A stretch of DNA of 64,000 bases, taken from positions 2,542,001-2,606,000 of the forward strand of contig NZ_CP102772.1 of assembly GCF_026020075.1 (NCBI RefSeq), given 5' to 3'. The position numbers and the translations under genes are program-made. Within the stretch, counting starts at the first letter, position 1, and each line of letters opens with the position of its first letter. Under the pieces are notes generated by a model that saw only the letters and a list, made by a program, of their open reading frames with translations, was not told where the DNA came from and did no database searches. Origin of the DNA: Bosea sp. NBC_00550 (GTDB taxonomy: Bacteria > Pseudomonadota > Alphaproteobacteria > Rhizobiales > Beijerinckiaceae). Below are positions 1 to 64,000 of this stretch, piece after piece.

Positions 1-611
1 CCATCCAGGGCATGATGGTCGATGTCATCGAGGAGATCGGCAAGGATGCCGGCTTCAAGGTCGAGATTCAGCCGATGCAGTTCTCGACGCTGATCGCATC
101 CCTGACCTCCGGCAAGATCGATATCATTTCCGCCGCCATGTACGGCTCCCCTGAGCGCGCCAAGGTCGTGGACTTCAGCCAGGACGTCTACGCCTATGGC
201 GAGGGTCTGGTGGTCCAGTCCGGCGACGCCAAGGAATATGCCGGCTTCGAGGACCTCAAGGGCAAGAAGGTCGGCGGCCAGATCGGCACGCGCTATATCG
301 ACGCCCTCAAGGCATCGGGCGCACCGGCCGAGGTGAACGCCTATGACAGCCTGCCCGACATCCTGCGCGACGTTTCCAATGGCCGCCTCGATGCCGGTAT
401 CGGCGACTATCCGATCCTGGCCTACAACCTCGCGCAGGGGCGCTTCCCGCAGTTGCGGCTGGTCAAGTCCTACAAGCCGTCGGTGCCCGGCCCGATCAAT
501 ATCGCCGTCAAGCAGGGCAATGCCGAGCTGCTGGCGAAGATCAATACCAGCCTTGCGAACATGAAGAAGGATGGCCGCTTCGACACGATCCTGAAGAAGT
601 GGGGTCTCTGA
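1..611 (+). CDS. Amino-acid ABC transporter substrate-binding protein (5' end outside window)
   Basis: Periplasmic solute-binding protein family 3 (bacterial extracellular type) feeding the permease and ATPase that follow. The frame is open to the first base of the window, so the N-terminus with signal peptide lies upstream. What remains has the typical second-lobe features: a segment reading KIDIISAAMYGSPERAKVVD, the usual 'siTPeRa' ligand-binding region, and a C-terminal KKDGRFDTILKKWGL, the family's common ending. It lies 28 bases before the permease in the same direction, so the three genes form one operon. The ligand is probably a polar amino acid or opine-like compound, judged only from the oxidases downstream. 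Confidence 0.9.
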   Translation, partial: IQGMMVDVIEEIGKDAGFKVEIQPMQFSTLIASLTSGKIDIISAAMYGSPERAKVVDFSQDVYAYGEGLVVQSGDAKEYAGFEDLKGKKVGGQIGTRYIDALKASGAPAEVNAYDSLPDILRDVSNGRLDAGIGDYPILAYNLAQGRFPQLRLVKSYKPSVPGPINIAVKQGNAELLAKINTSLANMKKDGRFDTILKKWGL

Positions 612-639
612 GCGCGCTCGATATCATCCACATCCAGCC

Positions 640-1296
640 ATGACGCATTTTCTCAGCCAGGTTCCAACGTACCTGCCGATCCTGATGCAGGGAGTTTACC
701 TCACTCTGCTGGTCACGCTCGGCGCCTTCGTCCTCGCGACGGCGCTGGGCCTGGTCTGGGCCTTCATGCGGGTGAGCGGCATCGCGCCGCTCGCCTGGAC
801 GGCGCGCACGATCATCGTGATCGTGCGCGGTATCCCCGGCATCGTCACCCTGTTCTACATCTACTTCGTGCTGCCGGATCTCGGCCTGTCGCTGAGCGCC
901 GTGCAGGCCGCCATCATCGGCCTCGGCATCGCCTATTCGCCCTACATGGCCGAGGTCTTCCGCGCCGGCATCGAGGCGATCGACCGCGGGCAGACGGAGG
1001 CCGCTTTGTCGATCGGCATGGGCTGGGGCCTGTTGATGCGGCGCGTCGTCCTGCCCCAGGCGATCCGCGTGGCGCTGCCTCCCTATGGCAGCACCATGAT
1101 CATGCTGCTGAAGGATTCCTCGCTCGCCTCGACGATCACCGTCGCCGAGCTCTCGCTGCAGGGCAAGCTGCTGGCATCCTCCACCTTCGAGAACACCACG
1201 ATCTTCACGATGGTCGCGCTGATCTACCTAGCGATGAGCCTGCCGCTCACCGCGTTCAACGGCTGGCTCGAACGACGCATGAGGCAGGCCCGATGA
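640..1296 (+). CDS. Amino-acid ABC transporter permease (HisM/GlnP type)
   Basis: Integral inner-membrane permease of 218 residues, normal for the His/Glu/Gln/Arg transporter family. Hydrophobic segments lie near residues 15-45, 55-80, 85-105 and 180-205. The EAA-type loop that contacts the ATPase is near residues 108-140 ([11 protein letters not shown] followed by [17 protein letters not shown]). The last codons overlap the start of the ATPase by four bases (ATGA), indicating translational coupling. It probably works as a homodimer, since no second permease gene is present. Confidence 0.93.
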
Positions 1297-2027
1297 GCAT
1301 CATCGAACTGCGCAACATCAGAAAATCTTTCGGCACGCTCGAGGTCATCCACGATGTCTCCTTCTCGGTCGAGAAGGGTGAGGTCGTCTGCATCATCGGA
1401 CCGTCCGGTTCCGGCAAGTCGACGCTCCTGCGCTGTATCAACGGTCTGGAGACCTATCAGGGCGGCGAGATCGCGGTACACGGCGAGCGGGTCAATACCG
1501 GCTCATCCAGCATCCGTCAGGTGCGGACCCGTGTCGCCATGGTTTTCCAGCGCTTCAACCTGTTCCCGCACCGGACAGCGCTGGAAAACGTCGCGGAAGG
1601 CCCGATCTTCGTGAAGAAGGAGCCGCGCGAGGAGGTTCTCGCCCGCTCGCGCGACCTGCTCACCCGTGTCGGGCTCGGCGCCAAGCTGGATGCTTATCCC
1701 GGCCAGCTCTCCGGGGGCCAGCAGCAGCGTGTCGCGATCGCGCGCGCGCTCGGCATGAAGCCCGACGCGATCTTGTTCGACGAGCCGACCTCGGCTCTCG
1801 ATCCGGAGCTCGTCGGCGAGGTCCTTGCCGTTATGCGGTCTCTGGCCGACGAAGGCATGACGATGGTCGTCGTCACCCACGAGATGGGGTTTGCCCGCGA
1901 AGTCGCCGATCGCGTGCTATTTCTGGACGGCGGCGTTCTGGTCGAACAAGGCCCGCCCGACGCAGTGCTGAGCCGGCCGCAACATCCGCGAACGCAGGAT
2001 TTCCTGCGGCGCATCCTGCCCTCGTGA
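1293..2027 (+). CDS. Amino-acid ABC transporter ATP-binding protein (GlnQ/HisP type)
   Basis: Cytoplasmic ATPase of 244 residues powering the preceding permease. Walker [10 protein letters not shown] is near residues 36-44, the signature LSGGQQQR near 139-146, Walker [13 protein letters not shown] near 159-170, and the switch His in [10 protein letters not shown] near 194. The length and the ending [10 protein letters not shown] are typical of the polar amino-acid group. The next gene starts 10 bases downstream, so the flavoprotein is probably co-transcribed. Confidence 0.95.
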
Positions 2028-2037
2028 GGACATACGC

Positions 2038-3348
2038 ATGGCTCGCCTGACCGGCCCGTTCTTCAGCGATGATGCGGTCGACACGCCGTATTGGTGGGGT
2101 GCGGCAACGCCTGCGGCACAGCCTGCGGTCGAACTGCCGACGCAAAGCGAAGTTACCGTCGTCGGTGCCGGCTTCACCGGGCTCAATGCTGCGCTGACCT
2201 TGGCGCGCGCCGGCAAGCAGGTCACCGTGCTGGACGCGGAAGCTCCCGGCTGGGGCGCCTCCTCCCGCAATGGCGGCATGCTCGGCCCCGGCTGGGCCAC
2301 GTTCGACACCGCGATGGCCTATGGGCCCGACAAGGCGCGCGCCATCGTCGAGGAAAGCTTCCTCGCCCTTCAGCACGTCAAGGATGTGGTGGCGCGCGAG
2401 GCCATCGCCAGTGATCTCGCTGTGGTCGGCTATTTCCGAGGAGCGATGACGCCGCGCCTCTATGAGGCAATGGGGCGCAATCTCGACCGCATCGGCAAGG
2501 TGATGCCCTGCGATGCCTATCTGGTCCCGCGCGCCGAACAGCAGGGCGAGATCGGCACCGAGCTCTACCACGGCGGCCTCGCGATGCCCGGTTATGCCGG
2601 CCTGCACCCGGCCCGCTATGTCGCCGGTCTCGCCGAAGCCGCGCGCCGGCTCGGCGTGCAGATTGTCAGCGGCGCCCGGGTCACGGCGATCTCGCCGCAG
2701 GCCGGCGGGTTCAATCTCTCGGTGGGCGAGCGAAAGACTGCGGCGAAACAGCTGCTCGTCGCCACCAACGGCTATACCGGCGCGCTTCTGCCCTTCCTGC
2801 AGCGGCGGATCATCCCCATCCGCAGCGCATTGATCGCGACTGGCCAGCTGCCGGCCGAGGTAATGGACCGCCTGATGCCGAAGCGGCGTATGCTGGCTGG
2901 CAGTCAGCGCGTCGTGACCTATTACCGCCCCTCCCCAGACGGCACCCGGATTCTCTTCGGCGGGCGCGTGCTCAAGGTGACCGGCGAGAACGTCGCCCAC
3001 GCCAATGCCGCGCATCTGCGCAAGCAGATGCTGCAGGTCTTCCCCGAGCTGGAGCGAACCCCGATCACGCATTACTGGCACGGCCAGACCGGCTTCACCT
3101 TCGACAAGCTGCCCCATCTCGGCGAGCAGGACGGCATCTTCTACGCCTGCGGCTATAACGGCACCGGCATCGCTCGCGCGAGCTGGTTCGGCCACAAGAT
3201 CGCGCAGCGCATGCTCGGCGACGCGGAGCAACCCAGCGCCTATGCCGACCTGCCCTTCCGCAGCCGCCCGCTCTATTACGGCAAGCCCTGGTTCCTGCCG
3301 CTCGCGGTGCTCTTTTACGAAATGCGGGATCGCTGGGACCAGCGATAG
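2038..3348 (+). CDS. FAD-dependent amino-acid/amine oxidoreductase (DAO family, PuuB-like)
   Basis: Flavoprotein of 436 residues in the D-amino-acid oxidase fold. The FAD-binding Rossmann motif is near residues 39-50 (VVGAGFTGLNAA), with the conserved ASSRNGGML near 79-87, where many PuuB-type enzymes bind flavin. A C-terminal YACGYNGTGIA glycine-rich loop near 375 closes the FAD site. It begins 10 bases after the transporter ATPase with a GAGG ribosome-binding site, so it probably oxidises the imported compound, such as a gamma-glutamylated amine, N-alkyl amino acid or opine. The substrate is not deducible from sequence. Confidence 0.88.
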   Translation: MARLTGPFFSDDAVDTPYWWGAATPAAQPAVELPTQSEVTVVGAGFTGLNAALTLARAGKQVTVLDAEAPGWGASSRNGGMLGPGWATFDTAMAYGPDKARAIVEESFLALQHVKDVVAREAIASDLAVVGYFRGAMTPRLYEAMGRNLDRIGKVMPCDAYLVPRAEQQGEIGTELYHGGLAMPGYAGLHPARYVAGLAEAARRLGVQIVSGARVTAISPQAGGFNLSVGERKTAAKQLLVATNGYTGALLPFLQRRIIPIRSALIATGQLPAEVMDRLMPKRRMLAGSQRVVTYYRPSPDGTRILFGGRVLKVTGENVAHANAAHLRKQMLQVFPELERTPITHYWHGQTGFTFDKLPHLGEQDGIFYACGYNGTGIARASWFGHKIAQRMLGDAEQPSAYADLPFRSRPLYYGKPWFLPLAVLFYEMRDRWDQR

Positions 3349-3403
3349 ATCACGGGCGAAGCCCAACCGCGCTTGAGGCTGGACATCCGCGCCACCGGCG
3401 GCG

Positions 3404-4336
3404 ATGTCTGCGCTATCGCTGTTGATGGGACGACAGATGCGGGCGCGCCAACTCGAAGTCTTCTGCACGCTGATGCGCTGCGGCACGGTGACCGGCGCCG
3501 CCGCGATGCTGAACATCTCGCAGCCGGCCCTGAGCCAGATCCTCCTCCATGCCGAGGACCAGCTCGGCTTCAAGCTGTTCAACCGCGTGCGCGGGCGCCT
3601 GGTGCCAACGCAGGAGGCCGAGGAGCTCTATTCCCAGGCCGAGCACATCTTCGGAGAGCTCGATGCGCTCCGGCGCCGAACGGTCGACATGCGGCATGGG
3701 CGCACCGGCCTCGTCCGGCTCGCGGCGTCCGCCCCACCGTCCATGTCGATCGTGCCGAGGGCGCTGACCACCTTTCGGGAAGCCCATCCCGAAATCGTCG
3801 TGCGCTCGCTGATCGCCTCGCAGACGGCCATCGTCGAGATGTTGCGCAATGGCGAGGTCTCCCTCGGCATCGCGATGAACAACCTGCCGCATCCGGGCAT
3901 CCACGCCGAGACGGTCGGGCGCGCCACGCTGGTCTGTGTCATCTCGACGGAGCATCGGCTGGCAAGGCTCGACAGCATCCGTTTCGCCGATATCCGTGAC
4001 GAGACCCTGATTTCCTACCGGGCGGATACCTTGCCCGGCCGGTTTCTGGCCGCCACCGCGGAAGCCGAGGATTTCGTCTACGCCCCGGCGATCGAGATCG
4101 ATCTCTCGATCACGGCCCTGCCCTATGTCCGCGACGGGCTGGGTATCGCCATCGTCGACAGCCTCCTGCCCTGGGAGCAGTTCAACGGTGTCGTGACTCG
4201 GCCTTTCGAGCCCAGGATGGAAGTCCCGATCGCGATCCTGACCAGCAATGACCGGCCACTCTCCGGCAGCCATGAACTGATGCGCGACTGCCTGCGCGCA
4301 GCCTGCCGGGATTTCAACCGCGCCGCCGGCACCTGA
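3404..4336 (+). CDS. LysR-family transcriptional regulator
   Basis: LysR regulator of up to 310 residues. The winged helix-turn-helix is at the N-terminus (RQLEVFCTLMRCGTVTGAAAML, then SQPALSQILLHAEDQLGFKLFNR), followed by the periplasmic-binding-like effector domain (about residues 100-300). Alternative starts are at 3425 and 3437. The latter has a GGGA at suitable spacing and would begin right at the HTH domain, so it may be the true start. It lies between the transporter operon and the convergent oxidase/hydantoinase genes and probably controls one or both. The effector is unknown. Confidence 0.92.
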   Translation: MSALSLLMGRQMRARQLEVFCTLMRCGTVTGAAAMLNISQPALSQILLHAEDQLGFKLFNRVRGRLVPTQEAEELYSQAEHIFGELDALRRRTVDMRHGRTGLVRLAASAPPSMSIVPRALTTFREAHPEIVVRSLIASQTAIVEMLRNGEVSLGIAMNNLPHPGIHAETVGRATLVCVISTEHRLARLDSIRFADIRDETLISYRADTLPGRFLAATAEAEDFVYAPAIEIDLSITALPYVRDGLGIAIVDSLLPWEQFNGVVTRPFEPRMEVPIAILTSNDRPLSGSHELMRDCLRAACRDFNRAAGT

Positions 4337-4346
4337 ACGCGCGGCA

Positions 4347-5735
4347 TCAGCCGTCGGCTGCAGCGTCCTGAATCAGCGCGCCGATCAGGGCCGGCCTCAC
4401 CGGCGCCTGCCCGCGCAGCCGGCCCGCTGCCGCGGCGCAGCCATGGCCCGCGCTGCCGGCGACGATTTCTGCCGCGGCCAGTTCGCAATAGCGGCCCTGG
4501 CAGCGCCCCATGCCGGCGCGCCCGAGCGATTTGACGCGATTGACCTCGCCACCGCCGAAATCGACGGTCCGGCGCAGTTCGCCGGCCGTCACGCCTTCGC
4601 AACGACAGACCATCGTCTCATCCGGCAATCCGACCGCAGTCTCGGCGGGCCAGGGAAAGGCCGCAGCGACGCCGCGTGCGAAGCGGTTGAGCCGGGCCAG
4701 CCGACGCTTATCCGCCGCCATATCCGGTACTGGAAAACCGAGATCCTGCAGACAGGCCGCCGCTGCGAGCCGCCCCGCAACCTCTGCCCCATCGGCGCCG
4801 AGAATCCTGAACCCGTCCCCGGCGAGATAGACGCTGCGTCCCGCGCGTCCCATGGCATCGGCTTTCGGGAGCCATTGCCGCCAGGTTTCCTCATAGGTGA
4901 AGTCGCAGCCGGCCAGGTCCGCGAGGCGCGTCTCGGCCCGCAGGTGCCAGCCGAGGCCAACCGCATCGCAGGCCGTACGCTGGCTCCGGCCCGCTTCGTC
5001 GCGCCAGAGCACGGCGGCTGGACCGCGCTCATCCGCCTCGACGCGATCCAGCTGGACGCCGGCATGATAGAGCCGACCAAGGCTGCGACGCATCATCAGC
5101 CCGCGCAGGGCAAAGAGCGGCCTCGCCGAGAGACCGGAGAAGCCGCGCAATTGCTGGCGCATGGGCGCGGTATCGAGGACCGCCGCGACCTGCCCTCCGG
5201 CCTTCAGCAATTGAACCGCAAGCAGGGTGAGCAGCGGGCCGGAGCCAGCCAGCACGATGCGCCGTCCCAGCGCCGCCCCTTGCGCCTTCAGCGCGATCTG
5301 CATCGCGCCAAGCCCGTAGACGCCGGCGTTCTCCCAGCCTGGCACGGGCATGACGCGATCCATCGCGCCAGTGGCGAGGATCAGCCGGTCATAGGAAATC
5401 CAGCGCGAACCCATGCCATCGAGCGCCTGCAACCGCTCGGCCGTGATGGCGATGACCGAACTGCGGGGATGATGAACGAGGCGGCCCGCCGCCGCCAGGG
5501 CATCGAAGGTCTGGTGCAGCGCGACGGCCTTGGCAGCCTCCGAGCCATAGAGGGCCTCGGGCGGGCGCGTGAAGCCCTGCGGCGGACGGCGATAGATCTG
5601 GCCTCCGGCACGCTCGCCTTCGTCGATAACGATGGGCACCAGCCCTCCGGCGACCAGCGCCTCGGCAGCCCGTATCCCGGCCGGGCCAGCCCCGACGACA
5701 ACGACCCGCGGTCCTGCGGCCTCCGTCATGGCCAC
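4347..5735 (-). CDS. HcnB-like FAD/NAD(P) oxidoreductase subunit with C-terminal BFD [2Fe-2S] domain
   Basis: Large subunit (462 residues) of the family that includes HcnB, opine oxidase subunit A, sarcosine oxidase alpha and D-hydroxyproline dehydrogenase alpha. The N-terminal FAD motif VVVGAGPAGIRAAEALV is at residues 11-27. The C-terminus has a BFD-like cluster domain with MVCRCEGVT and, further on, GRCQGRYC, giving four Cys in C-x-C ... C-x4-C spacing. Its start overlaps the preceding [2Fe-2S] subunit by 10 bases. It normally acts with a small ferredoxin-like subunit and a DAO-type catalytic subunit. The small one is adjacent and the best catalytic candidate is at 10282-11424. Confidence 0.9.
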   Translation of the reverse strand: MAMTEAAGPRVVVVGAGPAGIRAAEALVAGGLVPIVIDEGERAGGQIYRRPPQGFTRPPEALYGSEAAKAVALHQTFDALAAAGRLVHHPRSSVIAITAERLQALDGMGSRWISYDRLILATGAMDRVMPVPGWENAGVYGLGAMQIALKAQGAALGRRIVLAGSGPLLTLLAVQLLKAGGQVAAVLDTAPMRQQLRGFSGLSARPLFALRGLMMRRSLGRLYHAGVQLDRVEADERGPAAVLWRDEAGRSQRTACDAVGLGWHLRAETRLADLAGCDFTYEETWRQWLPKADAMGRAGRSVYLAGDGFRILGADGAEVAGRLAAAACLQDLGFPVPDMAADKRRLARLNRFARGVAAAFPWPAETAVGLPDETMVCRCEGVTAGELRRTVDFGGGEVNRVKSLGRAGMGRCQGRYCELAAAEIVAGSAGHGCAAAAGRLRGQAPVRPALIGALIQDAAADG

Positions 5736-6043
5736 TCTACCGGAGCGTCGGACAAGAGGCGCATGCCTTCGATCAGCGGCGTCGAACAGGCGCGCAGCCT
5801 CGGTCCATCCTCCTGCCAGATCCAGCAGTCCTGACAGGCTCCCATCAGACAGAAGCCTGCACGGGCCTCCGGGCCGAATTCCGAGCGGCGCAGAGCCGGC
5901 GCGACCGAGAGCACAGCGCTGAGCACGGTGTCCCCCGTCAAAGCCCCCCGCTCAGCTCCATCAAGGAAGAAGCGCAGCGGGGCGCGATCCACCTCGGCCA
6001 ATCGGACCAGACGGCCAGCCCCTGCATTCGCGGCTGCGCTCAT
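5726..6043 (-). CDS. HcnA-like (2Fe-2S)-binding small subunit
   Basis: 105-residue ferredoxin-fold subunit matching HcnA/sarcosine-oxidase small subunits. The cluster ligands are visible as GFCLMGACQDCWI near residues 63-75 and a later RACSTPL near 84-90 (C-x4-C-x2-C ... C). It overlaps the HyuB-like gene upstream by 4 bases and the HcnB-like gene downstream by 10, placing it in a tight operon. It relays electrons between the flavin subunits; the final acceptor is not shown. Confidence 0.88.
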   Translation of the reverse strand: MSAAANAGAGRLVRLAEVDRAPLRFFLDGAERGALTGDTVLSAVLSVAPALRRSEFGPEARAGFCLMGACQDCWIWQEDGPRLRACSTPLIEGMRLLSDAPVEWP

Positions 6044-8037
6044 TCGGCCGCCTCGGCGTGGACAAGCTCCGGCTCCGGCATCTCGGGAAACCGCGCCCGC
6101 GCCGCAGCAAAAGCCTCTTCGACACCATCAGCGCCAGTTCTTCCCTTCATCCGTCGGAAAATCTCGGTCTTGGCGAAGAAGCGCCAATGGATCGGCAGGC
6201 CGGCAAGCAAGGCCGTCAGCCTGTCATAAGCGTCCCGCGTCCACTGCGCCTCGTAGCCGTCGCGCTCCGGGCCGAAATGGAAGTGGCCCGATACCGGCGC
6301 GCGGTCGGCGCGCCGTGCCTTGGTCGCTTGCTCATCCAGGACTTCGCCCTGCATGACGACGCCATAATCCCGCTCCGCCGCTTCCGGCGAAACATAGCCG
6401 CGCACGACATCCTCCGCCACGCGCCATGCCTCCCGGTCGAAGGGATGACCACGGCCGCCGCCGCCGGCCGAGCGGATCTCCAGCACGTCACCGGGCTGCA
6501 GAACAGCGGTGTCGATGTTGCCGAGCCGCCGCTCCTCCGGCTGGCCTGGATTGACCACCATGTCGGAGAGGCCCGCCGCCTTGCCGCCCAGCACGCCCCA
6601 AGGCCGGAAGAAGCTGCGGTCGCGATTGCGGGCGGTGATGCGGCTGTCCGGCGCGAAGACGCGGAACGCCATGTCGGTAGCCAGCCCGCCGCGCCAGCGC
6701 CCGGCGCCGCCACTGTCCCTGGCCAGCCCGTATTTGACGAACTCCACCGGTGTCTCGGTCTCGGTGATCTCGATCGGCGTGTTCTTGAGATAAGCGGCAT
6801 CCGCCCCCGAGCCATTGGTGCCGTCGCGATGCGGCATGCCGCCGCCGCCGCCGACCACCGGGTTCACCGCGGCGATGACAGTCCGGCTCGTGCGCTCGTC
6901 CGTCGTCATCACGTTGATGATGCAGTTGTTGCCGGCGGGCGCCGCCGGCAGCCGCTCCGGCACAGCCTGCGAAAACGCCCCGAAGATCACCGAACGAAGC
7001 CTGGCGCAGGTGAGCGAACGCATGCCGACCGCAGCCGGGAAGACGGGGTTCAGGACCGTCCCCTCCGGCGTGATGCAGGTGAACGGGCGCGTTAGCCCGG
7101 TATTGAGCAGGATCTTCGGATTCAGCGTGTAGAGGACGTAGTAGACCCCGACGAGCAGGATCGTGTGTCGCGGATTGCCGCCGCTTGGCACGTTGAGCGA
7201 GGAGCCGAGTTGCGGATCGGAGCCGGTGAAGTCGAGCACCGCCTCGTCGCCCCGGATGGTCAGCTTGAGCTTCAGGCGGCAGGGATTGGCCTCGACTGAA
7301 TCCTCGTCGGCATAATCGGCGAACTCCCAGGTGCCGTCCGGCATGCCGCGCAGCACCTCGCGCGCCTGCGCCTCGGCATGGTCGAGCAGGGCGTCGACGC
7401 CACCGAGGAAGGCCTCGCGGCCGAACTTCTCGATCATGGCCAGCACCTTGCGCTCGCCGGTGTTGAGCGCGCCGACCAGCGCCTTGATGTCCCCGATGTT
7501 CAGGTCCGGCTTGCGAACATTGGTCGTCATGATCCGAAGGATCTGCTCGTCGAAGACCCCTTCGTTGACGAGCTTCATCGGCGGAAAGCGGATGCCCTCC
7601 TGATGGATCTCGGTAAGCGCCCGTGACAGCGAGGCCGGCACGGCGCCGCCCATGTCGGTGTTGTGGATATGGCCGCCGGTCCAGGCCACGATCTCGCCCT
7701 CGTGAAAGACCGGCTTCCAGAGATGGGTATCGGGTGCATGGGTCGCGACGAAGCAGGAATAGGGATCGTTGGTGAAGGCGACGTCGCCCGGCTTGTAATC
7801 GTCGACCATCGCGAGCGCCGGCGCCCAGGACAGGCCGGGATACCAGGTCGCGCCCAATTCCATCGGCACGGCGAAGGTGTCGCCGCTGCGGCTGATCAAC
7901 ATCACCGTGAAATCCTCCGTCTCCTTGACGAAGGCGGAATGGGCCGTGCGGTGCAGCGTATGCGCCATGTTCTCGGCGGCGGCACGCGCGTGGTTCGCGA
8001 GCACCTGAAGCTTCATCCGGTCAAACATCGGCATCAC
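6040..8037 (-). CDS. hyuB: Hydantoinase B / oxoprolinase family protein
   Basis: 665-residue HyuB-type subunit of ATP-dependent hydantoinase/5-oxoprolinase-like amidohydrolases, or the related acetone-carboxylase alpha-like family. Characteristic segments are SAFVKETEDFTVMLI and GDVAFTNDPY near the N-terminus, GGHIHNTDMGG near residue 120, and a Gly-rich AGGGGRGHPFDREAW near 545. The upstream gene's stop and this start overlap. Possible starts are GTG at 8037, ATG at 8034 and ATG at 8028; only the last leaves normal spacing from GGAG. It pairs with HyuA next door to open a cyclic amide such as a hydantoin or 5-oxoproline using ATP. Confidence 0.92.
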   Translation of the reverse strand: MMPMFDRMKLQVLANHARAAAENMAHTLHRTAHSAFVKETEDFTVMLISRSGDTFAVPMELGATWYPGLSWAPALAMVDDYKPGDVAFTNDPYSCFVATHAPDTHLWKPVFHEGEIVAWTGGHIHNTDMGGAVPASLSRALTEIHQEGIRFPPMKLVNEGVFDEQILRIMTTNVRKPDLNIGDIKALVGALNTGERKVLAMIEKFGREAFLGGVDALLDHAEAQAREVLRGMPDGTWEFADYADEDSVEANPCRLKLKLTIRGDEAVLDFTGSDPQLGSSLNVPSGGNPRHTILLVGVYYVLYTLNPKILLNTGLTRPFTCITPEGTVLNPVFPAAVGMRSLTCARLRSVIFGAFSQAVPERLPAAPAGNNCIINVMTTDERTSRTVIAAVNPVVGGGGGMPHRDGTNGSGADAAYLKNTPIEITETETPVEFVKYGLARDSGGAGRWRGGLATDMAFRVFAPDSRITARNRDRSFFRPWGVLGGKAAGLSDMVVNPGQPEERRLGNIDTAVLQPGDVLEIRSAGGGGRGHPFDREAWRVAEDVVRGYVSPEAAERDYGVVMQGEVLDEQATKARRADRAPVSGHFHFGPERDGYEAQWTRDAYDRLTALLAGLPIHWRFFAKTEIFRRMKGRTGADGVEEAFAAARARFPEMPEPELVHAEAAE

Positions 8038-10097
8038 TCCGCGAAAGTCAGATGAAGGTTGAGATGGCCGTCGATGCGGGCCGTCGCCCCGGCGGGAATG
8101 GCAACCGTGGTGTCCTCCTGCGCGACGACGGCCGGGCCCGCGAAACGGCTGCCGGGCGGTAGATCGGCGCGACGGTAGAGGCCGACGACCCTCCGCGCCC
8201 CCCCGGTATGAATTTCGAGCGTGCGTTCCGGCGTCGCGGCCGCATCGATCTCGCTGGCCTCCGGGAAGGTGAGGATAGGTCCCGCACCGATGGCCGAGAG
8301 ACGCAGGTTCACGATCTCGACGCGACCATGAAGATCATCGAAGTCGTAGATTCGGGCATGTGTTTGATGAAACTCGCGGGCGATGGCCGCCGGGTCGCCG
8401 GATTCGAGCCAGGCGGGCTGCAAGGGGACCTCGATCTCGTAGCTCTGCCCGACATAACGCATATCCGCCGAGAATCTGAGATCGGCCGGGCCGGCATGGC
8501 CCTGTGCCGCAAGCCAGCGGCGCCCTTCCTGGACCATGGCGGCGGCGGCGGCCTTCAACTGCGGCAATACCGCAGCCGAAAGCTCGGCGAAGAGCGTCCG
8601 GACGAAATCGCCGCGCAGATCCGCGACGAGGCCGCCCAGTGCCGAGACGACGCCCGGCCGTCGCGGCGCCAGCAGCCTGGTCATGCCGAGTTCGCGGGCG
8701 AGGAACGCACCGAGCATCGGACCGCCGCCGCCGAAGGGCATCAGGGTGAAGTCCTTCAGGTCGACGCCGGCCCGCGACGACAGCTTCTCGACCTCGACGA
8801 ACATCTCGGAGACGGCGATATCGAGGATCGCCTGCGCCGTGTCGTCGAGCGGTCGACCGAGTTGCTCGGCCAGACGCCCAACCGCTCCGCTGGCAAGGCC
8901 GGCATCCATCTTGAGCTGGCCATAGGCCATCTCGCTATGGCCGAGCCAGCCGCAGACCACCATGGCGTCGGTGACGGTCGCCTGCTCGCCGCCGCGCCCA
9001 TAACAGGCCGGCCCCGGCGTCGAGCCGGCCGATTCCGGTCCGACCCGAAGCACGCCCTGCCCATCGACGGTCGCGATCGAGCCACCGCCAATGCCGATCG
9101 AGCTGACAGAGACCGAGGGGATGTAAAGCGGGAACTCGCCAATCATCTCGCCGGTGCCGTATTGGGGCTCGCCGTCGATGATCAGGGCGAAATCGGCGGA
9201 TGTGCCGCCGATGTCGAGCGTCAGCACACGCTTCTCGCCGGCCTGACGCGCGAACCAGGTCGCCCCGATCACGCCCGAGGCCGTACCGGACAGAAGCATG
9301 GAAACGCATGCGCGCTTGCCCTCGGCGGCATTCATCACGCCGCCGTTCGACTTGGTCAGAAGCGCGCGCGCCGGCACGCCCCGGTCCGCCAGCCGCTGCT
9401 CCAGCGCCGTCAGATAGCCGGCGATGCGGGGATGGACATAGGCGTTGAGGATCGCCGTCGTCGTCCGCTCATATTCGCGGATCACCGGCCAGACCTCGGA
9501 GGACGTGAAAACGAAGAGTTCGGGAGCAATCCGGGCGATCTCGGCCTTCACCGTCTCCTCCTGCGCGCCGTCACGCCAGGCATGCAGGAAGGCGATGACG
9601 ATGCCGACGGCCCCGCGCGCCTTTGCCGAAGCGACAGCGGCCGCGACAACGTCGAGATCGGGCTTCACCGTCTCGCGACCGTCCGAGCGCATCCGGGCCG
9701 GGATACCAAACACGCGGTCGCGGGTGATGAGCTGCTCAGGGCGGCAGCAGAACAGCGAATAGGTCTCGGGCATGCGCAGCCGCGCGAGTTCGATCACGTC
9801 CTCAAAGCCGGCATTGGTGAAGAGAGCGAGCGACGCTCCCTTGCGCTGGATGATGGTGTTGACGCCGACCGTCGTGCCGTGGACGAAGCGGGTTACCGCT
9901 TGCGGATCGAGGCCTTCGCGCTCGGCAAGCAAAGAGAGGCCGGTCATCAGTTCCGCGCCCGGATCGTCAGGCGTGGTCAAGACCTTCAGCGACGCGACCT
10001 GGCCCGAGCGCGTCTCGAGCGCGCAGAAGTCGATGAAGGTGCCGCCGATATCGACGCCGACCTTCCAGTCCGCACTCGACACTGTTCCATCGTCCAT
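8034..10097 (-). CDS. hyuA: Hydantoinase A / oxoprolinase family protein
   Basis: ATP-binding subunit of 687 residues partnering HyuB. The ASKHA-fold nucleotide loops are visible as VGVDIGGTFIDF near residues 12-23, FVHGTTVGVNTIIQRKG near 66, and VLTLDIGGTSADFALI near 289. I chose the ATG at 10097 over an upstream in-frame ATG at 10175 because AGAGGAG lies just upstream of it and the domain begins right after. This is the first gene of a minus-strand operon hyuA-hyuB-hcnA-like-hcnB-like. N-methylhydantoinase, D/L-hydantoinase and 5-oxoprolinase activities cannot be told apart by eye. Confidence 0.92.
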   Translation of the reverse strand: MDDGTVSSADWKVGVDIGGTFIDFCALETRSGQVASLKVLTTPDDPGAELMTGLSLLAEREGLDPQAVTRFVHGTTVGVNTIIQRKGASLALFTNAGFEDVIELARLRMPETYSLFCCRPEQLITRDRVFGIPARMRSDGRETVKPDLDVVAAAVASAKARGAVGIVIAFLHAWRDGAQEETVKAEIARIAPELFVFTSSEVWPVIREYERTTTAILNAYVHPRIAGYLTALEQRLADRGVPARALLTKSNGGVMNAAEGKRACVSMLLSGTASGVIGATWFARQAGEKRVLTLDIGGTSADFALIIDGEPQYGTGEMIGEFPLYIPSVSVSSIGIGGGSIATVDGQGVLRVGPESAGSTPGPACYGRGGEQATVTDAMVVCGWLGHSEMAYGQLKMDAGLASGAVGRLAEQLGRPLDDTAQAILDIAVSEMFVEVEKLSSRAGVDLKDFTLMPFGGGGPMLGAFLARELGMTRLLAPRRPGVVSALGGLVADLRGDFVRTLFAELSAAVLPQLKAAAAAMVQEGRRWLAAQGHAGPADLRFSADMRYVGQSYEIEVPLQPAWLESGDPAAIAREFHQTHARIYDFDDLHGRVEIVNLRLSAIGAGPILTFPEASEIDAAATPERTLEIHTGGARRVVGLYRRADLPPGSRFAGPAVVAQEDTTVAIPAGATARIDGHLNLHLTFAE

Positions 10098-10281
10098 GTC
10101 CGCTCCTCTTGCTGGCGGCCGGAAGCTGGCACGGCAGCGGCGGGGTGGTCCAAGAGACATGCAGGGCAGGTCCATAGGCCGGACTTATGGCCTGCCGGCC
10201 ATCGCGTCTTTGACGGCTCCGCGCGCCCGCGTCAGGTTCGGCCGCGTGGAGATTTGCCGCCTGTACGGCAAGAGGCTGGAC
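10098..10281. promoter_or_regulatory. Divergent intergenic region between hyuA and the DAO-type oxidase gene
   Basis: The 184-base gap holds the start signals of both divergent units: AGAGGAG before hyuA on the minus strand and AAGAGG before the plus-strand oxidase. No clear -35/-10 pair or palindrome stood out. Promoter function is inferred from geometry only. Confidence 0.4.
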
Positions 10282-11424
10282 ATGGATGTAATCGTTGTCG
10301 GCGGCGGCCTGATGGGAACCGCTGCAACCTTCTTCCTGAGGCGGCGCGGCCTGACGGTCACGCTGATCGAACGCAACCGTGTCGGAACGGGCGCCACCGT
10401 CGCCTCCTTCGGCAATATCCGCCGGACCGGGCGCCATCTCACGCAATTGCCGTTGGCGCATCGCTCCCGGACGCTCTGGGGCGACGCAGAGCGCCTGCTC
10501 GGCCGCGACGTGGAGTTCCGCGCGACCGGCCATCTCCGGCTGATCTTCGAAGAGGATGCGCTGACCGACATGCGCACCTATGCCGATGCCGCGCGGCCCT
10601 GGGGACTGGAACTCGAGGAACTCGGCGCCGACGAGGTCTGGGCGCGCTTTCCCGGCCTCGGCCCCGGAGCGATCGCGGCCTCCTTTTCCCCGCATGACGG
10701 CTCCGGCAATCCGCGCCTGATCGCGCCGGCTTTCGCCGATGCGGCGCGACGACTTGGCGCGGAGATCGTCGAGGAATGCGAGGCCGGCAGCATCGATAGG
10801 ACCGAAGCCGGCTTCCGCGTCACGACATCCAAGGGCGTGTTCGAGGCCGGAAGACTGCTGAACACCGCCGGTGCGTGGGGCGCGCGGATCGCCGCGCAAT
10901 TCGGCGAGCCGGTGCCCCTCACCTCGCGCGGGCCACAGATGGGCGTCACCGAACCCCTGCCCCATAGCATCCTGCCGGTCGTCGGCATCTGGACTCGTCG
11001 TCACGGCACCGACGCCTATTTCCGCCAGGTCGAGCGTGGCAACATCGTCTTCGGCGGCGCGGCCGAACGGGTCGACGTACCACTCGATCCAGGCCACGCC
11101 AAAGCCGATCCGGCGCGGCTTCCAGCCCAGCTTCGCGCCCTGAGACAGCTCTTGCCGGCCCTGGAGAAAGTCTCGATAATCCGTACCTGGTCGGGCTGCG
11201 AGGGTTATCTGGCCGACATGCTGCCGGTCATGGGACCATCAGGCACGACGCCGGGGCTGTTCCACGCCTTCGGCTTCAGCGGACACGGCTTCCAGCTCGG
11301 CCCGGGCGTCGGTGATACGATGGCCGAGCTGATCGCGACGGGCACGACCGACATCCCGCTTCACGACTTCCGGATCGAGCGCTTCGCCGACGCGAAAAGC
11401 GGCCGAAGCTCCGCCGCGGCCTGA
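10282..11424 (+). CDS. DAO-family FAD oxidoreductase (HcnC/opine oxidase B-like)
   Basis: 380-residue flavoprotein with the FAD motif VIVVGGGLMGTAATFFLRRR at residues 3-22, the family's ATVASFGNIR, and a C-terminal HAFGFSGHGFQLGPGVG loop typical of the catalytic (beta) subunits of HcnABC, opine oxidase and D-hydroxyproline dehydrogenase complexes. The start is ATG 10282 with AAGAGG upstream; the frame is open further back but only into hyuA antisense. It is divergent from the hyu/hcn-like operon and is the most likely third subunit of the oxidase at 4347-6043. Independent action as a monomeric oxidase is the alternative. Confidence 0.87.
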   Translation: MDVIVVGGGLMGTAATFFLRRRGLTVTLIERNRVGTGATVASFGNIRRTGRHLTQLPLAHRSRTLWGDAERLLGRDVEFRATGHLRLIFEEDALTDMRTYADAARPWGLELEELGADEVWARFPGLGPGAIAASFSPHDGSGNPRLIAPAFADAARRLGAEIVEECEAGSIDRTEAGFRVTTSKGVFEAGRLLNTAGAWGARIAAQFGEPVPLTSRGPQMGVTEPLPHSILPVVGIWTRRHGTDAYFRQVERGNIVFGGAAERVDVPLDPGHAKADPARLPAQLRALRQLLPALEKVSIIRTWSGCEGYLADMLPVMGPSGTTPGLFHAFGFSGHGFQLGPGVGDTMAELIATGTTDIPLHDFRIERFADAKSGRSSAAA

Positions 11425-11437
11425 TCGCGCCGGCGGC

Positions 11438-13492
11438 TCAGAGCTTGGAGCAAAGCCGGTAAGCCTCGTAGATCGCGGAATAGAGGTCGCGGCTCGACAC
11501 GGCGTCGCCGATGCGGTGCAGGAGGAAACTCCCCGGCGTGGGCGCGGCTGCCTCCTCGCTCCCCAGCATGAACGCGATATCGGTCACCCCGTCATTGGCC
11601 GAGAGATGCCGCAATTCGTGATAGATCTCGGCGGCCGGCAGCGTGCCGTATTCGACGACGATCTGGCTGGCCTCGACCTGGCTTTCCGCGCCGGTCAATT
11701 CGTTGCGGAATGTGGCCTGCAGGGCGTTGCCCCGGCGCTGGACCTTCTCCAGCCTGACATCGACGAGCGAGCGGATGCCCAACTCGGCGAAGCGCTTACG
11801 AAAACTGGACTTGTCGATGTAGGTCATCTCGATGGCGAGGGCGTCGTCGGGTGTTGCGATGCTGACCGACCTGCCCTGCCGGGCAAGCTGCAGCGCGCAG
11901 GACGCGGCAGCCTGGCGCCCCGTCCCGTCATAGACGAGCGCGTCGTTCTTGCCTGGCACCGTGCCGGTCAGCACATCCCAGACGCTGTCGCAGAGGTCGG
12001 CGCCGTCGAACCAGTCGGTATCCGGAATGCCGCCGGTGGCGACGATTACGAGGTCCGGCGCCTCGGCGCGAACCGTGTCGGCCTCCGCATAGCAGTTCGT
12101 TCGCATATCGACCCCGAGCCGTTCGAGCTCGGCGATGCGCCAATCGACGATGCCGATCAGGTCGCGACGCTCCTCGGCAGCGGTCGCGACGAGCAACTGC
12201 CCGCCCAGCCTGGCCGCAGCCTCGAACAGCACGACCGAATGCCCTCGCTCCGCGCAAACGCGAGCGGCTTCCAGACCGGCCGGACCGCCGCCGACCACCA
12301 CGGCCTTCAGGAGACGCGACGCCGGCGCGACCTCATGGCTGAGCAGCGTTTCGCGCCCGCTGGCGGCGTTGTGGATGCAATTGACCTTCTTGTAGAGGCA
12401 GTAGGAGGCCCCGACGCAGGGGCGGATCCGATCCTCCTCCCCGCGCCTGATCTTCTCGACCAGATGCGGATCGGCGATATGGGCGCGCGTCATGCCGATC
12501 AGGTCGACGACGCCCTCGCGGATGGTATGGCGGGCCGTCGCGACATCGCGAATGCCGCCGGCGTGGATCAGCGGCAGCTTCGTCTCGCGCCGGAACTGCG
12601 CCACCGAAGCGAGATAAGGCGCGTTGCGCTGGAATAGGCCGGGCATGTTGTCCTCGGCCAGCGCGAGATCGGTATCCATGCGGCCGTAGATGCAGTTGAA
12701 ATAGTCGATATGGCCTTCGCGCTCGAAGATCCGGGCGAGTTGCAGGCAATCCTCGAAATCCGAACCGTCGGCCACGCCCTCGTCGATCACGAAGCGGATG
12801 CCGACGATCGCCTCGTCGCCGACTCGCTTGCGGATCGCCTCATGGACCATGAGCCCGAAACGCGCCCGGTTCTCCGGCGAGCCGCCGAAACCGTCGCTGC
12901 GCTTGTTGGTGCGCGGTGACAGGAACTGGCCGATCAGATGGCCGCCGGTCACCGTCTCGATGCCGTCGAGCCCGCCCCGCATGCAGCGCAGCGCGGCATC
13001 GGCATAGTCACGGACGATCCGCGCGATATCCGCATCGTCCATTTCCTTGGGGAAGTTGCGGTTGCGCGCCTCCCTGACGCGCGATGGCGCCAGCACCGGA
13101 AGCCAGTTCCCCCCATAGGAGGTCGCGCGCCGACCGAGATGCGAGACCTGGCACATCACGGCCGCACCATGGCGGTGAATGCGCTCGGACAGCGCCGCCA
13201 GATGGGGAATGATGCGGTCGCTGGAGAGATCGAGCTGGCCGCCGCCCCAGCTCGAATCCAGCGATGTCATCGCCGAACCGCCGATCATCGTCATGGCGAG
13301 GCCGCCGCGAGCCTTTTCCTCGTGATAGCGCTGATACCGTTCGAGCGGCAAGCCGCCATCGTCCAGCATCGAGGCATGGCTGGTGCTGACGATGCGGTTG
13401 CGAAACCGCAGCTTCTTGATGACGAAATGCTCCAGAAGCGGGTCGCGCGACGCGGCGATGGGCTGATCCGGCATGGCAACCGTTGCGCTCAT
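11438..13492 (-). CDS. NADH:flavin oxidoreductase, trimethylamine-dehydrogenase/2,4-dienoyl-CoA-reductase type
   Basis: 684-residue multidomain enzyme. The N-terminal FMN-binding old-yellow-enzyme TIM barrel (about residues 20-360) is followed by a [4Fe-4S] ligand region (RPCVGASYCLYKKVNC) and C-terminal FAD/NAD domains with VVVGGGPAGLEAARVCAERG near residue 406. Relatives demethylate or oxidise N-methylated compounds such as trimethylamine or proline betaines, or reduce enoyl thioesters. The start at 13492 has AGGGAGG upstream; longer in-frame starts lack one. It converges with the DAO-type gene and has a palindromic site about 50 bases upstream. Confidence 0.9.
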   Translation of the reverse strand: MSATVAMPDQPIAASRDPLLEHFVIKKLRFRNRIVSTSHASMLDDGGLPLERYQRYHEEKARGGLAMTMIGGSAMTSLDSSWGGGQLDLSSDRIIPHLAALSERIHRHGAAVMCQVSHLGRRATSYGGNWLPVLAPSRVREARNRNFPKEMDDADIARIVRDYADAALRCMRGGLDGIETVTGGHLIGQFLSPRTNKRSDGFGGSPENRARFGLMVHEAIRKRVGDEAIVGIRFVIDEGVADGSDFEDCLQLARIFEREGHIDYFNCIYGRMDTDLALAEDNMPGLFQRNAPYLASVAQFRRETKLPLIHAGGIRDVATARHTIREGVVDLIGMTRAHIADPHLVEKIRRGEEDRIRPCVGASYCLYKKVNCIHNAASGRETLLSHEVAPASRLLKAVVVGGGPAGLEAARVCAERGHSVVLFEAAARLGGQLLVATAAEERRDLIGIVDWRIAELERLGVDMRTNCYAEADTVRAEAPDLVIVATGGIPDTDWFDGADLCDSVWDVLTGTVPGKNDALVYDGTGRQAAASCALQLARQGRSVSIATPDDALAIEMTYIDKSSFRKRFAELGIRSLVDVRLEKVQRRGNALQATFRNELTGAESQVEASQIVVEYGTLPAAEIYHELRHLSANDGVTDIAFMLGSEEAAAPTPGSFLLHRIGDAVSSRDLYSAIYEAYRLCSKL

Positions 13493-13539
13493 CGAATAGC
13501 CTCCCTGTGATCGACAACCTCGGCGATCATGTCGGCAAG

Positions 13540-13556
13540 TCTGGAACCGTACCAGA
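13540..13556. promoter_or_regulatory. Palindromic operator candidate TCTGGAACCGTACCAGA
   Basis: A 17-base palindrome with 7 of 8 base pairs matching around a central C, followed by an A/T-rich run (TTTAAAAA). It lies 48 bases upstream of the minus-strand oxidoreductase start at 13492. Placement and symmetry suit a dimeric repressor such as a GntR/FadR-like protein. The cognate regulator is not identifiable. Confidence 0.5.
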
Positions 13557-13578
13557 TTTAAAAACCGTGGGAGAAGCA

Positions 13579-14383
13579 GGCATCGTAAACTTAACGGCAG
13601 CGAGGCAAGAGTATGGCGCCGGTCGTCTTCGCCGTTCATGCCCGAGCGATTTGCGCCCAAAGGTTCATCGCGGTTGCGCGCATATCGCGATGATGGCTGG
13701 ATGTAATGTCGTGGCGCGGAATGTGGAACAGGTTGGCGATCGGGTCGTGGATGGAAACGAAGCGTTGTAGCTGTCGCTGTGACTTGAAGCGCTTCATGAT
13801 CCGCTCTCGTCGTCGCACTGGCTGGTGGGAATTCTCCGCCCGATTGTTCAGCCCCTTGTGGGAGCGATGCTCGACACCTGGCATGATCTCCCGCTTTGCG
13901 GCGTCATAGGACCGAAGCTTGTCGGTGATCATCACCCGTGGCGCCCCGCCCTGACCCTTCAGGAGTTTGCGCATCAGGCGTTTTGCAGCCTTGGCACTTC
14001 GGCGGCTTTGTACCAGCACCTCGAGAACAAAACCGTCCTGATCCACGGCACGCCACAGCCAGTGCTTTCGGCCGCCGATCGAAACGACGACCTCATCGAG
14101 GTGCCACTTGTCGCCGAGCCGACCGGATGAGCGGCGGCGGATTTCGTTGGCGAAGCTACGACCGAATTTCTCCGCCCAAAGCCGGACCGTCTGGTGCGAA
14201 ACAATGATCCCGCGGGCAGCCAGCATGTCCTCCACCATTCGCAGGCTCAGAGGGAAGCGGAATAGAGCCAAACGGCGTGAGCGATGATTTCAGCGGGAAA
14301 TCGATGGCGGCGATAGAGCGGATCACGGTCTGTCATGGCCCGTCATCTCACACGGAAGTCAGCTTTGTTAAGTCTACGATGCC
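13579..14383 (-). mobile_element. IS6-family insertion sequence (type A ends)
   Basis: 805-base element bounded by inverted repeats GGCATCGTAAACTTAAC (13579-13595) and GTTAAGTCTACGATGCC (14367-14383), 16 of 17 matching. It carries one transposase on the minus strand. Flanking octamers (13571-13578 and 14384-14391) do not match, so no target duplication survives. The right end lies one base from the GntR stop codon. Confidence 0.85.
13636..14336 (-). pseudogene. IS6-family transposase, one-base frameshift
   Basis: DDE transposase of the IS6/IS26 family. Translation from ATG 14336 gives the usual N-terminus ending in AHAVWLY, then runs out of frame where CTCTATTCCGC replaces the expected CTCTATTTCCGC; one T is missing near 14262. 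The remaining frame holds the catalytic core in order: DKWHLDEVVV, MITDKLRSY and NNRAENSHQP. The element is probably inactive unless the shift is corrected. Related intact copies lie at 20331-21035 and 57328-58032. Confidence 0.85.
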
Positions 14384-14384
14384 A

Positions 14385-15341
14385 CTAATCTTCATCGTCC
14401 AGCAGTGAACCGACCCGGCGCTGAACATCGAGAGGGTCTGGGATGTGGCGATACTCGATCGTCGGCAGCGTTTGCGGAACGCTTGCCAACACGTCGTCAG
14501 TCCCTGAGGCATAGATGAGCGCATCCGCCTCTGCTGCCAGCGACGCGACGTCGGCGGCACTCCCTGCGGTCAATTTTAGGAGCCCGGGAGAGTCGGCAAA
14601 ACGGGTGACCCCGGCCTTCATGATCGGTAGGAACTCCGGAACGCGAGCGACCAGCAGCAGGCGAGCACCCGGCGCGATCGCTGCAAGCGCGCGGCGCGTC
14701 TCCTCGGCAGGAACAAAGCGTATCCCGGCGACCCGGGCGCCCGGTAGAAGGCTGGCAACTTCGCGCCGTCGGTTGACGAACGTCACGACGAGATCGGACG
14801 AAGCGATCCTCGACCGTGAAGCGGAATCCCGCTGTATCAGATTTATCGTCGCCGGCGCGACGGTTGCCGCCGGGCCGATCTGCTCCGCGATCAGGCGAGC
14901 GTAGCGCGTCGTCGTCGACTGGAAGAGGCCGACCACCGCAATGCTCTTGCGACGGCCGAGACGAGCCCGCGACGCCAGTCGACCGTGGATCAGCGAAGCA
15001 AGATCTGAGGCGCGCAACCCGAGTGACAACCCTTGATCGATCAACGCTTCGATCTGACCGTGCAGCGCCGCGAAGTCCTCCTGCGCGCGTAGCGACTCGC
15101 CGCTGCTTTCGGCAATGAAGGTGCCCGAGCCTGCGCGGGCTTCGATCAGCCCGAGCCCTTTGAGATCGCCGTAGGCTTGGCTCACGGTCATCGGCGCCAC
15201 GCCGAGCGCAGAAGCCAAGTCCCTAACCGATGGCAACGGCTCGCCAGGCGCCGCATCGCCACATGCGATCGCATATTCGATCAAGCCCTTGAGCTGCTGT
15301 CGGATCGAAATCGGCAGGGATCTGTCGATCGTGAAATCCAT
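14385..15341 (-). CDS. GntR-family transcriptional regulator with LacI-like sensor domain
   Basis: 318-residue regulator. The N-terminal GntR winged helix covers residues 10-75 (PSVRDLASALGVAPMTVSQA ... LIEARAGSGTF). The C-terminal half (about residues 120-318) resembles a periplasmic-binding/LacI sensor domain, not a FadR, HutC or MocR domain. It is transcribed divergently from the peptide-type ABC transporter at 15549 and very probably controls it. Its stop codon lies one base from the end of an IS6 element, so the original downstream sequence is lost but the reading frame looks complete. Confidence 0.88.
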   Translation of the reverse strand: MDFTIDRSLPISIRQQLKGLIEYAIACGDAAPGEPLPSVRDLASALGVAPMTVSQAYGDLKGLGLIEARAGSGTFIAESSGESLRAQEDFAALHGQIEALIDQGLSLGLRASDLASLIHGRLASRARLGRRKSIAVVGLFQSTTTRYARLIAEQIGPAATVAPATINLIQRDSASRSRIASSDLVVTFVNRRREVASLLPGARVAGIRFVPAEETRRALAAIAPGARLLLVARVPEFLPIMKAGVTRFADSPGLLKLTAGSAADVASLAAEADALIYASGTDDVLASVPQTLPTIEYRHIPDPLDVQRRVGSLLDDED

Positions 15342-15439
15342 CCATTGCCTTCCGAACAGGTGCTTGGGCAGCGTCTGCTGCGGATCAATCGTTTGCTTCG
15401 CCTAGACAACTCGTCCCGCATGGAACTGATTGACGAACG

Positions 15440-15474
15440 CTGACCCGCGTGGGAGTGTTATAGTATCATGGTAC
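15440..15474 (+). promoter_or_regulatory. Promoter/operator candidate of the peptide-type transporter operon
   Basis: CTGACC (15440-15445) and TATCAT (15464-15469) are separated by 18 bases and could be -35 and -10. The imperfect palindrome GTATCATGGTAC (15463-15474) overlaps the -10. A GntR dimer bound there would block RNA polymerase. It lies between the GntR gene and the permease start at 15549. Judged by eye only. Confidence 0.4.
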
Positions 15475-15548
15475 AGTTCGGAAGCACCGCATCAGGACCG
15501 ACCTTCGCCGCATCCTCATCCTCCACAGCGGGAGGGATGGGCTGATCA

Positions 15549-16469
15549 ATGGCTGGCTATGTCCTCAAGCGCCTCGTCGCCATCATAGCCCTAACCTTTG
15601 GCATCACCGTCGTCGCCTTCCTGATCATCCGCCTGATTCCTGGCGACCCCGTCATTGCCATGCTGGGCACCGGTGCCGGCGACAAGGAGATGATCGCAAG
15701 GCTGCGTGAGCAACTGGGCCTGACCCGACCGCTGCACGAGCAATACTTCGTCTGGATCGGCCAGGTGCTCCGCGGTGATTTCGGCTATTCCTATGCCAAC
15801 CAGCAGACGGTCTCATCGTTGATCGCCTCGAGCTTTCCCGCGACGGCCCAGTTGACGCTGGCAGCATTGACGATCTCACTGCTCTTCGGTTCGGCGATCG
15901 GCATCATCGCAGCAGTAAGACGCAATCGCGCGGCCGACACCGCCGGCATGGGCTTCGCGCTGATCTGCATGTCGATCCCGAGCTTCTGGCTCGGGCTTTT
16001 GCTGATCCTGATGTTCGCCGTGATCTGGCCGATCTTTGACGTCGTCGGCGGGACCGGGCTAAAGGGCCTCGTGTTGCCGGCGGTGACGCTGGCGCTCGGC
16101 ACGATGGGCTTCAACGCCCGCTTCATTCGCTCCAGCGTCATTACCGCGCTGTCGCAGCAGCATGTCACCACCGCCCGCGCCAAGGGGCTGCCTCCGGCGC
16201 GCCTGTTCTGCTGGCATGTCATGCGCAATGCCCTGTTGCCTATCCTGACGATCGTCGGCCTTCAGATCGGCCAGTTGCTGTCGGGTTCCGTCATCGTCGA
16301 GACTGTGTTTTCGCGCCCCGGCATCGGCCGCCTGCTGATCCAGGCGATCCTGGCGAAGGACTACATGACGGTGCAGGCGCTGATCATGATGATCGCGCTC
16401 ATCTATGCGTTGTCGAACTTCATCGTCGACATTCTCTACCCGGTCCTCGATCCTCGGATCGCGCGATGA
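15549..16469 (+). CDS. Peptide/nickel-type ABC transporter permease (DppB-like)
   Basis: 306-residue permease of the oligopeptide/dipeptide family. A first transmembrane helix is at residues 5-28, then the conserved periplasmic segment with LIPGDPVIAMLG and further helices near 100-125, 135-165, 170-195, 230-255 and 275-300. The EAA region near residue 200 contains TARAKGLPPARLFCWHVMRN. The stop overlaps the next permease by four bases (ATGA). It forms a heterodimer with that DppC-like protein. Confidence 0.93.
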   Translation: MAGYVLKRLVAIIALTFGITVVAFLIIRLIPGDPVIAMLGTGAGDKEMIARLREQLGLTRPLHEQYFVWIGQVLRGDFGYSYANQQTVSSLIASSFPATAQLTLAALTISLLFGSAIGIIAAVRRNRAADTAGMGFALICMSIPSFWLGLLLILMFAVIWPIFDVVGGTGLKGLVLPAVTLALGTMGFNARFIRSSVITALSQQHVTTARAKGLPPARLFCWHVMRNALLPILTIVGLQIGQLLSGSVIVETVFSRPGIGRLLIQAILAKDYMTVQALIMMIALIYALSNFIVDILYPVLDPRIAR

Positions 16470-17377
16470 CGGACAGCGCTCAAATGCCCGCTGTTTTCGC
16501 AATCGAGCCCGATCCCGCCGTGCTCGCTACCCGTCGTTGGTCGCGCCGCCGCGCCGTGCTGCGCGCGCTTCGTCACCGCAGCCTCTCGCTCGGTCTCGTC
16601 ATTTGCACGGTGCTGGCGTTCCTCGCCTTCATCCTGCCGCTCCTCATCACGATCGACCCGGTCGCGCAGGATCCGATGGCGACCTTCTCACCGCCGACCG
16701 CGGTTCACGTCATGGGAACCGACGCCTTCGGACGCGACCTGCTGGCTCGCGTGCTGATCGGCGCACGCACAACAATTCTGGCGAGCCTGTCCGTGGTCCT
16801 GCTCGGCGCCTTCGCCGGCACGGCCGTCGGGCTCGTCGCCGGCTATTTCGGCGGCGCACTCGGCTTCGGCATCATGCGCCTGATCGACCTTTTGCTCGCC
16901 TTCCCCGGCATTCTGCTGGCGCTGACCGTCACCGCGATTCTCGGACCCGGCCTGGTCAACGGCGTCTTCGCGATCGCCGCGATCCTCGTCCCGGTCTTCG
17001 CGCGGCTCGTCGAAGGCGCCACCGTCGAGGTGCGCAACCTGCCCTATGTCGAGGCGGCCCGCTGCGCCGGCGCGTCCCAGGCGCGGATCATCCTTCGCTA
17101 CATCCTGCCGAATGTGATGTCGGGCATCATCGTGCTGACCACGACCTGGCTCGGCATCGCCGCGCTTTGGATCACCGCGCTCGGCTTCATCGGCCTGGGC
17201 GTCCAGCCTCCCACGCCCGAGCTCGGCGCGATCCTGAACGACGGCCAGAACTACATCATACTTGCCTGGTGGATCACGGTCTTTCCGGGACTCTTTCTGT
17301 CGCTCTTTGTCGTCGGCGTCAATCTGGTCGGCGACGGTCTGCGAGACGAACTCGACCCGACGCTCAATCGCGGCTGA
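16466..17377 (+). CDS. Peptide/nickel-type ABC transporter permease (DppC-like)
   Basis: 303-residue second permease. The cytoplasmic N-terminal tail is Arg-rich (RRWSRRRAVLRALRHR), then comes a helix near residues 45-70, the family signature HVMGTDAFGRDLLARVLIGAR near 83-103, and the EAA loop VEAARCAGASQARIILRYILP near 195-215. It is translationally coupled to the DppB-like gene. No ATPase gene follows; the binding protein comes next, so the energising ATPases must be encoded elsewhere or were lost. Confidence 0.93.
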   Translation: MTDSAQMPAVFAIEPDPAVLATRRWSRRRAVLRALRHRSLSLGLVICTVLAFLAFILPLLITIDPVAQDPMATFSPPTAVHVMGTDAFGRDLLARVLIGARTTILASLSVVLLGAFAGTAVGLVAGYFGGALGFGIMRLIDLLLAFPGILLALTVTAILGPGLVNGVFAIAAILVPVFARLVEGATVEVRNLPYVEAARCAGASQARIILRYILPNVMSGIIVLTTTWLGIAALWITALGFIGLGVQPPTPELGAILNDGQNYIILAWWITVFPGLFLSLFVVGVNLVGDGLRDELDPTLNRG

Positions 17378-17397
17378 CGCCGCTCAAAAAAGGGGAC

Positions 17398-18978
17398 ATG
17401 GCGATGAACACAGGACTTCGTGGATGGGTGCTGGCGGGCTTGTCGATGCTCGCCATTTCCGGCGCGCAGGCGCAGGCGCCCAACAAGAACGCCAAGCTGA
17501 CCGTCGGCTGGGCCGAGCCCATCGACACTCTGAACCCAGCCACGACCGGCGCCCGCAACCAGGGGCCGTTGCTGGTTAACATCTTCGACACGCTGGTCTG
17601 GCTGACGCCGGACTTCAAGGTCGAGCCGTTGCTGGCGGCGAAATGGTCGGTCTCGGCCGATGGCCTGACCTACAGCTTCACCCTGCGCGAAGACGTGAAG
17701 TTCCATGACGGCACGGGCTTCGACGCCGAATCCGTCGTCGAGAACATCAAGTACATCACCAATAAGGACACCGCCGCCAAGGTCTCGATCGCGCTGCTCG
17801 GGCCCTGCAAGGAAGCGGTTGCGACTGCCAAGTATACCGTCGACATCAAATGCGCGACGCCTTACGCGCCGCTGCTGCGGCAGCTGGGCGTGCCCTATCT
17901 CGGCATGCAGTCGCCCGCGGCCATCGTCAAATACGGCAAGGATCTCGGCCTGAACCCGATCGGCACCGGGCCCTATTCCTTCATCAGCTACGAGCCCAAC
18001 CAGAGCCTCGTGGTCAAGCGCAACGAGGCCTACAACTGGAACCCGGCTTCCGTCGGCCATAAGGGGCCGCCCAACATCGCGGAAGTGAAGTTCCAGATCG
18101 TCACCAATCCGCAGGCCCGCGTCAGCCAGTTCCAGGCCGGCCAGTCGCAGATGATGCAGCAAACGCCAGGCGTCCACTGGAACGCGATGCAGAAGATGGA
18201 CCGCTTCACCGCGATTCCGGTCCCAATCACGGGGCTCGGCATCTTCGCCCCGGTCAATGCCAAGAAGTTCCCGACCGACGACGTCGCCGTGCGCCGGGCC
18301 ATTCAATACGCCATCGACAAGAAGGGGGTCGTCCAACTCGCCGAAGCCGGCGCTATCCAGCCTTCGCTGACCCCGCTGCAGCCCTCGATGTTCGGCTACG
18401 ACAAGTCGCTCGAGACGATGTACCCCTATGATCCGGCGAAGGCCGAGGCCACGCTCAAGGAAGGCGGCTGGACCAAGAAGGACGGCTTCTGGGAGAAGGA
18501 CGGCAAGCGCCTTTCCCTGACACTGACCGCGATCTCGACCTCGACCTCCTACCCCCTGCTGGCCCAGGCCATCCAGAACTACCTCCAGAAGGTCGGCATG
18601 GAGGCCAATGTCCAGCTGCTCGCCTCGCCGGCCTGGCTCGCGGCCAACATCAACGGCGACATGTCGCTGACGCCGCTGCAGTATATCGGCGTCGATCCGG
18701 ATGCGCTCTCCGGTTGGTTCACCGCCGGCCAGTACTTCAACTGGAGCCATTATTCGAACCCGAAGCTCGATGCGCTGTTCAAGCAGGGCCGCGAAGAGGG
18801 TGATGCCACCAAGCGCGTCGCGATCTATCAAGAACTCCAGAAGCTACTGATGGACGAGGCGGTGATGCTGCCTATCCGCCAGAACGTCGATCTGGTGATG
18901 ACCTCGAAAAAGCTCACCGGAGTGACCTATTCTGGTGGTGGCTTCGAATATCTCGGTGCGGCTTCGCTGGCCGACTGA
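17398..18978 (+). CDS. Peptide-type ABC transporter substrate-binding protein (family 5)
   Basis: 526-residue extracellular solute-binding protein family 5 (DppA/OppA-like). The signal peptide spans residues 1-25 with a cleavable AISGAQAQA. The family's LRFHDG-type motif appears as REDVKFHDGTGFDAESV near residue 97, and VRRAIQYAIDKKGV near 299 is conserved. The start ATG 17398 has AAGGGG upstream; ATG 17404 is also possible. The gene follows its permeases by 20 bases. The ligand may be a peptide, opine or amino-acid derivative hydrolysed by the downstream amidohydrolase. Confidence 0.93.
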   Translation: MAMNTGLRGWVLAGLSMLAISGAQAQAPNKNAKLTVGWAEPIDTLNPATTGARNQGPLLVNIFDTLVWLTPDFKVEPLLAAKWSVSADGLTYSFTLREDVKFHDGTGFDAESVVENIKYITNKDTAAKVSIALLGPCKEAVATAKYTVDIKCATPYAPLLRQLGVPYLGMQSPAAIVKYGKDLGLNPIGTGPYSFISYEPNQSLVVKRNEAYNWNPASVGHKGPPNIAEVKFQIVTNPQARVSQFQAGQSQMMQQTPGVHWNAMQKMDRFTAIPVPITGLGIFAPVNAKKFPTDDVAVRRAIQYAIDKKGVVQLAEAGAIQPSLTPLQPSMFGYDKSLETMYPYDPAKAEATLKEGGWTKKDGFWEKDGKRLSLTLTAISTSTSYPLLAQAIQNYLQKVGMEANVQLLASPAWLAANINGDMSLTPLQYIGVDPDALSGWFTAGQYFNWSHYSNPKLDALFKQGREEGDATKRVAIYQELQKLLMDEAVMLPIRQNVDLVMTSKKLTGVTYSGGGFEYLGAASLAD

Positions 18979-19056
18979 GCCTGAAGGCAGAGCTGCTCCC
19001 AGCGGCTCCGCCACTCTCTTCCTCGATCAAAATTCGACGCTCCGGGAGCGAATGAC

Positions 19057-20289
19057 GTGAAGACGCTGATCAAGGCCGCCCAACTCATCGACGGAACTGG
19101 CGCCGCTCCGATCAAGGACCCGGTCCTGGTGATCTCCGGCGGTAAGGTCGAGGCGGTTCTCTCGGGCGCGGTTCCGGCCGAATTGGCGTCTGTCGAGGCC
19201 CATGACTGCCCGGGCGCGACCATCCTTCCGGGCCTGATCGACACCCATGTCCATCTGAATCTCCCCGGCGACGGCACCATTCTCGAAGACGCCGTGCGCG
19301 AGACGGAAGGCGTCCTGGTCGCGACCTCGGCGCTGGCGACGGTCAAGGCGCTGAAGGCCGGCATCACGACGCTGCGCGATCTCGGCGCCAAGGGGCGCAC
19401 CGCCATCGATGTCCGCCGCGCCCTGCAACTCGGCCATGGCGACGGCGCCCGCGTCGTGGCCTGCGGGCAGGCGATCACGATCACCGGAGGCCATGTCTGG
19501 TATCTCGGCGGCGAGGCCGATGGCGTCGACGGCGTCCGCAAGAAGGTCCGCGAGATGGTCAAACTCGGCGCCGACTTCATCAAGGTGATGGCGAGCGGCG
19601 GCGGCACCGTCGGCACGCAATCCTGGAACCCCGCCTTCTCGCAGGAAGAGCTCAATGCCATGGTCGACGAGGCTCATCGCTTCGATCGCAAGGCGACAGC
19701 GCATTGCCTCTGCGCGCGTTCGATCGAGATGGCGATCGAGGCCGGCTTCGACCAGCTGGAGCATGCCGGCTTCATCGCCGACGGCAGTGGACGGCAGGTC
19801 TACGAGCCGGCCGTCGCCGAGAAGCTCGCCAAGTCCGGCATTCCCGTGACGGGCACGCTCGCGGTCGGCGGCGCCGTGCTCCGCGAGCTGCGCGCGAGGC
19901 CTTCGCTCACCGAAACCGAGGCGGCTTTCCTGACCCGCTGGGAGAAATCCGCGGCCCAGAATCTGTACCAGTTCCGCCAGCTGCGCGAGGCCGGCGTTAG
20001 ATTCGTCGCCGGAACCGATGCTGGCTGGCGGTTCACGCGCTTCGACGATCTGCCGCTCGAAATGGAGCTGATGCAGGAGGGAGGAATGACGGCGATGGAA
20101 ACGATCGTCGCCGCCACCGGCTATGCGGCGAAGGTCATCGACATCGATGGTCAGACCGGAAGTCTCAAGCCTGGCCTGGCAGCCGACGTCCTTGTTGTCG
20201 GAGCGGATCCCCTGAGCCATCTCGCCGCTTTGCGAGATGTTCGCCTCGTCATGCAGGGCGGCAAGGTCAGGACGGCGTTGTCACGTTAA
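19057..20289 (+). CDS. Amidohydrolase-superfamily enzyme; last codons supplied by an IS6 element
   Basis: 410-residue metal-dependent amidohydrolase of the imidazolonepropionase/Xaa-Pro-dipeptidase-like branch. Metal-site features are DTHVHLN near residue 62, a Lys in DFIKVMASGG near 172, TAHC near 213, LEHAG near 233 and the Asp in VAGTDAGW near 319. It starts at GTG 19057 with GGGAG upstream. The final five codons (TALSR) and stop lie inside the left inverted repeat of the IS at 20274, so the native C-terminus was cut off. All catalytic residues precede the break, so activity may survive. It probably processes the compound imported by the adjacent transporter. Confidence 0.88.
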   Translation: MKTLIKAAQLIDGTGAAPIKDPVLVISGGKVEAVLSGAVPAELASVEAHDCPGATILPGLIDTHVHLNLPGDGTILEDAVRETEGVLVATSALATVKALKAGITTLRDLGAKGRTAIDVRRALQLGHGDGARVVACGQAITITGGHVWYLGGEADGVDGVRKKVREMVKLGADFIKVMASGGGTVGTQSWNPAFSQEELNAMVDEAHRFDRKATAHCLCARSIEMAIEAGFDQLEHAGFIADGSGRQVYEPAVAEKLAKSGIPVTGTLAVGGAVLRELRARPSLTETEAAFLTRWEKSAAQNLYQFRQLREAGVRFVAGTDAGWRFTRFDDLPLEMELMQEGGMTAMETIVAATGYAAKVIDIDGQTGSLKPGLAADVLVVGADPLSHLAALRDVRLVMQGGKVRTALSR

Positions 20290-21086
20290 CCGCCGGCGGG
20301 CGCAGAGGGCGGTTTGGCCAGGTGACGGGCTCAGGCCGTGACACCGGCCACGGCTTTCCAGTGTGCCATGGCATCCAGACGATGCAGGTGGGTGGCGAGA
20401 GCGGAGCGACTGCAGCGGGGCGGAGCAAACAGATTGCGGACAGCGGAGAAGATCGCCACGAACCTCTGCAGACCTCCCGGAGATCGAAAGCCCTGCATCG
20501 CCCACTCGCGTCGTCGCAAAGGCAGGTGCGAGTTCTCGGCCCGGTTGTTGAGGCCCTTGTGCGAGCGATGTTCGATCACCGGCATGATCTGGTGGCGAGC
20601 CGCGCCATAGGAACCGAGCTTGTCGGTGATCATGCGCCGTGGCGGACAGCCCTGCTTCTTGAGAAGGCGCCTCAGCAAGCGCCGCGCTGCCTTGGTGTCG
20701 CGCCGCGTCTGGATGATTTCGTCGAGGACATAGCCGTCCTGATCGACCGCCCGCCACAGCCAGTATTTCTGGCCTCTGATGGTGACGACCACCTCGTCGA
20801 GATGCCAGATGTCGCGGCGGCTCGGCGCCTTGTGCCTGAGGCGGCGGGCATAATCCCGCCCGTACTTCAACGCCCAGCGCCGTATCGTCTCATAGGAGAC
20901 GGCGATGCCGCGCTCCAGCAGCATCTCCTCCACGAGGCGAAGGCTCAGGGGAAAGCGAAAATACAACCACACCGCATGGGCGATGATAGCGGGCGGAAAA
21001 CGATGACGCTTGTAGCTGACGCAGGACAGGCTCATGCCCGCCCATCTACACCCTCGCCGCCACGCCGCAGTTAACGTGACAACGCC
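20274..21086 (-). mobile_element. IS6-family insertion sequence, intact (type B ends)
   Basis: 813-base element with perfect 17-base inverted repeats: GGCGTTGTCACGTTAAC (20274-20290) and its complement (21070-21086). It contains one full-length transposase on the minus strand. Flanking octamers (GTCAGGAC at left, CCTTCCGG at right) differ, and the two flanks belong to unrelated genes. The element therefore marks a rearrangement joint, not a simple insertion. Confidence 0.92.
20331..21035 (-). CDS. IS6-family transposase, apparently intact
   Basis: 234-residue DDE transposase. The N-terminus YKRHRFPPAIIAHAVWLYFR carries the usual IS6 DNA-binding region, and the catalytic residues are D80 (WHLDEVVV), D138 (MITDKLGSY) and E168 (NNRAENSH). 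No frameshift or stop is visible, unlike the other IS6 copies except 57328-58032. It catalyses replicative transposition and cointegrate formation, the family's known behaviour. Confidence 0.93.
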   Translation of the reverse strand: MSLSCVSYKRHRFPPAIIAHAVWLYFRFPLSLRLVEEMLLERGIAVSYETIRRWALKYGRDYARRLRHKAPSRRDIWHLDEVVVTIRGQKYWLWRAVDQDGYVLDEIIQTRRDTKAARRLLRRLLKKQGCPPRRMITDKLGSYGAARHQIMPVIEHRSHKGLNNRAENSHLPLRRREWAMQGFRSPGGLQRFVAIFSAVRNLFAPPRCSRSALATHLHRLDAMAHWKAVAGVTA

Positions 21087-21166
21087 CCTTCCGGCTCGCC
21101 GATAACCGGATCGGGGAGCTCTCGACCTGGAACAAGACGGCCCTGGCGCTCGAATTCAAGGCGCTC

Positions 21167-22183
21167 GTGGAAGAGATCGATCTCGACCCGGAGATCCTGG
21201 AGTTGACTGCTTTCGAGGTCGCTGAAATCGATCTGCATATTGAAAGCCTCGACGAGCAAGCGTCGGCGCCGGACCGGGCGGACCTCCTGCCCGAACCCGG
21301 ACCTGCGGTGACGCGGCCCGGCGATGTCTGGTGCCTTGGACGTCACCGCCTGCTGTGCGGTTCGGCGCTGGAGACGGAGAGCTACCGGCTCCTTCTTCAG
21401 GGGCACCAGGTTCGCGCGGTCTGGTCGGACCCGCCCTATAACGTCGCCGTTTCCGGGCACGTTTGCGGGTCGGGGCAAGTCCAGCATCGCGAGTTCGCGA
21501 TGGCCTCCGGCGAGATGAGCGAGAGCGAGTTCACGTCTTTCCTTGCAACCTATCTCGGCCTGTCCAAGCAGCACTCGCTGCCCGGCTCGCTCCACTACGT
21601 CTGCATGGATGGCCCACACGCCTTCGAGTTGCTGAGCGCCGCGCGGAAAGCCGAGCTGCAGTTCAAGGTCACCTGCACCTGGGCCAAGACCAATGCTGGC
21701 ATGGGTAGCCTTTACCGCCATCAGACAGAGTTCGTGCACGTGTTCAAGAACGGCGGCGTTGAGGTCCCGCACGTCAACAACATTCAGCTGGGCAAGTATG
21801 GTCGCTATCGCACCACGCTGTGGACCTACCCGGGCATCAACACCTTCCGCAAGGGTCGGATGGACGATCTCCAGTCCCACCCGACGGTGAAGCCCTGGGC
21901 ACTGGTAGCGGATGCGATCAAGGACTGCACCGAAATCGGAGACAGCGTTCTCGATTGCTTCTGCGGTTCCGGAACCACGCTGATCGCTGCCGAGAAGGCA
22001 CGGCGGATCGGTTATGGCATCGAGCTCGATCCGATCTATGTCGATGTCGCGGTCCGGCGCTGGCAGGCGCTGACCGGTAAGCAGGCCGTCCACGCTCAGA
22101 CCGGGCAGAGCTTCGCCGCGGTGCAAGCCGAGCGCGCCATGGCGACGGCCGCTGAAAACGCCGTGGAGGTCACCCATGGCTAA
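21167..22183 (+). CDS. DNA methyltransferase, N-terminal ParB domain cut off by IS6
   Basis: N6-adenine/N4-cytosine-type methyltransferase: the catalytic SDPPYNV is near residue 87 and the SAM-binding DCFCGSGTTLIAAEKA near 263. The homologous frame is already open at 21089 and encodes FRLADNRIGELSTWN, the end of the ParB/Srx-like domain usually fused upstream. It begins right at the right end of the IS, so the front of the gene is missing. ATG 21167 is the first remaining ATG. Such ParB-methyltransferase genes precede DUF5681 and terminase genes in alphaproteobacterial prophage-like loci, exactly the order here. The methylase domain looks whole; expression is doubtful. Confidence 0.85.
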   Translation: MEEIDLDPEILELTAFEVAEIDLHIESLDEQASAPDRADLLPEPGPAVTRPGDVWCLGRHRLLCGSALETESYRLLLQGHQVRAVWSDPPYNVAVSGHVCGSGQVQHREFAMASGEMSESEFTSFLATYLGLSKQHSLPGSLHYVCMDGPHAFELLSAARKAELQFKVTCTWAKTNAGMGSLYRHQTEFVHVFKNGGVEVPHVNNIQLGKYGRYRTTLWTYPGINTFRKGRMDDLQSHPTVKPWALVADAIKDCTEIGDSVLDCFCGSGTTLIAAEKARRIGYGIELDPIYVDVAVRRWQALTGKQAVHAQTGQSFAAVQAERAMATAAENAVEVTHG

Positions 22184-22631
22184 GCACCCCCCTTCCCCGG
22201 ACGAGACTACCCCACCCGATCAGTCTGAAGCCGCCAGGGACTACGAGGTTGGCCGTGGCCGAACTCCGACCCACAGCCGCTTCAAGCCCGGCCAGTCCGG
22301 CAACCCCAAGGGCCGCCCCAAAGGAGCGAAAAACCTGAGCACGCTCCTTCGCGAAAAGCTGCAGGCCAAAGTTCCTGTACGCGAGGGAGGGCGGGTCCGG
22401 CATATGTCGAAGGCCGAGATCGGCGCCACCAAGTTCGCCAATCGGTTCGCCGAAACCGGCGATCCCAAGCTCTGCATGGTCCTGCTGAAGCATCTCGAGG
22501 GCGGTCCGGGAGGCAGTGGGGCCACGGTTAGCCAGACTATCGCGACCACGCTGGAAGACCAGGCATCCCATGCTGACATCCTGGCTTGGCACCTCGAGCA
22601 GAACCGGTACACTGACAGCGACGAGATCTGA
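22176..22631 (+). CDS. DUF5681-domain protein (small-terminase position)
   Basis: 151-residue basic protein with the DUF5681 signature: FKPGQSGNPKGRPKGAKN at residues 39-56, then an Arg/Lys-rich helical segment. It overlaps the methyltransferase by 8 bases and ends 2 bases before the large terminase. Its biochemical function is not established; position suggests a packaging or DNA-recognition partner for the terminase. Confidence 0.85.
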   Translation: MAKHPPSPDETTPPDQSEAARDYEVGRGRTPTHSRFKPGQSGNPKGRPKGAKNLSTLLREKLQAKVPVREGGRVRHMSKAEIGATKFANRFAETGDPKLCMVLLKHLEGGPGGSGATVSQTIATTLEDQASHADILAWHLEQNRYTDSDEI

Positions 22632-22633
22632 CC

Positions 22634-24091
22634 ATGAACGATGCGATCGTCGTCAAAGCGCTGCAGAATCTGTACTTGTTTCCGTTCGTCTGGGACGCGT
22701 TCGAGCTTCTTCATCCCGGGCAGAGTTTCATCCCCTCCTGGCATGTCAATGCGATGTGCCTGGCCCTCGAGAAGGTGGTCTCGGGCGAGACCAAGAGACT
22801 CATCATCACCGTTCCGCCGCGGCACGGAAAATCGATCTGTGCCGCGGTGGCCTTGCCGGCCTGGATGCTCGGCAAGGACCCGTCTCTAAAGATCATGGTC
22901 GCGAGTTATGGCAGTGACCTGGCGGCCAAACATGCCCGTGACTTCCGCACGGTGATTACATCGGCATGGTATTCGGCACTGTTCCCGCGCACCCGCCTCG
23001 AGATTGGGGGCAGCCGCGTCGACGAGCAGATCACGACGGCGCAGGGCGGGCGTAAGGCGGTTTCGCTCGGCGGGGCCGTCACCGGCTTTGGCGCAGATCT
23101 GATCATCGTCGATGACCTGATGAAGGCTGCCGATGCCAACTCGCCGGCCGAGCGCCAGCGCGTGCGTGACTACTACGAACAAACCCTCCTCTCTCGCCTC
23201 AACAACAAGAGCGAGGGACGGATCATCATCATTCAGCAGCGGCTGCACGAGGATGACCTGCCCGGCTACCTCCTCGACACTGGGCAGTTCACCCACCTGA
23301 ACCTGCCCGCCATCGCCGTCGAGCCGCAGGACATCCCGCTCGCCTTTGGCAAGATCAAGCATCGCGAACCCCGGACGGCTCTATGCCCCGAGCGCGAGCC
23401 GCTGGACACGCTTGAGAAACTGCGCATCGAAATGGGCGCCTACGTCTTCTCGGCGCAGTATCAGCAAGATCCGACGCCGCCAGGTGGCAATCGCATCCGG
23501 TTGGAGTGGTTTGGCACGTATTCCGGGCCGGTTCGGCGCGAGGAATTCCAGTGGATCGCTCAGAGCTGGGACACGGCTCTGACGGCCGAACCGACGAGCG
23601 ATTTCACCGTGGGAACGACCTGGGGCTTTCGCGATAACCGCTGGCATCTGCTTGATGTCATCCGCGAGCGGCTCGACTTTCCCGAGCTGAAGCGGCGTGT
23701 CGTCGGTCTGGCGAACAAATGGAACGCCGACCATGTGCTGATTGAGCATGCCGGATCGGGGATTTCGCTGATCCAGCAGCTTCGTCATGAGGAAACCCGT
23801 TACTGGCGCTACCATGGCACCAAACCGCGCCTCGACAAGGCAACGCGCCTCGAGGCGCAGACAGCCCGTCTGGAAACCGGACAGTACCTCCTTCCCACTG
23901 AAGCGCACTGGTTGTCGGAATTCCGGCGCGAGCTGCTGGCGTTCCCCATGGGCAAGTTCGACGATCAGGTCGACAGCCTGGTCCAGTTCCTCGAATGGTC
24001 GGCCTCGCCGCGGGCAAGCGGGTTCCTTGTCGAACGCCATCCGGAAACCGGGCGCCCGTTACGGGTCAATCGACCGCAACGGCGCTACTGA
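22634..24091 (+). CDS. Phage terminase large subunit
   Basis: 485-residue packaging ATPase/nuclease. Walker A VPPRHGKS is near residues 60-67, Walker B DLIIVDDLM near 155-163. The RNase H-like nuclease has acidic residues in QSWDTALT near 316, LIEHAGSG near 371 and GKFDDQVDS near 440. The length is normal. It is the only structural-phage gene left intact: no portal, capsid or tail genes follow, so this is a prophage or gene-transfer-agent-like remnant. Confidence 0.93.
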   Translation: MNDAIVVKALQNLYLFPFVWDAFELLHPGQSFIPSWHVNAMCLALEKVVSGETKRLIITVPPRHGKSICAAVALPAWMLGKDPSLKIMVASYGSDLAAKHARDFRTVITSAWYSALFPRTRLEIGGSRVDEQITTAQGGRKAVSLGGAVTGFGADLIIVDDLMKAADANSPAERQRVRDYYEQTLLSRLNNKSEGRIIIIQQRLHEDDLPGYLLDTGQFTHLNLPAIAVEPQDIPLAFGKIKHREPRTALCPEREPLDTLEKLRIEMGAYVFSAQYQQDPTPPGGNRIRLEWFGTYSGPVRREEFQWIAQSWDTALTAEPTSDFTVGTTWGFRDNRWHLLDVIRERLDFPELKRRVVGLANKWNADHVLIEHAGSGISLIQQLRHEETRYWRYHGTKPRLDKATRLEAQTARLETGQYLLPTEAHWLSEFRRELLAFPMGKFDDQVDSLVQFLEWSASPRASGFLVERHPETGRPLRVNRPQRRY

Positions 24092-24130
24092 GCGATACCT
24101 TCGCGCCGTCATGCAGCTGTCGCGGATCTC

Positions 24131-24628
24131 ATGGATGCTCGTTGCGCGGGGAGGCGTGCGAACGGCGGAAATAGGGCGAATTGCATCGCCCTAACAGCAT
24201 TCGACGCGCCAACCCAACATTGCGCTCGGCGAGCTCGAATCCGTGTGATGGTGGCCGGAGCTCGGGACTTCGATCGCCATGTGGCCAAGAACACGCCTTA
24301 CGCCGACTGGGCTTTGGGCTCCAGCAGTCGGGCAAAGAGGATTAGACCAGTGTGCCATCGTCTTGAGCCACAGGAGGACGGCATTCAGAGATCTGGCATC
24401 GCCGTGACCACCCCTGTCGACGTCGTGAGGGCACACTCGATCTACCTCCCACTCGAACCGCGCAACTTGAACGAGCGCCTGTTCGACATTGGGCTATGGC
24501 TGATGGAACGCGAGATCCCGCATCAAGTGCGCATCTCCATGGAGCCGGAGCACCGACGCATCCGCGTGAGTCTTCCCAACGCGAAAGACGCAATGGCCTT
24601 CAGTGATCGATTCGTGATGCGAATTTGA
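24131..24628 (+). CDS. Hypothetical protein, unrecognised
   Basis: A possible 165-codon gene in the 0.9 kb between terminase and groEL. I recognise no family. The C-terminal half (from about residue 90: TPVDVVRAHSIYLPLEP, then WLMEREIPHQVRISMEP) looks more protein-like than the Arg/Cys-rich N-terminal half, so the true start may be nearer 24248 or later. The last codons form one arm of an inverted repeat with the sequence just downstream. It may be a decayed gene. Confidence 0.35.
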   Translation: MDARCAGRRANGGNRANCIALTAFDAPTQHCARRARIRVMVAGARDFDRHVAKNTPYADWALGSSSRAKRIRPVCHRLEPQEDGIQRSGIAVTTPVDVVRAHSIYLPLEPRNLNERLFDIGLWLMEREIPHQVRISMEPEHRRIRVSLPNAKDAMAFSDRFVMRI

Positions 24629-24659
24629 TGCGGGATCGCGCGATCTATGAGCCATAGCC
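24492..24659. repeat. 44-base imperfect inverted repeat at the end of the hypothetical gene
   Basis: Arm 24492-24535 pairs with 24616-24659, with 38 of 44 positions complementary and about 80 bases between. The left arm is inside the reading frame; the right arm covers its stop codon and downstream bases. The right arm ends where the IS6 type-B end remnant begins. It could fold as a long RNA hairpin or be the scar of an inverted duplication. Confidence 0.6.
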
Positions 24660-24766
24660 GATGTCTCACGTTAACTGGGACATTTCGCGGCAAAGTGTAG
24701 ATGAGCGGGCATGTCTCAGCCTTGCATCCCCTACAAGCGCCATCGATTTCCGCCAGCGATCCGACC
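24657..24766 (+). mobile_element. IS6 type-B end remnant (inverted repeat plus transposase N-terminus)
   Basis: TCTCACGTTAACTGGGAC near the left edge matches the type-B end. ATG 24711 then encodes MSQPCIPYKRHRFPPAI, nearly the same as the first 17 residues of the transposase at 21035. Homology stops at about 24762. It is inverted relative to the IS at 20274-21086, so both transposase-start ends point at the methyltransferase-terminase segment between them. Confidence 0.8.
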
Positions 24767-24864
24767 CGATCATGAAGAGGCCGTCGCGCCGACTTCGAAG
24801 AGAAGCCAGGGTCCTGGCGGGACCTCGCCATCGCGCTGCGCTTTGGAGATGCTTGTCGGCAATC

Positions 24865-24913
24865 AGCCAAGGCTCTCACCGCGGGTTCTCATCCCCCGGT
24901 GAGAGCCTTGGCT
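24865..24913. repeat. Perfect 17-bp hairpin
   Basis: AGCCAAGGCTCTCACCG (24865-24881) is exactly complementary to 24897-24913, with a 15-base loop. No T-run follows on either strand. It lies just outside the groESL terminator and may back it up or belong to the vanished neighbour element. Confidence 0.7.
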
Positions 24914-24930
24914 TAACTCGCCCCAAAAGA

Positions 24931-24956
24931 GAAGGCCCGGCTTGCGCCGGGCCTTC
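24931..24956 (-). terminator. Rho-independent terminator of groESL
   Basis: GAAGGCCCGGC and GCCGGGCCTTC form an 11-bp perfect stem with a 4-base loop, 33 bases past the groEL stop on the minus strand. The minus-strand bases after the stem read TCTTTTGGGG, a short T-rich tail. Confidence 0.85.
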
Positions 24957-24988
24957 CATAGTCTTTGCAGAATGCGACGGTGCGGGGA

Positions 24989-26638
<1,650 letters not shown>

Positions 26639-26671
26639 TTATGAAATGACGGAAAGAGCGGTCTCAGTCGT

Positions 26672-26959
26672 TCAGCCGACGACGCCCATGATGTCGGATT
26701 CCTTCATGATGAGGAGATCCTGGCCGTCGATCTTGACCTCGGTGCCCGACCACTTGCCGAACAAGACGCGGTCGCCCTTCTTGACGTCGAGGGCAACGAG
26801 CTTGCCGGCTTCGTCACGCGCGCCGGAACCGACGGCGATCACCTCGCCCTCCTGGGGCTTTTCCTTGGCGGTCTCGGGGATGATGATGCCACCCTTGGTC
26901 TTCTCTTCGCCATCAAGGCGGCGGACCACGACGCGATCATGCAGCGGACGGAACTTCAT
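26672..26959 (-). CDS. groS: Co-chaperonin GroES (Hsp10)
   Basis: 95-residue GroES: it begins with [20 protein letters not shown], has the mobile loop [20 protein letters not shown] near residues 21-40, and ends in [16 protein letters not shown]. It caps the GroEL ring. It is the first gene of the operon, with AGGAAGA upstream of the ATG and a CIRCE-like element further upstream. Confidence 0.98.
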
Positions 26960-27027
26960 GGTTCTGTCTTCCTATTGGTAGGATTTCGGTGCGAGCATCT
27001 TTCGACGGGCTCGCAAGGGGATACCCG

Positions 27028-27054
27028 TTAGCAGTCTCGATCCATGAGTGCCAA
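27028..27054. promoter_or_regulatory. CIRCE-like HrcA operator upstream of groESL
   Basis: TTAGCAGTC-N9-GAGTGCCAA differs from the consensus TTAGCACTC-N9-GAGTGCTAA at one base in each arm. It lies 69 bases upstream of the groES start. HrcA repression is known for such elements in alphaproteobacteria. A possible minus-strand -35 TTGACT lies at 27090-27095, just a few bases from an IS6 relic. Confidence 0.8.
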
Positions 27055-27099
27055 TCGATGGCGGCAGCTAGGCGCGCGACCGCCGCTAGAGTCAAGGAG

Positions 27100-27356
27100 G
27101 GCATTTGTCACGGGAGTGGGCGATTTAGCCTGGCAGGTTCGGTAGGGGCATGCAGCCGATTTCCTACGCCCGTCACCAGTTCCCGCCTGAGATCTCTGCG
27201 GTTCAGCATGAGCTACCGCGATGTCGAGGAGCTTCTGGCTGAGACATTTCGTATGAGACGATCCGGCGATGGGTCCACAAATTTGGATGCAGCTATGCCC
27301 GCAACCTGCGCCTGCGGCCGCAACCAGCAGACATCTGGCAGCTGGACGGGAAGGTG
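27100..27356 (+). mobile_element. IS6 type-C relic, transposase 5' half
   Basis: Begins with GGCATTTGTCACGGG, a type-C end with one extra T. ATG 27150 then encodes the transposase start (MQPISYARHQFPPEI) with small internal deletions, followed by shifted fragments of the YRDVEELLAE and GDGST...ATCA regions. It breaks off at the catalytic WQLDG position. It is nonfunctional and lies a few bases from the groESL promoter region. Confidence 0.8.
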
Positions 27357-27357
27357 A

Positions 27358-27488
27358 GCGTAGCGTCGCTCGGGAGATCAGTTGACGCTCGAGGTTGAGG
27401 AGATTGTCGACGACGGCATGTACGCAGAGAAAGCGCTGCGCCACATCGGCCACTTGAAGAGCTGCATCTTGCGCTCTCGTTGTCGCAG
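27358..27488 (-). mobile_element. IS6 type-C relic, transposase 3' piece in opposite orientation
   Basis: The sequence from TAGCGTCGCTCGGGAGATCAG onward matches the 3' part of the type-C copy at about 57398-57520 (complement of the HAVVDNLLNLE and RKMQRFK coding region), inverted relative to the preceding half. The two halves are therefore head-to-head pieces, not one element. Confidence 0.75.
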
Positions 27489-27605
27489 GAGGCGCCGTGG
27501 CTGGCCACCTGGCTCAGCGAGTTCCTCGCTTTCCCGAATGGGCGCCACGACGACCAGGTCGACTCCACCAGCCAGGCGCTAAGCTATCTCACCGGCCGTA
27601 CCCAC
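27489..27605 (+). pseudogene. Terminase large-subunit C-terminal remnant (second terminase)
   Basis: Encodes APWLATWLSEFLAFPNGRHD followed by DQVDSTSQALSYLTG, the last part of a TerL nuclease domain, including the conserved acidic DDQVDS. It differs clearly from the C-terminus of the terminase at 22634-24091 (ELLAFPMGKFDDQVDSLVQF), so it comes from another phage or locus. It is joined directly to IS6 debris at its 5' side. Confidence 0.75.
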
Positions 27606-27721
27606 CCGCCCACGCCGCTCAGACCCCGCGCGAGCGCCCTCAGCACATCCGCAGGCCCGTCGGATTTGCGCGGCGGGCCGGCTTCCAGAGAGGAGGCGTC
27701 GAAGAGTAGCGCGGTTACCTC

Positions 27722-27887
27722 GCTGGGCGAGGAACCAAGAGCCCCTCGAGCGCCATATGATCTCCCGAGCGACGCTGAGACTCTTTGAGCCGAGGTCGCG
27801 CAACAGTGGCAAATTGCGACGGCCGCCGCGTAAGTCGGCTTTGCTCAGGGCAAAATCCTGGCTCGGCGACATTTCCGTGACAATGCT
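27722..27887 (+). mobile_element. IS6 type-C end relic
   Basis: The reverse complement closely matches the left end of the type-C copy at 55380-55500, including CAGGATTTTGCCCTGAGCAA and TTACGCGGCGGCCGTCGC, and ends at TCCGTGACAATGCT, an eroded inverted repeat. Only the end beyond the transposase stop codon is present. Confidence 0.75.
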
Positions 27888-27973
27888 GGTGCGCCCAATC
27901 CATTGCTTGCGCTGCTGACGATGCAGCGGCGCCCGTCGAGGTCGGGAAGGATCGTATATGACATGCAGCCGGC

Positions 27974-29173
27974 TCAGCCCCCCGGGACCAGAGCGCGCAC
28001 CGCCCTGCCGATCGCTGCGCCGTCGCCCGCTCGCAATCCCGCAGGATCGACAAAGAGAATATTATTAGAGGCCCAGCGTTCGCTGAGATGAATCGGCTTG
28101 GCTAGCCGCTGGAGTTCGGACGATACGGTCAAGGCGTCCGGGCCGCCGCAGGTGGTGCCGAATGATAGCTTCAGCCCGGGATAATGGCGCCCGGTGACGA
28201 CCTCGCAGCTCACATGCTGCGACCCTGCCAGCGCCTCCGAGACCGCGGTCAGCTCGCGAATCATAGCCTCGGTTTCGCTGGCGAGGTCGCGTGTCTCGAA
28301 AAGCTCCAATGCTGTGAGCAATCCTACGATCGATTCCTTGTCGACCTTGAATCCGCGGCCAATACCGTGGTGGGGCGGACGACGCCGCAGTTCGTCGGGT
28401 ATCAGGCCTTCCGCGGGAGACCAGGTGGCCGGCGAGATGTCCATGTCCAACTGCTGAATCAGTGCCGAAGCGACGAGGTCGCGGCGACCGCACAGCAGGC
28501 CGGTGCCCTGCGGACCACGAAGCGCCTTGCCGCCGCTGATGGCCACGAGCGCGGCGCCCTCATCAATGAAACGGCGGAGATTCTCCTTCGGAGGCAACTG
28601 TGCAGCGGCGTCGACGATCACCGGCAAGCCATGCTGAGCGGCCGTCCTGCAGACCATGGCCAGAGACGCCTGTCCCGGCGGCCCCGCCGTGAAGGCGACG
28701 GCGACCGTGCGAGACGTGATCGCGCTTTCGATTTCCCAGGCTTCGAGACCCCTCACCCCCGAGCCGATCGCGATATCGTTGAAGCCGACATCGACGATGC
28801 GGGCACCTGCGGCACGTATGGCGTGGTCATAGGCGTTGCGGTGCGCGCGGAACATGATGACTTCGTTGGGTTCGTCATCGATCGCGGGTAATCGCTCCAT
28901 GATGCGGACGTCGAATCGCGCGAGGCAGGCGGCGGTGGCGAGCGTGAGCGCCGCAGCGGCCCCCCCGGTGACGATGCCGGCCTCCGCTCCGGTATGACGC
29001 GCGATGATCGCGCTGGCCCGTGTCTGCAATTCCGTCATGTCGACGAAATGGCCGGCCGCCTCGCGCATGGCGTCGAGCACGGCGGGTGCCATAAGGCTCC
29101 CACCCAGTCGCGTCAGCAGACCCGCTCCGTTGATTCGCGTGGCAACGCCGAGACGTTCATAGATATCGGTCAC
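27974..29173 (-). CDS. SelA-like PLP-dependent lyase/transferase
   Basis: 399-residue fold-type-I PLP protein of the SelA/D-glucosaminate-6-phosphate ammonia-lyase group. The PLP Lys is K216 in AISGGKALRGPQGTG, the cofactor Asp is D188 in PVIVDAAAQLPP, and the N-terminus has the typical INGAGLLTRLGGSLM. Start GTG 29173 has GGAGG upstream and overlaps the stop of a decayed ABC-ATPase gene by four bases (GTGA), so it was the tail gene of an amino-acid transporter operon. Selenocysteine synthesis is unlikely from context; an eliminating lyase acting on an imported amino acid or amino sugar is more plausible. Confidence 0.85.
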   Translation of the reverse strand: MTDIYERLGVATRINGAGLLTRLGGSLMAPAVLDAMREAAGHFVDMTELQTRASAIIARHTGAEAGIVTGGAAAALTLATAACLARFDVRIMERLPAIDDEPNEVIMFRAHRNAYDHAIRAAGARIVDVGFNDIAIGSGVRGLEAWEIESAITSRTVAVAFTAGPPGQASLAMVCRTAAQHGLPVIVDAAAQLPPKENLRRFIDEGAALVAISGGKALRGPQGTGLLCGRRDLVASALIQQLDMDISPATWSPAEGLIPDELRRRPPHHGIGRGFKVDKESIVGLLTALELFETRDLASETEAMIRELTAVSEALAGSQHVSCEVVTGRHYPGLKLSFGTTCGGPDALTVSSELQRLAKPIHLSERWASNNILFVDPAGLRAGDGAAIGRAVRALVPGG

Positions 29174-29383
29174 AGTCCGCCTCCGGGGACGACGTCGGTA
29201 TTCGGCCGCAAAAGCCTGGACAGGAAGGCGCGCGTGCGCTCCTGGCGCGGAACGCGCAGCCCTGATCCATGAACACGACGTGATCCGGTACTTCCGCGGC
29301 GAAGACAAGCTCGTGCGTGACAATGATCGACGTGCGGCGGCGGACGGCGGGATTGCTCGAATAACGTCAGTACCTCTCCGATC
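29170..29383 (-). pseudogene. C-terminal remnant of an amino-acid ABC transporter ATPase
   Basis: Three frames together encode the end of a GlnQ/HisP-type ATPase: IGEVLTLFEQ, then TSIIVTHELVFAAEVPDHVV (switch His region), then QERTRAFLSRLLRPN before the stop. It is frameshifted and cut at 29384 by an IS6 element. The stop overlaps the GTG start of the SelA-like gene. Confidence 0.8.
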
Positions 29384-30093
29384 GACATTGTCACGGGAAC
29401 CCCGACGAGCCGGAGTTCGCGCTGCTCGGGAGATCAGGTGGCGCTCGAGGTTGAAGAGATTGTGGACGACGGCATGTACGCAGAGAAAGCGCTGCGCCGA
29501 CATCTGCGACTTGAAGCGCTGCATCTTGCGCTCTCGTTGTCGGATCACCTGGTGTGAGTTCTCAGCCCGATTGTGCGGCGCATGCCCTGCTCATGGCGCG
29601 CCGAGAGCCCCAGCTCGCGCCGGGCCGCGCCGTAGGATCGCAACTTGTCCGTCACCAGAACCCTGGGAGCAAAGCCATGCTTTTTGAGCAGTTGTAAGGC
29701 AGCACCCTTATCCCGTCTCGATTGCACCAGCATGTCGAGGATTTCCCCCTCGCTGTCGACGGCTCGCCATAGATACAGGTGCCGGCCCTGAAGGCGGATC
29801 ACCTCTTGTCGAGGTGCCAGATGTCTGCCGGTTGGGGCCGCTGCCGGCGCAGGTTGCGGGCATAGCTGCAGCCAAATTTGAGTACCCATCGCCGGATCGT
29901 CTCGTACGAGATGTCGAGGCCACGCTCAGCCAGCAACTCCTCGACATCGCGATAGCTCAAGGTGAACCGCAGATAGAGCCACACGGCGTGCCGGATGATC
30001 TCGGGAGGGAATTGCTGACGGGCGTAGGAAATCGGCTGCATGCCCCCCACCCTAACCGGCGAGGCTCAATTCGCCCATTCCCGTGACAATGCC
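29384..30093 (-). mobile_element. IS6-family element (type C), decayed copy
   Basis: Bounded by GACATTGTCACGGGAAC (left) and its near-complement GTTCCCGTGACAATGCC-like end at 30077-30093. At 710 bases it is shorter than the intact 798-base copy at 57285, mainly through internal deletions. The flanking octamers differ. Confidence 0.85.
29424..30050 (-). pseudogene. IS6 transposase with several frameshifts
   Basis: The N-terminal part is readable from 30050 (MQPISYARQQFPPEIIRHAV ... WHLDKR then stop). The middle is in another frame (GRHLYLWRAVDSEGE ... VLVTDKLRSY), and the C-terminal part in a third (RKMQRFKSQMSAQRFL). A 12-base loss removes LMRK, and single-base losses occur at the first catalytic Asp and before the catalytic Glu. 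It is inactive. Confidence 0.85.
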
Positions 30094-30250
30094 GTCGCGT
30101 CATCTCTGCAGGCCGCCTTATCCCGGCAGACATCGTCTAGCCGTTTTGCGAATCCCGATTCCGCTAAAAATCAGCACGCTAGAAACGACTTTCTTCAATC
30201 CATCTATTCGGCCTATCGTGTTGGCCGTTGCCAAAAGACGGAACGGGATC

Positions 30251-31090
30251 ATGCGAGCCTTTTGGATCGCGCTACTAAGCATGGCGATATCAACGGCGAC
30301 CTTGGCTGCAGACACCCTGGCACGCGCTCGTGAGACAGGTACTTTGCGGCTCGGCTTTCGGCTTGATGCGCCCCCTTACTCGTATCGGGCGGCTAACGGC
30401 GATCCTTCCGGATATATCGTTGATCTCTGCCGCGAAGTCGCTAGCGGTGTGAAGAAGGCGCTCAATATCCCTTCACTCAAAATCGAATATGTCGAGGTCT
30501 CGTCCACGACACGTTTGACCGCACTACGCGATGGCAAGATCGATATTCTTTGCGATCCTACATCGATGACTATGTCTAGGCGCGCTATCGTGGATTTTTC
30601 ACTGCCGACCTTCATTGATGGCGCCGGAGTTCTCTACCGGTTCAATGAAATTTACCGGCTCGAGGATCTGAGCGGAAAAAAGATCGGCGTGCTCCAGGGC
30701 ACGACGACCGAAGAGGTCTTGAAGGCGACCTTGGCGCAACTCGGCATCAAAACGGAGATCGTAGCGGTCCAGGCTCATCCAGACGGTGTCCGGATCCTGT
30801 CCGAGGGAAAGATCGACGCTTATTTCGCCGATCGCGGGATTCTCAGCTATCATCTGCTCAACAGCCGGAATCCCTCCGGTATGAAGATTTCCGATCAGTA
30901 TTTCACGTTCGAGACCTATGCACTAGCTCTACCGCGCGGCGACGACAAGCTACGTTTGTTGGTCGATGCGACGCTGGCTGAACTCTATCGCACGGATCGT
31001 GTGAAGAAAATCTATGCCCACAGCTTCGGAAACTTCCCGCCTGATCAGTTTATCAAGGCGCTCTTCGTCATCAACGGCGTGCCGAGGTAG
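30251..31090 (+). CDS. Amino-acid ABC transporter substrate-binding protein, orphan
   Basis: 279-residue family-3 solute-binding protein with signal peptide MRAFWIALLSMAISTATLAA at residues 1-20. Next come GTLRLGFRLDAPPYSYRAANG, the usual ligand-binding start, and KIDILCDPTSMTMSRRAIVD near residue 97. I chose ATG 30251 because it starts at the signal peptide; the upstream open frame runs toward the IS end. No permease or ATPase is nearby on this strand. Its base composition is visibly less G+C-rich than its neighbours, hinting at separate acquisition. Confidence 0.88.
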   Translation: MRAFWIALLSMAISTATLAADTLARARETGTLRLGFRLDAPPYSYRAANGDPSGYIVDLCREVASGVKKALNIPSLKIEYVEVSSTTRLTALRDGKIDILCDPTSMTMSRRAIVDFSLPTFIDGAGVLYRFNEIYRLEDLSGKKIGVLQGTTTEEVLKATLAQLGIKTEIVAVQAHPDGVRILSEGKIDAYFADRGILSYHLLNSRNPSGMKISDQYFTFETYALALPRGDDKLRLLVDATLAELYRTDRVKKIYAHSFGNFPPDQFIKALFVINGVPR

Positions 31091-31327
31091 CGCGGAGGCT
31101 GCCCGAGGTGACGGTATAGTGTGGCGACGGATGCGGAATAGGCTGGACGTGAATGTCCGCTTCCGTGCGATCAGCCAATCTGCCGTTGGCGCGATCAGGT
31201 CGTTTGCGGCGGCGGTCGCGAAGTTCAGCTATCCACCCCACCGGTAGAAGCTGGCGCGGCCGACACCAAATATCGACAGGCCTTGCCCACGTCACCAATC
31301 TGCTCAGCGTGCCTGAGAAGACGCAGC

Positions 31328-31370
31328 GGCATTGGCACGGGAATCTCGACGAGCCGGATTTCGCCCACGC
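31328..31370. mobile_element. Solo IS6 type-C end
   Basis: GGCATTGGCACGGGAATCTC and the following GACGAGCCGGATTTCGCCC match the left end of the type-C copy at 57285 with a few changes. Nothing else of the element follows; it runs into an IS110 relic. The 31091-31327 stretch before it holds no gene I can support. Confidence 0.65.
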
Positions 31371-31393
31371 GGCCGGGCAGGTCTTCCCAATCG

Positions 31394-31931
31394 GTTGGCG
31401 CGAGGTGGTAGTGCGAGAGTGGTTGCGGCTGGCCTGGCTGGCGCAGGCCTGCCGGTGTTGGTGGTCAATCCAGCGCAGGTGCGTGCCTTCGCCCAAACGC
31501 TCGGCAAACGGGCGAAGACCGATCCGATTGACGCCAACCGTGATCACTCATTTCGCCGAAGCGACCAAGCCGAAGCTGCGGCAAATGCCGGACGAGATGA
31601 CAAGGCTTCTAGCCGATCTGGTCGCTCGCCGGCGCCAAATCGTCGAGATGATCGCCGCCGAAGGTCAGCGGGAACGTCGCCGAGCGATAAACGTTGATTC
31701 AGAGCATCACTCGGAAAGAGCTTCATCGGCGGCGGCCGCAAGAGCGTGCTCCTTATTCGTCGAACCATGGTCGCCGCGCGCCATAATCCAGTGCTCAAAC
31801 TTTTCCGCGACAAGCTCATCGCTGGCGGAAAACCAAAGCTCCTCGCCCAAATCGCCGTCGCTCCAAAGCTAGTCACTATCCTCAACGCAATCCTGCGAGA
31901 TAGACGTCCATGGCAACCAATTCCCGCTTGA
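31394..31931 (+). pseudogene. IS110-family transposase relic
   Basis: Encodes, in shifting frames, the IS110 core: AGLPVLVVNPAQVRAFAQTL plus GKRAKTDPIDA, then AEATKPKLRQMPDEMTRLLA and ARRRQIVEMIAAE. After an internal deletion comes the C-terminal RHNPVLKLFRDKLIAGGKPK with ILNAILRDRRPWQP. One base was gained at DPIDA (31533 region). It lacks the catalytic N-terminus and is inactive. Confidence 0.85.
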
Positions 31932-32014
31932 CCAACAAGACAGTCGCTCCCTTTCGGAAAACCCGTAAATGGTCTCAAGCGCGCTGATGGCGGACACGTG
32001 GCGACTACGATCCC

Positions 32015-32038
32015 GAGCGTCACGCGATCGTGACGCTC
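32015..32038. repeat. 10-bp perfect hairpin
   Basis: GAGCGTCACG and CGTGACGCTC flank a CGAT loop. It lies in the gap between the IS110 relic and the arabinofuranosidase gene. No T-run follows, so terminator function is doubtful. Confidence 0.5.
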
Positions 32039-32067
32039 GAAGATTGAAACTAGTCCTCCGCGGGCCG

Positions 32068-32373
32068 TCACGGCGCGACGTGATGCAGGGCGTTCATGCC
32101 ACGCAGATGCAGCCGCATCTTGATGTCTTGATTGTGGTTGCCGAAGCCGCGTCCGAAAATATTGATGCCCCCGGGCCGGCCCTCCTTGTCGTCGATGCCG
32201 ATGCGCAGCGGATCGAGTGGTGGCGATCGAGGTCGAGATCCGTCGTCGCGATATCGCTGAGTTTGCGTTGCGTTGACGACGAGGAAGCCCAGATCCTGCC
32301 GGCCCTCGGCGCGCGACACCCTGCCGCCATTGCTGCGGCGTCCGCGATGCGGTGATAGCGGGCTCTCGTTCAT
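32068..32373 (-). CDS. Possible gene fragment downstream of the arabinofuranosidase
   Basis: A 101-codon frame whose second half (PLRIGIDDKEGRPGGINIFG and following RGFGNHNQDIKMRL) reads like a folded protein domain, while the first half looks shifted. I could not assign a family. It follows the arabinofuranosidase gene by about 20 bases on the same strand, so it may be the remnant of a co-transcribed gene such as a sugar-operon regulator or accessory protein. Confidence 0.3.
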   Translation of the reverse strand: MNESPLSPHRGRRSNGGRVSRAEGRQDLGFLVVNATQTQRYRDDGSRPRSPPLDPLRIGIDDKEGRPGGINIFGRGFGNHNQDIKMRLHLRGMNALHHVAP

Positions 32374-32392
32374 CCTTGCGGGCGCCGTCCTG

Positions 32393-33928
32393 TCAGCTGT
32401 CGAGCCTGATCACATTCCACGAGGCCGGCTGCAATTCCAGAATGATGCTGTCCGATTTCGTCGAGACGCCCTTCAACGTTGCCGGCTTGACCTTGAGCGG
32501 CTCCTGCTTGCTGTTGACCGCCGTCAGATCGCTGTGCCGCAGTTCGGTCGCCTCGGTCACCTTGAGCTTGCCGAAGCCGCGCGCATCGACCGTGACGTTG
32601 AGCCCGCCTTCCAGGTCGCGGTTGAGCAGGAAGAGCGAGACGCCCTTGTCGTCGCTGACGACCGACGCCTTCAGATAGGGCGCCTCGATCGGATAGTAGA
32701 GGTCCTGCTTGCCGCGCGGATCGAAATACGAGGCCTGGTAGCTTTCGGATTTGACGATCGCCTTGAGCACGCTGCCGCGCCCCAGCCGGCTCATCTGGGC
32801 GAAGGGCCAGAAGATTGTCTGCCGCCAGGCCGGCCCGCCGGTTTCGGTCATGATCGGCGCGATCACGTTGACAAGTTGCGCAAGGCAGGCGGCCTTCACC
32901 CGGTCGGCATGGTTGAGGAGCGAGATACAGGCGCCGCCGAAGACCAGCGCGTCCTCCATCGAATAGATTTCCTCGAGGATCGGCGGCGCCACCGGCCAGC
33001 CTTCCTTGACGCGATCCGCCCTGACGCGCCGGGTGCGGTACCAGACGTTCCATTCGTCGAAGCTCAGCATGATGCGCTTGTCGGAACGGCGCCGCGCCGC
33101 GACCGCGTCCGAGATCGCGACGACCTCCTCGATGAACTGGTCCATCAGGTCGGGACTGGCGAGGAAGGCCTTGGTATCGCCGGCATAGTTGTTGAAGTAG
33201 GTGTGCAGCGAAATGAACTCGACCTGGTCGAAGGTGTGCTCCAGCACCTCGTCTTCCCAGCGGCCATAGGTCGGCATGTTGCGGCCCGACGATCCGCAGG
33301 CGGCGAGCTCAATCGACGGGTCGATCCAGCGCATCATCTTCGCCGCCTCATGGGCGACGCGCCCGTATTCCGTCGCGGTCTTGTGCTCCATCTGCCAGGG
33401 GCCGTCGACCTCGTTGCCGAGGCACCAGAACTTCACGTCGTGCGGCTTCTTCCAGCCGTGCTCGATGCGCAGATCCGACCAAGCGGTGCCGCCGGGATGG
33501 TTGCAGTATTCGACGAGATTGCGTGCTGCGTCGCCGTCGCGTGTGCCGAGATTGACGGCGAGCATGGGCTCGATCTTCGCCGCCCGGCACCAGTCCATGA
33601 ACTCGTTGGTGCCGAAGTTGTTCGGCTCGGTGGTGAACCAGGCGAGATCGAGCCGGGCGGGCCGGTCCTTGGCCGGGCCCACCCCGTCCTCCCAATTGTA
33701 GCCGGAGACGAAGTTGCCGCCCGGATAACGCATGATCGTCGGGCCGAGCTCCTTGACGAGTTCGAGCACGTCATTGCGGAAGCCGCGCTTGTCGGCAGTG
33801 GGATGGCCGGGTTCGTAGATGCCGCCATAGACGCAGCGGCCCAAATGCTCGACGAAGGCGCCGAAGAGCCGCGGGTCGGTGTCGCCGATGGCGAAGGCGC
33901 GATCGCAGGTGATGCTGGCTTGTCTCAT
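32393..33928 (-). CDS. abfA: Alpha-N-arabinofuranosidase, glycoside hydrolase family 51
   Basis: 511-residue retaining GH51 enzyme, normal length, releasing terminal arabinose from hemicellulose oligosaccharides. No signal peptide is visible, so it acts in the cytoplasm on imported oligosaccharides. The acid/base is E173 in [11 protein letters not shown] and the nucleophile E291 in [11 protein letters not shown]; the substrate-site [16 protein letters not shown] is near residue 67. Start ATG 33928 with GGAG overlaps the stop of the preceding ABC-ATPase fragment (ATGA), marking it as the tail of an arabino-oligosaccharide uptake operon now truncated. Confidence 0.93.
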
Positions 33929-34286
33929 GACGTGACTCCGGGTGTAGCAACGGCTTTGCGTGGATGATCGGCACGGAAGGCCACGGCGCTGTCGGGCGTG
34001 AGCACGGCGTCGCGGAGTTGGCGGGAATAGGGATGCGTCGGCGCCGAGAGCCACGGCGCGCGCCGGCCCCTGCTCGACCACCCCTCCCTTCTGCATGATG
34101 ATGAGCTGGTCGCTGATGTAGTAGGGGGTGGCGCGATCGTGGGTGATGTAGAGGATCGACAGGCCGAGCTCGTCGCGCAGCCGGCCGAACGGGTTGACGA
34201 TCGACATGCGCAGCGAGGCATCGACCATCGAGACCGGCTCGTCGGCGACAATCAGGCGGGGCTGGGCGACGAGGCCACCGCTGTTG
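33925..34286 (-). pseudogene. C-terminal remnant of an oligopeptide/oligosaccharide-type ABC ATPase
   Basis: Encodes [20 protein letters not shown] (Walker B and D-loop), [20 protein letters not shown] (switch His) and [11 protein letters not shown]. After a frameshift near 34060 it continues [19 protein letters not shown], the usual DppF/OppF-like ending. The N-terminal half with Walker A is missing; homology begins about 75 bases downstream of the IS481-family relic. The stop overlaps the abfA start. Confidence 0.85.
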
Positions 34287-34360
34287 CCGCAACTGAGACC
34301 TTCCTCAAAGCGATGGAGAGCTTCACCAAGGCGATCATCATGGCCGAACTCGCCGAGGTC

Positions 34361-35342
34361 TAGGTGTTTAGTCCCGGCATTTGGTGGATTGGATCGAGGG
34401 TGAATCGTTTCCGGCTCTGAAGTCCAGCGCTTGCAGATGAACTCGTAGGGCGTGAGGCCTTTGAGGGTCTTCAGGCGCCGGCCGAAATTGTAAGCTGAGA
34501 CGAAGTCCTGGAGGTGACGATCGAGCTGGTCGTGGCTGTCGTAGTGATAGCGTTTGACGGTCGCGTCTTTGATCGTCCGGTTCATTCGCTCGACCTGCCC
34601 ATTGGTCCAGGGATGGTTGATCTTGGTGAAGCGGTGCTCGATGCCATTCTCGCGGCAGCGCATCGCGAACATGTGGGTGATGTAACGGGCCGTGGGACCG
34701 TTGGCGTAGCGCGGCGGGAAGCGGAATTGGATGCCGTTGTCGGTCAGGATCGTATGGACCCTGTAGGGAACGGCTGCGATCAGGGCGACGAGGAAAGCTG
34801 AGGCCGTCACCCGGTTGGCGCTCTCCACCGGTTGCACGAAGGCGAATTTGCTCGTCCGATCGATCGCGACAAACAGATAGAGCTTTCCTTCGGCGGTCTG
34901 GACCTCGGCGATGTCGATGTGGAAGAAGCCGATCGGGTAGGACTTGAACCGCTTCTTCGGCTCCTTGTCGCCCTCGATCTCCGGTAGCCGGCTGATGCCG
35001 TGCCGTTGCAGGCAGCGATGCAACGACGAACGGGTCAGATGCGGGATCGTGGCCTGAAGCGCGTAGAGGCAGTCATCCAAAAGGCAGCAGGGTATGTCGT
35101 CGAAAGGCGACGATGATCGCCTCTTCCTCGGCTGACAGAACCGTCGAAGCCGGCTGCTGCGGGCCCGTCGGCAGATCAGCCACCGAGGCCCGCTTCTTCC
35201 ACTTCGCGACGGTCTTCTGGTTGATGCCGTAGCGCTTTGCCAGAGCCCTCAGGCTCGCTTGACTATGCTGTATCGCTCGACGGATCGCCTCCGTCGTTGT
35301 GGCGCTCCCGTGCAGAACCTGGCCCATAGTGCCTCCTTCCAT
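34361..35342 (-). pseudogene. IS481-family transposase with two frameshifts
   Basis: The N-terminal HTH part runs from 35342 ([20 protein letters not shown]) to a stop at 35073, caused by an extra T in CCTTTTGG. The catalytic domain continues in another frame from 35080, with [20 protein letters not shown] and [14 protein letters not shown] (DDE residues). An extra A near 34400 hides the normal ending, which is readable as [12 protein letters not shown] before a stop at 34361. The 75 bases between this end and the ABC-ATPase remnant are unexplained. Confidence 0.85.
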
Positions 35343-36044
35343 CCGATGGAAAAGATCGCACCATCAAAACCTGGGATCAAACACGGCATCTTCTGGGTGC
35401 TTCGGTCGGGTGCGCCCTGGGCGGATGTGCCGGCTCGCTACGGCCCACCGACGACGATCTACAATCGCTTCAACCGCTGGCGCAAAGCTGGCGTCTGGGA
35501 TCGGCTGATGGACGCGATCACAAAGGCTTACGACGGCGACGTCCAGATGATCGACACCTCGGTCGTGCGGGTCCATCAACAGGGTGCGACCGGAAAAAGG
35601 GGGGTCGAGATCGTTGTCTCGGTCGCTCGCGAGGCGGGCTCACCACCAAAATCCATGCCCTCGTCGATGCGCAAGGGCGCCATCCAGCTCAAGCTGACGG
35701 CGGGGCAAGCCAGCGACATCGCCAGCGCCGCTGACCTGATCGGCCATCTCGCTCCCGGCGCGATGCTGATGGCCGACAAGGGCTACGACGCCAACGCCTT
35801 GCGCGCCCTCGTCGGTGAACGCGGAGCCTGGGCCAACATCCCGCCCAAGAGCAACCGGAAGGACCCGATCTGCTTCAGCCGGCACCTCTACAGGGACAGA
35901 AACCTGATCGAGCGCTTCTTCAACAAGATCAAACAGTTCCGCCGCGTCGCCACACGCTACGACAAGCTCGCGGAGAACTTCCTCGCAAGCCTCAAGCTCG
36001 CATGCGTCAGGATCTGGCTACGCGGTAATGAGTCGACGGCCTAG
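35343..36044 (+). pseudogene. IS5-family transposase, N-terminally truncated, with compensating frameshifts
   Basis: Recognisable by GIFWVLRSGAPWADVPARYG, TTIYNRFNRWRKAGVWDRLM, QMIDTSVVRVHQQGA, IQLKLTAGQASDI, ADKGYDANALRALV and the C-terminal DRNLIERFFNKIKQFRR. Between about 35596 and 35690 the frame is shifted: the expected GGLTTKIHALVDAQGR is read in the neighbouring frame. The N-terminal domain is missing; the coding start abuts the IS481-family gene start. Probably inactive. Confidence 0.8.
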
Positions 36045-36289
36045 TACAGCCCGAGCTGGTCCTCAGTCGTACGGCCGCAGGCTCGGCCGGATCTGGCGGC
36101 CCCAAGTTTCGGTCCGGGATATCACCTCGATCAGGGCACTCATGCGAGAACCAGCGGGCCGGGCTGCGGCTGTAGAGGCCACCAGCGAACTCATCCTCGC
36201 CCATCTCACGTGCGGCGTCGGCGGTGTACCCGTGCTGCCCGATGATGCAACGGGCGAAGACTTGTACCTGACTCGAAGGCGTGATGGTC
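36045..36289. other. Stretch without an assignable gene
   Basis: Between the IS5 and IS6 relics. On the minus strand a short reading frame ends in MSALIEVISRTETWGRQIRP, faintly like the start of IS66/IS3 OrfA proteins, but too short and decayed to call. Confidence 0.4.
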
Positions 36290-36645
36290 GCCAACACTGT
36301 CGATGGCGCGATAGAGATACATCCACCGTCCGCGGACCTTGATGTACGTCTCGTCCGCATGCCTCCTGGCGGTCACGGCGCGCTTGCGCCGGTTGAAGCG
36401 CTCAAGCAGCAATGGCGAGAAGTAAACGACCCAGCGGTGGATCGCGGAATGGTCGATGCTGATGCCGCGCTCGGCCATCATCTCCTTCAGGTCGCGCAGG
36501 CTCAGACCGTAGGCCAGATACCATCGAACACACAGCAGGATCACCGATCGGTCGAAATGACGGCCCTTGAAAATCTGAAATCCTCCCGCCAATGGCTGAA
36601 AGGAGATGCCCTAATCTCCGTAACTGAAGAGTTTGCAACAGAACC
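36290..36645 (-). mobile_element. IS6-family relic of the IS26/IS6100 branch (type D end)
   Basis: The right end GGTTCTGTTGCAAA (complement of 36632-36645) is the classic IS6 terminal sequence. Inside, the minus strand encodes FKGRHFDRSVILLCVRWYLA, LSLRDLKEMMAERGISIDHS and ADETYIKVRGRWMYLYRAID, a transposase up to just after the first catalytic Asp. Homology stops at about 36290. This is a different lineage from the type A-C elements. Confidence 0.85.
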
Positions 36646-36776
36646 CTCGCGAGTCCGTACATTTCTACAGTTCGAGGAAGGTTTGGGATCAGGTTCGGAG
36701 CCCACTGGGCAAGCGTGAGAGCTGTTGTGCTGACCGAGATGCATGGTTCTGGCACGCGACTGCACCCTCGATCTCA

Positions 36777-37406
36777 TCATCCATGATGGCCGCCGCTCGT
36801 GACCCAGATCGCACGGGCCACGGCCTGTTCGGGGTTGTCGAACATGTGGGGCACGGTGCTGGGGAAGCAGACGCTGTCGCCCGCATCCAGCACATGGGGC
36901 TCGTGATCGAGCCAGATCCGGATACGGCCTGAGAGAACGTAGACCGCCTTCTCCCCGACATGCTGGACGAAATCGGCACCCGACGACGCACCGGGATTGA
37001 GTGTCAGCTCATAGATCTCGAGCGCGCCGCCCTGGGCTGGCGTCAGCGATTCCTTGAGCACGCCGCTCGCCGTGAGGCGCAGAAGGCGTCGGTCATTCCG
37101 GCGCACGACGTATTGCGACGACGGGTCGGAGGCATGCGGCTCGAAGAAATACGAGATCGGCACGCCCAATGCGATGCTCAGCAGCCGCAGGCTCCTGATC
37201 GAGGGTGAAGCCAGCGCACGCTCGAGCTGGCTGATCATACCGGTGGACAGGCCCGTGCGTTGCGCGACGTCTTGAATCGACAAGCCGGCGCGCTGGCGCA
37301 GGAGCCGGACCGTCTCGCCGAGCCGATGTTCGGCATCCTCGGGAACGACGATCGCTTCGTTCGTCACCTTATCCAGGGGATCCGTCCCTGCGGCGTTCCT
37401 GCTCAT
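36777..37406 (-). CDS. XRE-family regulator with C-terminal cupin domain
   Basis: 209-residue regulator. The HTH_3 domain is near residues 30-85 (LRQRAGLSIQDVAQRTGLST then GMISQLERALASPSIRSL). A cupin effector domain follows near 130-200 (GEKAVYVLSGRIRIWLDHEP, then DSVCFPSTVPHMFDNP). Start ATG 37406 has AGAGG upstream. This architecture (SutR/PuuR-like) commonly controls amino-acid or polyamine catabolism. The adjacent genes are IS debris, so its target operon may have been lost or may be the one starting at 39192. Confidence 0.9.
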   Translation of the reverse strand: MSRNAAGTDPLDKVTNEAIVVPEDAEHRLGETVRLLRQRAGLSIQDVAQRTGLSTGMISQLERALASPSIRSLRLLSIALGVPISYFFEPHASDPSSQYVVRRNDRRLLRLTASGVLKESLTPAQGGALEIYELTLNPGASSGADFVQHVGEKAVYVLSGRIRIWLDHEPHVLDAGDSVCFPSTVPHMFDNPEQAVARAIWVTSGGHHG

Positions 37407-37960
37407 CGATCGCCTCTCAGCATGTTTCCTGCAACGCCTAGCACAGCCGCTCGGTCCGGGGATGTCGGCGACGGACCGCATCCCATGTTGAAGTCAGCAT
37501 AACAAAAGTTAGAGGGATTGAAATTACATGCGCAGTAAACGTGTCGAACAGGCTGCGAAAGGCAGGAAATGGATTCGCGGGAGGAGGCAAATGAGCTGGG
37601 CAATGAGTGCCGGCTGGCGAAGGTCTTCGAATCTGACACAGACGAGTTTCGGATGCCACCGGTCAATTCGACCATCGCCTTTCGACGAGGCCGTCCTAAT
37701 TTGCTGTTGCGATGTCCGACGCTGCGCCCTCGGGGAGTCATCTCGGCCACCCTGGAAGACCTGGTCAGGCGAGGCAGCTGGTCGGGCCGCATACCCAAAG
37801 AGAACGGTCACTCGAATTGGCAAAGACCGATAGAAAATCGATTATTCTGATCTCGTGAGCCTTTCATGGTCGCGTTGGGCCAGCAGCTATCACCGCAGAT
37901 GCGGCGAGGAACGGTGATCGGCGTCCAAACGCGCGCTTCATGTCGTCGAACTCCCGGCGA
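37407..37960. other. Stretch without a supported gene
   Basis: Upstream region of the XRE-cupin gene followed by about 450 bases with only short overlapping frames on both strands. None shows a recognisable domain, good start signal or codon bias. It probably contains that regulator's promoter. Confidence 0.4.
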
Positions 37961-38078
37961 CGAAGGGCGAGCCGGCCTACCTCCGCTTTCGATGTTCAGG
38001 GCGCTGCTGCTGTCGGTCTGGTACGATCTGTCCGATGTGAAGCTGACCCAGGCGCTCGCTCGTCTCGATGCCGGAACC
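37961..38078 (+). mobile_element. IS5-family transposase fragment
   Basis: Encodes PPLSMFRALLLSVWYDLSDV with KLTQAL, the conserved N-terminal region of IS5-group transposases. The homology ends at about 38078. The next 220 bases to 38304 hold no gene I can support. Confidence 0.7.
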
Positions 38079-38304
38079 AGCCGATCCATCAAATCCCGCG
38101 ACAAAGATGCCGGCGAGTGATGGCCTACGCCCTCCCCCAATCCCGTCGCCTCAAACAGACGAAACGGGATAAGAACCCTTTGCCCGTCACCAAAGCCGAG
38201 GCTGGCAGCGATCCGGGCAACCATCATCGCCAAGCGAAGGACTACCCCCGGAACGCGTCCGCATTGTCGTCGCAGGCTCACCCCTAAACGAAGCGGAAGC
38301 GATC

Positions 38305-38946
38305 TCAAAGGTCGACGAGAACCCACAGAACCACGGCATCAGAGGCACCCTTTGAGGTCCAAGTGTGTTCCGTAGTGGCATCGTAGTAGATGGAATCGCC
38401 CTTGTTGAGCTCAAGCGGCTCGTAGAGGCGACTGTGCACAATGAGAGTGCCTTCGAGTACCATCAAGAATATCTCTGCCTCGGACTTTGCCCAAGCCGCG
38501 TATTCATCAGGCGAACGCGCGGCCACGGTCGTCAGTATAGGCGTAGCTCGCTTATTCTTGAGATCGGCGCAGAGCAGGACATTGTTGCAAGTCCCGGTCG
38601 TATGCTTGCTGCCACTGCCAGTTCTGTTGATGCTGCGGCGTCCGGCAAAGCTCATTGTGCCGTTGTCCTGACCGCTGGACAAAAGGGTCGCCAACTCGAC
38701 GTCCAGTCCATGCGCGATACGCTGCATTGTCGAGATCGTTGGCGAGAGCTCATTGCGTTCAATTTTGGAGAAGGCAGAGGCGGAGACCCCCGTCATCGCG
38801 CTGACGTCCTGCAGCGTCAGCCCGCGGTTTTTTCGTAGCTTTAGCAGCCGAACACCGACATCGACCCCCCCGCGCGGCTCTTCAGCGACCTGCCAGGCCT
38901 CAGGCGGTTCGATCTCCCCGCGATCCGCCAGCGAGATTTCCGGCAT
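38305..38946 (-). CDS. XRE-family regulator with cupin domain, divergent from the main catabolic operon
   Basis: 213-residue regulator. HTH is near residues 30-85 (LKLRKNRGLTLQDVSAMTGV, SASAFSKIERNELSPTIST), with a C-terminal cupin near 135-210 (EIFLMVLEGTLIVHSRLYEP, GDSIYYDATTEHTW). Start ATG 38946 is preceded by GAGGAG. It shares a 245-base A/T-rich intergenic region with the divergent operon beginning at 39192, the classic arrangement for a local regulator. It is only distantly like the XRE-cupin protein at 36777. Confidence 0.9.
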   Translation of the reverse strand: MPEISLADRGEIEPPEAWQVAEEPRGGVDVGVRLLKLRKNRGLTLQDVSAMTGVSASAFSKIERNELSPTISTMQRIAHGLDVELATLLSSGQDNGTMSFAGRRSINRTGSGSKHTTGTCNNVLLCADLKNKRATPILTTVAARSPDEYAAWAKSEAEIFLMVLEGTLIVHSRLYEPLELNKGDSIYYDATTEHTWTSKGASDAVVLWVLVDL

Positions 38947-39040
38947 GCCGATTCTCCTCGTCTCCCTGATGGCGACCGTCCTGTCATAAGCTCTGGTTGC
39001 GAGGAGGGGAAGAGAACGCCATCGCGTATAGTTCAATAAT

Positions 39041-39076
39041 TGTCGTATCAGACATTTTTATATTTTTGTGTTGACA
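39041..39076 (+). promoter_or_regulatory. Operator/promoter candidate for the 39-55 kb operon
   Basis: The palindrome TGTCGTATCAGACA (39041-39054, TGTC-N6-GACA) lies in A/T-rich sequence and is followed by TTGACA at 39071-39076, a good -35. No convincing -10 is visible at the right spacing. It sits centrally between the divergent XRE-cupin gene and the operon, as expected for an autoregulated switch. Confidence 0.4.
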
Positions 39077-39191
39077 CATCCATGCCCCTCAAAGAGGCTC
39101 CGTTCCCAACAATGCGCCGGCAAGGAATTGGGCGCGGTTGGCGAGGGGGCCGACGCGCGGAAACGGCAGCATCACTGTGGGGATTCTTCAG

Positions 39192-40091
39192 ATGACGCTT
39201 ACGCACGACACTCTCGGCGGTTTGTACACCGCGATCGTCACGCCACTCGATGCCGATGGGGCGGTCGACATCAAGGGCCTCCAGGCGCTGGTGCGGTTCC
39301 AGCTCGAGGCAGGCGCCGCCGGCATCGTGCCGATCGGCGGCACGGGCGAATATCCAGTCTTCTCGCGTGGTGAGCGCCGCGACATCGTCGCCGCCTGCGT
39401 CGACGTGGCCGATGGCAAGCCGGTGATCCCCGGCGTGCTCGCAACTGGCTACGAGGATGCGCTGGAAGCCGGCCGCGACTTCGCGAAGGTCGGAGCCTCG
39501 GCGGTCATGACCGTGACCCCATATTACGCACCCGGCACCCAGGAGGGTATGCGCGCCTGGTTCGCCCGTTATCGCGATGCGCTAAACCTACCGGTCATGC
39601 TCTATCAGATCCCGCGCCGCACCACCGTTTCCGCCTTCGCCGAGACGGTGCAAGCGATGGCTGAGGACGGCTCGATCATCGGCATGAAATACTCGTCGTA
39701 CGACATGCCGGACTTCATCCGCACGGTGAAGCTCGCCGGCGACAAGATCGCGATCCTCTCGGGCGAGGAACCCCTATTCGCCACCCATGTCGCGCTCGGA
39801 GCGCGCGGTGGCGTCCTCGCTTCGGCGACGATCTATCCGAAGATCTGGATCGAGATCTTCGAGCTCGCCCGCCAGGGCAAGCTGAAGGAAGCGCTCAAGC
39901 TCCAGGACAAGATCGATCCCGTCGTCGACGCCATCTATGTCGAGACCAACCCGGGCCCACTAAAGGAATATATGGCGCTCGCAGGCAGGCCGGTCGGCGG
40001 GGTCCGCCTGCCGCTGGTGGGGCCAAGCCCGGAGACGTTGGCGAAACTGAAAACCGCCGTTGCTCGGGCAAAAGCCGTCGACCTCGCCTGA
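39192..40091 (+). CDS. Dihydrodipicolinate synthase-family lyase/aldolase (DapA-like)
   Basis: 299-residue class I TIM-barrel lyase. The Schiff-base Lys is K166 in SIIGMKYSSY, the catalytic Tyr is Y138 in VMLYQIPRRT, and the 2-oxoacid-binding loop is GGTGEYPV near residue 49. Housekeeping DapA usually has YNVP where this has YQIP, so a catabolic role is likelier: a 2-keto-3-deoxy acid aldolase or a pyrroline-4-hydroxy-2-carboxylate deaminase-like enzyme. ATG 39192 starts at the barrel. It is the first gene of a long operon, 14 bases before the next. Confidence 0.9.
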   Translation: MTLTHDTLGGLYTAIVTPLDADGAVDIKGLQALVRFQLEAGAAGIVPIGGTGEYPVFSRGERRDIVAACVDVADGKPVIPGVLATGYEDALEAGRDFAKVGASAVMTVTPYYAPGTQEGMRAWFARYRDALNLPVMLYQIPRRTTVSAFAETVQAMAEDGSIIGMKYSSYDMPDFIRTVKLAGDKIAILSGEEPLFATHVALGARGGVLASATIYPKIWIEIFELARQGKLKEALKLQDKIDPVVDAIYVETNPGPLKEYMALAGRPVGGVRLPLVGPSPETLAKLKTAVARAKAVDLA

Positions 40092-40105
40092 GCGGAGAGC
40101 GGATC

Positions 40106-41533
40106 GTGATCGGGAAACTTCGCGGCATCGTCGGTGAGAAGTGGCTTATCACCGACCCGGCCGAGATGGAGCCGTGGCTCTCCGATTGGCGACAGCGCCG
40201 ACGTGGCAGGGCGCTTGCCGTGGTCCAGCCAGCTTCCACCCAGGAAGTCGCTGCGGTCGTCGCGCTCTGCGCAGCGGAGAGGCAGCCGGTCTTCCCGGTC
40301 GGCGGCAATACCGGGCTTTGCTTCGGCGCCGTGCCGGAAAGTGATCGCGGTGACAAGCCCGGCATCGTGCTCTCCCTGCGGCGCCTGAACCAAATCCGCG
40401 CCATCGACAGGGCGACGGGCATCGCCACGGTCGATGCCGGCGTCGTCCTCGGCGAGCTGCATGGCGCCGCCGCCGAGGCGGGACGGCAGTTCCCGCTGCA
40501 CCTCGGCAGCGAGGGCAGCGCCCAGATCGGCGGGCTGATCTCGACCAATGCCGGCGGAACCGGCGTCGTCCGCTACGGCCCGATGCGCGATCTCGTCGCC
40601 GGCCTGGAGGTGGTGCTGCCGGACGGGCGCGTGCTGGCGGATCTCGCGGCGTTGCGCAAGGACAATACCGGCTACATGCTGCGCCATCTCTTCATCGGCG
40701 CGGAAGGCACGCTCGGCATCATCACGGGTGCGGCGCTGAGGCTGCACCCGCAAACGCCCAACAGCGCTCATGCCTGGGTCGCCGTTACCGATCCGGCGGC
40801 AGCCGTCGCCTTGCTCGCCTCCCTGCAGGACCGGGCCGGCTCCTATATCCAGGCGTTCGAGCTGATTTCCGCCTCGCAGTTCGAGCTGGTGCGCCGGCAC
40901 GTCGAGCGGGTGCGTTTCCCCTTCGCGGAGATTCCAGCCTGGTCGGCGCTGATCGAGCTCGGCAGCGAGGATACCACCACGGACCTCCAGGCGATCCTTG
41001 AAGAAATCGTCGGCGCTTCGCTCGGAAATGGCGAATCCATGGACGCGGTCGTCGCGACCTCCGAGCAGCAGGCTGCCGAATTCTGGCACATCCGCCATTC
41101 GGTCTCCGAGGCCAACAAGAAGGAAGGCATCGGCATCGTCCATGATGTCGCCGTCCGCTCCTCCGATGTCGCCGGCTTCATCGCGGCAGCCGACAAGGTC
41201 GCAGCCAAGCGATACCCGCAAGCGGTAACGCAGGTTGTTTGCCATCTCGGCGATGGGAATGTTCACTACATCCTGATGTTCCAGCGCGACTTCTGGGCGT
41301 CGCAGCCTGACCAGGATGGTTTCGCGCTCGAAGTCGAGCGCGCCATACATGACGCCGCGGCTCGCTTCGGTGGCACGTTCAGCGCCGAGCACGGCGTCGG
41401 GCGCAAGCTGACGGAGGAGCTCGAACGCCTCGCCGATCCGCTGAAATATGAGCTGATGAGCAAGGTCAAGACGCTGTTCGACCCGCAGAACCTGATGAAT
41501 CCGGGTGTTCTGCTGGCATCGAAGGCGATCTGA
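40106..41533 (+). CDS. FAD-linked 2-hydroxyacid dehydrogenase (GlcD/D2HGDH type)
   Basis: 475-residue vanillyl-alcohol-oxidase-fold enzyme. The FAD-binding PCMH domain (residues 35-215) has VFPVGGNTGLCFGAVP and ISTNAGGTGVVRYGPMRDLV. The C-terminal cap carries the metal-ligand motif HLGDGNVHY near residue 382 and EHGVGRKLTE near 428. Relatives oxidise D-lactate, D-2-hydroxyglutarate or glycolate to the 2-oxo acid and pass electrons to quinone or ETF. It follows the DapA-like gene by 14 bases, so the two may act on successive intermediates. Confidence 0.92.
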   Translation: MIGKLRGIVGEKWLITDPAEMEPWLSDWRQRRRGRALAVVQPASTQEVAAVVALCAAERQPVFPVGGNTGLCFGAVPESDRGDKPGIVLSLRRLNQIRAIDRATGIATVDAGVVLGELHGAAAEAGRQFPLHLGSEGSAQIGGLISTNAGGTGVVRYGPMRDLVAGLEVVLPDGRVLADLAALRKDNTGYMLRHLFIGAEGTLGIITGAALRLHPQTPNSAHAWVAVTDPAAAVALLASLQDRAGSYIQAFELISASQFELVRRHVERVRFPFAEIPAWSALIELGSEDTTTDLQAILEEIVGASLGNGESMDAVVATSEQQAAEFWHIRHSVSEANKKEGIGIVHDVAVRSSDVAGFIAAADKVAAKRYPQAVTQVVCHLGDGNVHYILMFQRDFWASQPDQDGFALEVERAIHDAAARFGGTFSAEHGVGRKLTEELERLADPLKYELMSKVKTLFDPQNLMNPGVLLASKAI

Positions 41534-41554
41534 GAACGGAGAAAAAATCCGCTG

Positions 41555-41574
41555 CCGCCTCCGGTGAGAGGCGG
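41555..41574 (+). promoter_or_regulatory. Small hairpin in the leader before the binding-protein gene
   Basis: CCGCCTC and GAGGCGG form a 7-bp stem with a 6-base loop in the 126-base gap before the solute-binding gene. There is no T-run. It may stabilise or pause the transcript. Confidence 0.4.
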
Positions 41575-41659
41575 AAGGTCACGGATAGCCCGCGGGGGAA
41601 GCGGGAGCCTGCCTCACCAGACATAACGAGGTTCGCCTCACAACGCCGGGAGAGTGAAA

Positions 41660-42508
41660 ATGACGACACGCAGGGATCTGGCAGGCCTCATCGGTGCTGG
41701 CGCAATTGCAGCCGGCGCAGTGACGCTGGCTTCCAACGGAGCAAGCGCGCAGGCCGCCACGCAGAATACCTTCGACCGCATCATCGCCAAGAAGAAGTTG
41801 AGACTGGGCGCAGTGACCTCCAGCGCCCCCTGGTTCAGCAAGGACCCGGCCTCGGGCAAGTGGAGCGGTCATTTCTATGCGATCGGTTCGGCGCTCGCCA
41901 AGGACATGGATGTCGAGCTGGAGCTCGTCGAGACGACCTGGGGCAATGCGGTGCTCGATCTGCAGGCAGACAAGATCGACATCATGTTCGGCCTAAACCC
42001 GACGCCGAAACGCGCCATGGCGGTGGATTTCTCGAACGGGGTCTACGACAGCGCGCTTGTCGTCATCGCCAAGCCGGGCTTCGATCCCAAGAGCTGGGCC
42101 GACCTGAACAAGCCGGAGGTCAAGATCTCCGTGGACGTCGGCTCGGCGCATGACCAGATCGCCACGCTCCTGTGCTCCAAGGCCCAGATCACGCGCTTCA
42201 AGACCATCAACGAGGCGATGCTGGCGCTGCGCACCGGCCGCGTCGATGCGCAGTGCATCTTCTGGATGGGCGGCGTACGCGCCGTGAAGGCGGATGCCAG
42301 CCTCGGCAAGGTCGTCGTGCCGCAGCCCTTCTTCGGATCGACATCGAATGCGGCCGTCCGCCGCGAGGTCGACAAGACCTGGCTCTTCTTCGTCAACACC
42401 TGGGTCGGCTATGCGCGCGGCCTCGGCCTCGTCCGCAGCGCGGTCGTTGAGAGCCTGGAGCAGGTCGACGTCAAGCCCGAGGATATCCCCGCCGGGATCA
42501 CCCTCTAA
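41660..42508 (+). CDS. Amino-acid ABC transporter substrate-binding protein
   Basis: 282-residue family-3 binding protein. The N-terminus MTTRRDLAGLIGAGAIAAGA has a twin-arginine-like RRDLAG and a hydrophobic stretch ending near ASAQA (residue 33), so a Tat signal is possible. Ligand-site features are DKIDIMFGLNPTPKRAMAVD near 101 and SVDVGSAHDQIATLLC near 157. ATG 41660 has GGGAG upstream; a GTG six bases earlier is possible. It is followed by a terminator-like hairpin, then the permease. Confidence 0.92.
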   Translation: MTTRRDLAGLIGAGAIAAGAVTLASNGASAQAATQNTFDRIIAKKKLRLGAVTSSAPWFSKDPASGKWSGHFYAIGSALAKDMDVELELVETTWGNAVLDLQADKIDIMFGLNPTPKRAMAVDFSNGVYDSALVVIAKPGFDPKSWADLNKPEVKISVDVGSAHDQIATLLCSKAQITRFKTINEAMLALRTGRVDAQCIFWMGGVRAVKADASLGKVVVPQPFFGSTSNAAVRREVDKTWLFFVNTWVGYARGLGLVRSAVVESLEQVDVKPEDIPAGITL

Positions 42509-42517
42509 GACTTGCCC

Positions 42518-42557
42518 GGCTTCCCGCACTCGCCTGCGGGAAGCCCATCCATTTTTT
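42518..42557 (+). terminator. Intra-operon attenuator between binding-protein and permease genes
   Basis: GGCTTCCCGC (42518-42527) and GCGGGAAGCC (42536-42545) form a perfect 10-bp stem with an 8-base loop, followed after 6 bases by six T's. It starts 10 bases after the binding-protein stop. Partial termination here would make the binding protein more abundant than the membrane components, a known pattern in ABC operons. Confidence 0.75.
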
Positions 42558-42596
42558 GAACGGCTTCGAGCCGCGCTGGGCGCGGGCAGGATTGGC

Positions 42597-43262
42597 ATGT
42601 CCTATACTTGGAACTTCGATATCCTCTGGGGTTATCGCTGGATATTCCTCACAGGGACAGGCGTGACGATCGGGATCACGATAGCGATCGTGATCCTCGG
42701 TCTGATCGTGGGTTTGGTCGCGGGCATCGCTCAGCTCTCGCGATCCCCGGTGCTGCGCTGGCTGTCCTGGGCCTATATCGAGATGTTCCGGCTGACGCCG
42801 CTGCTCGTGCTGCTGCTGTGGTTCTACTACGCACTGCCGATCCTGACCGGGATCAAGCTCGACGCGATCACCGCCGCGATCCTGACGCTGACGCTGTATG
42901 GCGGTTCGTTTTATGCGGAGGTCATTCGCGGCGGAATCGTCTCGATCGATACCGGGCAGACCGAGGCGGGACTGGCCTTGGGCATGACGCCGGCGAGGGT
43001 CATGCGCCGCATCGTGCTGCCGCAGGCGATCAAGCGGATGATCCCGCCGCTGATGAACCAGTCGATCATCCAGTTCAAGAACACCTCGCTCGTCTCGGTC
43101 CTCGCCGTCCCTGATCTGCTTTATCAGGGCCAGGTGGCGGCGATGGACACCTACCGCGCCCTCGAGGTCTACACGGTGGTGGCAGTGATCTACGTGATCG
43201 TGCTGCTGCCCCTGACCGCGATCGTCAAGCAAGCCGAAAAACGGCTGGCTCAGAGCAACTGA
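42597..43262 (+). CDS. Amino-acid ABC transporter permease
   Basis: 221-residue permease of the polar amino-acid family. Helices lie near residues 18-50, 60-80, 90-110 and 185-210. The EAA loop near residues 115-145 has TEAGLALGMTPARVMRRIVL followed by PQAIKRMIPPLMNQ. I chose ATG 42597; the frame is open upstream but only through the preceding gene. It is the sole permease of this transporter and probably homodimeric. Confidence 0.92.
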   Translation: MSYTWNFDILWGYRWIFLTGTGVTIGITIAIVILGLIVGLVAGIAQLSRSPVLRWLSWAYIEMFRLTPLLVLLLWFYYALPILTGIKLDAITAAILTLTLYGGSFYAEVIRGGIVSIDTGQTEAGLALGMTPARVMRRIVLPQAIKRMIPPLMNQSIIQFKNTSLVSVLAVPDLLYQGQVAAMDTYRALEVYTVVAVIYVIVLLPLTAIVKQAEKRLAQSN

Positions 43263-43272
43263 GGGCGCAGCG

Positions 43273-44034
43273 ATGAGCTACAAGATCGAGGTCTCCGGCC
43301 TGCGCAAAAGCTTCGGCGCCCTGACGGTGCTGCGCGACATCAACCTCAAGGTCGAGCCGGCTCAGGTGATCGCATTGATCGGCCCGTCCGGGTCCGGCAA
43401 GTCGACGCTGCTGCGCTGCCTCAACCTGTTGGTCCTGCCCGAGGGCGGACGTATCCGCATCGGCAACGACAGCTTCACCTTCGGCGACGGCTCGAAGCTG
43501 CCGGCCACTCGCGAACAGGCCCGCTTCCGCTCGAACGCGGGCATGGTTTTCCAGCACTTCAACCTGTTTCCGCACATGACGGTGGTTCAAAACGTCATGG
43601 AAGGCCCGGTCTCGGTAAAGGCCATGCCTAAGCCGCAGGCCAACGAACTCGCCCGCAATCTGCTCGCCAAGGTCGGCCTGAGCGACAAGGTCGACGTCTT
43701 TCCCAATAAGCTCTCCGGCGGCCAGAAGCAGCGCGTCGCCATCGCCCGCGCCCTTGCCATGGAGCCCGAGGTAATGCTCTTCGACGAGGTGACCTCGGCG
43801 CTCGATCCCGAGCTCGTCGGCGAAGTCCTCGGCGTGATGCGCGATCTCGCGGCCGAAGGCATGACGATGATCATCGTGACCCATGAGATCGCTTTCGCTC
43901 GCGACGTGGCCGACCGCGTCGTCTTCATGCGAGATGGCGTCATCGTCGAGGAAGGACCAGCTCGCGACGTGATCGACCAGCCGAAGCAGGAGGCGACCAA
44001 GGTCTTCCTCAGCCACTTCCACAATCGCGGCTGA
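43273..44034 (+). CDS. Amino-acid ABC transporter ATP-binding protein
   Basis: 253-residue ATPase: Walker [10 protein letters not shown] near residues 37-45, signature LSGGQKQR near 147, Walker B VMLFDEVTSALDPE near 167 and switch His in IIVTHEIAFARDVA near 202. The usual DEPT is DEVT here, a tolerated variant seen in amino-acid transporters. It lies 10 bases after the permease and 9 before the DadA-like gene. Confidence 0.95.
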   Translation: MSYKIEVSGLRKSFGALTVLRDINLKVEPAQVIALIGPSGSGKSTLLRCLNLLVLPEGGRIRIGNDSFTFGDGSKLPATREQARFRSNAGMVFQHFNLFPHMTVVQNVMEGPVSVKAMPKPQANELARNLLAKVGLSDKVDVFPNKLSGGQKQRVAIARALAMEPEVMLFDEVTSALDPELVGEVLGVMRDLAAEGMTMIIVTHEIAFARDVADRVVFMRDGVIVEEGPARDVIDQPKQEATKVFLSHFHNRG

Positions 44035-44043
44035 GGCGGGCCG

Positions 44044-45321
44044 ATGTCGAAGGATGCGCCCCTGACCGTCGCCGTGATCGGCGCGGGGATCGTAGGCCTA
44101 TGCGCGGCATTGGAAATCCAGCGCGACGGTCATCACGTGATCCTCATCGAACCCGGCGAACCGGGCGGTCGACAATCGGCCTCCTACGGCAACGCAACCT
44201 GGATCAACCCCGGCGCGATCGCCCCGATTTCCCTGCCTGGGCTTTGGCGCAAGGTGCCGGGCTTCCTGCTCGACCGGACCGGACCGTTCACGGTGCGCTG
44301 GCGGGACCTCCCCCGGCACGCCGGCTGGCTCGCCCGCTTCATTGCCGCCGGCCGTGACTGGGACCGCATCGCGACGAGCGCGCGCCAGCGCTATCCGCTT
44401 TGCAAGGGTACGGTGGTCGATCACCGGAACTATGCTGCTGAGGCCGGCGTCAGCGATCTTATCCGTCAGCAAGGCCTTATGTACGTCTATCCGGATCGGA
44501 CCGTCTTCGCGGCGGAGAGCCGGATCTGGTCGCTTCGCCGCGAGTTCGGGGTCCGCTTCAGCGAGATCGAGGAAGCCGAGCTGCGCCGCCTTCAGCCGGA
44601 GCTGTCGCCACATTACCGTTTCGGCGCCCGCCTCGATGATGCCGGCCAGATCGCCGACCCCGGCGCCTATTGCGCCGCCCTCGCCCGCCTGCTGGAAGCA
44701 CGCGGAATGCGACGCATCGCGGGGCGCGCGACCGGCTTCGTCATGGAGCGCGGCAGACTGAGCGCCGTCACCACGGACCAGGGTAGCCTCTCCTGCGACC
44801 GGGCCGTCCTCGCCGCGGGCATCGGATCGGCCAGTCTGGCTCGGCTCGCCGGAGACCGCGTGCCACTGATCTCCGAGCGCGGCTATCACGTCGTCATTCC
44901 CGAACCTGGCATAGCGCTCGGCGTCGGGCTGATGCCGTCGGATGGCCAGATGGGCGTCGTCTCGACGCCGCAGGGACTGCGGCTCGCCGGACAGGTCGAG
45001 CTCGCCGATCCAGCTGCCGCGCCCGACTGGCGCCGAACCGACATCCTGCTGGGCTATGCGCGCAAGATGTTTCCCGAACAGGCGATGCGCTTCGATACAG
45101 CCGAGATCGATCGCTGGATGGGCAATCGTCCCTCGACGCCGGACGCCCTGCCTTGCATCGGCTTCGCGTCCCGCTCGCGAGATATCCTGCATGCCTTCGG
45201 TCATGCCCATACCGGGCTGACCCAGGCGCCGGCGACGGGCAAGCTCGTCGCTGCACTGATAGACGGTCGCGAGCCGCCCTTTGACCCCGTCCCCTACTCC
45301 GCCCGGAGGTTCGCCCAATGA
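44044..45321 (+). CDS. D-amino-acid dehydrogenase-like FAD oxidoreductase (DadA family)
   Basis: 425-residue DAO-fold flavoprotein. The FAD motif VAVIGAGIVGLCAALEIQRD is at residues 9-28, the DadA-like SASYGNATWINPGAIAPISL near 46-65, and the C-terminal HAFGHAHTGLTQAPATG near 385. Relatives oxidise D-amino acids, D-hydroxyproline or similar cyclic amines to imines, transferring electrons to the respiratory chain. It overlaps the next (ornithine cyclodeaminase-like) gene by four bases, consistent with imine formation and reduction in one pathway. Confidence 0.9.
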   Translation: MSKDAPLTVAVIGAGIVGLCAALEIQRDGHHVILIEPGEPGGRQSASYGNATWINPGAIAPISLPGLWRKVPGFLLDRTGPFTVRWRDLPRHAGWLARFIAAGRDWDRIATSARQRYPLCKGTVVDHRNYAAEAGVSDLIRQQGLMYVYPDRTVFAAESRIWSLRREFGVRFSEIEEAELRRLQPELSPHYRFGARLDDAGQIADPGAYCAALARLLEARGMRRIAGRATGFVMERGRLSAVTTDQGSLSCDRAVLAAGIGSASLARLAGDRVPLISERGYHVVIPEPGIALGVGLMPSDGQMGVVSTPQGLRLAGQVELADPAAAPDWRRTDILLGYARKMFPEQAMRFDTAEIDRWMGNRPSTPDALPCIGFASRSRDILHAFGHAHTGLTQAPATGKLVAALIDGREPPFDPVPYSARRFAQ

Positions 45322-46286
45322 GCGAGCACCTGCTCTACCTCTCCCGCAATGACGTGAAGGCGCTCGCCATTCCTCCCGGCGAGGCGCGCGAGGCCGTGCT
45401 CGGCGCCTTCCGTGACCACGCTGCGGGTCTCAATCGCAGCCTTCCCAAGAGCGGGCTCGCGCTCGGTCCAGGCCATGCCTTCCAGGCGATGACGGCTGCA
45501 TCACAGGTAGACGGGATCGCTACCCTAAAGTGGGTCGCGATGGCACCGGTCGGCTCGGAGAGCCCGGTGCCTGGCATCAACGCCCTGATATGCGTCAGCG
45601 ACTACGAAAGCGGCGCGCCTCTGGCCGTGCTCGACGGCGACGAGATCACGTTGATCCGGACCGCCGCGCTCTCGGCGGCGGCCGCGACACGAATGGCGCC
45701 ACCCGCACCCAAGACCATCGGGTTCATCGGCTGCGGCCTTCAGGCCCATGCCCATCTCGCCGCCTTCCTAGACCTCTATCCCGGCCTGACGACAGCGCTG
45801 ATGCTGAGCCGCAGCCGGTCCTCGGCCGAACGTCTCGCAGAGGCTGGATCCAAGCGCGGGCTTGCGACGGAAATCGCTGTGGATGCGGCCACGCTTCTCA
45901 CCCGCAGCGACATCGTTATCTCAATGGTGCCGGGCGCTCCGGGCTTGAAGCCCTTCCTCGATGCCAGCCTGATGAAGCCGAACGCCTTCGCCGCCGCCGT
46001 CGACATCGGCCGTAGCTGGATTCCCGAGAATCTGCCGGCCTTCGACGTGCTTGTGACGGACAGCCTCGAGCAGTCAAAGGCTCCCTACGACATCGACGGC
46101 AACCCGGTGACCACGGTCCGTTTCGGTCACGATCTCGTTGAGCTTGCCAACGCCGCCCATCCGACGGCGCCGGGAGCCCGTTCCTTCTTCTGCTTCCGTG
46201 GTTTTGCCCTCGCCGACCTCGCGCTCGCGCATCTTGTCGTCGGCCGCGCACGCGAGCGCGGCGTCGGCACGAGATTGCCACGGTGA
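45318..46286 (+). CDS. Ornithine cyclodeaminase/mu-crystallin family protein
   Basis: 322-residue NAD(P)-dependent enzyme. The Rossmann motif TIGFIGCGLQAHAHLAAFL is near residues 133-151 and the family signature ITLIRTAALSAAAATRMA near 110-127. The family includes ornithine cyclodeaminase, alanine dehydrogenase and delta1-pyrroline-2-carboxylate/ketimine reductases. Coupled by ATGA to the DadA-like oxidase, it more likely handles cyclic imines than ornithine. The direction of reaction is not inferable. Confidence 0.88.
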   Translation: MSEHLLYLSRNDVKALAIPPGEAREAVLGAFRDHAAGLNRSLPKSGLALGPGHAFQAMTAASQVDGIATLKWVAMAPVGSESPVPGINALICVSDYESGAPLAVLDGDEITLIRTAALSAAAATRMAPPAPKTIGFIGCGLQAHAHLAAFLDLYPGLTTALMLSRSRSSAERLAEAGSKRGLATEIAVDAATLLTRSDIVISMVPGAPGLKPFLDASLMKPNAFAAAVDIGRSWIPENLPAFDVLVTDSLEQSKAPYDIDGNPVTTVRFGHDLVELANAAHPTAPGARSFFCFRGFALADLALAHLVVGRARERGVGTRLPR

Positions 46287-46296
46287 TGATGACGCG

Positions 46297-47460
46297 ATGA
46301 CCGCCAAGCCCGCCTTCGCCCATATCCTCAATATTGCCGATGCGCGCCGCGCCGCTTCTCGGCGGCTGCCGCGCGGTCTTTTCGAATATGTCGACCGCGG
46401 GAGCGAGGACGAGATCGCCATCACGACCAATCGCCGCCAGCTGGATGCGATCGCGCTTTCGCCCGCTGTGTTGGTCGATGTCTCGCAACGTTCGACCGAG
46501 GCCGAGATCCTCGGCCACCGCCAGCCGCTTCCCCTGGTGATCGCGCCCACCGCCGTCGCCGGCCTCGTCTGGTACGATGGCGAGATCGCGATAGCCAAGG
46601 CTGCGGCGGCCGCGGGCATCCCGTTCTGCGTGTCGACCCAGTCGATCACCACGGTCGAGCGCATCGCGGAGGAGTCCGGGGCCCGGCTTTGGTTCCAGCT
46701 GTATGTCTGGAAGAACCGGCAGCGCATGCTCGCCCTGCTCGACCGCGCTTGGGCCGCCGGTGCCGAGACGCTTGTCCTGACCGTCGACACGGCGGTCGGA
46801 CCCAACCGCGAATACAATCTGCGCAACGGTTTCGGCATCCCACTCAAGGCCTCGTGGCGAGCCGGGCTCGACGTTGCGCTGCACCCGCGCTGGACCGGAT
46901 CGGTCATGCTGCGGGCTCTGGCGGTGGGCGGCGTGCCCACCTATGCGCATTATCCCGACGAGTTCCGCACCAAACTCGGCCGCGCCTCGCTTTCCGATGA
47001 GCTTAGCCTGGCAACCGACGTGACCTGGAAGGATGTGGAGCTGCTGCGCCGGCATTGGCGCGGCAAGCTCGTGCTCAAGGGTATCCTGCGGGTGGCGGAT
47101 GCGCTGGCGGCCTTGGCGCACGGCGTCGATGCCATCGTCGTGTCCAACCATGGCGCGCGGAATCTCGACTGCGCCCCCGGCCCGACGCAGGTGTTGCCGG
47201 CGATCGCCGATGCTGTCGCCGACCGACTCGAGATTCTCGCTGATAGCGGCGTTCGCCGCGGCGCCGACATCGCCCGCTTCCTGGCGCTGGGCGCACGCGG
47301 CGTCCTCGTCGGGCGCGCGCCACTCTATGGCGTGGCGATCGGAGGAGCGGAGGGCGCGGGCCGCATCCTCAACATCCTGTCCAACGAGCTCAGGATCACG
47401 ATGGGAATGCTGGGGTCGCCTGCCCTCGCCGATTTGCGTCTAGCGGCCGATCAGGCCTGA
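46297..47460 (+). CDS. FMN-dependent alpha-hydroxy-acid oxidase/dehydrogenase (first copy)
   Basis: 387-residue FMN TIM barrel of the LldD/mandelate dehydrogenase/glycolate oxidase family. The N-terminal ADARRAASRRLPRGLFEYVD and PLVIAPTAVAGLVWYDGEIA bind FMN. LWFQLYVWKNR near residue 131 carries the active-site Tyr, and VSNHGARNLD near 283 the catalytic His and Arg; the usual HGGR is HGAR here. ATG 46297 lies 10 bases after the preceding gene. It converts an L-2-hydroxy acid to the 2-oxo acid; a paralogue follows the next gene. Confidence 0.9.
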   Translation: MTAKPAFAHILNIADARRAASRRLPRGLFEYVDRGSEDEIAITTNRRQLDAIALSPAVLVDVSQRSTEAEILGHRQPLPLVIAPTAVAGLVWYDGEIAIAKAAAAAGIPFCVSTQSITTVERIAEESGARLWFQLYVWKNRQRMLALLDRAWAAGAETLVLTVDTAVGPNREYNLRNGFGIPLKASWRAGLDVALHPRWTGSVMLRALAVGGVPTYAHYPDEFRTKLGRASLSDELSLATDVTWKDVELLRRHWRGKLVLKGILRVADALAALAHGVDAIVVSNHGARNLDCAPGPTQVLPAIADAVADRLEILADSGVRRGADIARFLALGARGVLVGRAPLYGVAIGGAEGAGRILNILSNELRITMGMLGSPALADLRLAADQA

Positions 47461-47479
47461 GAACCGGAGTGCCAGTATC

Positions 47480-49108
47480 ATGAACGTCGCCCAGACCATG
47501 ACCTCCATCCTCAAGAAGGAAGGGGTGGAGCTGCTGTTCTGCTACCCCACGAACAAGCTGATCGACGAGGCCGCTCTGGTCGGCATCAGGCCGATCGTCG
47601 TGCGCCAGGAACGCACCGGCATGCACATGGCCGACGCCTATTCGCGCCTGTCGTCCGGACACAAGTTTGGCGTCTTCGCCATGCAGCACGGGCCGGGCAT
47701 CGAGAATTCGTACGGCTCGGTTGCGCAGGCCTATGCCGACTCCGTGCCTGTGCTCGTGATCCCGCAGGGCTATCCGCAGCGCGTCGCCGGGATCAAGCCG
47801 AACTTCAACGCCGTCCAGAGCATGCGCGACATCACCAAGTCGGCCGAGCAGCTCAACCTACCCGGCGAGGTCGTCAATGTGATGCGCCGCGCGCTGAGCC
47901 AGCTTCGCAATGGCCGCGGCGGGCCCGTGCTCGTCGAGGTGCCGAACGATCTCTGGACCGCCGAGCTGGCCCAGCCGGAGGATTACGTCCCGGTCCGCAG
48001 CCATCGCACGGCCCCCGATCCCGACGACATCGCCCGCGCCGCCGAGCTGATCGGCTCCGCCCGCAATCTCGTGATCCATGCCGGCCAAGGTGTCCATTAC
48101 GCCCAGGCCTGGGACGAATTGCGCGCACTGGCCGAGCGCCTCGCGTGCCCGGTCGTCACCACTCTGCCCGGCAAGAGCTCGTTCCCTGAGGATCATCCCC
48201 TCTCGCTCGGCTCCGGCGGGCTGACCTATCCGATGCCGGTCAAGTCCTTCCTCGACGAGGCCGACGTCATCCTCGGCGTCGGCTGCAGCTTCACCGAGAC
48301 ACTGTTCGCGGTGCCGGTGCCAAAGGGCAAGCGCATCATCCACATGACACTCGATACGGCGCATCTCAATAAGGATGTGTCAGCCGAAATCGGCCTCGTC
48401 GGCGATGCGAAGCTGGCCTTGCGGGCACTTCTGTCAGAACTGGAACGGCGCGGCTTGCAATCGGAAAAGGGCGATGCAGTTGCCGCCCGCATCCGCGACG
48501 CGCGCGAAACCTGGCTCGCCGAATGGCTACCGAAGTTGACCTCGGCGGAGACGCCGATCAATCCGTATCGCGTCGTCTGGGAGCTGATGGCGGCGACGCA
48601 AGACGAGCCAACGATCATCACCAACGACGCTGGGCGACCGCGCGACCAGCTCACACCCTTCTGGGTCGCGCGTGATCCGCTGAGCTTCATCGGCTGGGGC
48701 AAGACCACCCAGCTCGGCTACGGCCTCGGCATCGCCATGGGCGCCAAGCTTGCATGCCCGGACAAGCTCTGCATCAATGTCTGGGGCGACGCGGCGATCG
48801 GCTTTACCGGCATGGATATCGAAACCGCAGCGCGCGAGGGGATCCCGATCCTCTCGATCCTGCTCAATAACGGCGGCATGGCCACCGAGCTAAATAGCAT
48901 CCCTAATGCGATCCGCCTCTACGCGGCCAACCGCATCACCGGCAATTACTGCGACATGGCGCGCGCCTTCGGCGCCTATGCCGAGCGCATCACCGACCCG
49001 GCCGAGATCCGCGGCGCGATTGAGCGCGGCATCGCCAAAACCAAGGAAGGCCAGCCGGTCCTGCTCGAATTCATCACGGCGCAGGAAACGGCGATGTCCA
49101 AGGCCTGA
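47480..49108 (+). CDS. Thiamine-diphosphate enzyme (acetolactate synthase/benzoylformate decarboxylase-like)
   Basis: 542-residue three-domain ThDP enzyme. The catalytic Glu is E44 in IVVRQERTGMH. The central cofactor domain is near 190-330, and the C-terminal ThDP-binding motif runs from WGDAAIGFTGMDIETAAREG to LLNNGG (GDA in place of the common GDG), near residues 435-470. It sits between two FMN 2-hydroxyacid oxidases, so decarboxylation or carboligation of the 2-oxo acid they produce is a fitting role, as in the mandelate pathway. No regulatory small subunit of acetolactate synthase is nearby. Confidence 0.88.
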   Translation: MNVAQTMTSILKKEGVELLFCYPTNKLIDEAALVGIRPIVVRQERTGMHMADAYSRLSSGHKFGVFAMQHGPGIENSYGSVAQAYADSVPVLVIPQGYPQRVAGIKPNFNAVQSMRDITKSAEQLNLPGEVVNVMRRALSQLRNGRGGPVLVEVPNDLWTAELAQPEDYVPVRSHRTAPDPDDIARAAELIGSARNLVIHAGQGVHYAQAWDELRALAERLACPVVTTLPGKSSFPEDHPLSLGSGGLTYPMPVKSFLDEADVILGVGCSFTETLFAVPVPKGKRIIHMTLDTAHLNKDVSAEIGLVGDAKLALRALLSELERRGLQSEKGDAVAARIRDARETWLAEWLPKLTSAETPINPYRVVWELMAATQDEPTIITNDAGRPRDQLTPFWVARDPLSFIGWGKTTQLGYGLGIAMGAKLACPDKLCINVWGDAAIGFTGMDIETAAREGIPILSILLNNGGMATELNSIPNAIRLYAANRITGNYCDMARAFGAYAERITDPAEIRGAIERGIAKTKEGQPVLLEFITAQETAMSKA

Positions 49109-49112
49109 GGCC

Positions 49113-50285
49113 ATGGCGCTCTCGCGCTGCTTCAACATCGAGGACGTGCGGCGCGTTGCGGCGCGCCGCCTCCCGAAGGGCCTGTTCAACTTCGTCGACC
49201 GGGCGACCGAGGACGATCTGGCGCGCGACCGGAACCGCCAGGCCTTTCGCGACCTGACCTTCCTGCCGCGCACGCTCGTCGATGTCGCCGCGCGCTCGAC
49301 CGAGACCGAGCTGTTCGGCAAGCGCCACGCCATGCCGCTCGCGGTTGCGCCGGCAGGGCCTGCCGGCCTGTTCTGGTATCGTGGCGAGCTGGAGCTGGCG
49401 AAGGCCGCAGCGCGCGCTAACGTGCCCTTCACGCTCTCGACCTACTCGACCACCACCATGGCCGATATCGCCGCCACCGGCGCGACCGTGTGGCAGCAGC
49501 TCTATTTCTGGAAGGATCGCGCGCTGACCTACGGCATCGTCGATCGAGCGCGCGAACTCGGCTTCGGCGTGCTCGTCGTCACGGTCGACACGGCCGTGCT
49601 CGGCCAGCGCGAATATCTCCAGCGCGACCGGCTGATGCCGCCCTGGGGACCGACGCTGGCCTCCTGCGCTGAGATGCTGCTGCATCCGCAATGGCTGGCC
49701 GGCGTGGCACTGCGCTATCTCGCGACAGGTGGGCTGCCGCGCGTCGTCAACATGCCGCAGCCGGGCCAGGACCTCACCGCGGAGGAGATCGCCTCGCGCA
49801 CCTCGCTCTGCCAGTCCGTCACATGGGACGACATCGCCCGATTGCGTGAGCGCTGGCCCCACAAGCTGCTGCTGAAGGGCATCATGCGCGAGGAGGAGGC
49901 CGAGCGCGCCTTCGCGCTCGGCTGCGACGGTGTCGTCGTCTCGAACCATGGCGGGCGCAATCTCGACAGCGCAGCCAGCACGCTCGACGCTCTGCCCCGC
50001 ATTGTCGCCGCCGCGGGCGGCAAGGGCTCCGTCCTGCTCGACAGCGGCATCCGCCGCGGCAGCGACATCGCCAAGGCGCTCGCGCTCGGTGCTCATGCGG
50101 TTCTGGCCGGCCGCGCGCCGCTCTATGGCGTCGCCGCCGGAGGCGAAGCCGGCGCCTATCACGTGCTGAGCCTGCTGCAATCCGAACTCGACCGCACCAT
50201 GGCGCTGACCGGCTGCCGCTCCGTGGCCGAATTGACACGGGACTTGATCGCCGAAGGGCGAACGGAGACAGACCATGGCGCGTGA
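49113..50285 (+). CDS. FMN-dependent alpha-hydroxy-acid oxidase/dehydrogenase (second copy)
   Basis: 390-residue paralogue of the enzyme at 46297. It has the same N-terminal pattern (RRVAARRLPKGLFNFVDRAT), the Tyr segment VWQQLYFWKDR near residue 126, and the catalytic VVSNHGGRNLDSA near 273 with the canonical HGGR. The 5' end is 4 bases after the ThDP gene and the 3' end overlaps the next flavoprotein by 11 bases. Differences in the substrate loop between the copies suggest different chain lengths or stereochemistry. Confidence 0.9.
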   Translation: MALSRCFNIEDVRRVAARRLPKGLFNFVDRATEDDLARDRNRQAFRDLTFLPRTLVDVAARSTETELFGKRHAMPLAVAPAGPAGLFWYRGELELAKAAARANVPFTLSTYSTTTMADIAATGATVWQQLYFWKDRALTYGIVDRARELGFGVLVVTVDTAVLGQREYLQRDRLMPPWGPTLASCAEMLLHPQWLAGVALRYLATGGLPRVVNMPQPGQDLTAEEIASRTSLCQSVTWDDIARLRERWPHKLLLKGIMREEEAERAFALGCDGVVVSNHGGRNLDSAASTLDALPRIVAAAGGKGSVLLDSGIRRGSDIAKALALGAHAVLAGRAPLYGVAAGGEAGAYHVLSLLQSELDRTMALTGCRSVAELTRDLIAEGRTETDHGA

Positions 50286-51720
50286 GAAAGATGCCGACGT
50301 CATTGTCGTCGGCGGTGGCGCGGCGGGCGCTTGCGCCTTCCTCGAAGCCGCGACGGCGGGAGCCAGGGTCATTGGCCTCGACGCGGCCGATGGCTTCGGC
50401 GGGACGGCCCGGCTTGCCGGCGGCGGCATGTGCGTGCCGGGCACGGCCTTGCAGGCCGAACGCGGCATCTCCGATTCACCCGAACTCGCCTTCGCCGATC
50501 TGGCGGCCGGCGGGCATGATTTCGACCGCGACTGGGCCCGAACCTATTTCGAGCGCGGCCACACCGACCTGATCGACTGGCTCACCGGGCTCGGCATGAC
50601 CTTCCCCGACATCAGGCATTTCGAAGGCGAGAGCGTCCCGCGTTTCCATCGCCCGCTGAACGGCGGCGCGGGCCTGATGGCGATCCTGTGGGAGCGCTTC
50701 AAGGAACGGAACCTCCAATCAGCCTGGCGTTTTGGCTGGCGGCTCACCGATCTCATCGTCGAGGACGGCAAGGTCGGCGGTGTCGTCTGCCGCGACGCCG
50801 AGGGCCGCGAGCAACGGCTCTATGCCCCGGCGGTGGTGATCGCCATCGGCGGCTTCGCCGGCAGCCTGGAGATGATCCGCCGCCATGCCCGCCGCCTCGA
50901 AGGCGTGCCGCAGATTTTGGCGGGCGGCGGCCCCGGCGCCAAGGGCGAGGCCATCGCGCTCCTGCAGCGCCACCGCGTGCGCTTCGGCTATCTCGATGAT
51001 CTCTATTGCTACGCCACCGGCGTGCCCGATTATCGCGATCCGACCGGCGAGCGCGGCATCGTCTTCCGCGGCAAGACGGGCTGGCTCTGGCTCAACCGCA
51101 ACGGCGAGCGCTTCCACGACGAAAGCCAGTCGACCAGCGGCAATCTCTCGGTTCCGCGCCTGCTCGCACAGCCTGAGGCAACGGGCTGGGCGATCTTCGA
51201 CGAGGCGATGTTGCCTGGCATAGGGGTCGACGACCACCACGTCCCGCCGGGCTCGGAAACCGGCAACGAGGCGGCCAGGCGCCATATCGCCCACTCCTCC
51301 TGGGTCTCACGAGCCGACACGCTCGACGAGCTCTTCCGTAGCGCCGGCATCGACGCAGAGGGCGCCGCACGCACCGTCGCGCAATGGAACGGCTGGCTTG
51401 CCAGCGGGCTGGCGCGCGACCCCGTCACCGACCGCCCCCTCGCCGGTCTTCCGCCATTAGCCAAACCACCCTTCTACGCGGTCCGCTTCGTCCCGATCGG
51501 CCGCAAGTCGATGGGCGGCGTGCAGACCGACCGGGACTGCCGCGTCCTGCTGGAAACGGGCGATACCCTGCCCGGCCTCTACGCGGCCGGCGAGGTCGCG
51601 GGCATGGCCGGCGGCCATATCGGCGGCATCAAGCCGCTCGAGGGCATGATGGTCGGGCCGAGCTGCTTCAGCGGCCGCATTGCCGGACGCGAAGCAGCGG
51701 GTTTCGCCGTGACTGCCTGA
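50275..51720 (+). CDS. FAD-dependent oxidoreductase, fumarate reductase/3-ketosteroid dehydrogenase type
   Basis: 481-residue flavoprotein. The FAD motif VIVVGGGAAGACAFLEAATA is at residues 9-28, and GGTARLAGGGMCVPGTALQA near 42 is the usual second FAD contact. The C-terminal AAGEVAGMAGGHIGGIKPLE with GMMVGPSCFSGRIAG closes the site. Relatives such as tricarballylate dehydrogenase and KsdD introduce or reduce a C=C bond next to a carbonyl. It overlaps the preceding gene, so it is part of the pathway. The substrate is unknown. Confidence 0.87.
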   Translation: MAREKDADVIVVGGGAAGACAFLEAATAGARVIGLDAADGFGGTARLAGGGMCVPGTALQAERGISDSPELAFADLAAGGHDFDRDWARTYFERGHTDLIDWLTGLGMTFPDIRHFEGESVPRFHRPLNGGAGLMAILWERFKERNLQSAWRFGWRLTDLIVEDGKVGGVVCRDAEGREQRLYAPAVVIAIGGFAGSLEMIRRHARRLEGVPQILAGGGPGAKGEAIALLQRHRVRFGYLDDLYCYATGVPDYRDPTGERGIVFRGKTGWLWLNRNGERFHDESQSTSGNLSVPRLLAQPEATGWAIFDEAMLPGIGVDDHHVPPGSETGNEAARRHIAHSSWVSRADTLDELFRSAGIDAEGAARTVAQWNGWLASGLARDPVTDRPLAGLPPLAKPPFYAVRFVPIGRKSMGGVQTDRDCRVLLETGDTLPGLYAAGEVAGMAGGHIGGIKPLEGMMVGPSCFSGRIAGREAAGFAVTA

Positions 51721-51791
51721 CGGTCCACTCTTCCCCGGTAATCGTCGCCTTTCGCCCGCGGCGAACCCTTCCTCCGCCTCCGGAGACCAGC

Positions 51792-52856
51792 ATGACCGGC
51801 CATCGCTTCATTGAGCTCTACAGCGACACCAAATCGCTCCCGACCGAGGCGATGCGCCGCTTCATGATGGCGGCGCCCCTCGGCGACGAGCAAAAGGACG
51901 AGGACAAGACCACGCTTTCCCTGTGCGAGCGCGTCGCCGCGATGCTCGGCCAGGAGGCCGCCGTCTTCCTGCCTTCCGGCACGATGTGCAACGAGATCGC
52001 GATCGCCGTGCATTGCCGCCCCGGCGAGGAGGTGATCTGCGACGCCACCGCGCATATCGTGAATTTCGAAACGGGCGGGCCCAGCGCACTCTCCGGCGTG
52101 ATGATCCGCACGCTCGACGGCGAGCGCGGCATCTTCACGGCCGATGCGTTGCGCCAGGCCATCCGCCCGGAGAGTCGTTACGCGCCGCGCTCGCGCCTCG
52201 TCTGCGTCGAGCAGACCGCCAATCTCGGTGGCGGCGCGGTCTGGCCGCTCTCCGTCATTCGCGAAGTGGCGGAGACCGCCCGGCAGGCCGGCCTCTCGCT
52301 CCATCTCGACGGCGCACGCCTGCTCAACGCGGTGGTGGAGAGCAAGGTGTCAGCGGCGGCCCATGCCAGCCCCTTCGACTCCGCCTGGCTGGACCTGACC
52401 AAGGGGCTGGGCTGCCCGGTCGGTGCGGTGCTGGCCGGATCGCGTGACTTCATCCGTGAGGCCTGGCGCCTGAAGCAGCGCTGGGGCGGGGCTATGCGTC
52501 AGTCGGGCATCCTCGCTGCCGCCGGTCTCTACGCCCTCGACCACCATGTCGAGAGGCTGGCAGAGGACCATGCCAATGCCCACCGGCTCGGCGCCGGGCT
52601 TGCCGCGATTCCGGGCATCCGCCTCGAACACGAACGCATCGAGACGAACATCCTCTATTTCGACATCGCCGGAACCGGCGTCACTGCCGAGGCCCTGGTC
52701 GGGGCACTGAAGGTGGCCGGTGTCGGCATGGGCGCCTTCGGCACGCATCGTATCCGGGCGGTGACGCATATCGGGGTCACGACGGCCGACATCGATGCGT
52801 GCCTCAACATCTTTCGCAATGTGCTGTCCGAGCTGTCCATGAAGCGCGCCGGCTGA
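51792..52856 (+). CDS. Threonine aldolase-like PLP enzyme
   Basis: 354-residue fold-type-I enzyme of the beta-eliminating lyase/L-threonine aldolase family. The PLP Lys is K204 in WLDLTKGLGCPVGAVLAG, the stacking His is H88 in DATAHIVNFETGGPSALSG, and HLDGARLLNA near 171 holds the cofactor Asp and Arg. It cleaves beta-hydroxy-alpha-amino acids to glycine plus an aldehyde. The following molybdenum hydroxylase could then handle an aldehyde. It lies 71 bases after the previous gene. Confidence 0.92.
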   Translation: MTGHRFIELYSDTKSLPTEAMRRFMMAAPLGDEQKDEDKTTLSLCERVAAMLGQEAAVFLPSGTMCNEIAIAVHCRPGEEVICDATAHIVNFETGGPSALSGVMIRTLDGERGIFTADALRQAIRPESRYAPRSRLVCVEQTANLGGGAVWPLSVIREVAETARQAGLSLHLDGARLLNAVVESKVSAAAHASPFDSAWLDLTKGLGCPVGAVLAGSRDFIREAWRLKQRWGGAMRQSGILAAAGLYALDHHVERLAEDHANAHRLGAGLAAIPGIRLEHERIETNILYFDIAGTGVTAEALVGALKVAGVGMGAFGTHRIRAVTHIGVTTADIDACLNIFRNVLSELSMKRAG

Positions 52857-52925
52857 CATCCCGACCCGAAACGTGCAGAGCGGTTTCCGGAACGAACTGA
52901 CGCAAACTCGAAAAGTCGTCGCCTG

Positions 52926-55262
52926 ATGCCTGCAAAGCCTTCCACCCCCGCGACGGCGCCGATCCCGGCTCCTGCGGACCCGCGCTCACTGCGTCGCTTC
53001 GAGGATGAGCGCTTCCTGACGGGGCAGGGCCGCTATCTGGGTGATGACGAGGTCCGTGGCGCGCTGCATGCCATGGTGCTGCGCTCACCCCATGCCCATG
53101 CCGAGATCCTGTCGATCGATGCCGCGGCCGCACGAAACCTGCCGGGCGTTCACGCCGTCTATGCCGCAGCCGATATTGCCGAGCTCGGCCCCCTGCCCTG
53201 CTCGCTGGCGGTGATCGGCGAGGCGCCGCTGATCGTGCCGCCCCGCTTGCCGCTCGCCGATGAGCGCGTGCGCCATGTCGGCGACCCCGTCGCCTTCGTC
53301 GTGGCCGACAGCGTCGATCTTGCCCGCGAGGCCTGCGAGCTGATCGCCGTCGACTACGACATCCTGCCCTCGGTCACCGAGCTCGCCGCAGCAGTGGAAC
53401 CCGGCGCGCCGGAAATCTGGTCGCAGGCGCCCGGTAACCTCGCCCTGCGCTATCGGCTCGGCGACGAGGCGGCCGTTGCCGCGGCCTTCGAGCAGGCCGC
53501 CCATATCGTGAGCTGCCGGGTCGTCAACAACCGAATCGTGGCGGCCGCGCTCGAGCCGCGGGTGGCGCTCGGGCGTTTCGACAAGGCGAGCGGCCGCTAC
53601 CGCCTGTCCTTGAGCGGAGCCTCGGTGCACGACATCCGCCGCGAACTGGCGGCAGTGCTGCATATCGCCTCCGAGCGGATCGACGTCGCCTGTCCCGATG
53701 TCGGCGGCGGCTTCGGCATGAAGAACGTCACCTATCCGGAATATGCGCTGGTGCTCGTCGCCGCCCAGCGCCTCGGCCGGCCAGTGCGTTGGCTCGCCGA
53801 GCGCATCGAGGATTTTTCCAGCGGCGTCCACGCCCGCGACAACCTGACGACCGGCCGGCTCGCGCTGGATGCGAAGGGCCGTTTCCTGGCTCTAAAGGTC
53901 GAAACCGTCGCCAATCTCGGCGCCTATGTCTCCTCGCTGGGACCGGGCAGTGCCACCACGGCGCCGACGCCCGCTTTCGGGGGCCTCTACGACATCCCCA
54001 CGATGACGGTCGATGTCCGTTGCGTCTTCACCAATACCGTGCCGATCGACGCCTATCGCGGCGCCGGCAAGCCGGAGGCGAACTACCTGATCGAGAGGCT
54101 GGTGGACGAAGCCGCTCATCGCCTGCGGATTGACCCCGCGACCCTGCGCAAGCGCAATTTCATCCGCCGCTTTCCCTATCAGAAGCCCTTCGGGGCCGTG
54201 CTCGATTGTGGGACCTTCGGTCCCAACCTCGACCGTGTCCTGGCCGAGGTCGACCGTGCCGGATTCCGCCAGCGGCGGGCGCAGTCGCGCCGGCGCGGCA
54301 AGCTGCGCGGCTTCGGCATCGGCTGCTTCCTGGAAACCTCTCGCGGGTCTCCGAACGAGGACGCGTGGCTGACGGCTCACGCTGATGGCGCCATCGCCAT
54401 GGCGGTGGGCACCCAGTCGAACGGACAAGGTCACGAAACGAGCTTCGCGCAGCTCCTGTCGAGCGAGCTCGGGCTGCCCGTGGAGCGCTTCCGCCTGGTC
54501 CAGGGCGATACGGCGCTCGTCCCCAGCGGCGGCGGCCATGGCGGCGCCCGCTCGCTGCATCTGGGCGGCGGCGCTCTCGTCCTGGCGGCGCGGGCGCTGG
54601 TCGCGACTGCCAAGCCGGTCGCGGCCGAGCTCCTTCAAAGCCAGCCGGAGGCCGTCACGTTCCGTGACGGTCGCTTCCACGCTCCCGGCGCGGGCGAGGT
54701 CGACCTCGCGACCGTCGCGCGCCATGTCGCGGACACGACCGGCAAGCCGCTCGCGAGCCATGGCGCCCGTCGGAACGTGCCCTACACCTTCCCGAACGGT
54801 GCGCAGGCCGCCGAGGTCGAGGTCGATCCGGAAACCGGCGAAGTAAGCCTGCTGCGCTACGTCGCCGTCGACGACTACGGCTCGCTGGTGAACCCGTTGC
54901 TGACCGAGGCGCAGGTCCATGGCGGGCTGGCGCAAGGCATCGGCCAGGCGCTGATGGAGGAAGCCCGCTACGACCCCGATGGCGGCCAGCTGCTGAGCGC
55001 GACCTTCATGGACTACGCGATGCCGCGCGCCATGGATCTGCCGACCTTCGAGATCTCGATGGTCGAGCTGCCGACGCAGGCCAACCCGCTCGGTGCCAAG
55101 GGCGTGGGCCAGGCCGGCTGTATCGGCGCGCCCCAGACCGTGATCCACGCCATCCTCGATGCGCTACGCCCGCTCGGCGTCACGCATCTCGACATGCCCG
55201 CCACACCCTCCCGCGTCTGGCATGCGATCCGGGAGGCACAGAAGGCTCAGAGGAAGGATTGA
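52926..55262 (+). CDS. Molybdenum hydroxylase large subunit (xanthine/aldehyde dehydrogenase family)
   Basis: 778-residue molybdopterin-cytosine-dinucleotide-binding subunit (CoxL/XdhB-like). Cofactor loops are CPDVGGGFGMKNVTYPEYAL near residue 258, DAYRGAGKPEANYLIERLVD near 375, GTQSNGQGHETSFAQLL near 496 and GGGHGGARSLHLGG near 535. The active-site motif usually reads GVGEAG with catalytic Glu, but here it is AKGVGQAG: the codon at 55110 is CAG, giving Gln at about 729. The [2Fe-2S] and FAD partner subunits are not in the window; IS6 debris begins 118 bases downstream. It may be inactive, have altered chemistry, or use partners elsewhere. Confidence 0.9.
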   Translation: MPAKPSTPATAPIPAPADPRSLRRFEDERFLTGQGRYLGDDEVRGALHAMVLRSPHAHAEILSIDAAAARNLPGVHAVYAAADIAELGPLPCSLAVIGEAPLIVPPRLPLADERVRHVGDPVAFVVADSVDLAREACELIAVDYDILPSVTELAAAVEPGAPEIWSQAPGNLALRYRLGDEAAVAAAFEQAAHIVSCRVVNNRIVAAALEPRVALGRFDKASGRYRLSLSGASVHDIRRELAAVLHIASERIDVACPDVGGGFGMKNVTYPEYALVLVAAQRLGRPVRWLAERIEDFSSGVHARDNLTTGRLALDAKGRFLALKVETVANLGAYVSSLGPGSATTAPTPAFGGLYDIPTMTVDVRCVFTNTVPIDAYRGAGKPEANYLIERLVDEAAHRLRIDPATLRKRNFIRRFPYQKPFGAVLDCGTFGPNLDRVLAEVDRAGFRQRRAQSRRRGKLRGFGIGCFLETSRGSPNEDAWLTAHADGAIAMAVGTQSNGQGHETSFAQLLSSELGLPVERFRLVQGDTALVPSGGGHGGARSLHLGGGALVLAARALVATAKPVAAELLQSQPEAVTFRDGRFHAPGAGEVDLATVARHVADTTGKPLASHGARRNVPYTFPNGAQAAEVEVDPETGEVSLLRYVAVDDYGSLVNPLLTEAQVHGGLAQGIGQALMEEARYDPDGGQLLSATFMDYAMPRAMDLPTFEISMVELPTQANPLGAKGVGQAGCIGAPQTVIHAILDALRPLGVTHLDMPATPSRVWHAIREAQKAQRKD

Positions 55263-55312
55263 GGGGCCAGCGCTAGAACGCGCCGGCTTTCAGGACATCA
55301 GAGCGACGCCAG

Positions 55313-55379
55313 CTATGCCTGCGGCTGGCTCATCAGCGCATCGCGGAGCCGAAGCAATTCCTCGCAGACCGCTTCGAGC
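55313..55379 (-). pseudogene. C-terminal stub of an unknown gene cut by IS6
   Basis: Minus-strand codons LEAVCEELLRLRDALMSQPQ and a stop form a plausible protein end that is cut at 55379 by the IS6 element. On the other side of the element (56161 onward) a minus-strand frame reads TERDLLPGPAGAR, possibly the same gene before interruption. No family is recognised. Confidence 0.4.
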
Positions 55380-56160
55380 GGCATTGTCACGGGAACCGCG
55401 ACGAGCCAGGATTTGGCCCTGAGCAAAGCCGACTTACGCGGCGGCCGTCGCGTTTTGCCACTGCTGCGCGGCCGCGGCTCGAAAGAGGCGCAGCGTTGCT
55501 CGGGAGATCAGATGGCGCTCGAGGTTGAAGAGATTGTGGACGGCGCATGGACGGGCTGCGCCGACATCGGCGACTTGAAGCGCTGCATCTTGCGCTCTTG
55601 TCGTAGGATCACCTGGTGTGAGTTCTCAGCCCGACTGTTGCGGCGCAGGCCCTGCTCTTGGCGCGCCGAGAGCCCCAGCTCGCGCCGTGCCGCGCCGTAG
55701 GATCGCAACTTGTCCGTCACCAGAACCTTGGGAGCAAAGCCATGCTTTTTGAGCAGTTTGCGCATCAGCCGTAAGGCAGCACCCTTGTCCCGTCTCGATT
55801 GCACCAGCATGTCGAGGATCTCGCCCTCGCTGTCGACGCTCGCCATAGATACAGGTGCCGGACCTGAATGCGGATCACCATCTCGTCGAGGTGCCAGGTG
55901 TCTGCCGGCCGCGGCCGCAGCCGGCGCAGGTTGCGGGCATAGCTGCAGCCAAATTTGAGGACCCATCGCCGGATCGTCTTGTACGAAATGTCGAGGCCGC
56001 GCTCCGCCAGCAACTCCTCGACATCGCGGTATGAACCGCAGATGGAGCCCCACGGCGTGCCGATAATCTCAGGCGGGAACTGTGACGGGCGTAAGAAATC
56101 GGCTGCATGCCCCCTGCCCTAATTGGCCAGGTTCAAATCGCCCATTCCCGTGACAATGCC
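55380..56160 (-). mobile_element. IS6-family element (type C), decayed copy
   Basis: 781 bases, bounded by GGCATTGTCACGGGAACC (from 55380) and CATTCCCGTGACAATGCC (to 56160). It carries a frameshifted transposase on the minus strand. It is in the same orientation as the intact copy at 57285-58082, 1.1 kb away. Confidence 0.88.
55423..56108 (-). pseudogene. IS6 transposase, multiple frameshifts
   Basis: Pieces in different frames give MLAERGLDISYKTIRRWVLK, WHLDEMVIRIQVRHLYLW, SRRDKGAALRLMRKLLKKHG and VLVTDKLRSYGAARREL. The catalytic NSRAENSHQV and RKMQRFKSPMSAQ also survive, but deletions near 56035, 55845, 55605 and 55545 break the frame. The extent was set by analogy with the intact copy at 57328-58032. 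Confidence 0.85.
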
Positions 56161-56168
56161 CTCCGAGC

Positions 56169-56530
56169 GCCCGCAGGCCCGGGCAACAGGTCTCTCTCTG
56201 TCGGGAGAATTGCCTTCAATGCCGGATCAAGACAAGTATCTGGGTAAAGGGCAAGCCCATGCGGGAGGCAAAGATGGGTCGGGGCGGCGAATGGCCACGG
56301 TGAAATTCGCCGCACGGTACCGATGCCCCGAAGCTAGCGGTGGCAGCGCCGACCAAACAAGTCGGCTCTCGCCTCGAACCCTTCTAGTTGGGGAAACCCG
56401 CTTCCACCTCTTTGGGTCTTCGTGACCGGGTTGATGACGTAAAGTCAACAACTGTGCCCGAACCTGAAGACGTTCGAGGGACCCGAGTGGTCACAACGAC
56501 CCGCTAACCGCGAAATCCTTGGGGTAGAAG
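56169..56530. other. Leader/non-coding region before the membrane-protein gene
   Basis: 362 bases with no supported gene. It contains a faint minus-strand coding trace near the IS end (56161-56315). The bases from about 56420 onward are less G+C-rich and probably hold the promoter of the gene at 56531. No clear -35/-10 was identified. Confidence 0.4.
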
Positions 56531-57247
56531 ATGAGAAAGCCCGATATTGCCGCCCCTACACCGACATTGCTCTTGCGGCGGGCCGTATCTTGGTGGCTTA
56601 CACAGGTGAAGCACGCGCTTCCGCCGACGATATTCTTCCTCTTCGGCTTCAATCTGATCCTATGGACCAAACGTCTAATCCTGCAGGAGCACGGCGTCGA
56701 GTTCAGTGGCTTCTTCACCGCGATATTTGCGGCGTTGCTGGTCGGAAAAGCCGTTTTGGTAACCGACAACCTGCCGTTTATGCGCCGTTTCGACGGTGCG
56801 CCAATGATCCAGCCCATCTTGTTCAAGAGCGCGATATACTGGGTGTGCGTACTGATCGTGCGACTGGCCGAGGAGGTCGTCCATTTCGTCGCTGCAGGGG
56901 GCGCAATCACCGCTTTCGGTGACCATTTCGTGAATCACTTTTCGCTGCCGCGCTTTTTGTCAATTCAGATATGGCTGATGGTCCTTTTCCTCGCCTACGT
57001 CACGATTCACGAACTTAACCAGCTCATCGGCGACGGTGAACTATATCGCCTGTTCTTCCGCTGGCGCTCGTCCGAAGCCAAACTCACCCGCCGTCAACGC
57101 ATTCGCCTGCTTACACGTCTCAACCGGCTCACTGAAGCAAATCCAATCGAGGCGTTCAGTGATCGGACTTCGCCTGTTCACACTGAGCTAGTCACCATAC
57201 TCCACGAACTCGCTTCGCCGCCCGCTCCTTCGGCGAGGCACGCGTGA
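56531..57247 (+). CDS. Hypothetical integral membrane protein
   Basis: 238 residues with four predicted membrane segments near residues 30-50 (TIFFLFGFNLILW), 60-80 (FFTAIFAALLVGKAVLV), 97-115 (ILFKSAIYWVCVLIV) and 143-163 (IQIWLMVLFLAYVTI). A basic cytoplasmic C-terminal tail contains RWRSSEAKLTRRQRIRLL. I do not recognise a named family, but the regular hydrophobic pattern and codon usage support a real gene. It is the only cargo between two same-direction IS6 copies and is less G+C-rich than the catabolic genes, so it was probably acquired with them. Confidence 0.75.
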   Translation: MRKPDIAAPTPTLLLRRAVSWWLTQVKHALPPTIFFLFGFNLILWTKRLILQEHGVEFSGFFTAIFAALLVGKAVLVTDNLPFMRRFDGAPMIQPILFKSAIYWVCVLIVRLAEEVVHFVAAGGAITAFGDHFVNHFSLPRFLSIQIWLMVLFLAYVTIHELNQLIGDGELYRLFFRWRSSEAKLTRRQRIRLLTRLNRLTEANPIEAFSDRTSPVHTELVTILHELASPPAPSARHA

Positions 57248-57284
57248 CTGCGGCACGGCTGGCGGGCAAAACAGAACCGGCTTC

Positions 57285-58082
57285 GGCATTGTCACGGGAA
57301 CCTCGACGAGCCGGATTTCGCCCTGTGCTACGCCGTGCTTACGCAGGGGCGGTCGTGTTTTGCCACTGCTGCGACCGCAACTCGAAAGAGGAGCAGCGTC
57401 GCTCGAAAGATCAGATTGCGCTCGAGGTTGAAGAGATTGTGGACGGCGGCATGTACGGAGAGAAAGCGCTGCGCCGACATCGGCGACTTGAAGCGCTGCA
57501 TCTTGCGCTCTCGTCGTCGGATCACCTGGTGTGAGTTCTCAGCCCGATTGTTGCGACGCATGCCCTGCTCATGGCGCGCCGAGAGCCCCAGCTCTCGCCG
57601 GGCCGCGCCGTAGGATCGCAGCTTGTCTGTCACCAGAACCTTGGGAGCAAAGCCAAGCTTTTTGAGCAGTTTGCGCATCAGCCGTAAGGCAGCACCCTTA
57701 TCCCGTCGCGATTGTACCAGCATGTCGAGGATCTCGCCCTCGCTGTCGACGGCTCGCCATAGATACAGGTGCCGGCCCTGAATGCGGATCACCATTTCGT
57801 CGAGGTGCCAGGTGTCTGCCGGTTGCGGCCGCAGCCGGCGCAGGTTGCGGGCATAGCTGCAGCCAAATTTGAGCACCCATCGCCGGATCGTCTCGTACGA
57901 GATGTCGAGGCCGCGCTTCGCCAGAAGCTCCTCGACATCGCGATAGCTTAAGGTGAACCGCAGGTAGAGCCACACGGCGTGCCCGATCATCTCGGGCGGG
58001 AACTGGTGACGGGCGTAGGAAATCGGCTGCATGCCACTATCCTACCGTGGCAGGCTCAGATCGCCATTCCCGTGACAATGCC
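57285..58082 (-). mobile_element. IS6-family element (type C), intact copy
   Basis: 798 bases with inverted ends GGCATTGTCACGGGAACC (57285 on) and its near complement ATTCCCGTGACAATGCC (to 58082). The flanks CCGGCTTC and CATCGCGC do not match, so no target duplication. The transposase is full length. This is the likely source lineage for the decayed copies at 27100, 29384 and 55380. Confidence 0.9.
57328..58032 (-). CDS. IS6-family transposase, apparently intact
   Basis: 234 residues starting MQPISYARHQFPPEMIGHAV. Catalytic residues are D78 (TWHLDEMVIRI), D136 (VLVTDKLRSYG) and E165 (NNRAENSHQVI). No internal stop or frameshift was found. It differs throughout from the type-B transposase at 20331, so two separate IS6 lineages are potentially active in this window. 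Confidence 0.92.
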   Translation of the reverse strand: MQPISYARHQFPPEMIGHAVWLYLRFTLSYRDVEELLAKRGLDISYETIRRWVLKFGCSYARNLRRLRPQPADTWHLDEMVIRIQGRHLYLWRAVDSEGEILDMLVQSRRDKGAALRLMRKLLKKLGFAPKVLVTDKLRSYGAARRELGLSARHEQGMRRNNRAENSHQVIRRRERKMQRFKSPMSAQRFLSVHAAVHNLFNLERNLIFRATLLLFRVAVAAVAKHDRPCVSTA

Positions 58083-58203
58083 CATCGCGCTCCTTGTCAG
58101 CGCGTCCGACCCGCCCCGGTGTTCAAGCCCCAAGCACGCCTGAAATTGTCGCGCTGCGCTTCAGCTTCACGCCCCGTCGGCCTCTGGCGCACAATTCCCC
58201 CGA
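58083..58203. other. Short non-coding gap after the IS6 copy
   Basis: 121 bases without a supported gene between the IS end and the stop of the minus-strand NTF2-like gene. No terminator hairpin was seen. Confidence 0.4.
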
Positions 58204-58626
58204 CTAGTCGGACTGCTGGGCGATCACTGACATTCTCCGCTCCATGATTAACCAGTGTCCCAGCGCCTTGGTTAGAAGATCCTCGCAGCGGGCGACCGTG
58301 TGCGGGGTGGTCGTCTGGAAGGGAAACTGGCCATCCTCGTCAAAGCGGTAGACCAAGATGCAGGAGTGCGCCCGGGCAATCATATCGTCGCCGATTTCGA
58401 CTTGCAGGTTAGTCAGCAAATGGAGAGTCGTGCGGTTGCTTGGTCGGGCCGCAAGGCGCTCGCGGATTTCCGCATGACCACGCGCCACTCCCTTGCTCGA
58501 CCAACAACAATCCGGAGTCGTCAGAGCTATCAGGTCATCGTAGCGGCGCTGATCGAGATAGGTGGCGAATGACGTCAAGACACGGCTGCACTCGATCTCC
58601 TCTCGCATAGTATTACCGTCGCGCAT
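58204..58626 (-). CDS. NTF2/SnoaL-like protein (first)
   Basis: 140-residue single-domain protein of the NTF2-like (SnoaL_4) superfamily: an N-terminal helix (LTSFATYLDQRRYDDLIALT), the pocket segment PDCCWSSKGVARGHAEIRER near residue 38, then strands with TLHLLTNLQVEIGDD. Family members are small isomerases, dehydratases, or accessory and ring-hydroxylase-beta-like proteins. It lies 150 bases downstream of the Bug-type binding protein on the same strand. The start may be ATG 58626 or 58608. Confidence 0.8.
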   Translation of the reverse strand: MRDGNTMREEIECSRVLTSFATYLDQRRYDDLIALTTPDCCWSSKGVARGHAEIRERLAARPSNRTTLHLLTNLQVEIGDDMIARAHSCILVYRFDEDGQFPFQTTTPHTVARCEDLLTKALGHWLIMERRMSVIAQQSD

Positions 58627-58776
58627 CGCTCGCTCTCAACCCGAGTTCAAACCAGCCGGCCTGCCGCCGATTCCAGCTAACCTCGTCGCCTCCAACCTCC
58701 GGCAGCATCACGCTTCACCACGAGTCGAACCGCACCGGGCGCTCGGACAGCTTACTACAAGCGCCGCACCACCGCG

Positions 58777-59772
58777 TCAGTCGATACGGATGTCGCCGCG
58801 CTTGGCGACGTCGGCCATAACGGCGTAGTCCACCTTCATGCGCTCGATTAGCGCCTCCGGCGTACCCGGGGTGGTGAAGAGCCCGCTAGCGGCGAGACCG
58901 GACACAACCTCGGGCTTGGCCAGCGCAACTTGCAGAACCTGGCTGAGCTGCTGCACGATCTCGGCAGGCATCCCCTTAGGCCCATGCAGAGCCACCCAGT
59001 TCGTGATGTTCTGCATGCCTGGGATGCCGAGTTCGACCGATGTGGGCAGATCGGGAAAGAGCGCATCGCGCTTTTCGCTCGCGACAAACAGGCCGTTCAG
59101 CATGCCGGAGCGGATGTGCTGCCCGAGAACAGCGCCTCCGCCGATACCGAGTTGGGTTTGATTGGAGAGAAGTTCGTTGGCTCGCATTCCGGCATTCGCA
59201 TATTGGACCGCAACCATCCGCGTCCCCGTGTTCAGGCAGAATAATGCACCGGAGAGATGAATGTTGCCCCCGATTCCCGTCGCCCCATACCGGAATTTTC
59301 CGGGCTGCTGCTGCAGGAGCGCGACGAACTCGGCATAGTTCTTCGCCGGCACGTCCTTGTGGATAGCGTAGATAAAGCCGCCATCGCAGGCCATGCCGAC
59401 ATGGGTCAAGTCGTTGATGAGATGGGTAGGCTTGGTCGCGCTGGCGACATGGACCGCGAGCGCAGCCGAGCTCGAAACCAGTAGCGTATGGCCGTCCGGT
59501 TTGGCGTTCGCGACGAGCCCGGCGGCAAGCGTCGTTGCTGCGCCGGGTCGGTTTTCGACGAGGACGGGCTGGCCCAGCATGTCCCTGAAGGTGGGCGAGA
59601 GCAGCCGCGCGACCAGATCGACCGTACCAGCCGCAGCCGTCCCGACGAAGAGACGCACGGGCTGCGTCGCATAGCTTGCCGCCTTGGCCAGGTTTGGCTT
59701 GGCCAGTAGCCCAAGCGCTCCACCGGCTGACGCCCCCAGCAGGCTGCGTCGGGTCACCGTGAATTTGGTCAT
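58777..59772 (-). CDS. Bug-family (TctC-like) periplasmic substrate-binding protein
   Basis: 331 residues. Twin-arginine-like signal VTRRSLLGASAGGALGLLAK at residues 6-25, then QPVRLFVGTAAAGTVDLVAR, the family's first ligand loop, VLVENRPGAATTLAAG near 70, and the second loop around FRYGATGIGGNIHLSGALF near 160. Such proteins bind carboxylates or aromatic acids for TTT transporters, but no TctA/TctB genes are visible, so it is an orphan or works as a sensor. It is divergent from the 60-64 kb catabolic genes. Confidence 0.92.
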   Translation of the reverse strand: MTKFTVTRRSLLGASAGGALGLLAKPNLAKAASYATQPVRLFVGTAAAGTVDLVARLLSPTFRDMLGQPVLVENRPGAATTLAAGLVANAKPDGHTLLVSSSAALAVHVASATKPTHLINDLTHVGMACDGGFIYAIHKDVPAKNYAEFVALLQQQPGKFRYGATGIGGNIHLSGALFCLNTGTRMVAVQYANAGMRANELLSNQTQLGIGGGAVLGQHIRSGMLNGLFVASEKRDALFPDLPTSVELGIPGMQNITNWVALHGPKGMPAEIVQQLSQVLQVALAKPEVVSGLAASGLFTTPGTPEALIERMKVDYAVMADVAKRGDIRID

Positions 59773-60091
59773 GAAAGCCCTCCCCTCGGCTGGTTTTTTC
59801 TCTGCAGCGCACCGGTCGAGCCAAGCGCCGGAGCCAGCAAACTAGCGAAGGGCTGAAGGGAGCGAAAAGACCGCTTTCCTACTGGAGATCAAACGAAAGC
59901 TTCTCGCCGACGGGCAAGCGCTGCTTCGCGACAAGCCATAGTCGGCCAACATCTCAAGCAGTCGCAGTTCATCTTGGACGGAAACAAAATCCGGCTGCTA
60001 TCGAGAAGGCCAAGCAGCCGCCGGGATATCCGATGTCGGCACGAAACGGCGCGCTTCACAATGATGCGCCAACAGCTATCGGGAGGCGGCC
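59773..60091. promoter_or_regulatory. Divergent intergenic region (319 bases)
   Basis: It separates the Bug-type gene (minus) from the NTF2-like/Gfo-Idh operon (plus) and so should contain both promoters. The only clear signal is GGGAGGCGG before ATG 60092. A GGTTTTTTC run at 59792-59800 faces the Bug gene. No palindrome stood out. Confidence 0.4.
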
Positions 60092-60586
60092 ATGAACTGG
60101 GGTTTCGTTCCAGTGGAAGACGAGCGCCATATCCTGCGGCTTTATGCGCTGTATTGCCATTACTTCAATCATGGCGAGGCCGAGAACTGGGCAGCGCTAT
60201 TTGCCGAAGATGGCGCGTTTACGAGGCTCAATACGGGCGCAAAGCAACACGGCAACTTCGGCAATCCGGCAGGCACGGTGTCGGGTCGCGGTAATCTCGT
60301 TGCGATGGCGGAGGGCCGTCGCGATATGTTCAAGGGCCTCGTTCGGCATCAACAGACGGACATGGTGATCGAGCCCGGGCGGGACCGTGATCACGCCATT
60401 GGGAAATCCTTCATCCTTGTCACCGACTGGCGCGAAGGGCCGGGCCGGCTAGCTGCCGTCGGCGATTGCGCCACCGAATTCGTCCGCACCGAGGCAGGTT
60501 GGCGCTTCCTCTCTATCACGCTGGCGACACTGCCGCGCATGGCGCCGACGCCGGCGCACGACGAGCCGGCTGCAGCTACGCGCTGA
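60092..60586 (+). CDS. NTF2/SnoaL-like protein (second)
   Basis: 164-residue NTF2-like protein. An N-terminal helix LRLYALYCHYFNHGEAENWA is followed by ALFAEDGAFTRLN, the typical cavity entrance, then VSGRGNLVAMAEGRRDMF and a conserved RHQQTDMVIEPG strand with His near 90. It is only distantly similar to the protein at 58204. It starts a plus-strand catabolic operon after GGAGG. Likely a small isomerase/hydratase or a ligand-binding helper; the substrate is unknown. Confidence 0.85.
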   Translation: MNWGFVPVEDERHILRLYALYCHYFNHGEAENWAALFAEDGAFTRLNTGAKQHGNFGNPAGTVSGRGNLVAMAEGRRDMFKGLVRHQQTDMVIEPGRDRDHAIGKSFILVTDWREGPGRLAAVGDCATEFVRTEAGWRFLSITLATLPRMAPTPAHDEPAAATR

Positions 60587-60625
60587 TGCCTGTCGCACAA
60601 CCCATTTCGCAGGAGGATCAACCCC

Positions 60626-61612
60626 ATGAAATTTGCAGTCTTCGGATCGCTTGGATGGGCAGGCTCGCGCCATGTCGAAGCCCTCACGAAAATGGGGCAT
60701 GAGATCGTCGCCCTCGTCGACCCCGGCGCCGGCTGCGCCGCACAAGCAGCGGCAATCGGCGCCCTCGCCCTCGCCTCCATAGATGATCTCGATCTAGACA
60801 GCATCGAGGCCGCCACTCTGGCCTTGCCGCCACATCTGCACCCGGCCTTGACCGAACGCCTCGCCAAGGCCGGAAAACATGTCATGTGCGAGAAGCCGAT
60901 GGCTTCCGACAGCACGGAGGCTCGGCGGTTGGCCGATTTTGCGGCTTCGGTTCCGGTGACAATCATGCCGGGGTATCTGCTGCGCTGTAACCCCCATATC
61001 CGTGGGTTTCTCGACGCTCTGCGCGACCTCGGCAACATCCGCCGGGTGCATCTCTCCACCAATGTCCGCAAGCCCTCCATGGCAGGCTGGCGCAGCGAAC
61101 CCGTGATCGGCGGCGCCCTTCTGGTCAACGCCATCCACCAACTCGATCTCGCGACCTGGTTCGTCGGGGAGAGTCTGACCCCGCGCATGGCTCAGCTCGA
61201 CAACGTCCATTTCGACGCCCCGACCGAGGACACCTTCTTCACCTCGCTGGTGTCGCCATCCGGCGTGACGGCCAGCGTGTTCAGCTCCTGGTCGCCCTAC
61301 CCCCCCGTCTGCGACGACGGCCTGATGATCACCGATGCCGGCCGGCTGCGGATCGAGGCGGAAACCGATCGTGGCGCGATCATCCTGACCGCGACGGGCT
61401 ACCGTGTGAACGGCGAGGATGTCGCCTTGCTCGATGTCGTCGGTGTCAACCAATTCGTTCGGGAACTCGAGCATTTTGTCGATGCGATCGAAACCGGTAC
61501 GCCGCTGTGGGTCACGCCAGAGGATAATTTCAACGTCCAGAAGCTGATCGAGGACTGTCGGGCAGTCGCAATCCCGCCCGCCGGGCGTGTCCAGTCGCGG
61601 CAGGCTGCCTGA
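60626..61612 (+). CDS. Gfo/Idh/MocA-family oxidoreductase
   Basis: 328-residue NAD(P)-dependent dehydrogenase. The N-terminal Rossmann fold has FAVFGSLGWAGSRHVEALTK at residues 3-22, then VMCEKPMASD near 91 (the catalytic EKP Lys), and the C-terminal domain NAIHQLDLATWFVGE near 170 with the conserved His/Asp pair. The family oxidises sugars, inositols or other hydroxylated rings. It lies 39 bases after the NTF2-like gene and 9 before the flavoprotein; with the TIM-barrel isomerase downstream, a sugar- or polyol-like ring is a reasonable guess. Confidence 0.92.
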   Translation: MKFAVFGSLGWAGSRHVEALTKMGHEIVALVDPGAGCAAQAAAIGALALASIDDLDLDSIEAATLALPPHLHPALTERLAKAGKHVMCEKPMASDSTEARRLADFAASVPVTIMPGYLLRCNPHIRGFLDALRDLGNIRRVHLSTNVRKPSMAGWRSEPVIGGALLVNAIHQLDLATWFVGESLTPRMAQLDNVHFDAPTEDTFFTSLVSPSGVTASVFSSWSPYPPVCDDGLMITDAGRLRIEAETDRGAIILTATGYRVNGEDVALLDVVGVNQFVRELEHFVDAIETGTPLWVTPEDNFNVQKLIEDCRAVAIPPAGRVQSRQAA

Positions 61613-61621
61613 CCACGCGCC

Positions 61622-63376
61622 ATGTCCAAGCGGAACCAGCCCGAACTGCCGGAGGAGGCCGATGTCGTCGTCGTCGGCTCCGGTGCAGCAGCGCTAGCGG
61701 CCGCGGCGGCGCTTAGTATCAAGGGACTTGACGTCATCATTCTGGAGAAGGCCGACTGCTTTGGCGGCACCACGGCCTTCTCCGGCGCGGCGATGTATCT
61801 GCCACTCACGAAGAAAGCAGCCGCCGCCGGTGTGCACGACTCCCGTGAAGATGTGCTGCGCTATCTCGACAACGTCGTCGGGACTGCGGCGCCAGCCGAT
61901 CTGCGGGTCGCTTTCGTTGACCATGCCGACGAGGCGCTCCGCTTCTTCGAGGACAACACCCATCTGCGCTACACGCTGCGCGGCCTGGCGCCGGATTACC
62001 ATCCCGAGAAGGACGGCGCCGTCGAGGCGAGCCGGGTTCTCGATGTCTGCGAGTTCGACGGCCGGCGCCTTGGGCTGCACTTCAAGGAGCTGCGCGCGCC
62101 TCTCGCAACCCATCTCGTCTTTGGCGGGATGATGGTCAACCGCCAGGATGTGCAGACGCTGCTGCAGTTCGGCCGCAACGCCGCTGCGACCTGGCGCGGC
62201 ACCAAGCTGATTGCGCGCTATGCCCGCGACCGGCTGCGCTGGCCGCGCGGCACGCGCCTCGTCGTCGGCAGTGCTCTGGTGGCGCGTCTCGCCGCGACAG
62301 TGCTCGAGCGCGGCGTCTCGCTGTTCCTGAATTCGCCCGTCACCGGTCTTGTGCGAGATCCCGCGTCGGGACGCGTCGACGGCGTTGTCGTGACGCAGCC
62401 GGATGGCAGCCACCGCCGCATCGTCGCGCGCCAGGCCGTGGTAATGGCGACCGGCGGCTTCGCGCGCAACGAGGCGATGAGCGCGGCCGAGCGCCGATCC
62501 GGCAGCTCGCCGCACCAGAGCATGCTGCCTGCGACCAATCGCGGCGACGGCATCGCTGTTGCGCGATCAATCGGTGGAGCATTCGGGCCCGAGGCGGCCG
62601 GCTCGTTCTTCTGGACACCCGTCTCGCTACGCCACGACCGTGACGGCGACATCACTCCGTTTGCGCATCTGACGCTGGATCGGGCAAAGCCCGGCATCAT
62701 CGCCATCGATCGCGAGGGGAAGCGCTTCACCAACGAGGCGGATTCCTATCATCGCTTCGGACAGGCGCTTCAAAGCCTGAAACCCCTGCTGCAGAATGGC
62801 CCGCTTGCCTGGCTGATCTGCGACGCCCTCGCATTGCGCCGCTATGGGCTCGGCTTGGCCCGGCCTTTTCCGGCGCATCGCGCCAATCGCGCGCTGATCG
62901 CATCCGGTTACCTGTTCCAGGCTCCGACCCTGGAGGCACTCGCAGAACGCCTCGGCATCTCGCCCAGTGCGCTGGCCGATACGGTCGCACGCTGTAATCG
63001 CTTCGCCGCGACCGGCCGCGACGAGGATTTCGGCAAGGGAAGTTCGCGCCACAATACCGCGTTGGGCGATCCCGGCGTGGCCCCGAACCCGTGCCTTGCC
63101 CCACTCAGTGCCGGCCCATTCTATGCCGTGGCGCTCTATAGTGGCGATCTCGGCACCGCCCGCGGCCTCTGCTCCGATACCAGCGCACGCGTGTTAGACG
63201 ATGCCGGTCAACCGATCGCCGGCCTCTATGCCGTCGGCAACGACATGCAGTCGATCATGGGCGGCACCTATCCGGGCCCCGGCATCACCCTCGGCCCGGC
63301 TTTGGTCTTTGCCTATCTCGCCGCCAGCGACATCGCGGAGCGCGCGGCGGCCGCGAATGCACGCCAACAAGGATAA
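61622..63376 (+). CDS. FAD-dependent oxidoreductase, 3-ketosteroid-delta1-dehydrogenase-like
   Basis: 584-residue flavoprotein. FAD motif VVVVGSGAAALAAAAALSIK at residues 15-34, GGTTAFSGAAMYLP near 47, VVMATGGFARNEAM near 275 and the C-terminal YAVGNDMQSIMGGTYPGPGI with TLGPALVFAYLAA, diagnostic of the KsdD/flavocytochrome-c group. It introduces a double bond alpha,beta to a ketone in steroids or in smaller cyclic ketones. It sits 9 bases after the Gfo/Idh gene, so dehydrogenation of the ketone made by that enzyme is plausible. It is longer than, and distinct from, the flavoprotein at 50275. Confidence 0.9.
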   Translation: MSKRNQPELPEEADVVVVGSGAAALAAAAALSIKGLDVIILEKADCFGGTTAFSGAAMYLPLTKKAAAAGVHDSREDVLRYLDNVVGTAAPADLRVAFVDHADEALRFFEDNTHLRYTLRGLAPDYHPEKDGAVEASRVLDVCEFDGRRLGLHFKELRAPLATHLVFGGMMVNRQDVQTLLQFGRNAAATWRGTKLIARYARDRLRWPRGTRLVVGSALVARLAATVLERGVSLFLNSPVTGLVRDPASGRVDGVVVTQPDGSHRRIVARQAVVMATGGFARNEAMSAAERRSGSSPHQSMLPATNRGDGIAVARSIGGAFGPEAAGSFFWTPVSLRHDRDGDITPFAHLTLDRAKPGIIAIDREGKRFTNEADSYHRFGQALQSLKPLLQNGPLAWLICDALALRRYGLGLARPFPAHRANRALIASGYLFQAPTLEALAERLGISPSALADTVARCNRFAATGRDEDFGKGSSRHNTALGDPGVAPNPCLAPLSAGPFYAVALYSGDLGTARGLCSDTSARVLDDAGQPIAGLYAVGNDMQSIMGGTYPGPGITLGPALVFAYLAASDIAERAAAANARQQG

Positions 63377-63380
63377 GCCG

Positions 63381-64000
63381 ATGAATCGTCGCGACATCTC
63401 GCTCGCCCAGCTCGGCATGAACGATGCCGGGCCGGTCGCCCTGATCGAAGCGGCAGCGTCTGCCGGGTTCGGCTCCGTCGGTCTGCCGCTGCGCTCGGGC
63501 GCGCTCAGGCCGCTGAAGTTCGAGATCGTTGACGATCCGGCGATGGTCACCGCGATCGAACGCGCCTGCAAAGCCACCGGCGTCGGAATCTTCGACGTGG
63601 AATCGCTCGTGCTCGGCCATGAGCCGCCCGATGATGCGCTGCGCCGCACATTCGAGATCGCGGCGAGGATCGGCGCGTCGCGCATGTCATGCCTCGGCTA
63701 CGAACCGGCGATCGGCCCGGGCCGAATGCAGGACGGTGAGACGGCTGAAAGGTTTGCCGCGCTTTGCGCCGTGGCCGCAGAGTTCGATCTGCTGATCGGG
63801 ATCGAATTCATGCTGTTCCGCTCGATCCGCACTCTTGGTGACGCAGTCTCAGTAATCGAGGCAGCCGGTGCGCCGAATGCCCGCATCATCCTGGACGCAC
63901 TGCATGTCCATCGCTCGGGCGCGACGGTAGCCGATGTGGCCGCCCTACCTGCAGGAATCGTCTCTCACCTTCAGCTATGCGACGCCGCCGCATCCGCGCC
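63381..64000 (+). CDS. Sugar phosphate isomerase/epimerase-like TIM-barrel protein (3' end outside window)
   Basis: The frame is open from ATG 63381 to the window end (206 codons so far). The pattern is that of the AP-endonuclease-2/xylose-isomerase-like barrel: SLAQLGMNDAGPVALIEAAA, GFGSVGLPL, a central strand GIEFMLFRSI near residue 145 (metal-ligand Glu) and ILDALHVHRSG near 170 (Asp and His ligands). It follows the flavoprotein by 4 bases. Enzymes of this family isomerise, epimerise or dehydrate keto-sugars and ring ketones. Confidence 0.85.
   Translation, partial: MNRRDISLAQLGMNDAGPVALIEAAASAGFGSVGLPLRSGALRPLKFEIVDDPAMVTAIERACKATGVGIFDVESLVLGHEPPDDALRRTFEIAARIGASRMSCLGYEPAIGPGRMQDGETAERFAALCAVAAEFDLLIGIEFMLFRSIRTLGDAVSVIEAAGAPNARIILDALHVHRSGATVADVAALPAGIVSHLQLCDAAASA

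What the first reader, a model, noticed from the sequence alone, without database searches (positions are those of the whole stretch)
39192..55262. Candidate undescribed 13-gene amino-acid/2-hydroxy-acid catabolic operon
Transporter, DadA-like oxidase, cyclodeaminase-like reductase, DapA-like lyase, FAD and FMN hydroxyacid dehydrogenases, ThDP enzyme, fumarate-reductase-like flavoprotein, threonine-aldolase-like enzyme and Mo hydroxylase all run in one direction, many overlapping. One consistent reading: an imported D- or hydroxy-amino acid is oxidised to an imine or 2-oxo acid, cleaved by aldolases, 2-hydroxy acids are oxidised and decarboxylated to aldehydes, and aldehydes are oxidised. I know of no characterised pathway with this set.
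Basis: inference. Interest (0 to 1): 0.75.

Follow-up and report, generated by a model that had tools for sequence, protein, structure and literature searches.

The report
Eight-gene uptake-and-oxidation cassette plus add-ons
The thirteen same-direction genes are real, but they are not one inherited unit: eight form a cassette that recurs in other Bosea species and probably imports and oxidises an organic acid, and the last five look like add-ons with other histories.

Summary
All 13 genes exist at the stated coordinates, on one strand, tightly packed. DNA similarity to 15 other genomes of the genus (Bosea) covers a divergent HTH-cupin regulator plus DapA-GlcD-SBP-permease-ATPase-DadA-OCD-FMN1 and ends within or at the end of FMN1 in all 15 (47,345-47,456). 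DadA-OCD is missing as a pair from 4 of 15, on two branches. In the 66 other genus genomes FAD2 was not found, ThDP in 2, the threonine-aldolase-like gene at 65% or more in 5, the Mo protein in 24. FMN2-FAD2 appears linked elsewhere. Best reading: an importer for a carboxylate without a free alpha-amino group (the amine-binding Asp is Phe in 16 of 16 binding proteins), D- and L-2-hydroxy-acid dehydrogenases, a DapA-type lyase and an optional amine-oxidase/imine-reductase pair. Substrate unknown. The Mo protein has Gln at the catalytic Glu in 119 of 120 listed relatives and no nearby Fe-S subunit gene, so the proposed aldehyde-oxidation step is doubtful.

The parts
38305..38946 (-). REG2: divergent HTH (HTH_3) + Cupin_2 transcription regulator, first gene of the conserved cassette
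   Evidence: Pfam; 68-88% identical and divergent in all 15 relatives; similarity starts at 38293-38312
39192..40091 (+). DapA: DHDPS-family Schiff-base lyase/dehydratase, 299 aa
   Evidence: PF00701 1.7e-60; TIGR00674 219 bits, cut-off 206; GMK motif kept in all 19 relatives aligned
40106..41533 (+). GlcD-like FAD-linked D-2-hydroxy-acid dehydrogenase, 475 aa
   Evidence: PF01565, PF02913
41660..42508 (+). SBP: family 3 solute-binding protein with the amine-binding Asp replaced by Phe, 282 aa
   Evidence: PF00497; alignment to AncCDT-1; 16 of 16 cassette SBPs, own included
42597..43262 (+). ABC permease of polar amino acid type, 221 aa
   Evidence: PF00528; TIGR01726 over cut-off
43273..44034 (+). 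ABC ATPase of polar amino acid type, 253 aa
   Evidence: PF00005
44044..45321 (+). DadA-like FAD-dependent amine oxidase/dehydrogenase (DAO), 425 aa; optional
   Evidence: PF01266 4.3e-58; absent together with OCD from 4 of 15 cassettes
45318..46286 (+). OCD/mu-crystallin family imine-reductase-like protein, 322 aa; optional
   Evidence: PF02423 1.7e-24; pair with DadA also in Chelatococcus pCO-6
46297..47460 (+). FMN1: FMN-dependent L-2-hydroxy-acid dehydrogenase, 387 aa; last gene of the conserved cassette
   Evidence: PF01070 6.6e-123; lactate oxidases and (S)-mandelate dehydrogenases head the solved relatives; similarity to relatives ends here
47480..49108 (+). ThDP: thiamine-diphosphate enzyme of the NF004807 group, 542 aa; first tail gene
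   Evidence: NF004807 811.8 bits, cut-off 607; 3 of 67 genus genomes including own at E<=1e-100
49113..50285 (+). FMN2: second FMN-dependent 2-hydroxy-acid dehydrogenase (47% to FMN1), 390 aa
   Evidence: PF01070; identity to FMN1; active-site columns
50275..51720 (+). FAD2: fumarate-reductase/flavocytochrome-c-like flavoprotein, 481 aa; apparently linked to FMN2 elsewhere
   Evidence: PF00890; equal contig lengths and sources with FMN2 relatives
51792..52856 (+). ThrA: L-threonine-aldolase-like PLP enzyme, 354 aa
   Evidence: PF01212 and NF041359 over cut-off; L-allo-threonine aldolases are closest solved chains
52926..55262 (+). MoH: Mo-hydroxylase (xanthine oxidase family) large subunit with Gln at the catalytic Glu and no Fe-S subunit gene nearby, 778 aa
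   Evidence: PF01315/PF02738/PF20256

Best explanation
Positions 38305-47460 are a self-contained catabolic cassette found in 16 of 67 Bosea genomes searched: a divergent HTH-cupin regulator, a one-permease ABC importer, a D-specific (GlcD-like) and an L-specific (FMN1) 2-hydroxy-acid dehydrogenase, a DapA-type lyase, and an optional DadA-OCD pair. Inferred mechanism: the importer takes up a carboxylate without a free alpha-ammonium group (a 2-hydroxy acid, or an N-substituted amino acid). GlcD and FMN1 oxidise the D and L forms to one 2-oxo acid, which DapA cleaves or dehydrates. Where present, DadA-OCD adds an amine-containing form: DadA makes the imine, and OCD reduces it (or it hydrolyses to the 2-oxo acid). 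The five genes 47480-55262 stand behind FMN1 only in this genome of those searched. FMN2 with its partner FAD2, plus ThDP, probably oxidise and decarboxylate a further 2-hydroxy acid; ThrA and MoH may have no part in the same route. Shown here: the two-part inheritance within the sampled genomes, the loss or gain of DadA-OCD as a pair, the residue changes. Supported but indirect: the FMN2-FAD2 linkage. Inferred: every reaction and the substrate class.
For: DNA similarity (query 36,001-50,000, HSPs over 200 bp) starts at 38,293-38,312 and ends at 47,345-47,456 in 15 of 15 relatives; the only matches behind it are FMN1-type matches to FMN2. Gene order. DadA-OCD missing from 4 of 15, on two branches, with junctions at 44,037-44,038 and 46,288-46,310. 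Sequence behind FMN1 shared (over 1 kb) only among L090, L091, L092, L095. Importer: carboxylate Arg kept, amine Asp to Phe in 16 of 16, and no Asp in 4 related SBPs; role of the Asp from PMC5431781, passages read. Of 7 loci with a 55-60% FMN1 relative, 5 (L225, L227, L228, L229, L093) also hold GlcD and DapA relatives; L094 has GlcD only, L226 (short contig) neither. FMN2 and FAD2 relatives share four contig lengths and sources. ThDP lies near an FMN dehydrogenase in L038, L052, L108, L111.
Against: The 67 genus genomes are one per species and not all species. FMN2 at 84% (Bosea sp. RAF48) and 94%, and FAD2 at 70-88%, exist outside them with neighbours that could not be read, so the tail may be a unit in unsampled relatives. 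MoH occurs in 7 of the 15 cassette genomes and 17 of the other 51, and in G442, G445 and G456 it lies about 47-64 kb from the cassette (coordinates), so it is not wholly independent of it there. Gaps of 19, 4 and -11 bp between FMN1, ThDP, FMN2 and FAD2 favour co-transcription today. In 3 of 15 relatives the regulator-DapA intergenic stretch does not align. A binding protein can hold an amine without that Asp, so the substrate-class argument is indirect. No assay, no ligand. The ThDP-FMN association is seen in only 4 of 32 ThDP loci examined (26 plasmid loci genus loci).
Confidence: 0.55

Rival explanations
1. One reading: one 13-gene operon for one imported D- or hydroxy-amino acid, through imine, 2-oxo acid, aldolase, decarboxylase and aldehyde oxidation.
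For: Tight same-strand packing; enzyme families chemically compatible.
Against: Similarity stops at FMN1 in 15 of 15 relatives; ThDP, MoH and ThrA relatives lie apart from the cassette in the loci fetched; MoH lacks the catalytic Glu and a partner subunit gene nearby; SBP lacks the amine Asp.
Confidence: 0.07
2. The cassette is a variant of hydroxyproline/imino-acid catabolism: DadA oxidises a cyclic D-imino acid, DapA acts as pyrroline-hydroxy-carboxylate deaminase, OCD as pyrroline-carboxylate reductase.
For: The DAAO, DHDPS and OCD families are the ones used in 4- and 3-hydroxyproline pathways (PMC4113996, passages read); a pyrroline-carboxylate reductase model hits OCD weakly (69 bits, cut-off 400).
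Against: No proline-racemase-superfamily and no aldehyde dehydrogenase match among the 13; DapA stays in 4 cassettes that lack DadA and OCD; two hydroxy-acid dehydrogenases have no role in that route. The rest of the genome was not searched for the missing genes.
Confidence: 0.12
3. The cassette takes up opine-like N-substituted amino acids: DadA splits the secondary amine to an amino acid and a 2-oxo acid, OCD acts as an opine-type dehydrogenase, and the other enzymes handle the 2-oxo/2-hydroxy acid.
For: SBP keeps the carboxylate Arg but not the amine Asp; nopaline-binding proteins are among the SBP's solved relatives, at E about 1e-8; tauropine dehydrogenase is in the OCD superfamily (PMC4113996, passage read).
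Against: No second (OoxA-type) or Fe-S subunit gene beside DadA in the window; transporter, DapA, GlcD and FMN1 persist without DadA-OCD.
Confidence: 0.2
4. DadA-OCD is a D-to-L amino acid inversion pair like DauA-DauB (D-arginine dehydrogenase and NAD(P)-dependent L-arginine dehydrogenase).
For: Same two families, adjacent and absent together; L-arginine dehydrogenase lies in the OCD superfamily (PMC4113996). The DauA/DauB assignment is otherwise recalled.
Against: Below the cut-off of every named D-amino-acid dehydrogenase and OCD model listed; the shared SBP lacks the amine-binding Asp.
Confidence: 0.25

Closest known systems
trans-4-hydroxy-L-proline / trans-3-hydroxy-L-proline catabolic clusters
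   Same: DAAO, DHDPS and OCD superfamily enzymes beside an importer
   Different: No epimerase/dehydratase of the proline racemase superfamily and no KGSA dehydrogenase among the 13; two hydroxy-acid dehydrogenases instead
DauA-DauB D-arginine inversion pair (recalled, partly)
   Same: FAD amine dehydrogenase next to an OCD-superfamily protein
   Different: Below cut-off of named models; embedded with DapA, GlcD and FMN1
Mandelate pathway (mdlB/mdlC/mdlD; recalled)
   Same: FMN 2-hydroxy-acid dehydrogenase plus ThDP enzyme, as FMN2-ThDP in the tail
   Different: ThDP is of the NF004807 group, whose function is not named; no aldehyde dehydrogenase of the usual family among the 13; FMN-ThDP neighbours seen in few loci
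Plasmid cassettes SBP-permease-ATPase-DadA with an enolase-superfamily or Asp/Glu-racemase-like gene and another ThDP enzyme (Bosea sp. 685, Tistrella mobilis, Shinella sp. WSC3-e)
   Same: Homologous importer (ATPase 67-69%) and DadA (49-51%); SBP also lacks the amine Asp
   Different: No DapA, GlcD, OCD or FMN1 match in the 25-kb stretches; their ThDP enzyme is only 28-29% identical

Membership tests
Hydroxyproline catabolic operon | Proline-racemase-superfamily epimerase or dehydratase in the cluster | tested here: not met
   No such match among the 13 proteins; rest of the genome not searched for it
Hydroxyproline catabolic operon | Aldehyde dehydrogenase (KGSA dehydrogenase) in the cluster | tested here: not met
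   No Aldedh among the 13; one lies beside the distant DapA in L228
Hydroxyproline catabolic operon | DAAO- and DHDPS-superfamily enzymes together | tested here: met
   but DHDPS remains where DAO is absent
Polar amino acid ABC importer | SBP Arg for the alpha-carboxylate and Asp for the alpha-amino group (LAOBP R77/D161) | tested here: not met
   Arg present, Asp replaced by Phe in 16 of 16
Xanthine-oxidase-family Mo hydroxylase | Hammerhead and two Mo-cofactor-binding domains | tested here: met
   PF01315, PF02738, PF20256
Xanthine-oxidase-family Mo hydroxylase | Catalytic Glu (bovine Glu1261) | tested here: not met
   Gln in the window, in 119 of the 120 listed relatives (one, P0140, has Glu) and in 24 of 24 Bosea orthologues
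Xanthine-oxidase-family Mo hydroxylase | Adjacent Fe-S subunit gene | tested here: not met
   None in the 64-kb window or in 36 loci of 24 genomes; the search recovered all 6 own-genome Fer2_2 loci
Xanthine-oxidase-family Mo hydroxylase | Adjacent FAD subunit gene | tested here: inconclusive
   Only a motif search, which found nothing but also nothing in the six own-genome control loci
Biosynthetic DapA (TIGR00674) | Score over the curated cut-off | tested here: met
   219.1 against 206.15, yet the gene lies in a catabolic cassette; activity not testable here
Low-specificity L-threonine aldolase | Beta_elim_lyase family and closest solved relatives | tested here: met

The most novel reading that the evidence does not exclude
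The last gene belongs to a large group of xanthine-oxidase-family large subunits that have exchanged the otherwise strictly conserved catalytic Glu for Gln and have no linked Fe-S subunit gene (FAD subunit not tested), so they carry out a chemistry other than ordinary Mo hydroxylation and serve different catabolic loci as a movable accessory.
Probability: 0.3. Interest if true: 0.65.

Novelty: new variant of a known kind. Interest (0 to 1): 0.36.

Why it matters
It replaces one speculative 13-gene pathway by a defined nine-gene unit with clear borders, an optional two-gene part and a residue-based limit on what is imported. Those are direct targets for growth, binding and deletion tests in Bosea. 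It also points to a group of Mo-hydroxylase-like proteins that lack the residue thought essential; the searches made here found no description of it.

Tried and rejected
FAD2 as a marker for the tail in genome contigs returned 65 relatives, the best at 46% (49% over a 109-residue piece), and no shared neighbourhood. Plasmid search for FAD2 at E 1e-60: no match. Class search: four other genomes of 385 at 34-36%; order search at E 1e-110: own only, of 397. ThDP neighbourhoods in 26 loci (14 of them from one genus, f36/g42) gave no common partner. Horizontal acquisition of the tail by composition: GC3 is 0.84-0.86 in the tail and 0.79-0.86 in the cassette, not decisive. Terminator and promoter scan: counts no higher than in shuffles; one strong stem-loop behind SBP. 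Fumarate reductase for FAD2: the acid-Arg region is kept, but a His and an Arg of the flavocytochrome c pocket align to Lys (residue roles recalled), so not filed there. Literature searches. From their listings, and the passages read, I saw no description of this cassette or of Gln-type Mo proteins; most subscription papers are missing from that library. The first regular expression for Fe-S subunits found only 3 of 6 controls and was replaced by a tblastn test.
Full report
WHAT IS THERE. The window is G000:C1:2542001-2606000 of a 6.27-Mb genome. Two HTH-cupin regulators lie upstream on the - strand.

CONSERVATION SPLITS THE 13 GENES. FMN1 is found at 76-92% identity in 15 other genomes of the 67 searched in the genus; G408 and G411 also have copies at 55-56%. 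All 15 loci were fetched. All have REG2 divergent from DapA-GlcD-SBP-permease-ATPase, then DadA-OCD in 11 of 15, then FMN1. With window 36,001-50,000 as DNA query, pieces over 200 bp start at 38,293-38,312 (the 3' end of REG2) and end at 47,345-47,456 (the 3' part or end of FMN1). In three loci the REG2-DapA gap does not align. Behind FMN1 only FMN1-type matches to FMN2 appear. In the four loci without DadA-OCD, similarity jumps from 44,037-44,038 to 46,288-46,310. A FastTree tree of six concatenated proteins puts these four on two branches: L099+L100+L101 (support 0.885) and L223. DadA-OCD is thus gained or lost as a pair; the same pair sits together in Chelatococcus pCO-6 at 52 and 48% identity. 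The 4 kb behind FMN1 is shared over more than 1 kb only among L090, L091, L092 and L095, so the cassette occupies several places.

THE TAIL. No orthologue of a tail gene follows FMN1 in the roughly 9 kb seen in each of the 15 relatives; L101 has a 28% ThDP relative there, inside a second cassette. In the genus, FAD2 occurs in 1 of 67 (own; E 1e-80). ThDP occurs in 3 of 67, own included; the other copies are 70% (beside hydantoinase A/B and transporter genes) and 49% identical. FMN dehydrogenases are common (65 of 67 genomes at E 1e-60), but the best match to FMN2 in another genus genome is 50%. ThrA at 65-72% occurs in 5 other genomes (one partial), one of which has the cassette, plus one at 56%. 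MoH at 70-86% occurs in 24 others: in 7 of the 15 with the cassette and 17 of the other 51. Twelve of the 24 loci were fetched, with no other tail gene near MoH. In G442, G445 and G456, MoH and cassette lie about 47-64 kb apart on one contig (coordinates), which speaks for some regional linkage there. In the 5.8-billion-protein set FAD2 has 16 relatives at 54-88%. Comparing the first 20 FAD2, 28 FMN2 and 22 MoH rows, four FAD2 and FMN2 relatives share contig length and source (8256, 11682, 282541 and 5249 bases), and none shares one with MoH. Contig names are not given, so equal length is taken as the same contig: FMN2-FAD2 is probably a linked pair. Against a purely local origin of the tail: FMN2 at 84-94% and FAD2 at 70-88% exist in Bosea or unnamed contigs whose neighbourhoods could not be read.

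LIMITS ON MECHANISM. The SBP's best solved relatives are reconstructed ancestors of cyclohexadienyl dehydratase, of which AncCDT-1 binds L-arginine (PMC7683729, passages read). In amino-acid binders an Arg holds the alpha-carboxylate and an Asp the alpha-amino group (LAOBP R77 and D161; PMC5431781, passages read). The window SBP keeps the Arg, but the Asp column of AncCDT-1 aligns to Phe, and this holds in 16 of 16 cassette SBPs. Four SBPs of related DadA cassettes also lack the Asp. A 2-hydroxy acid or an N-substituted amino acid is the simplest ligand class; this is inference. GlcD and FMN1 belong to families of D- and L-specific 2-hydroxy-acid dehydrogenases, and FMN1 keeps all seven active-site columns examined (roles recalled). 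FMN2 has Phe where FMN1 has Tyr in one of them. Of seven loci with a distant FMN1 (55-60%), five hold GlcD and DapA relatives too (L225, L227, L228, L229, L093), with a TRAP transporter in L225 and an SBP_bac_8-type ABC protein in L228, the latter also with an aldehyde dehydrogenase and a DAO gene. This makes the trio the likely chemical core: both stereoisomers to one 2-oxo acid, then a Schiff-base lyase.

THE MO PROTEIN. MoH aligns a Gln to the catalytic Glu of two CO dehydrogenases. In R. capsulatus XDH, mutation of the equivalent Glu730 cut the limiting rate at least 10^7-fold (PMC9966888, passages read), and a 2021 paper calls the residue strictly conserved (PMC8305194, passages read). 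Gln is present in 119 of the 120 listed relatives (of 7020 at E 1e-150; one, P0140, has Glu) and in 24 of 24 Bosea orthologues. With five Fe-S subunit frames of the own genome as tblastn queries, which recover all 6 own-genome Fer2_2 loci, no Fe-S subunit gene is found in the window or in 36 loci from 24 genomes (24 with about 1.5 kb each side, 12 of those genomes also with about 7 kb). The FAD subunit was not tested adequately. Partner subunits encoded elsewhere are not excluded: the own genome has six Fer2_2 loci outside the window.

VERDICT. The packing is real, but the single-pathway claim is not supported. The defensible object is a nine-gene cassette with an optional pair, of unknown substrate, followed by a composite tail. 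Confidence is high for the split within the sampled genomes (about 0.9), low for the chemistry (about 0.35).

Noticed in passing
52926-55262 and 24 Bosea orthologues (L231-L254): Mo-hydroxylase large subunits with Gln at the catalytic Glu, without a nearby Fe-S subunit gene, beside various genes (amidohydrolase/M20 peptidase, periplasmic binding proteins, SDR, carboxyltransferase among those annotated).
   Followed up: partly
42518-42545: 11-bp G+C-rich stem-loop between SBP and permease (z -2.74 for the intergenic stretch); its conservation was not tested.
   Followed up: no
32393-35080: 895-aa open frame made of an IS481 transposase part, an ABC-ATPase fragment and an arabinofuranosidase (ArfA), as if an insertion had joined them.
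   Followed up: no
35265-36044, 55508-56053, 57328-58032: IS5-type transposase upstream and IS240-type transposases (one partial) downstream of the 13 genes.
   Followed up: no
36777-37406: Second HTH-cupin (PuuR-like) regulator; relatives at 35-36% accompany the distant FMN1-GlcD-DapA loci L227, L228, L229, L093.
   Followed up: no
58204-63376: Neighbouring genes for a TctC binding protein, two SnoaL-like proteins, a GFO/IDH/MocA oxidoreductase and a FAD_binding_2 protein.
   Followed up: no
L101 723-15218: In genome G453 the cassette (without DadA-OCD) lies next to a related SBP-permease-ATPase-DadA-ThDP cassette.
   Followed up: no
G442, G445, G456: MoH orthologue and cassette lie about 47-64 kb apart on the same contig in these three genomes.
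   Followed up: no
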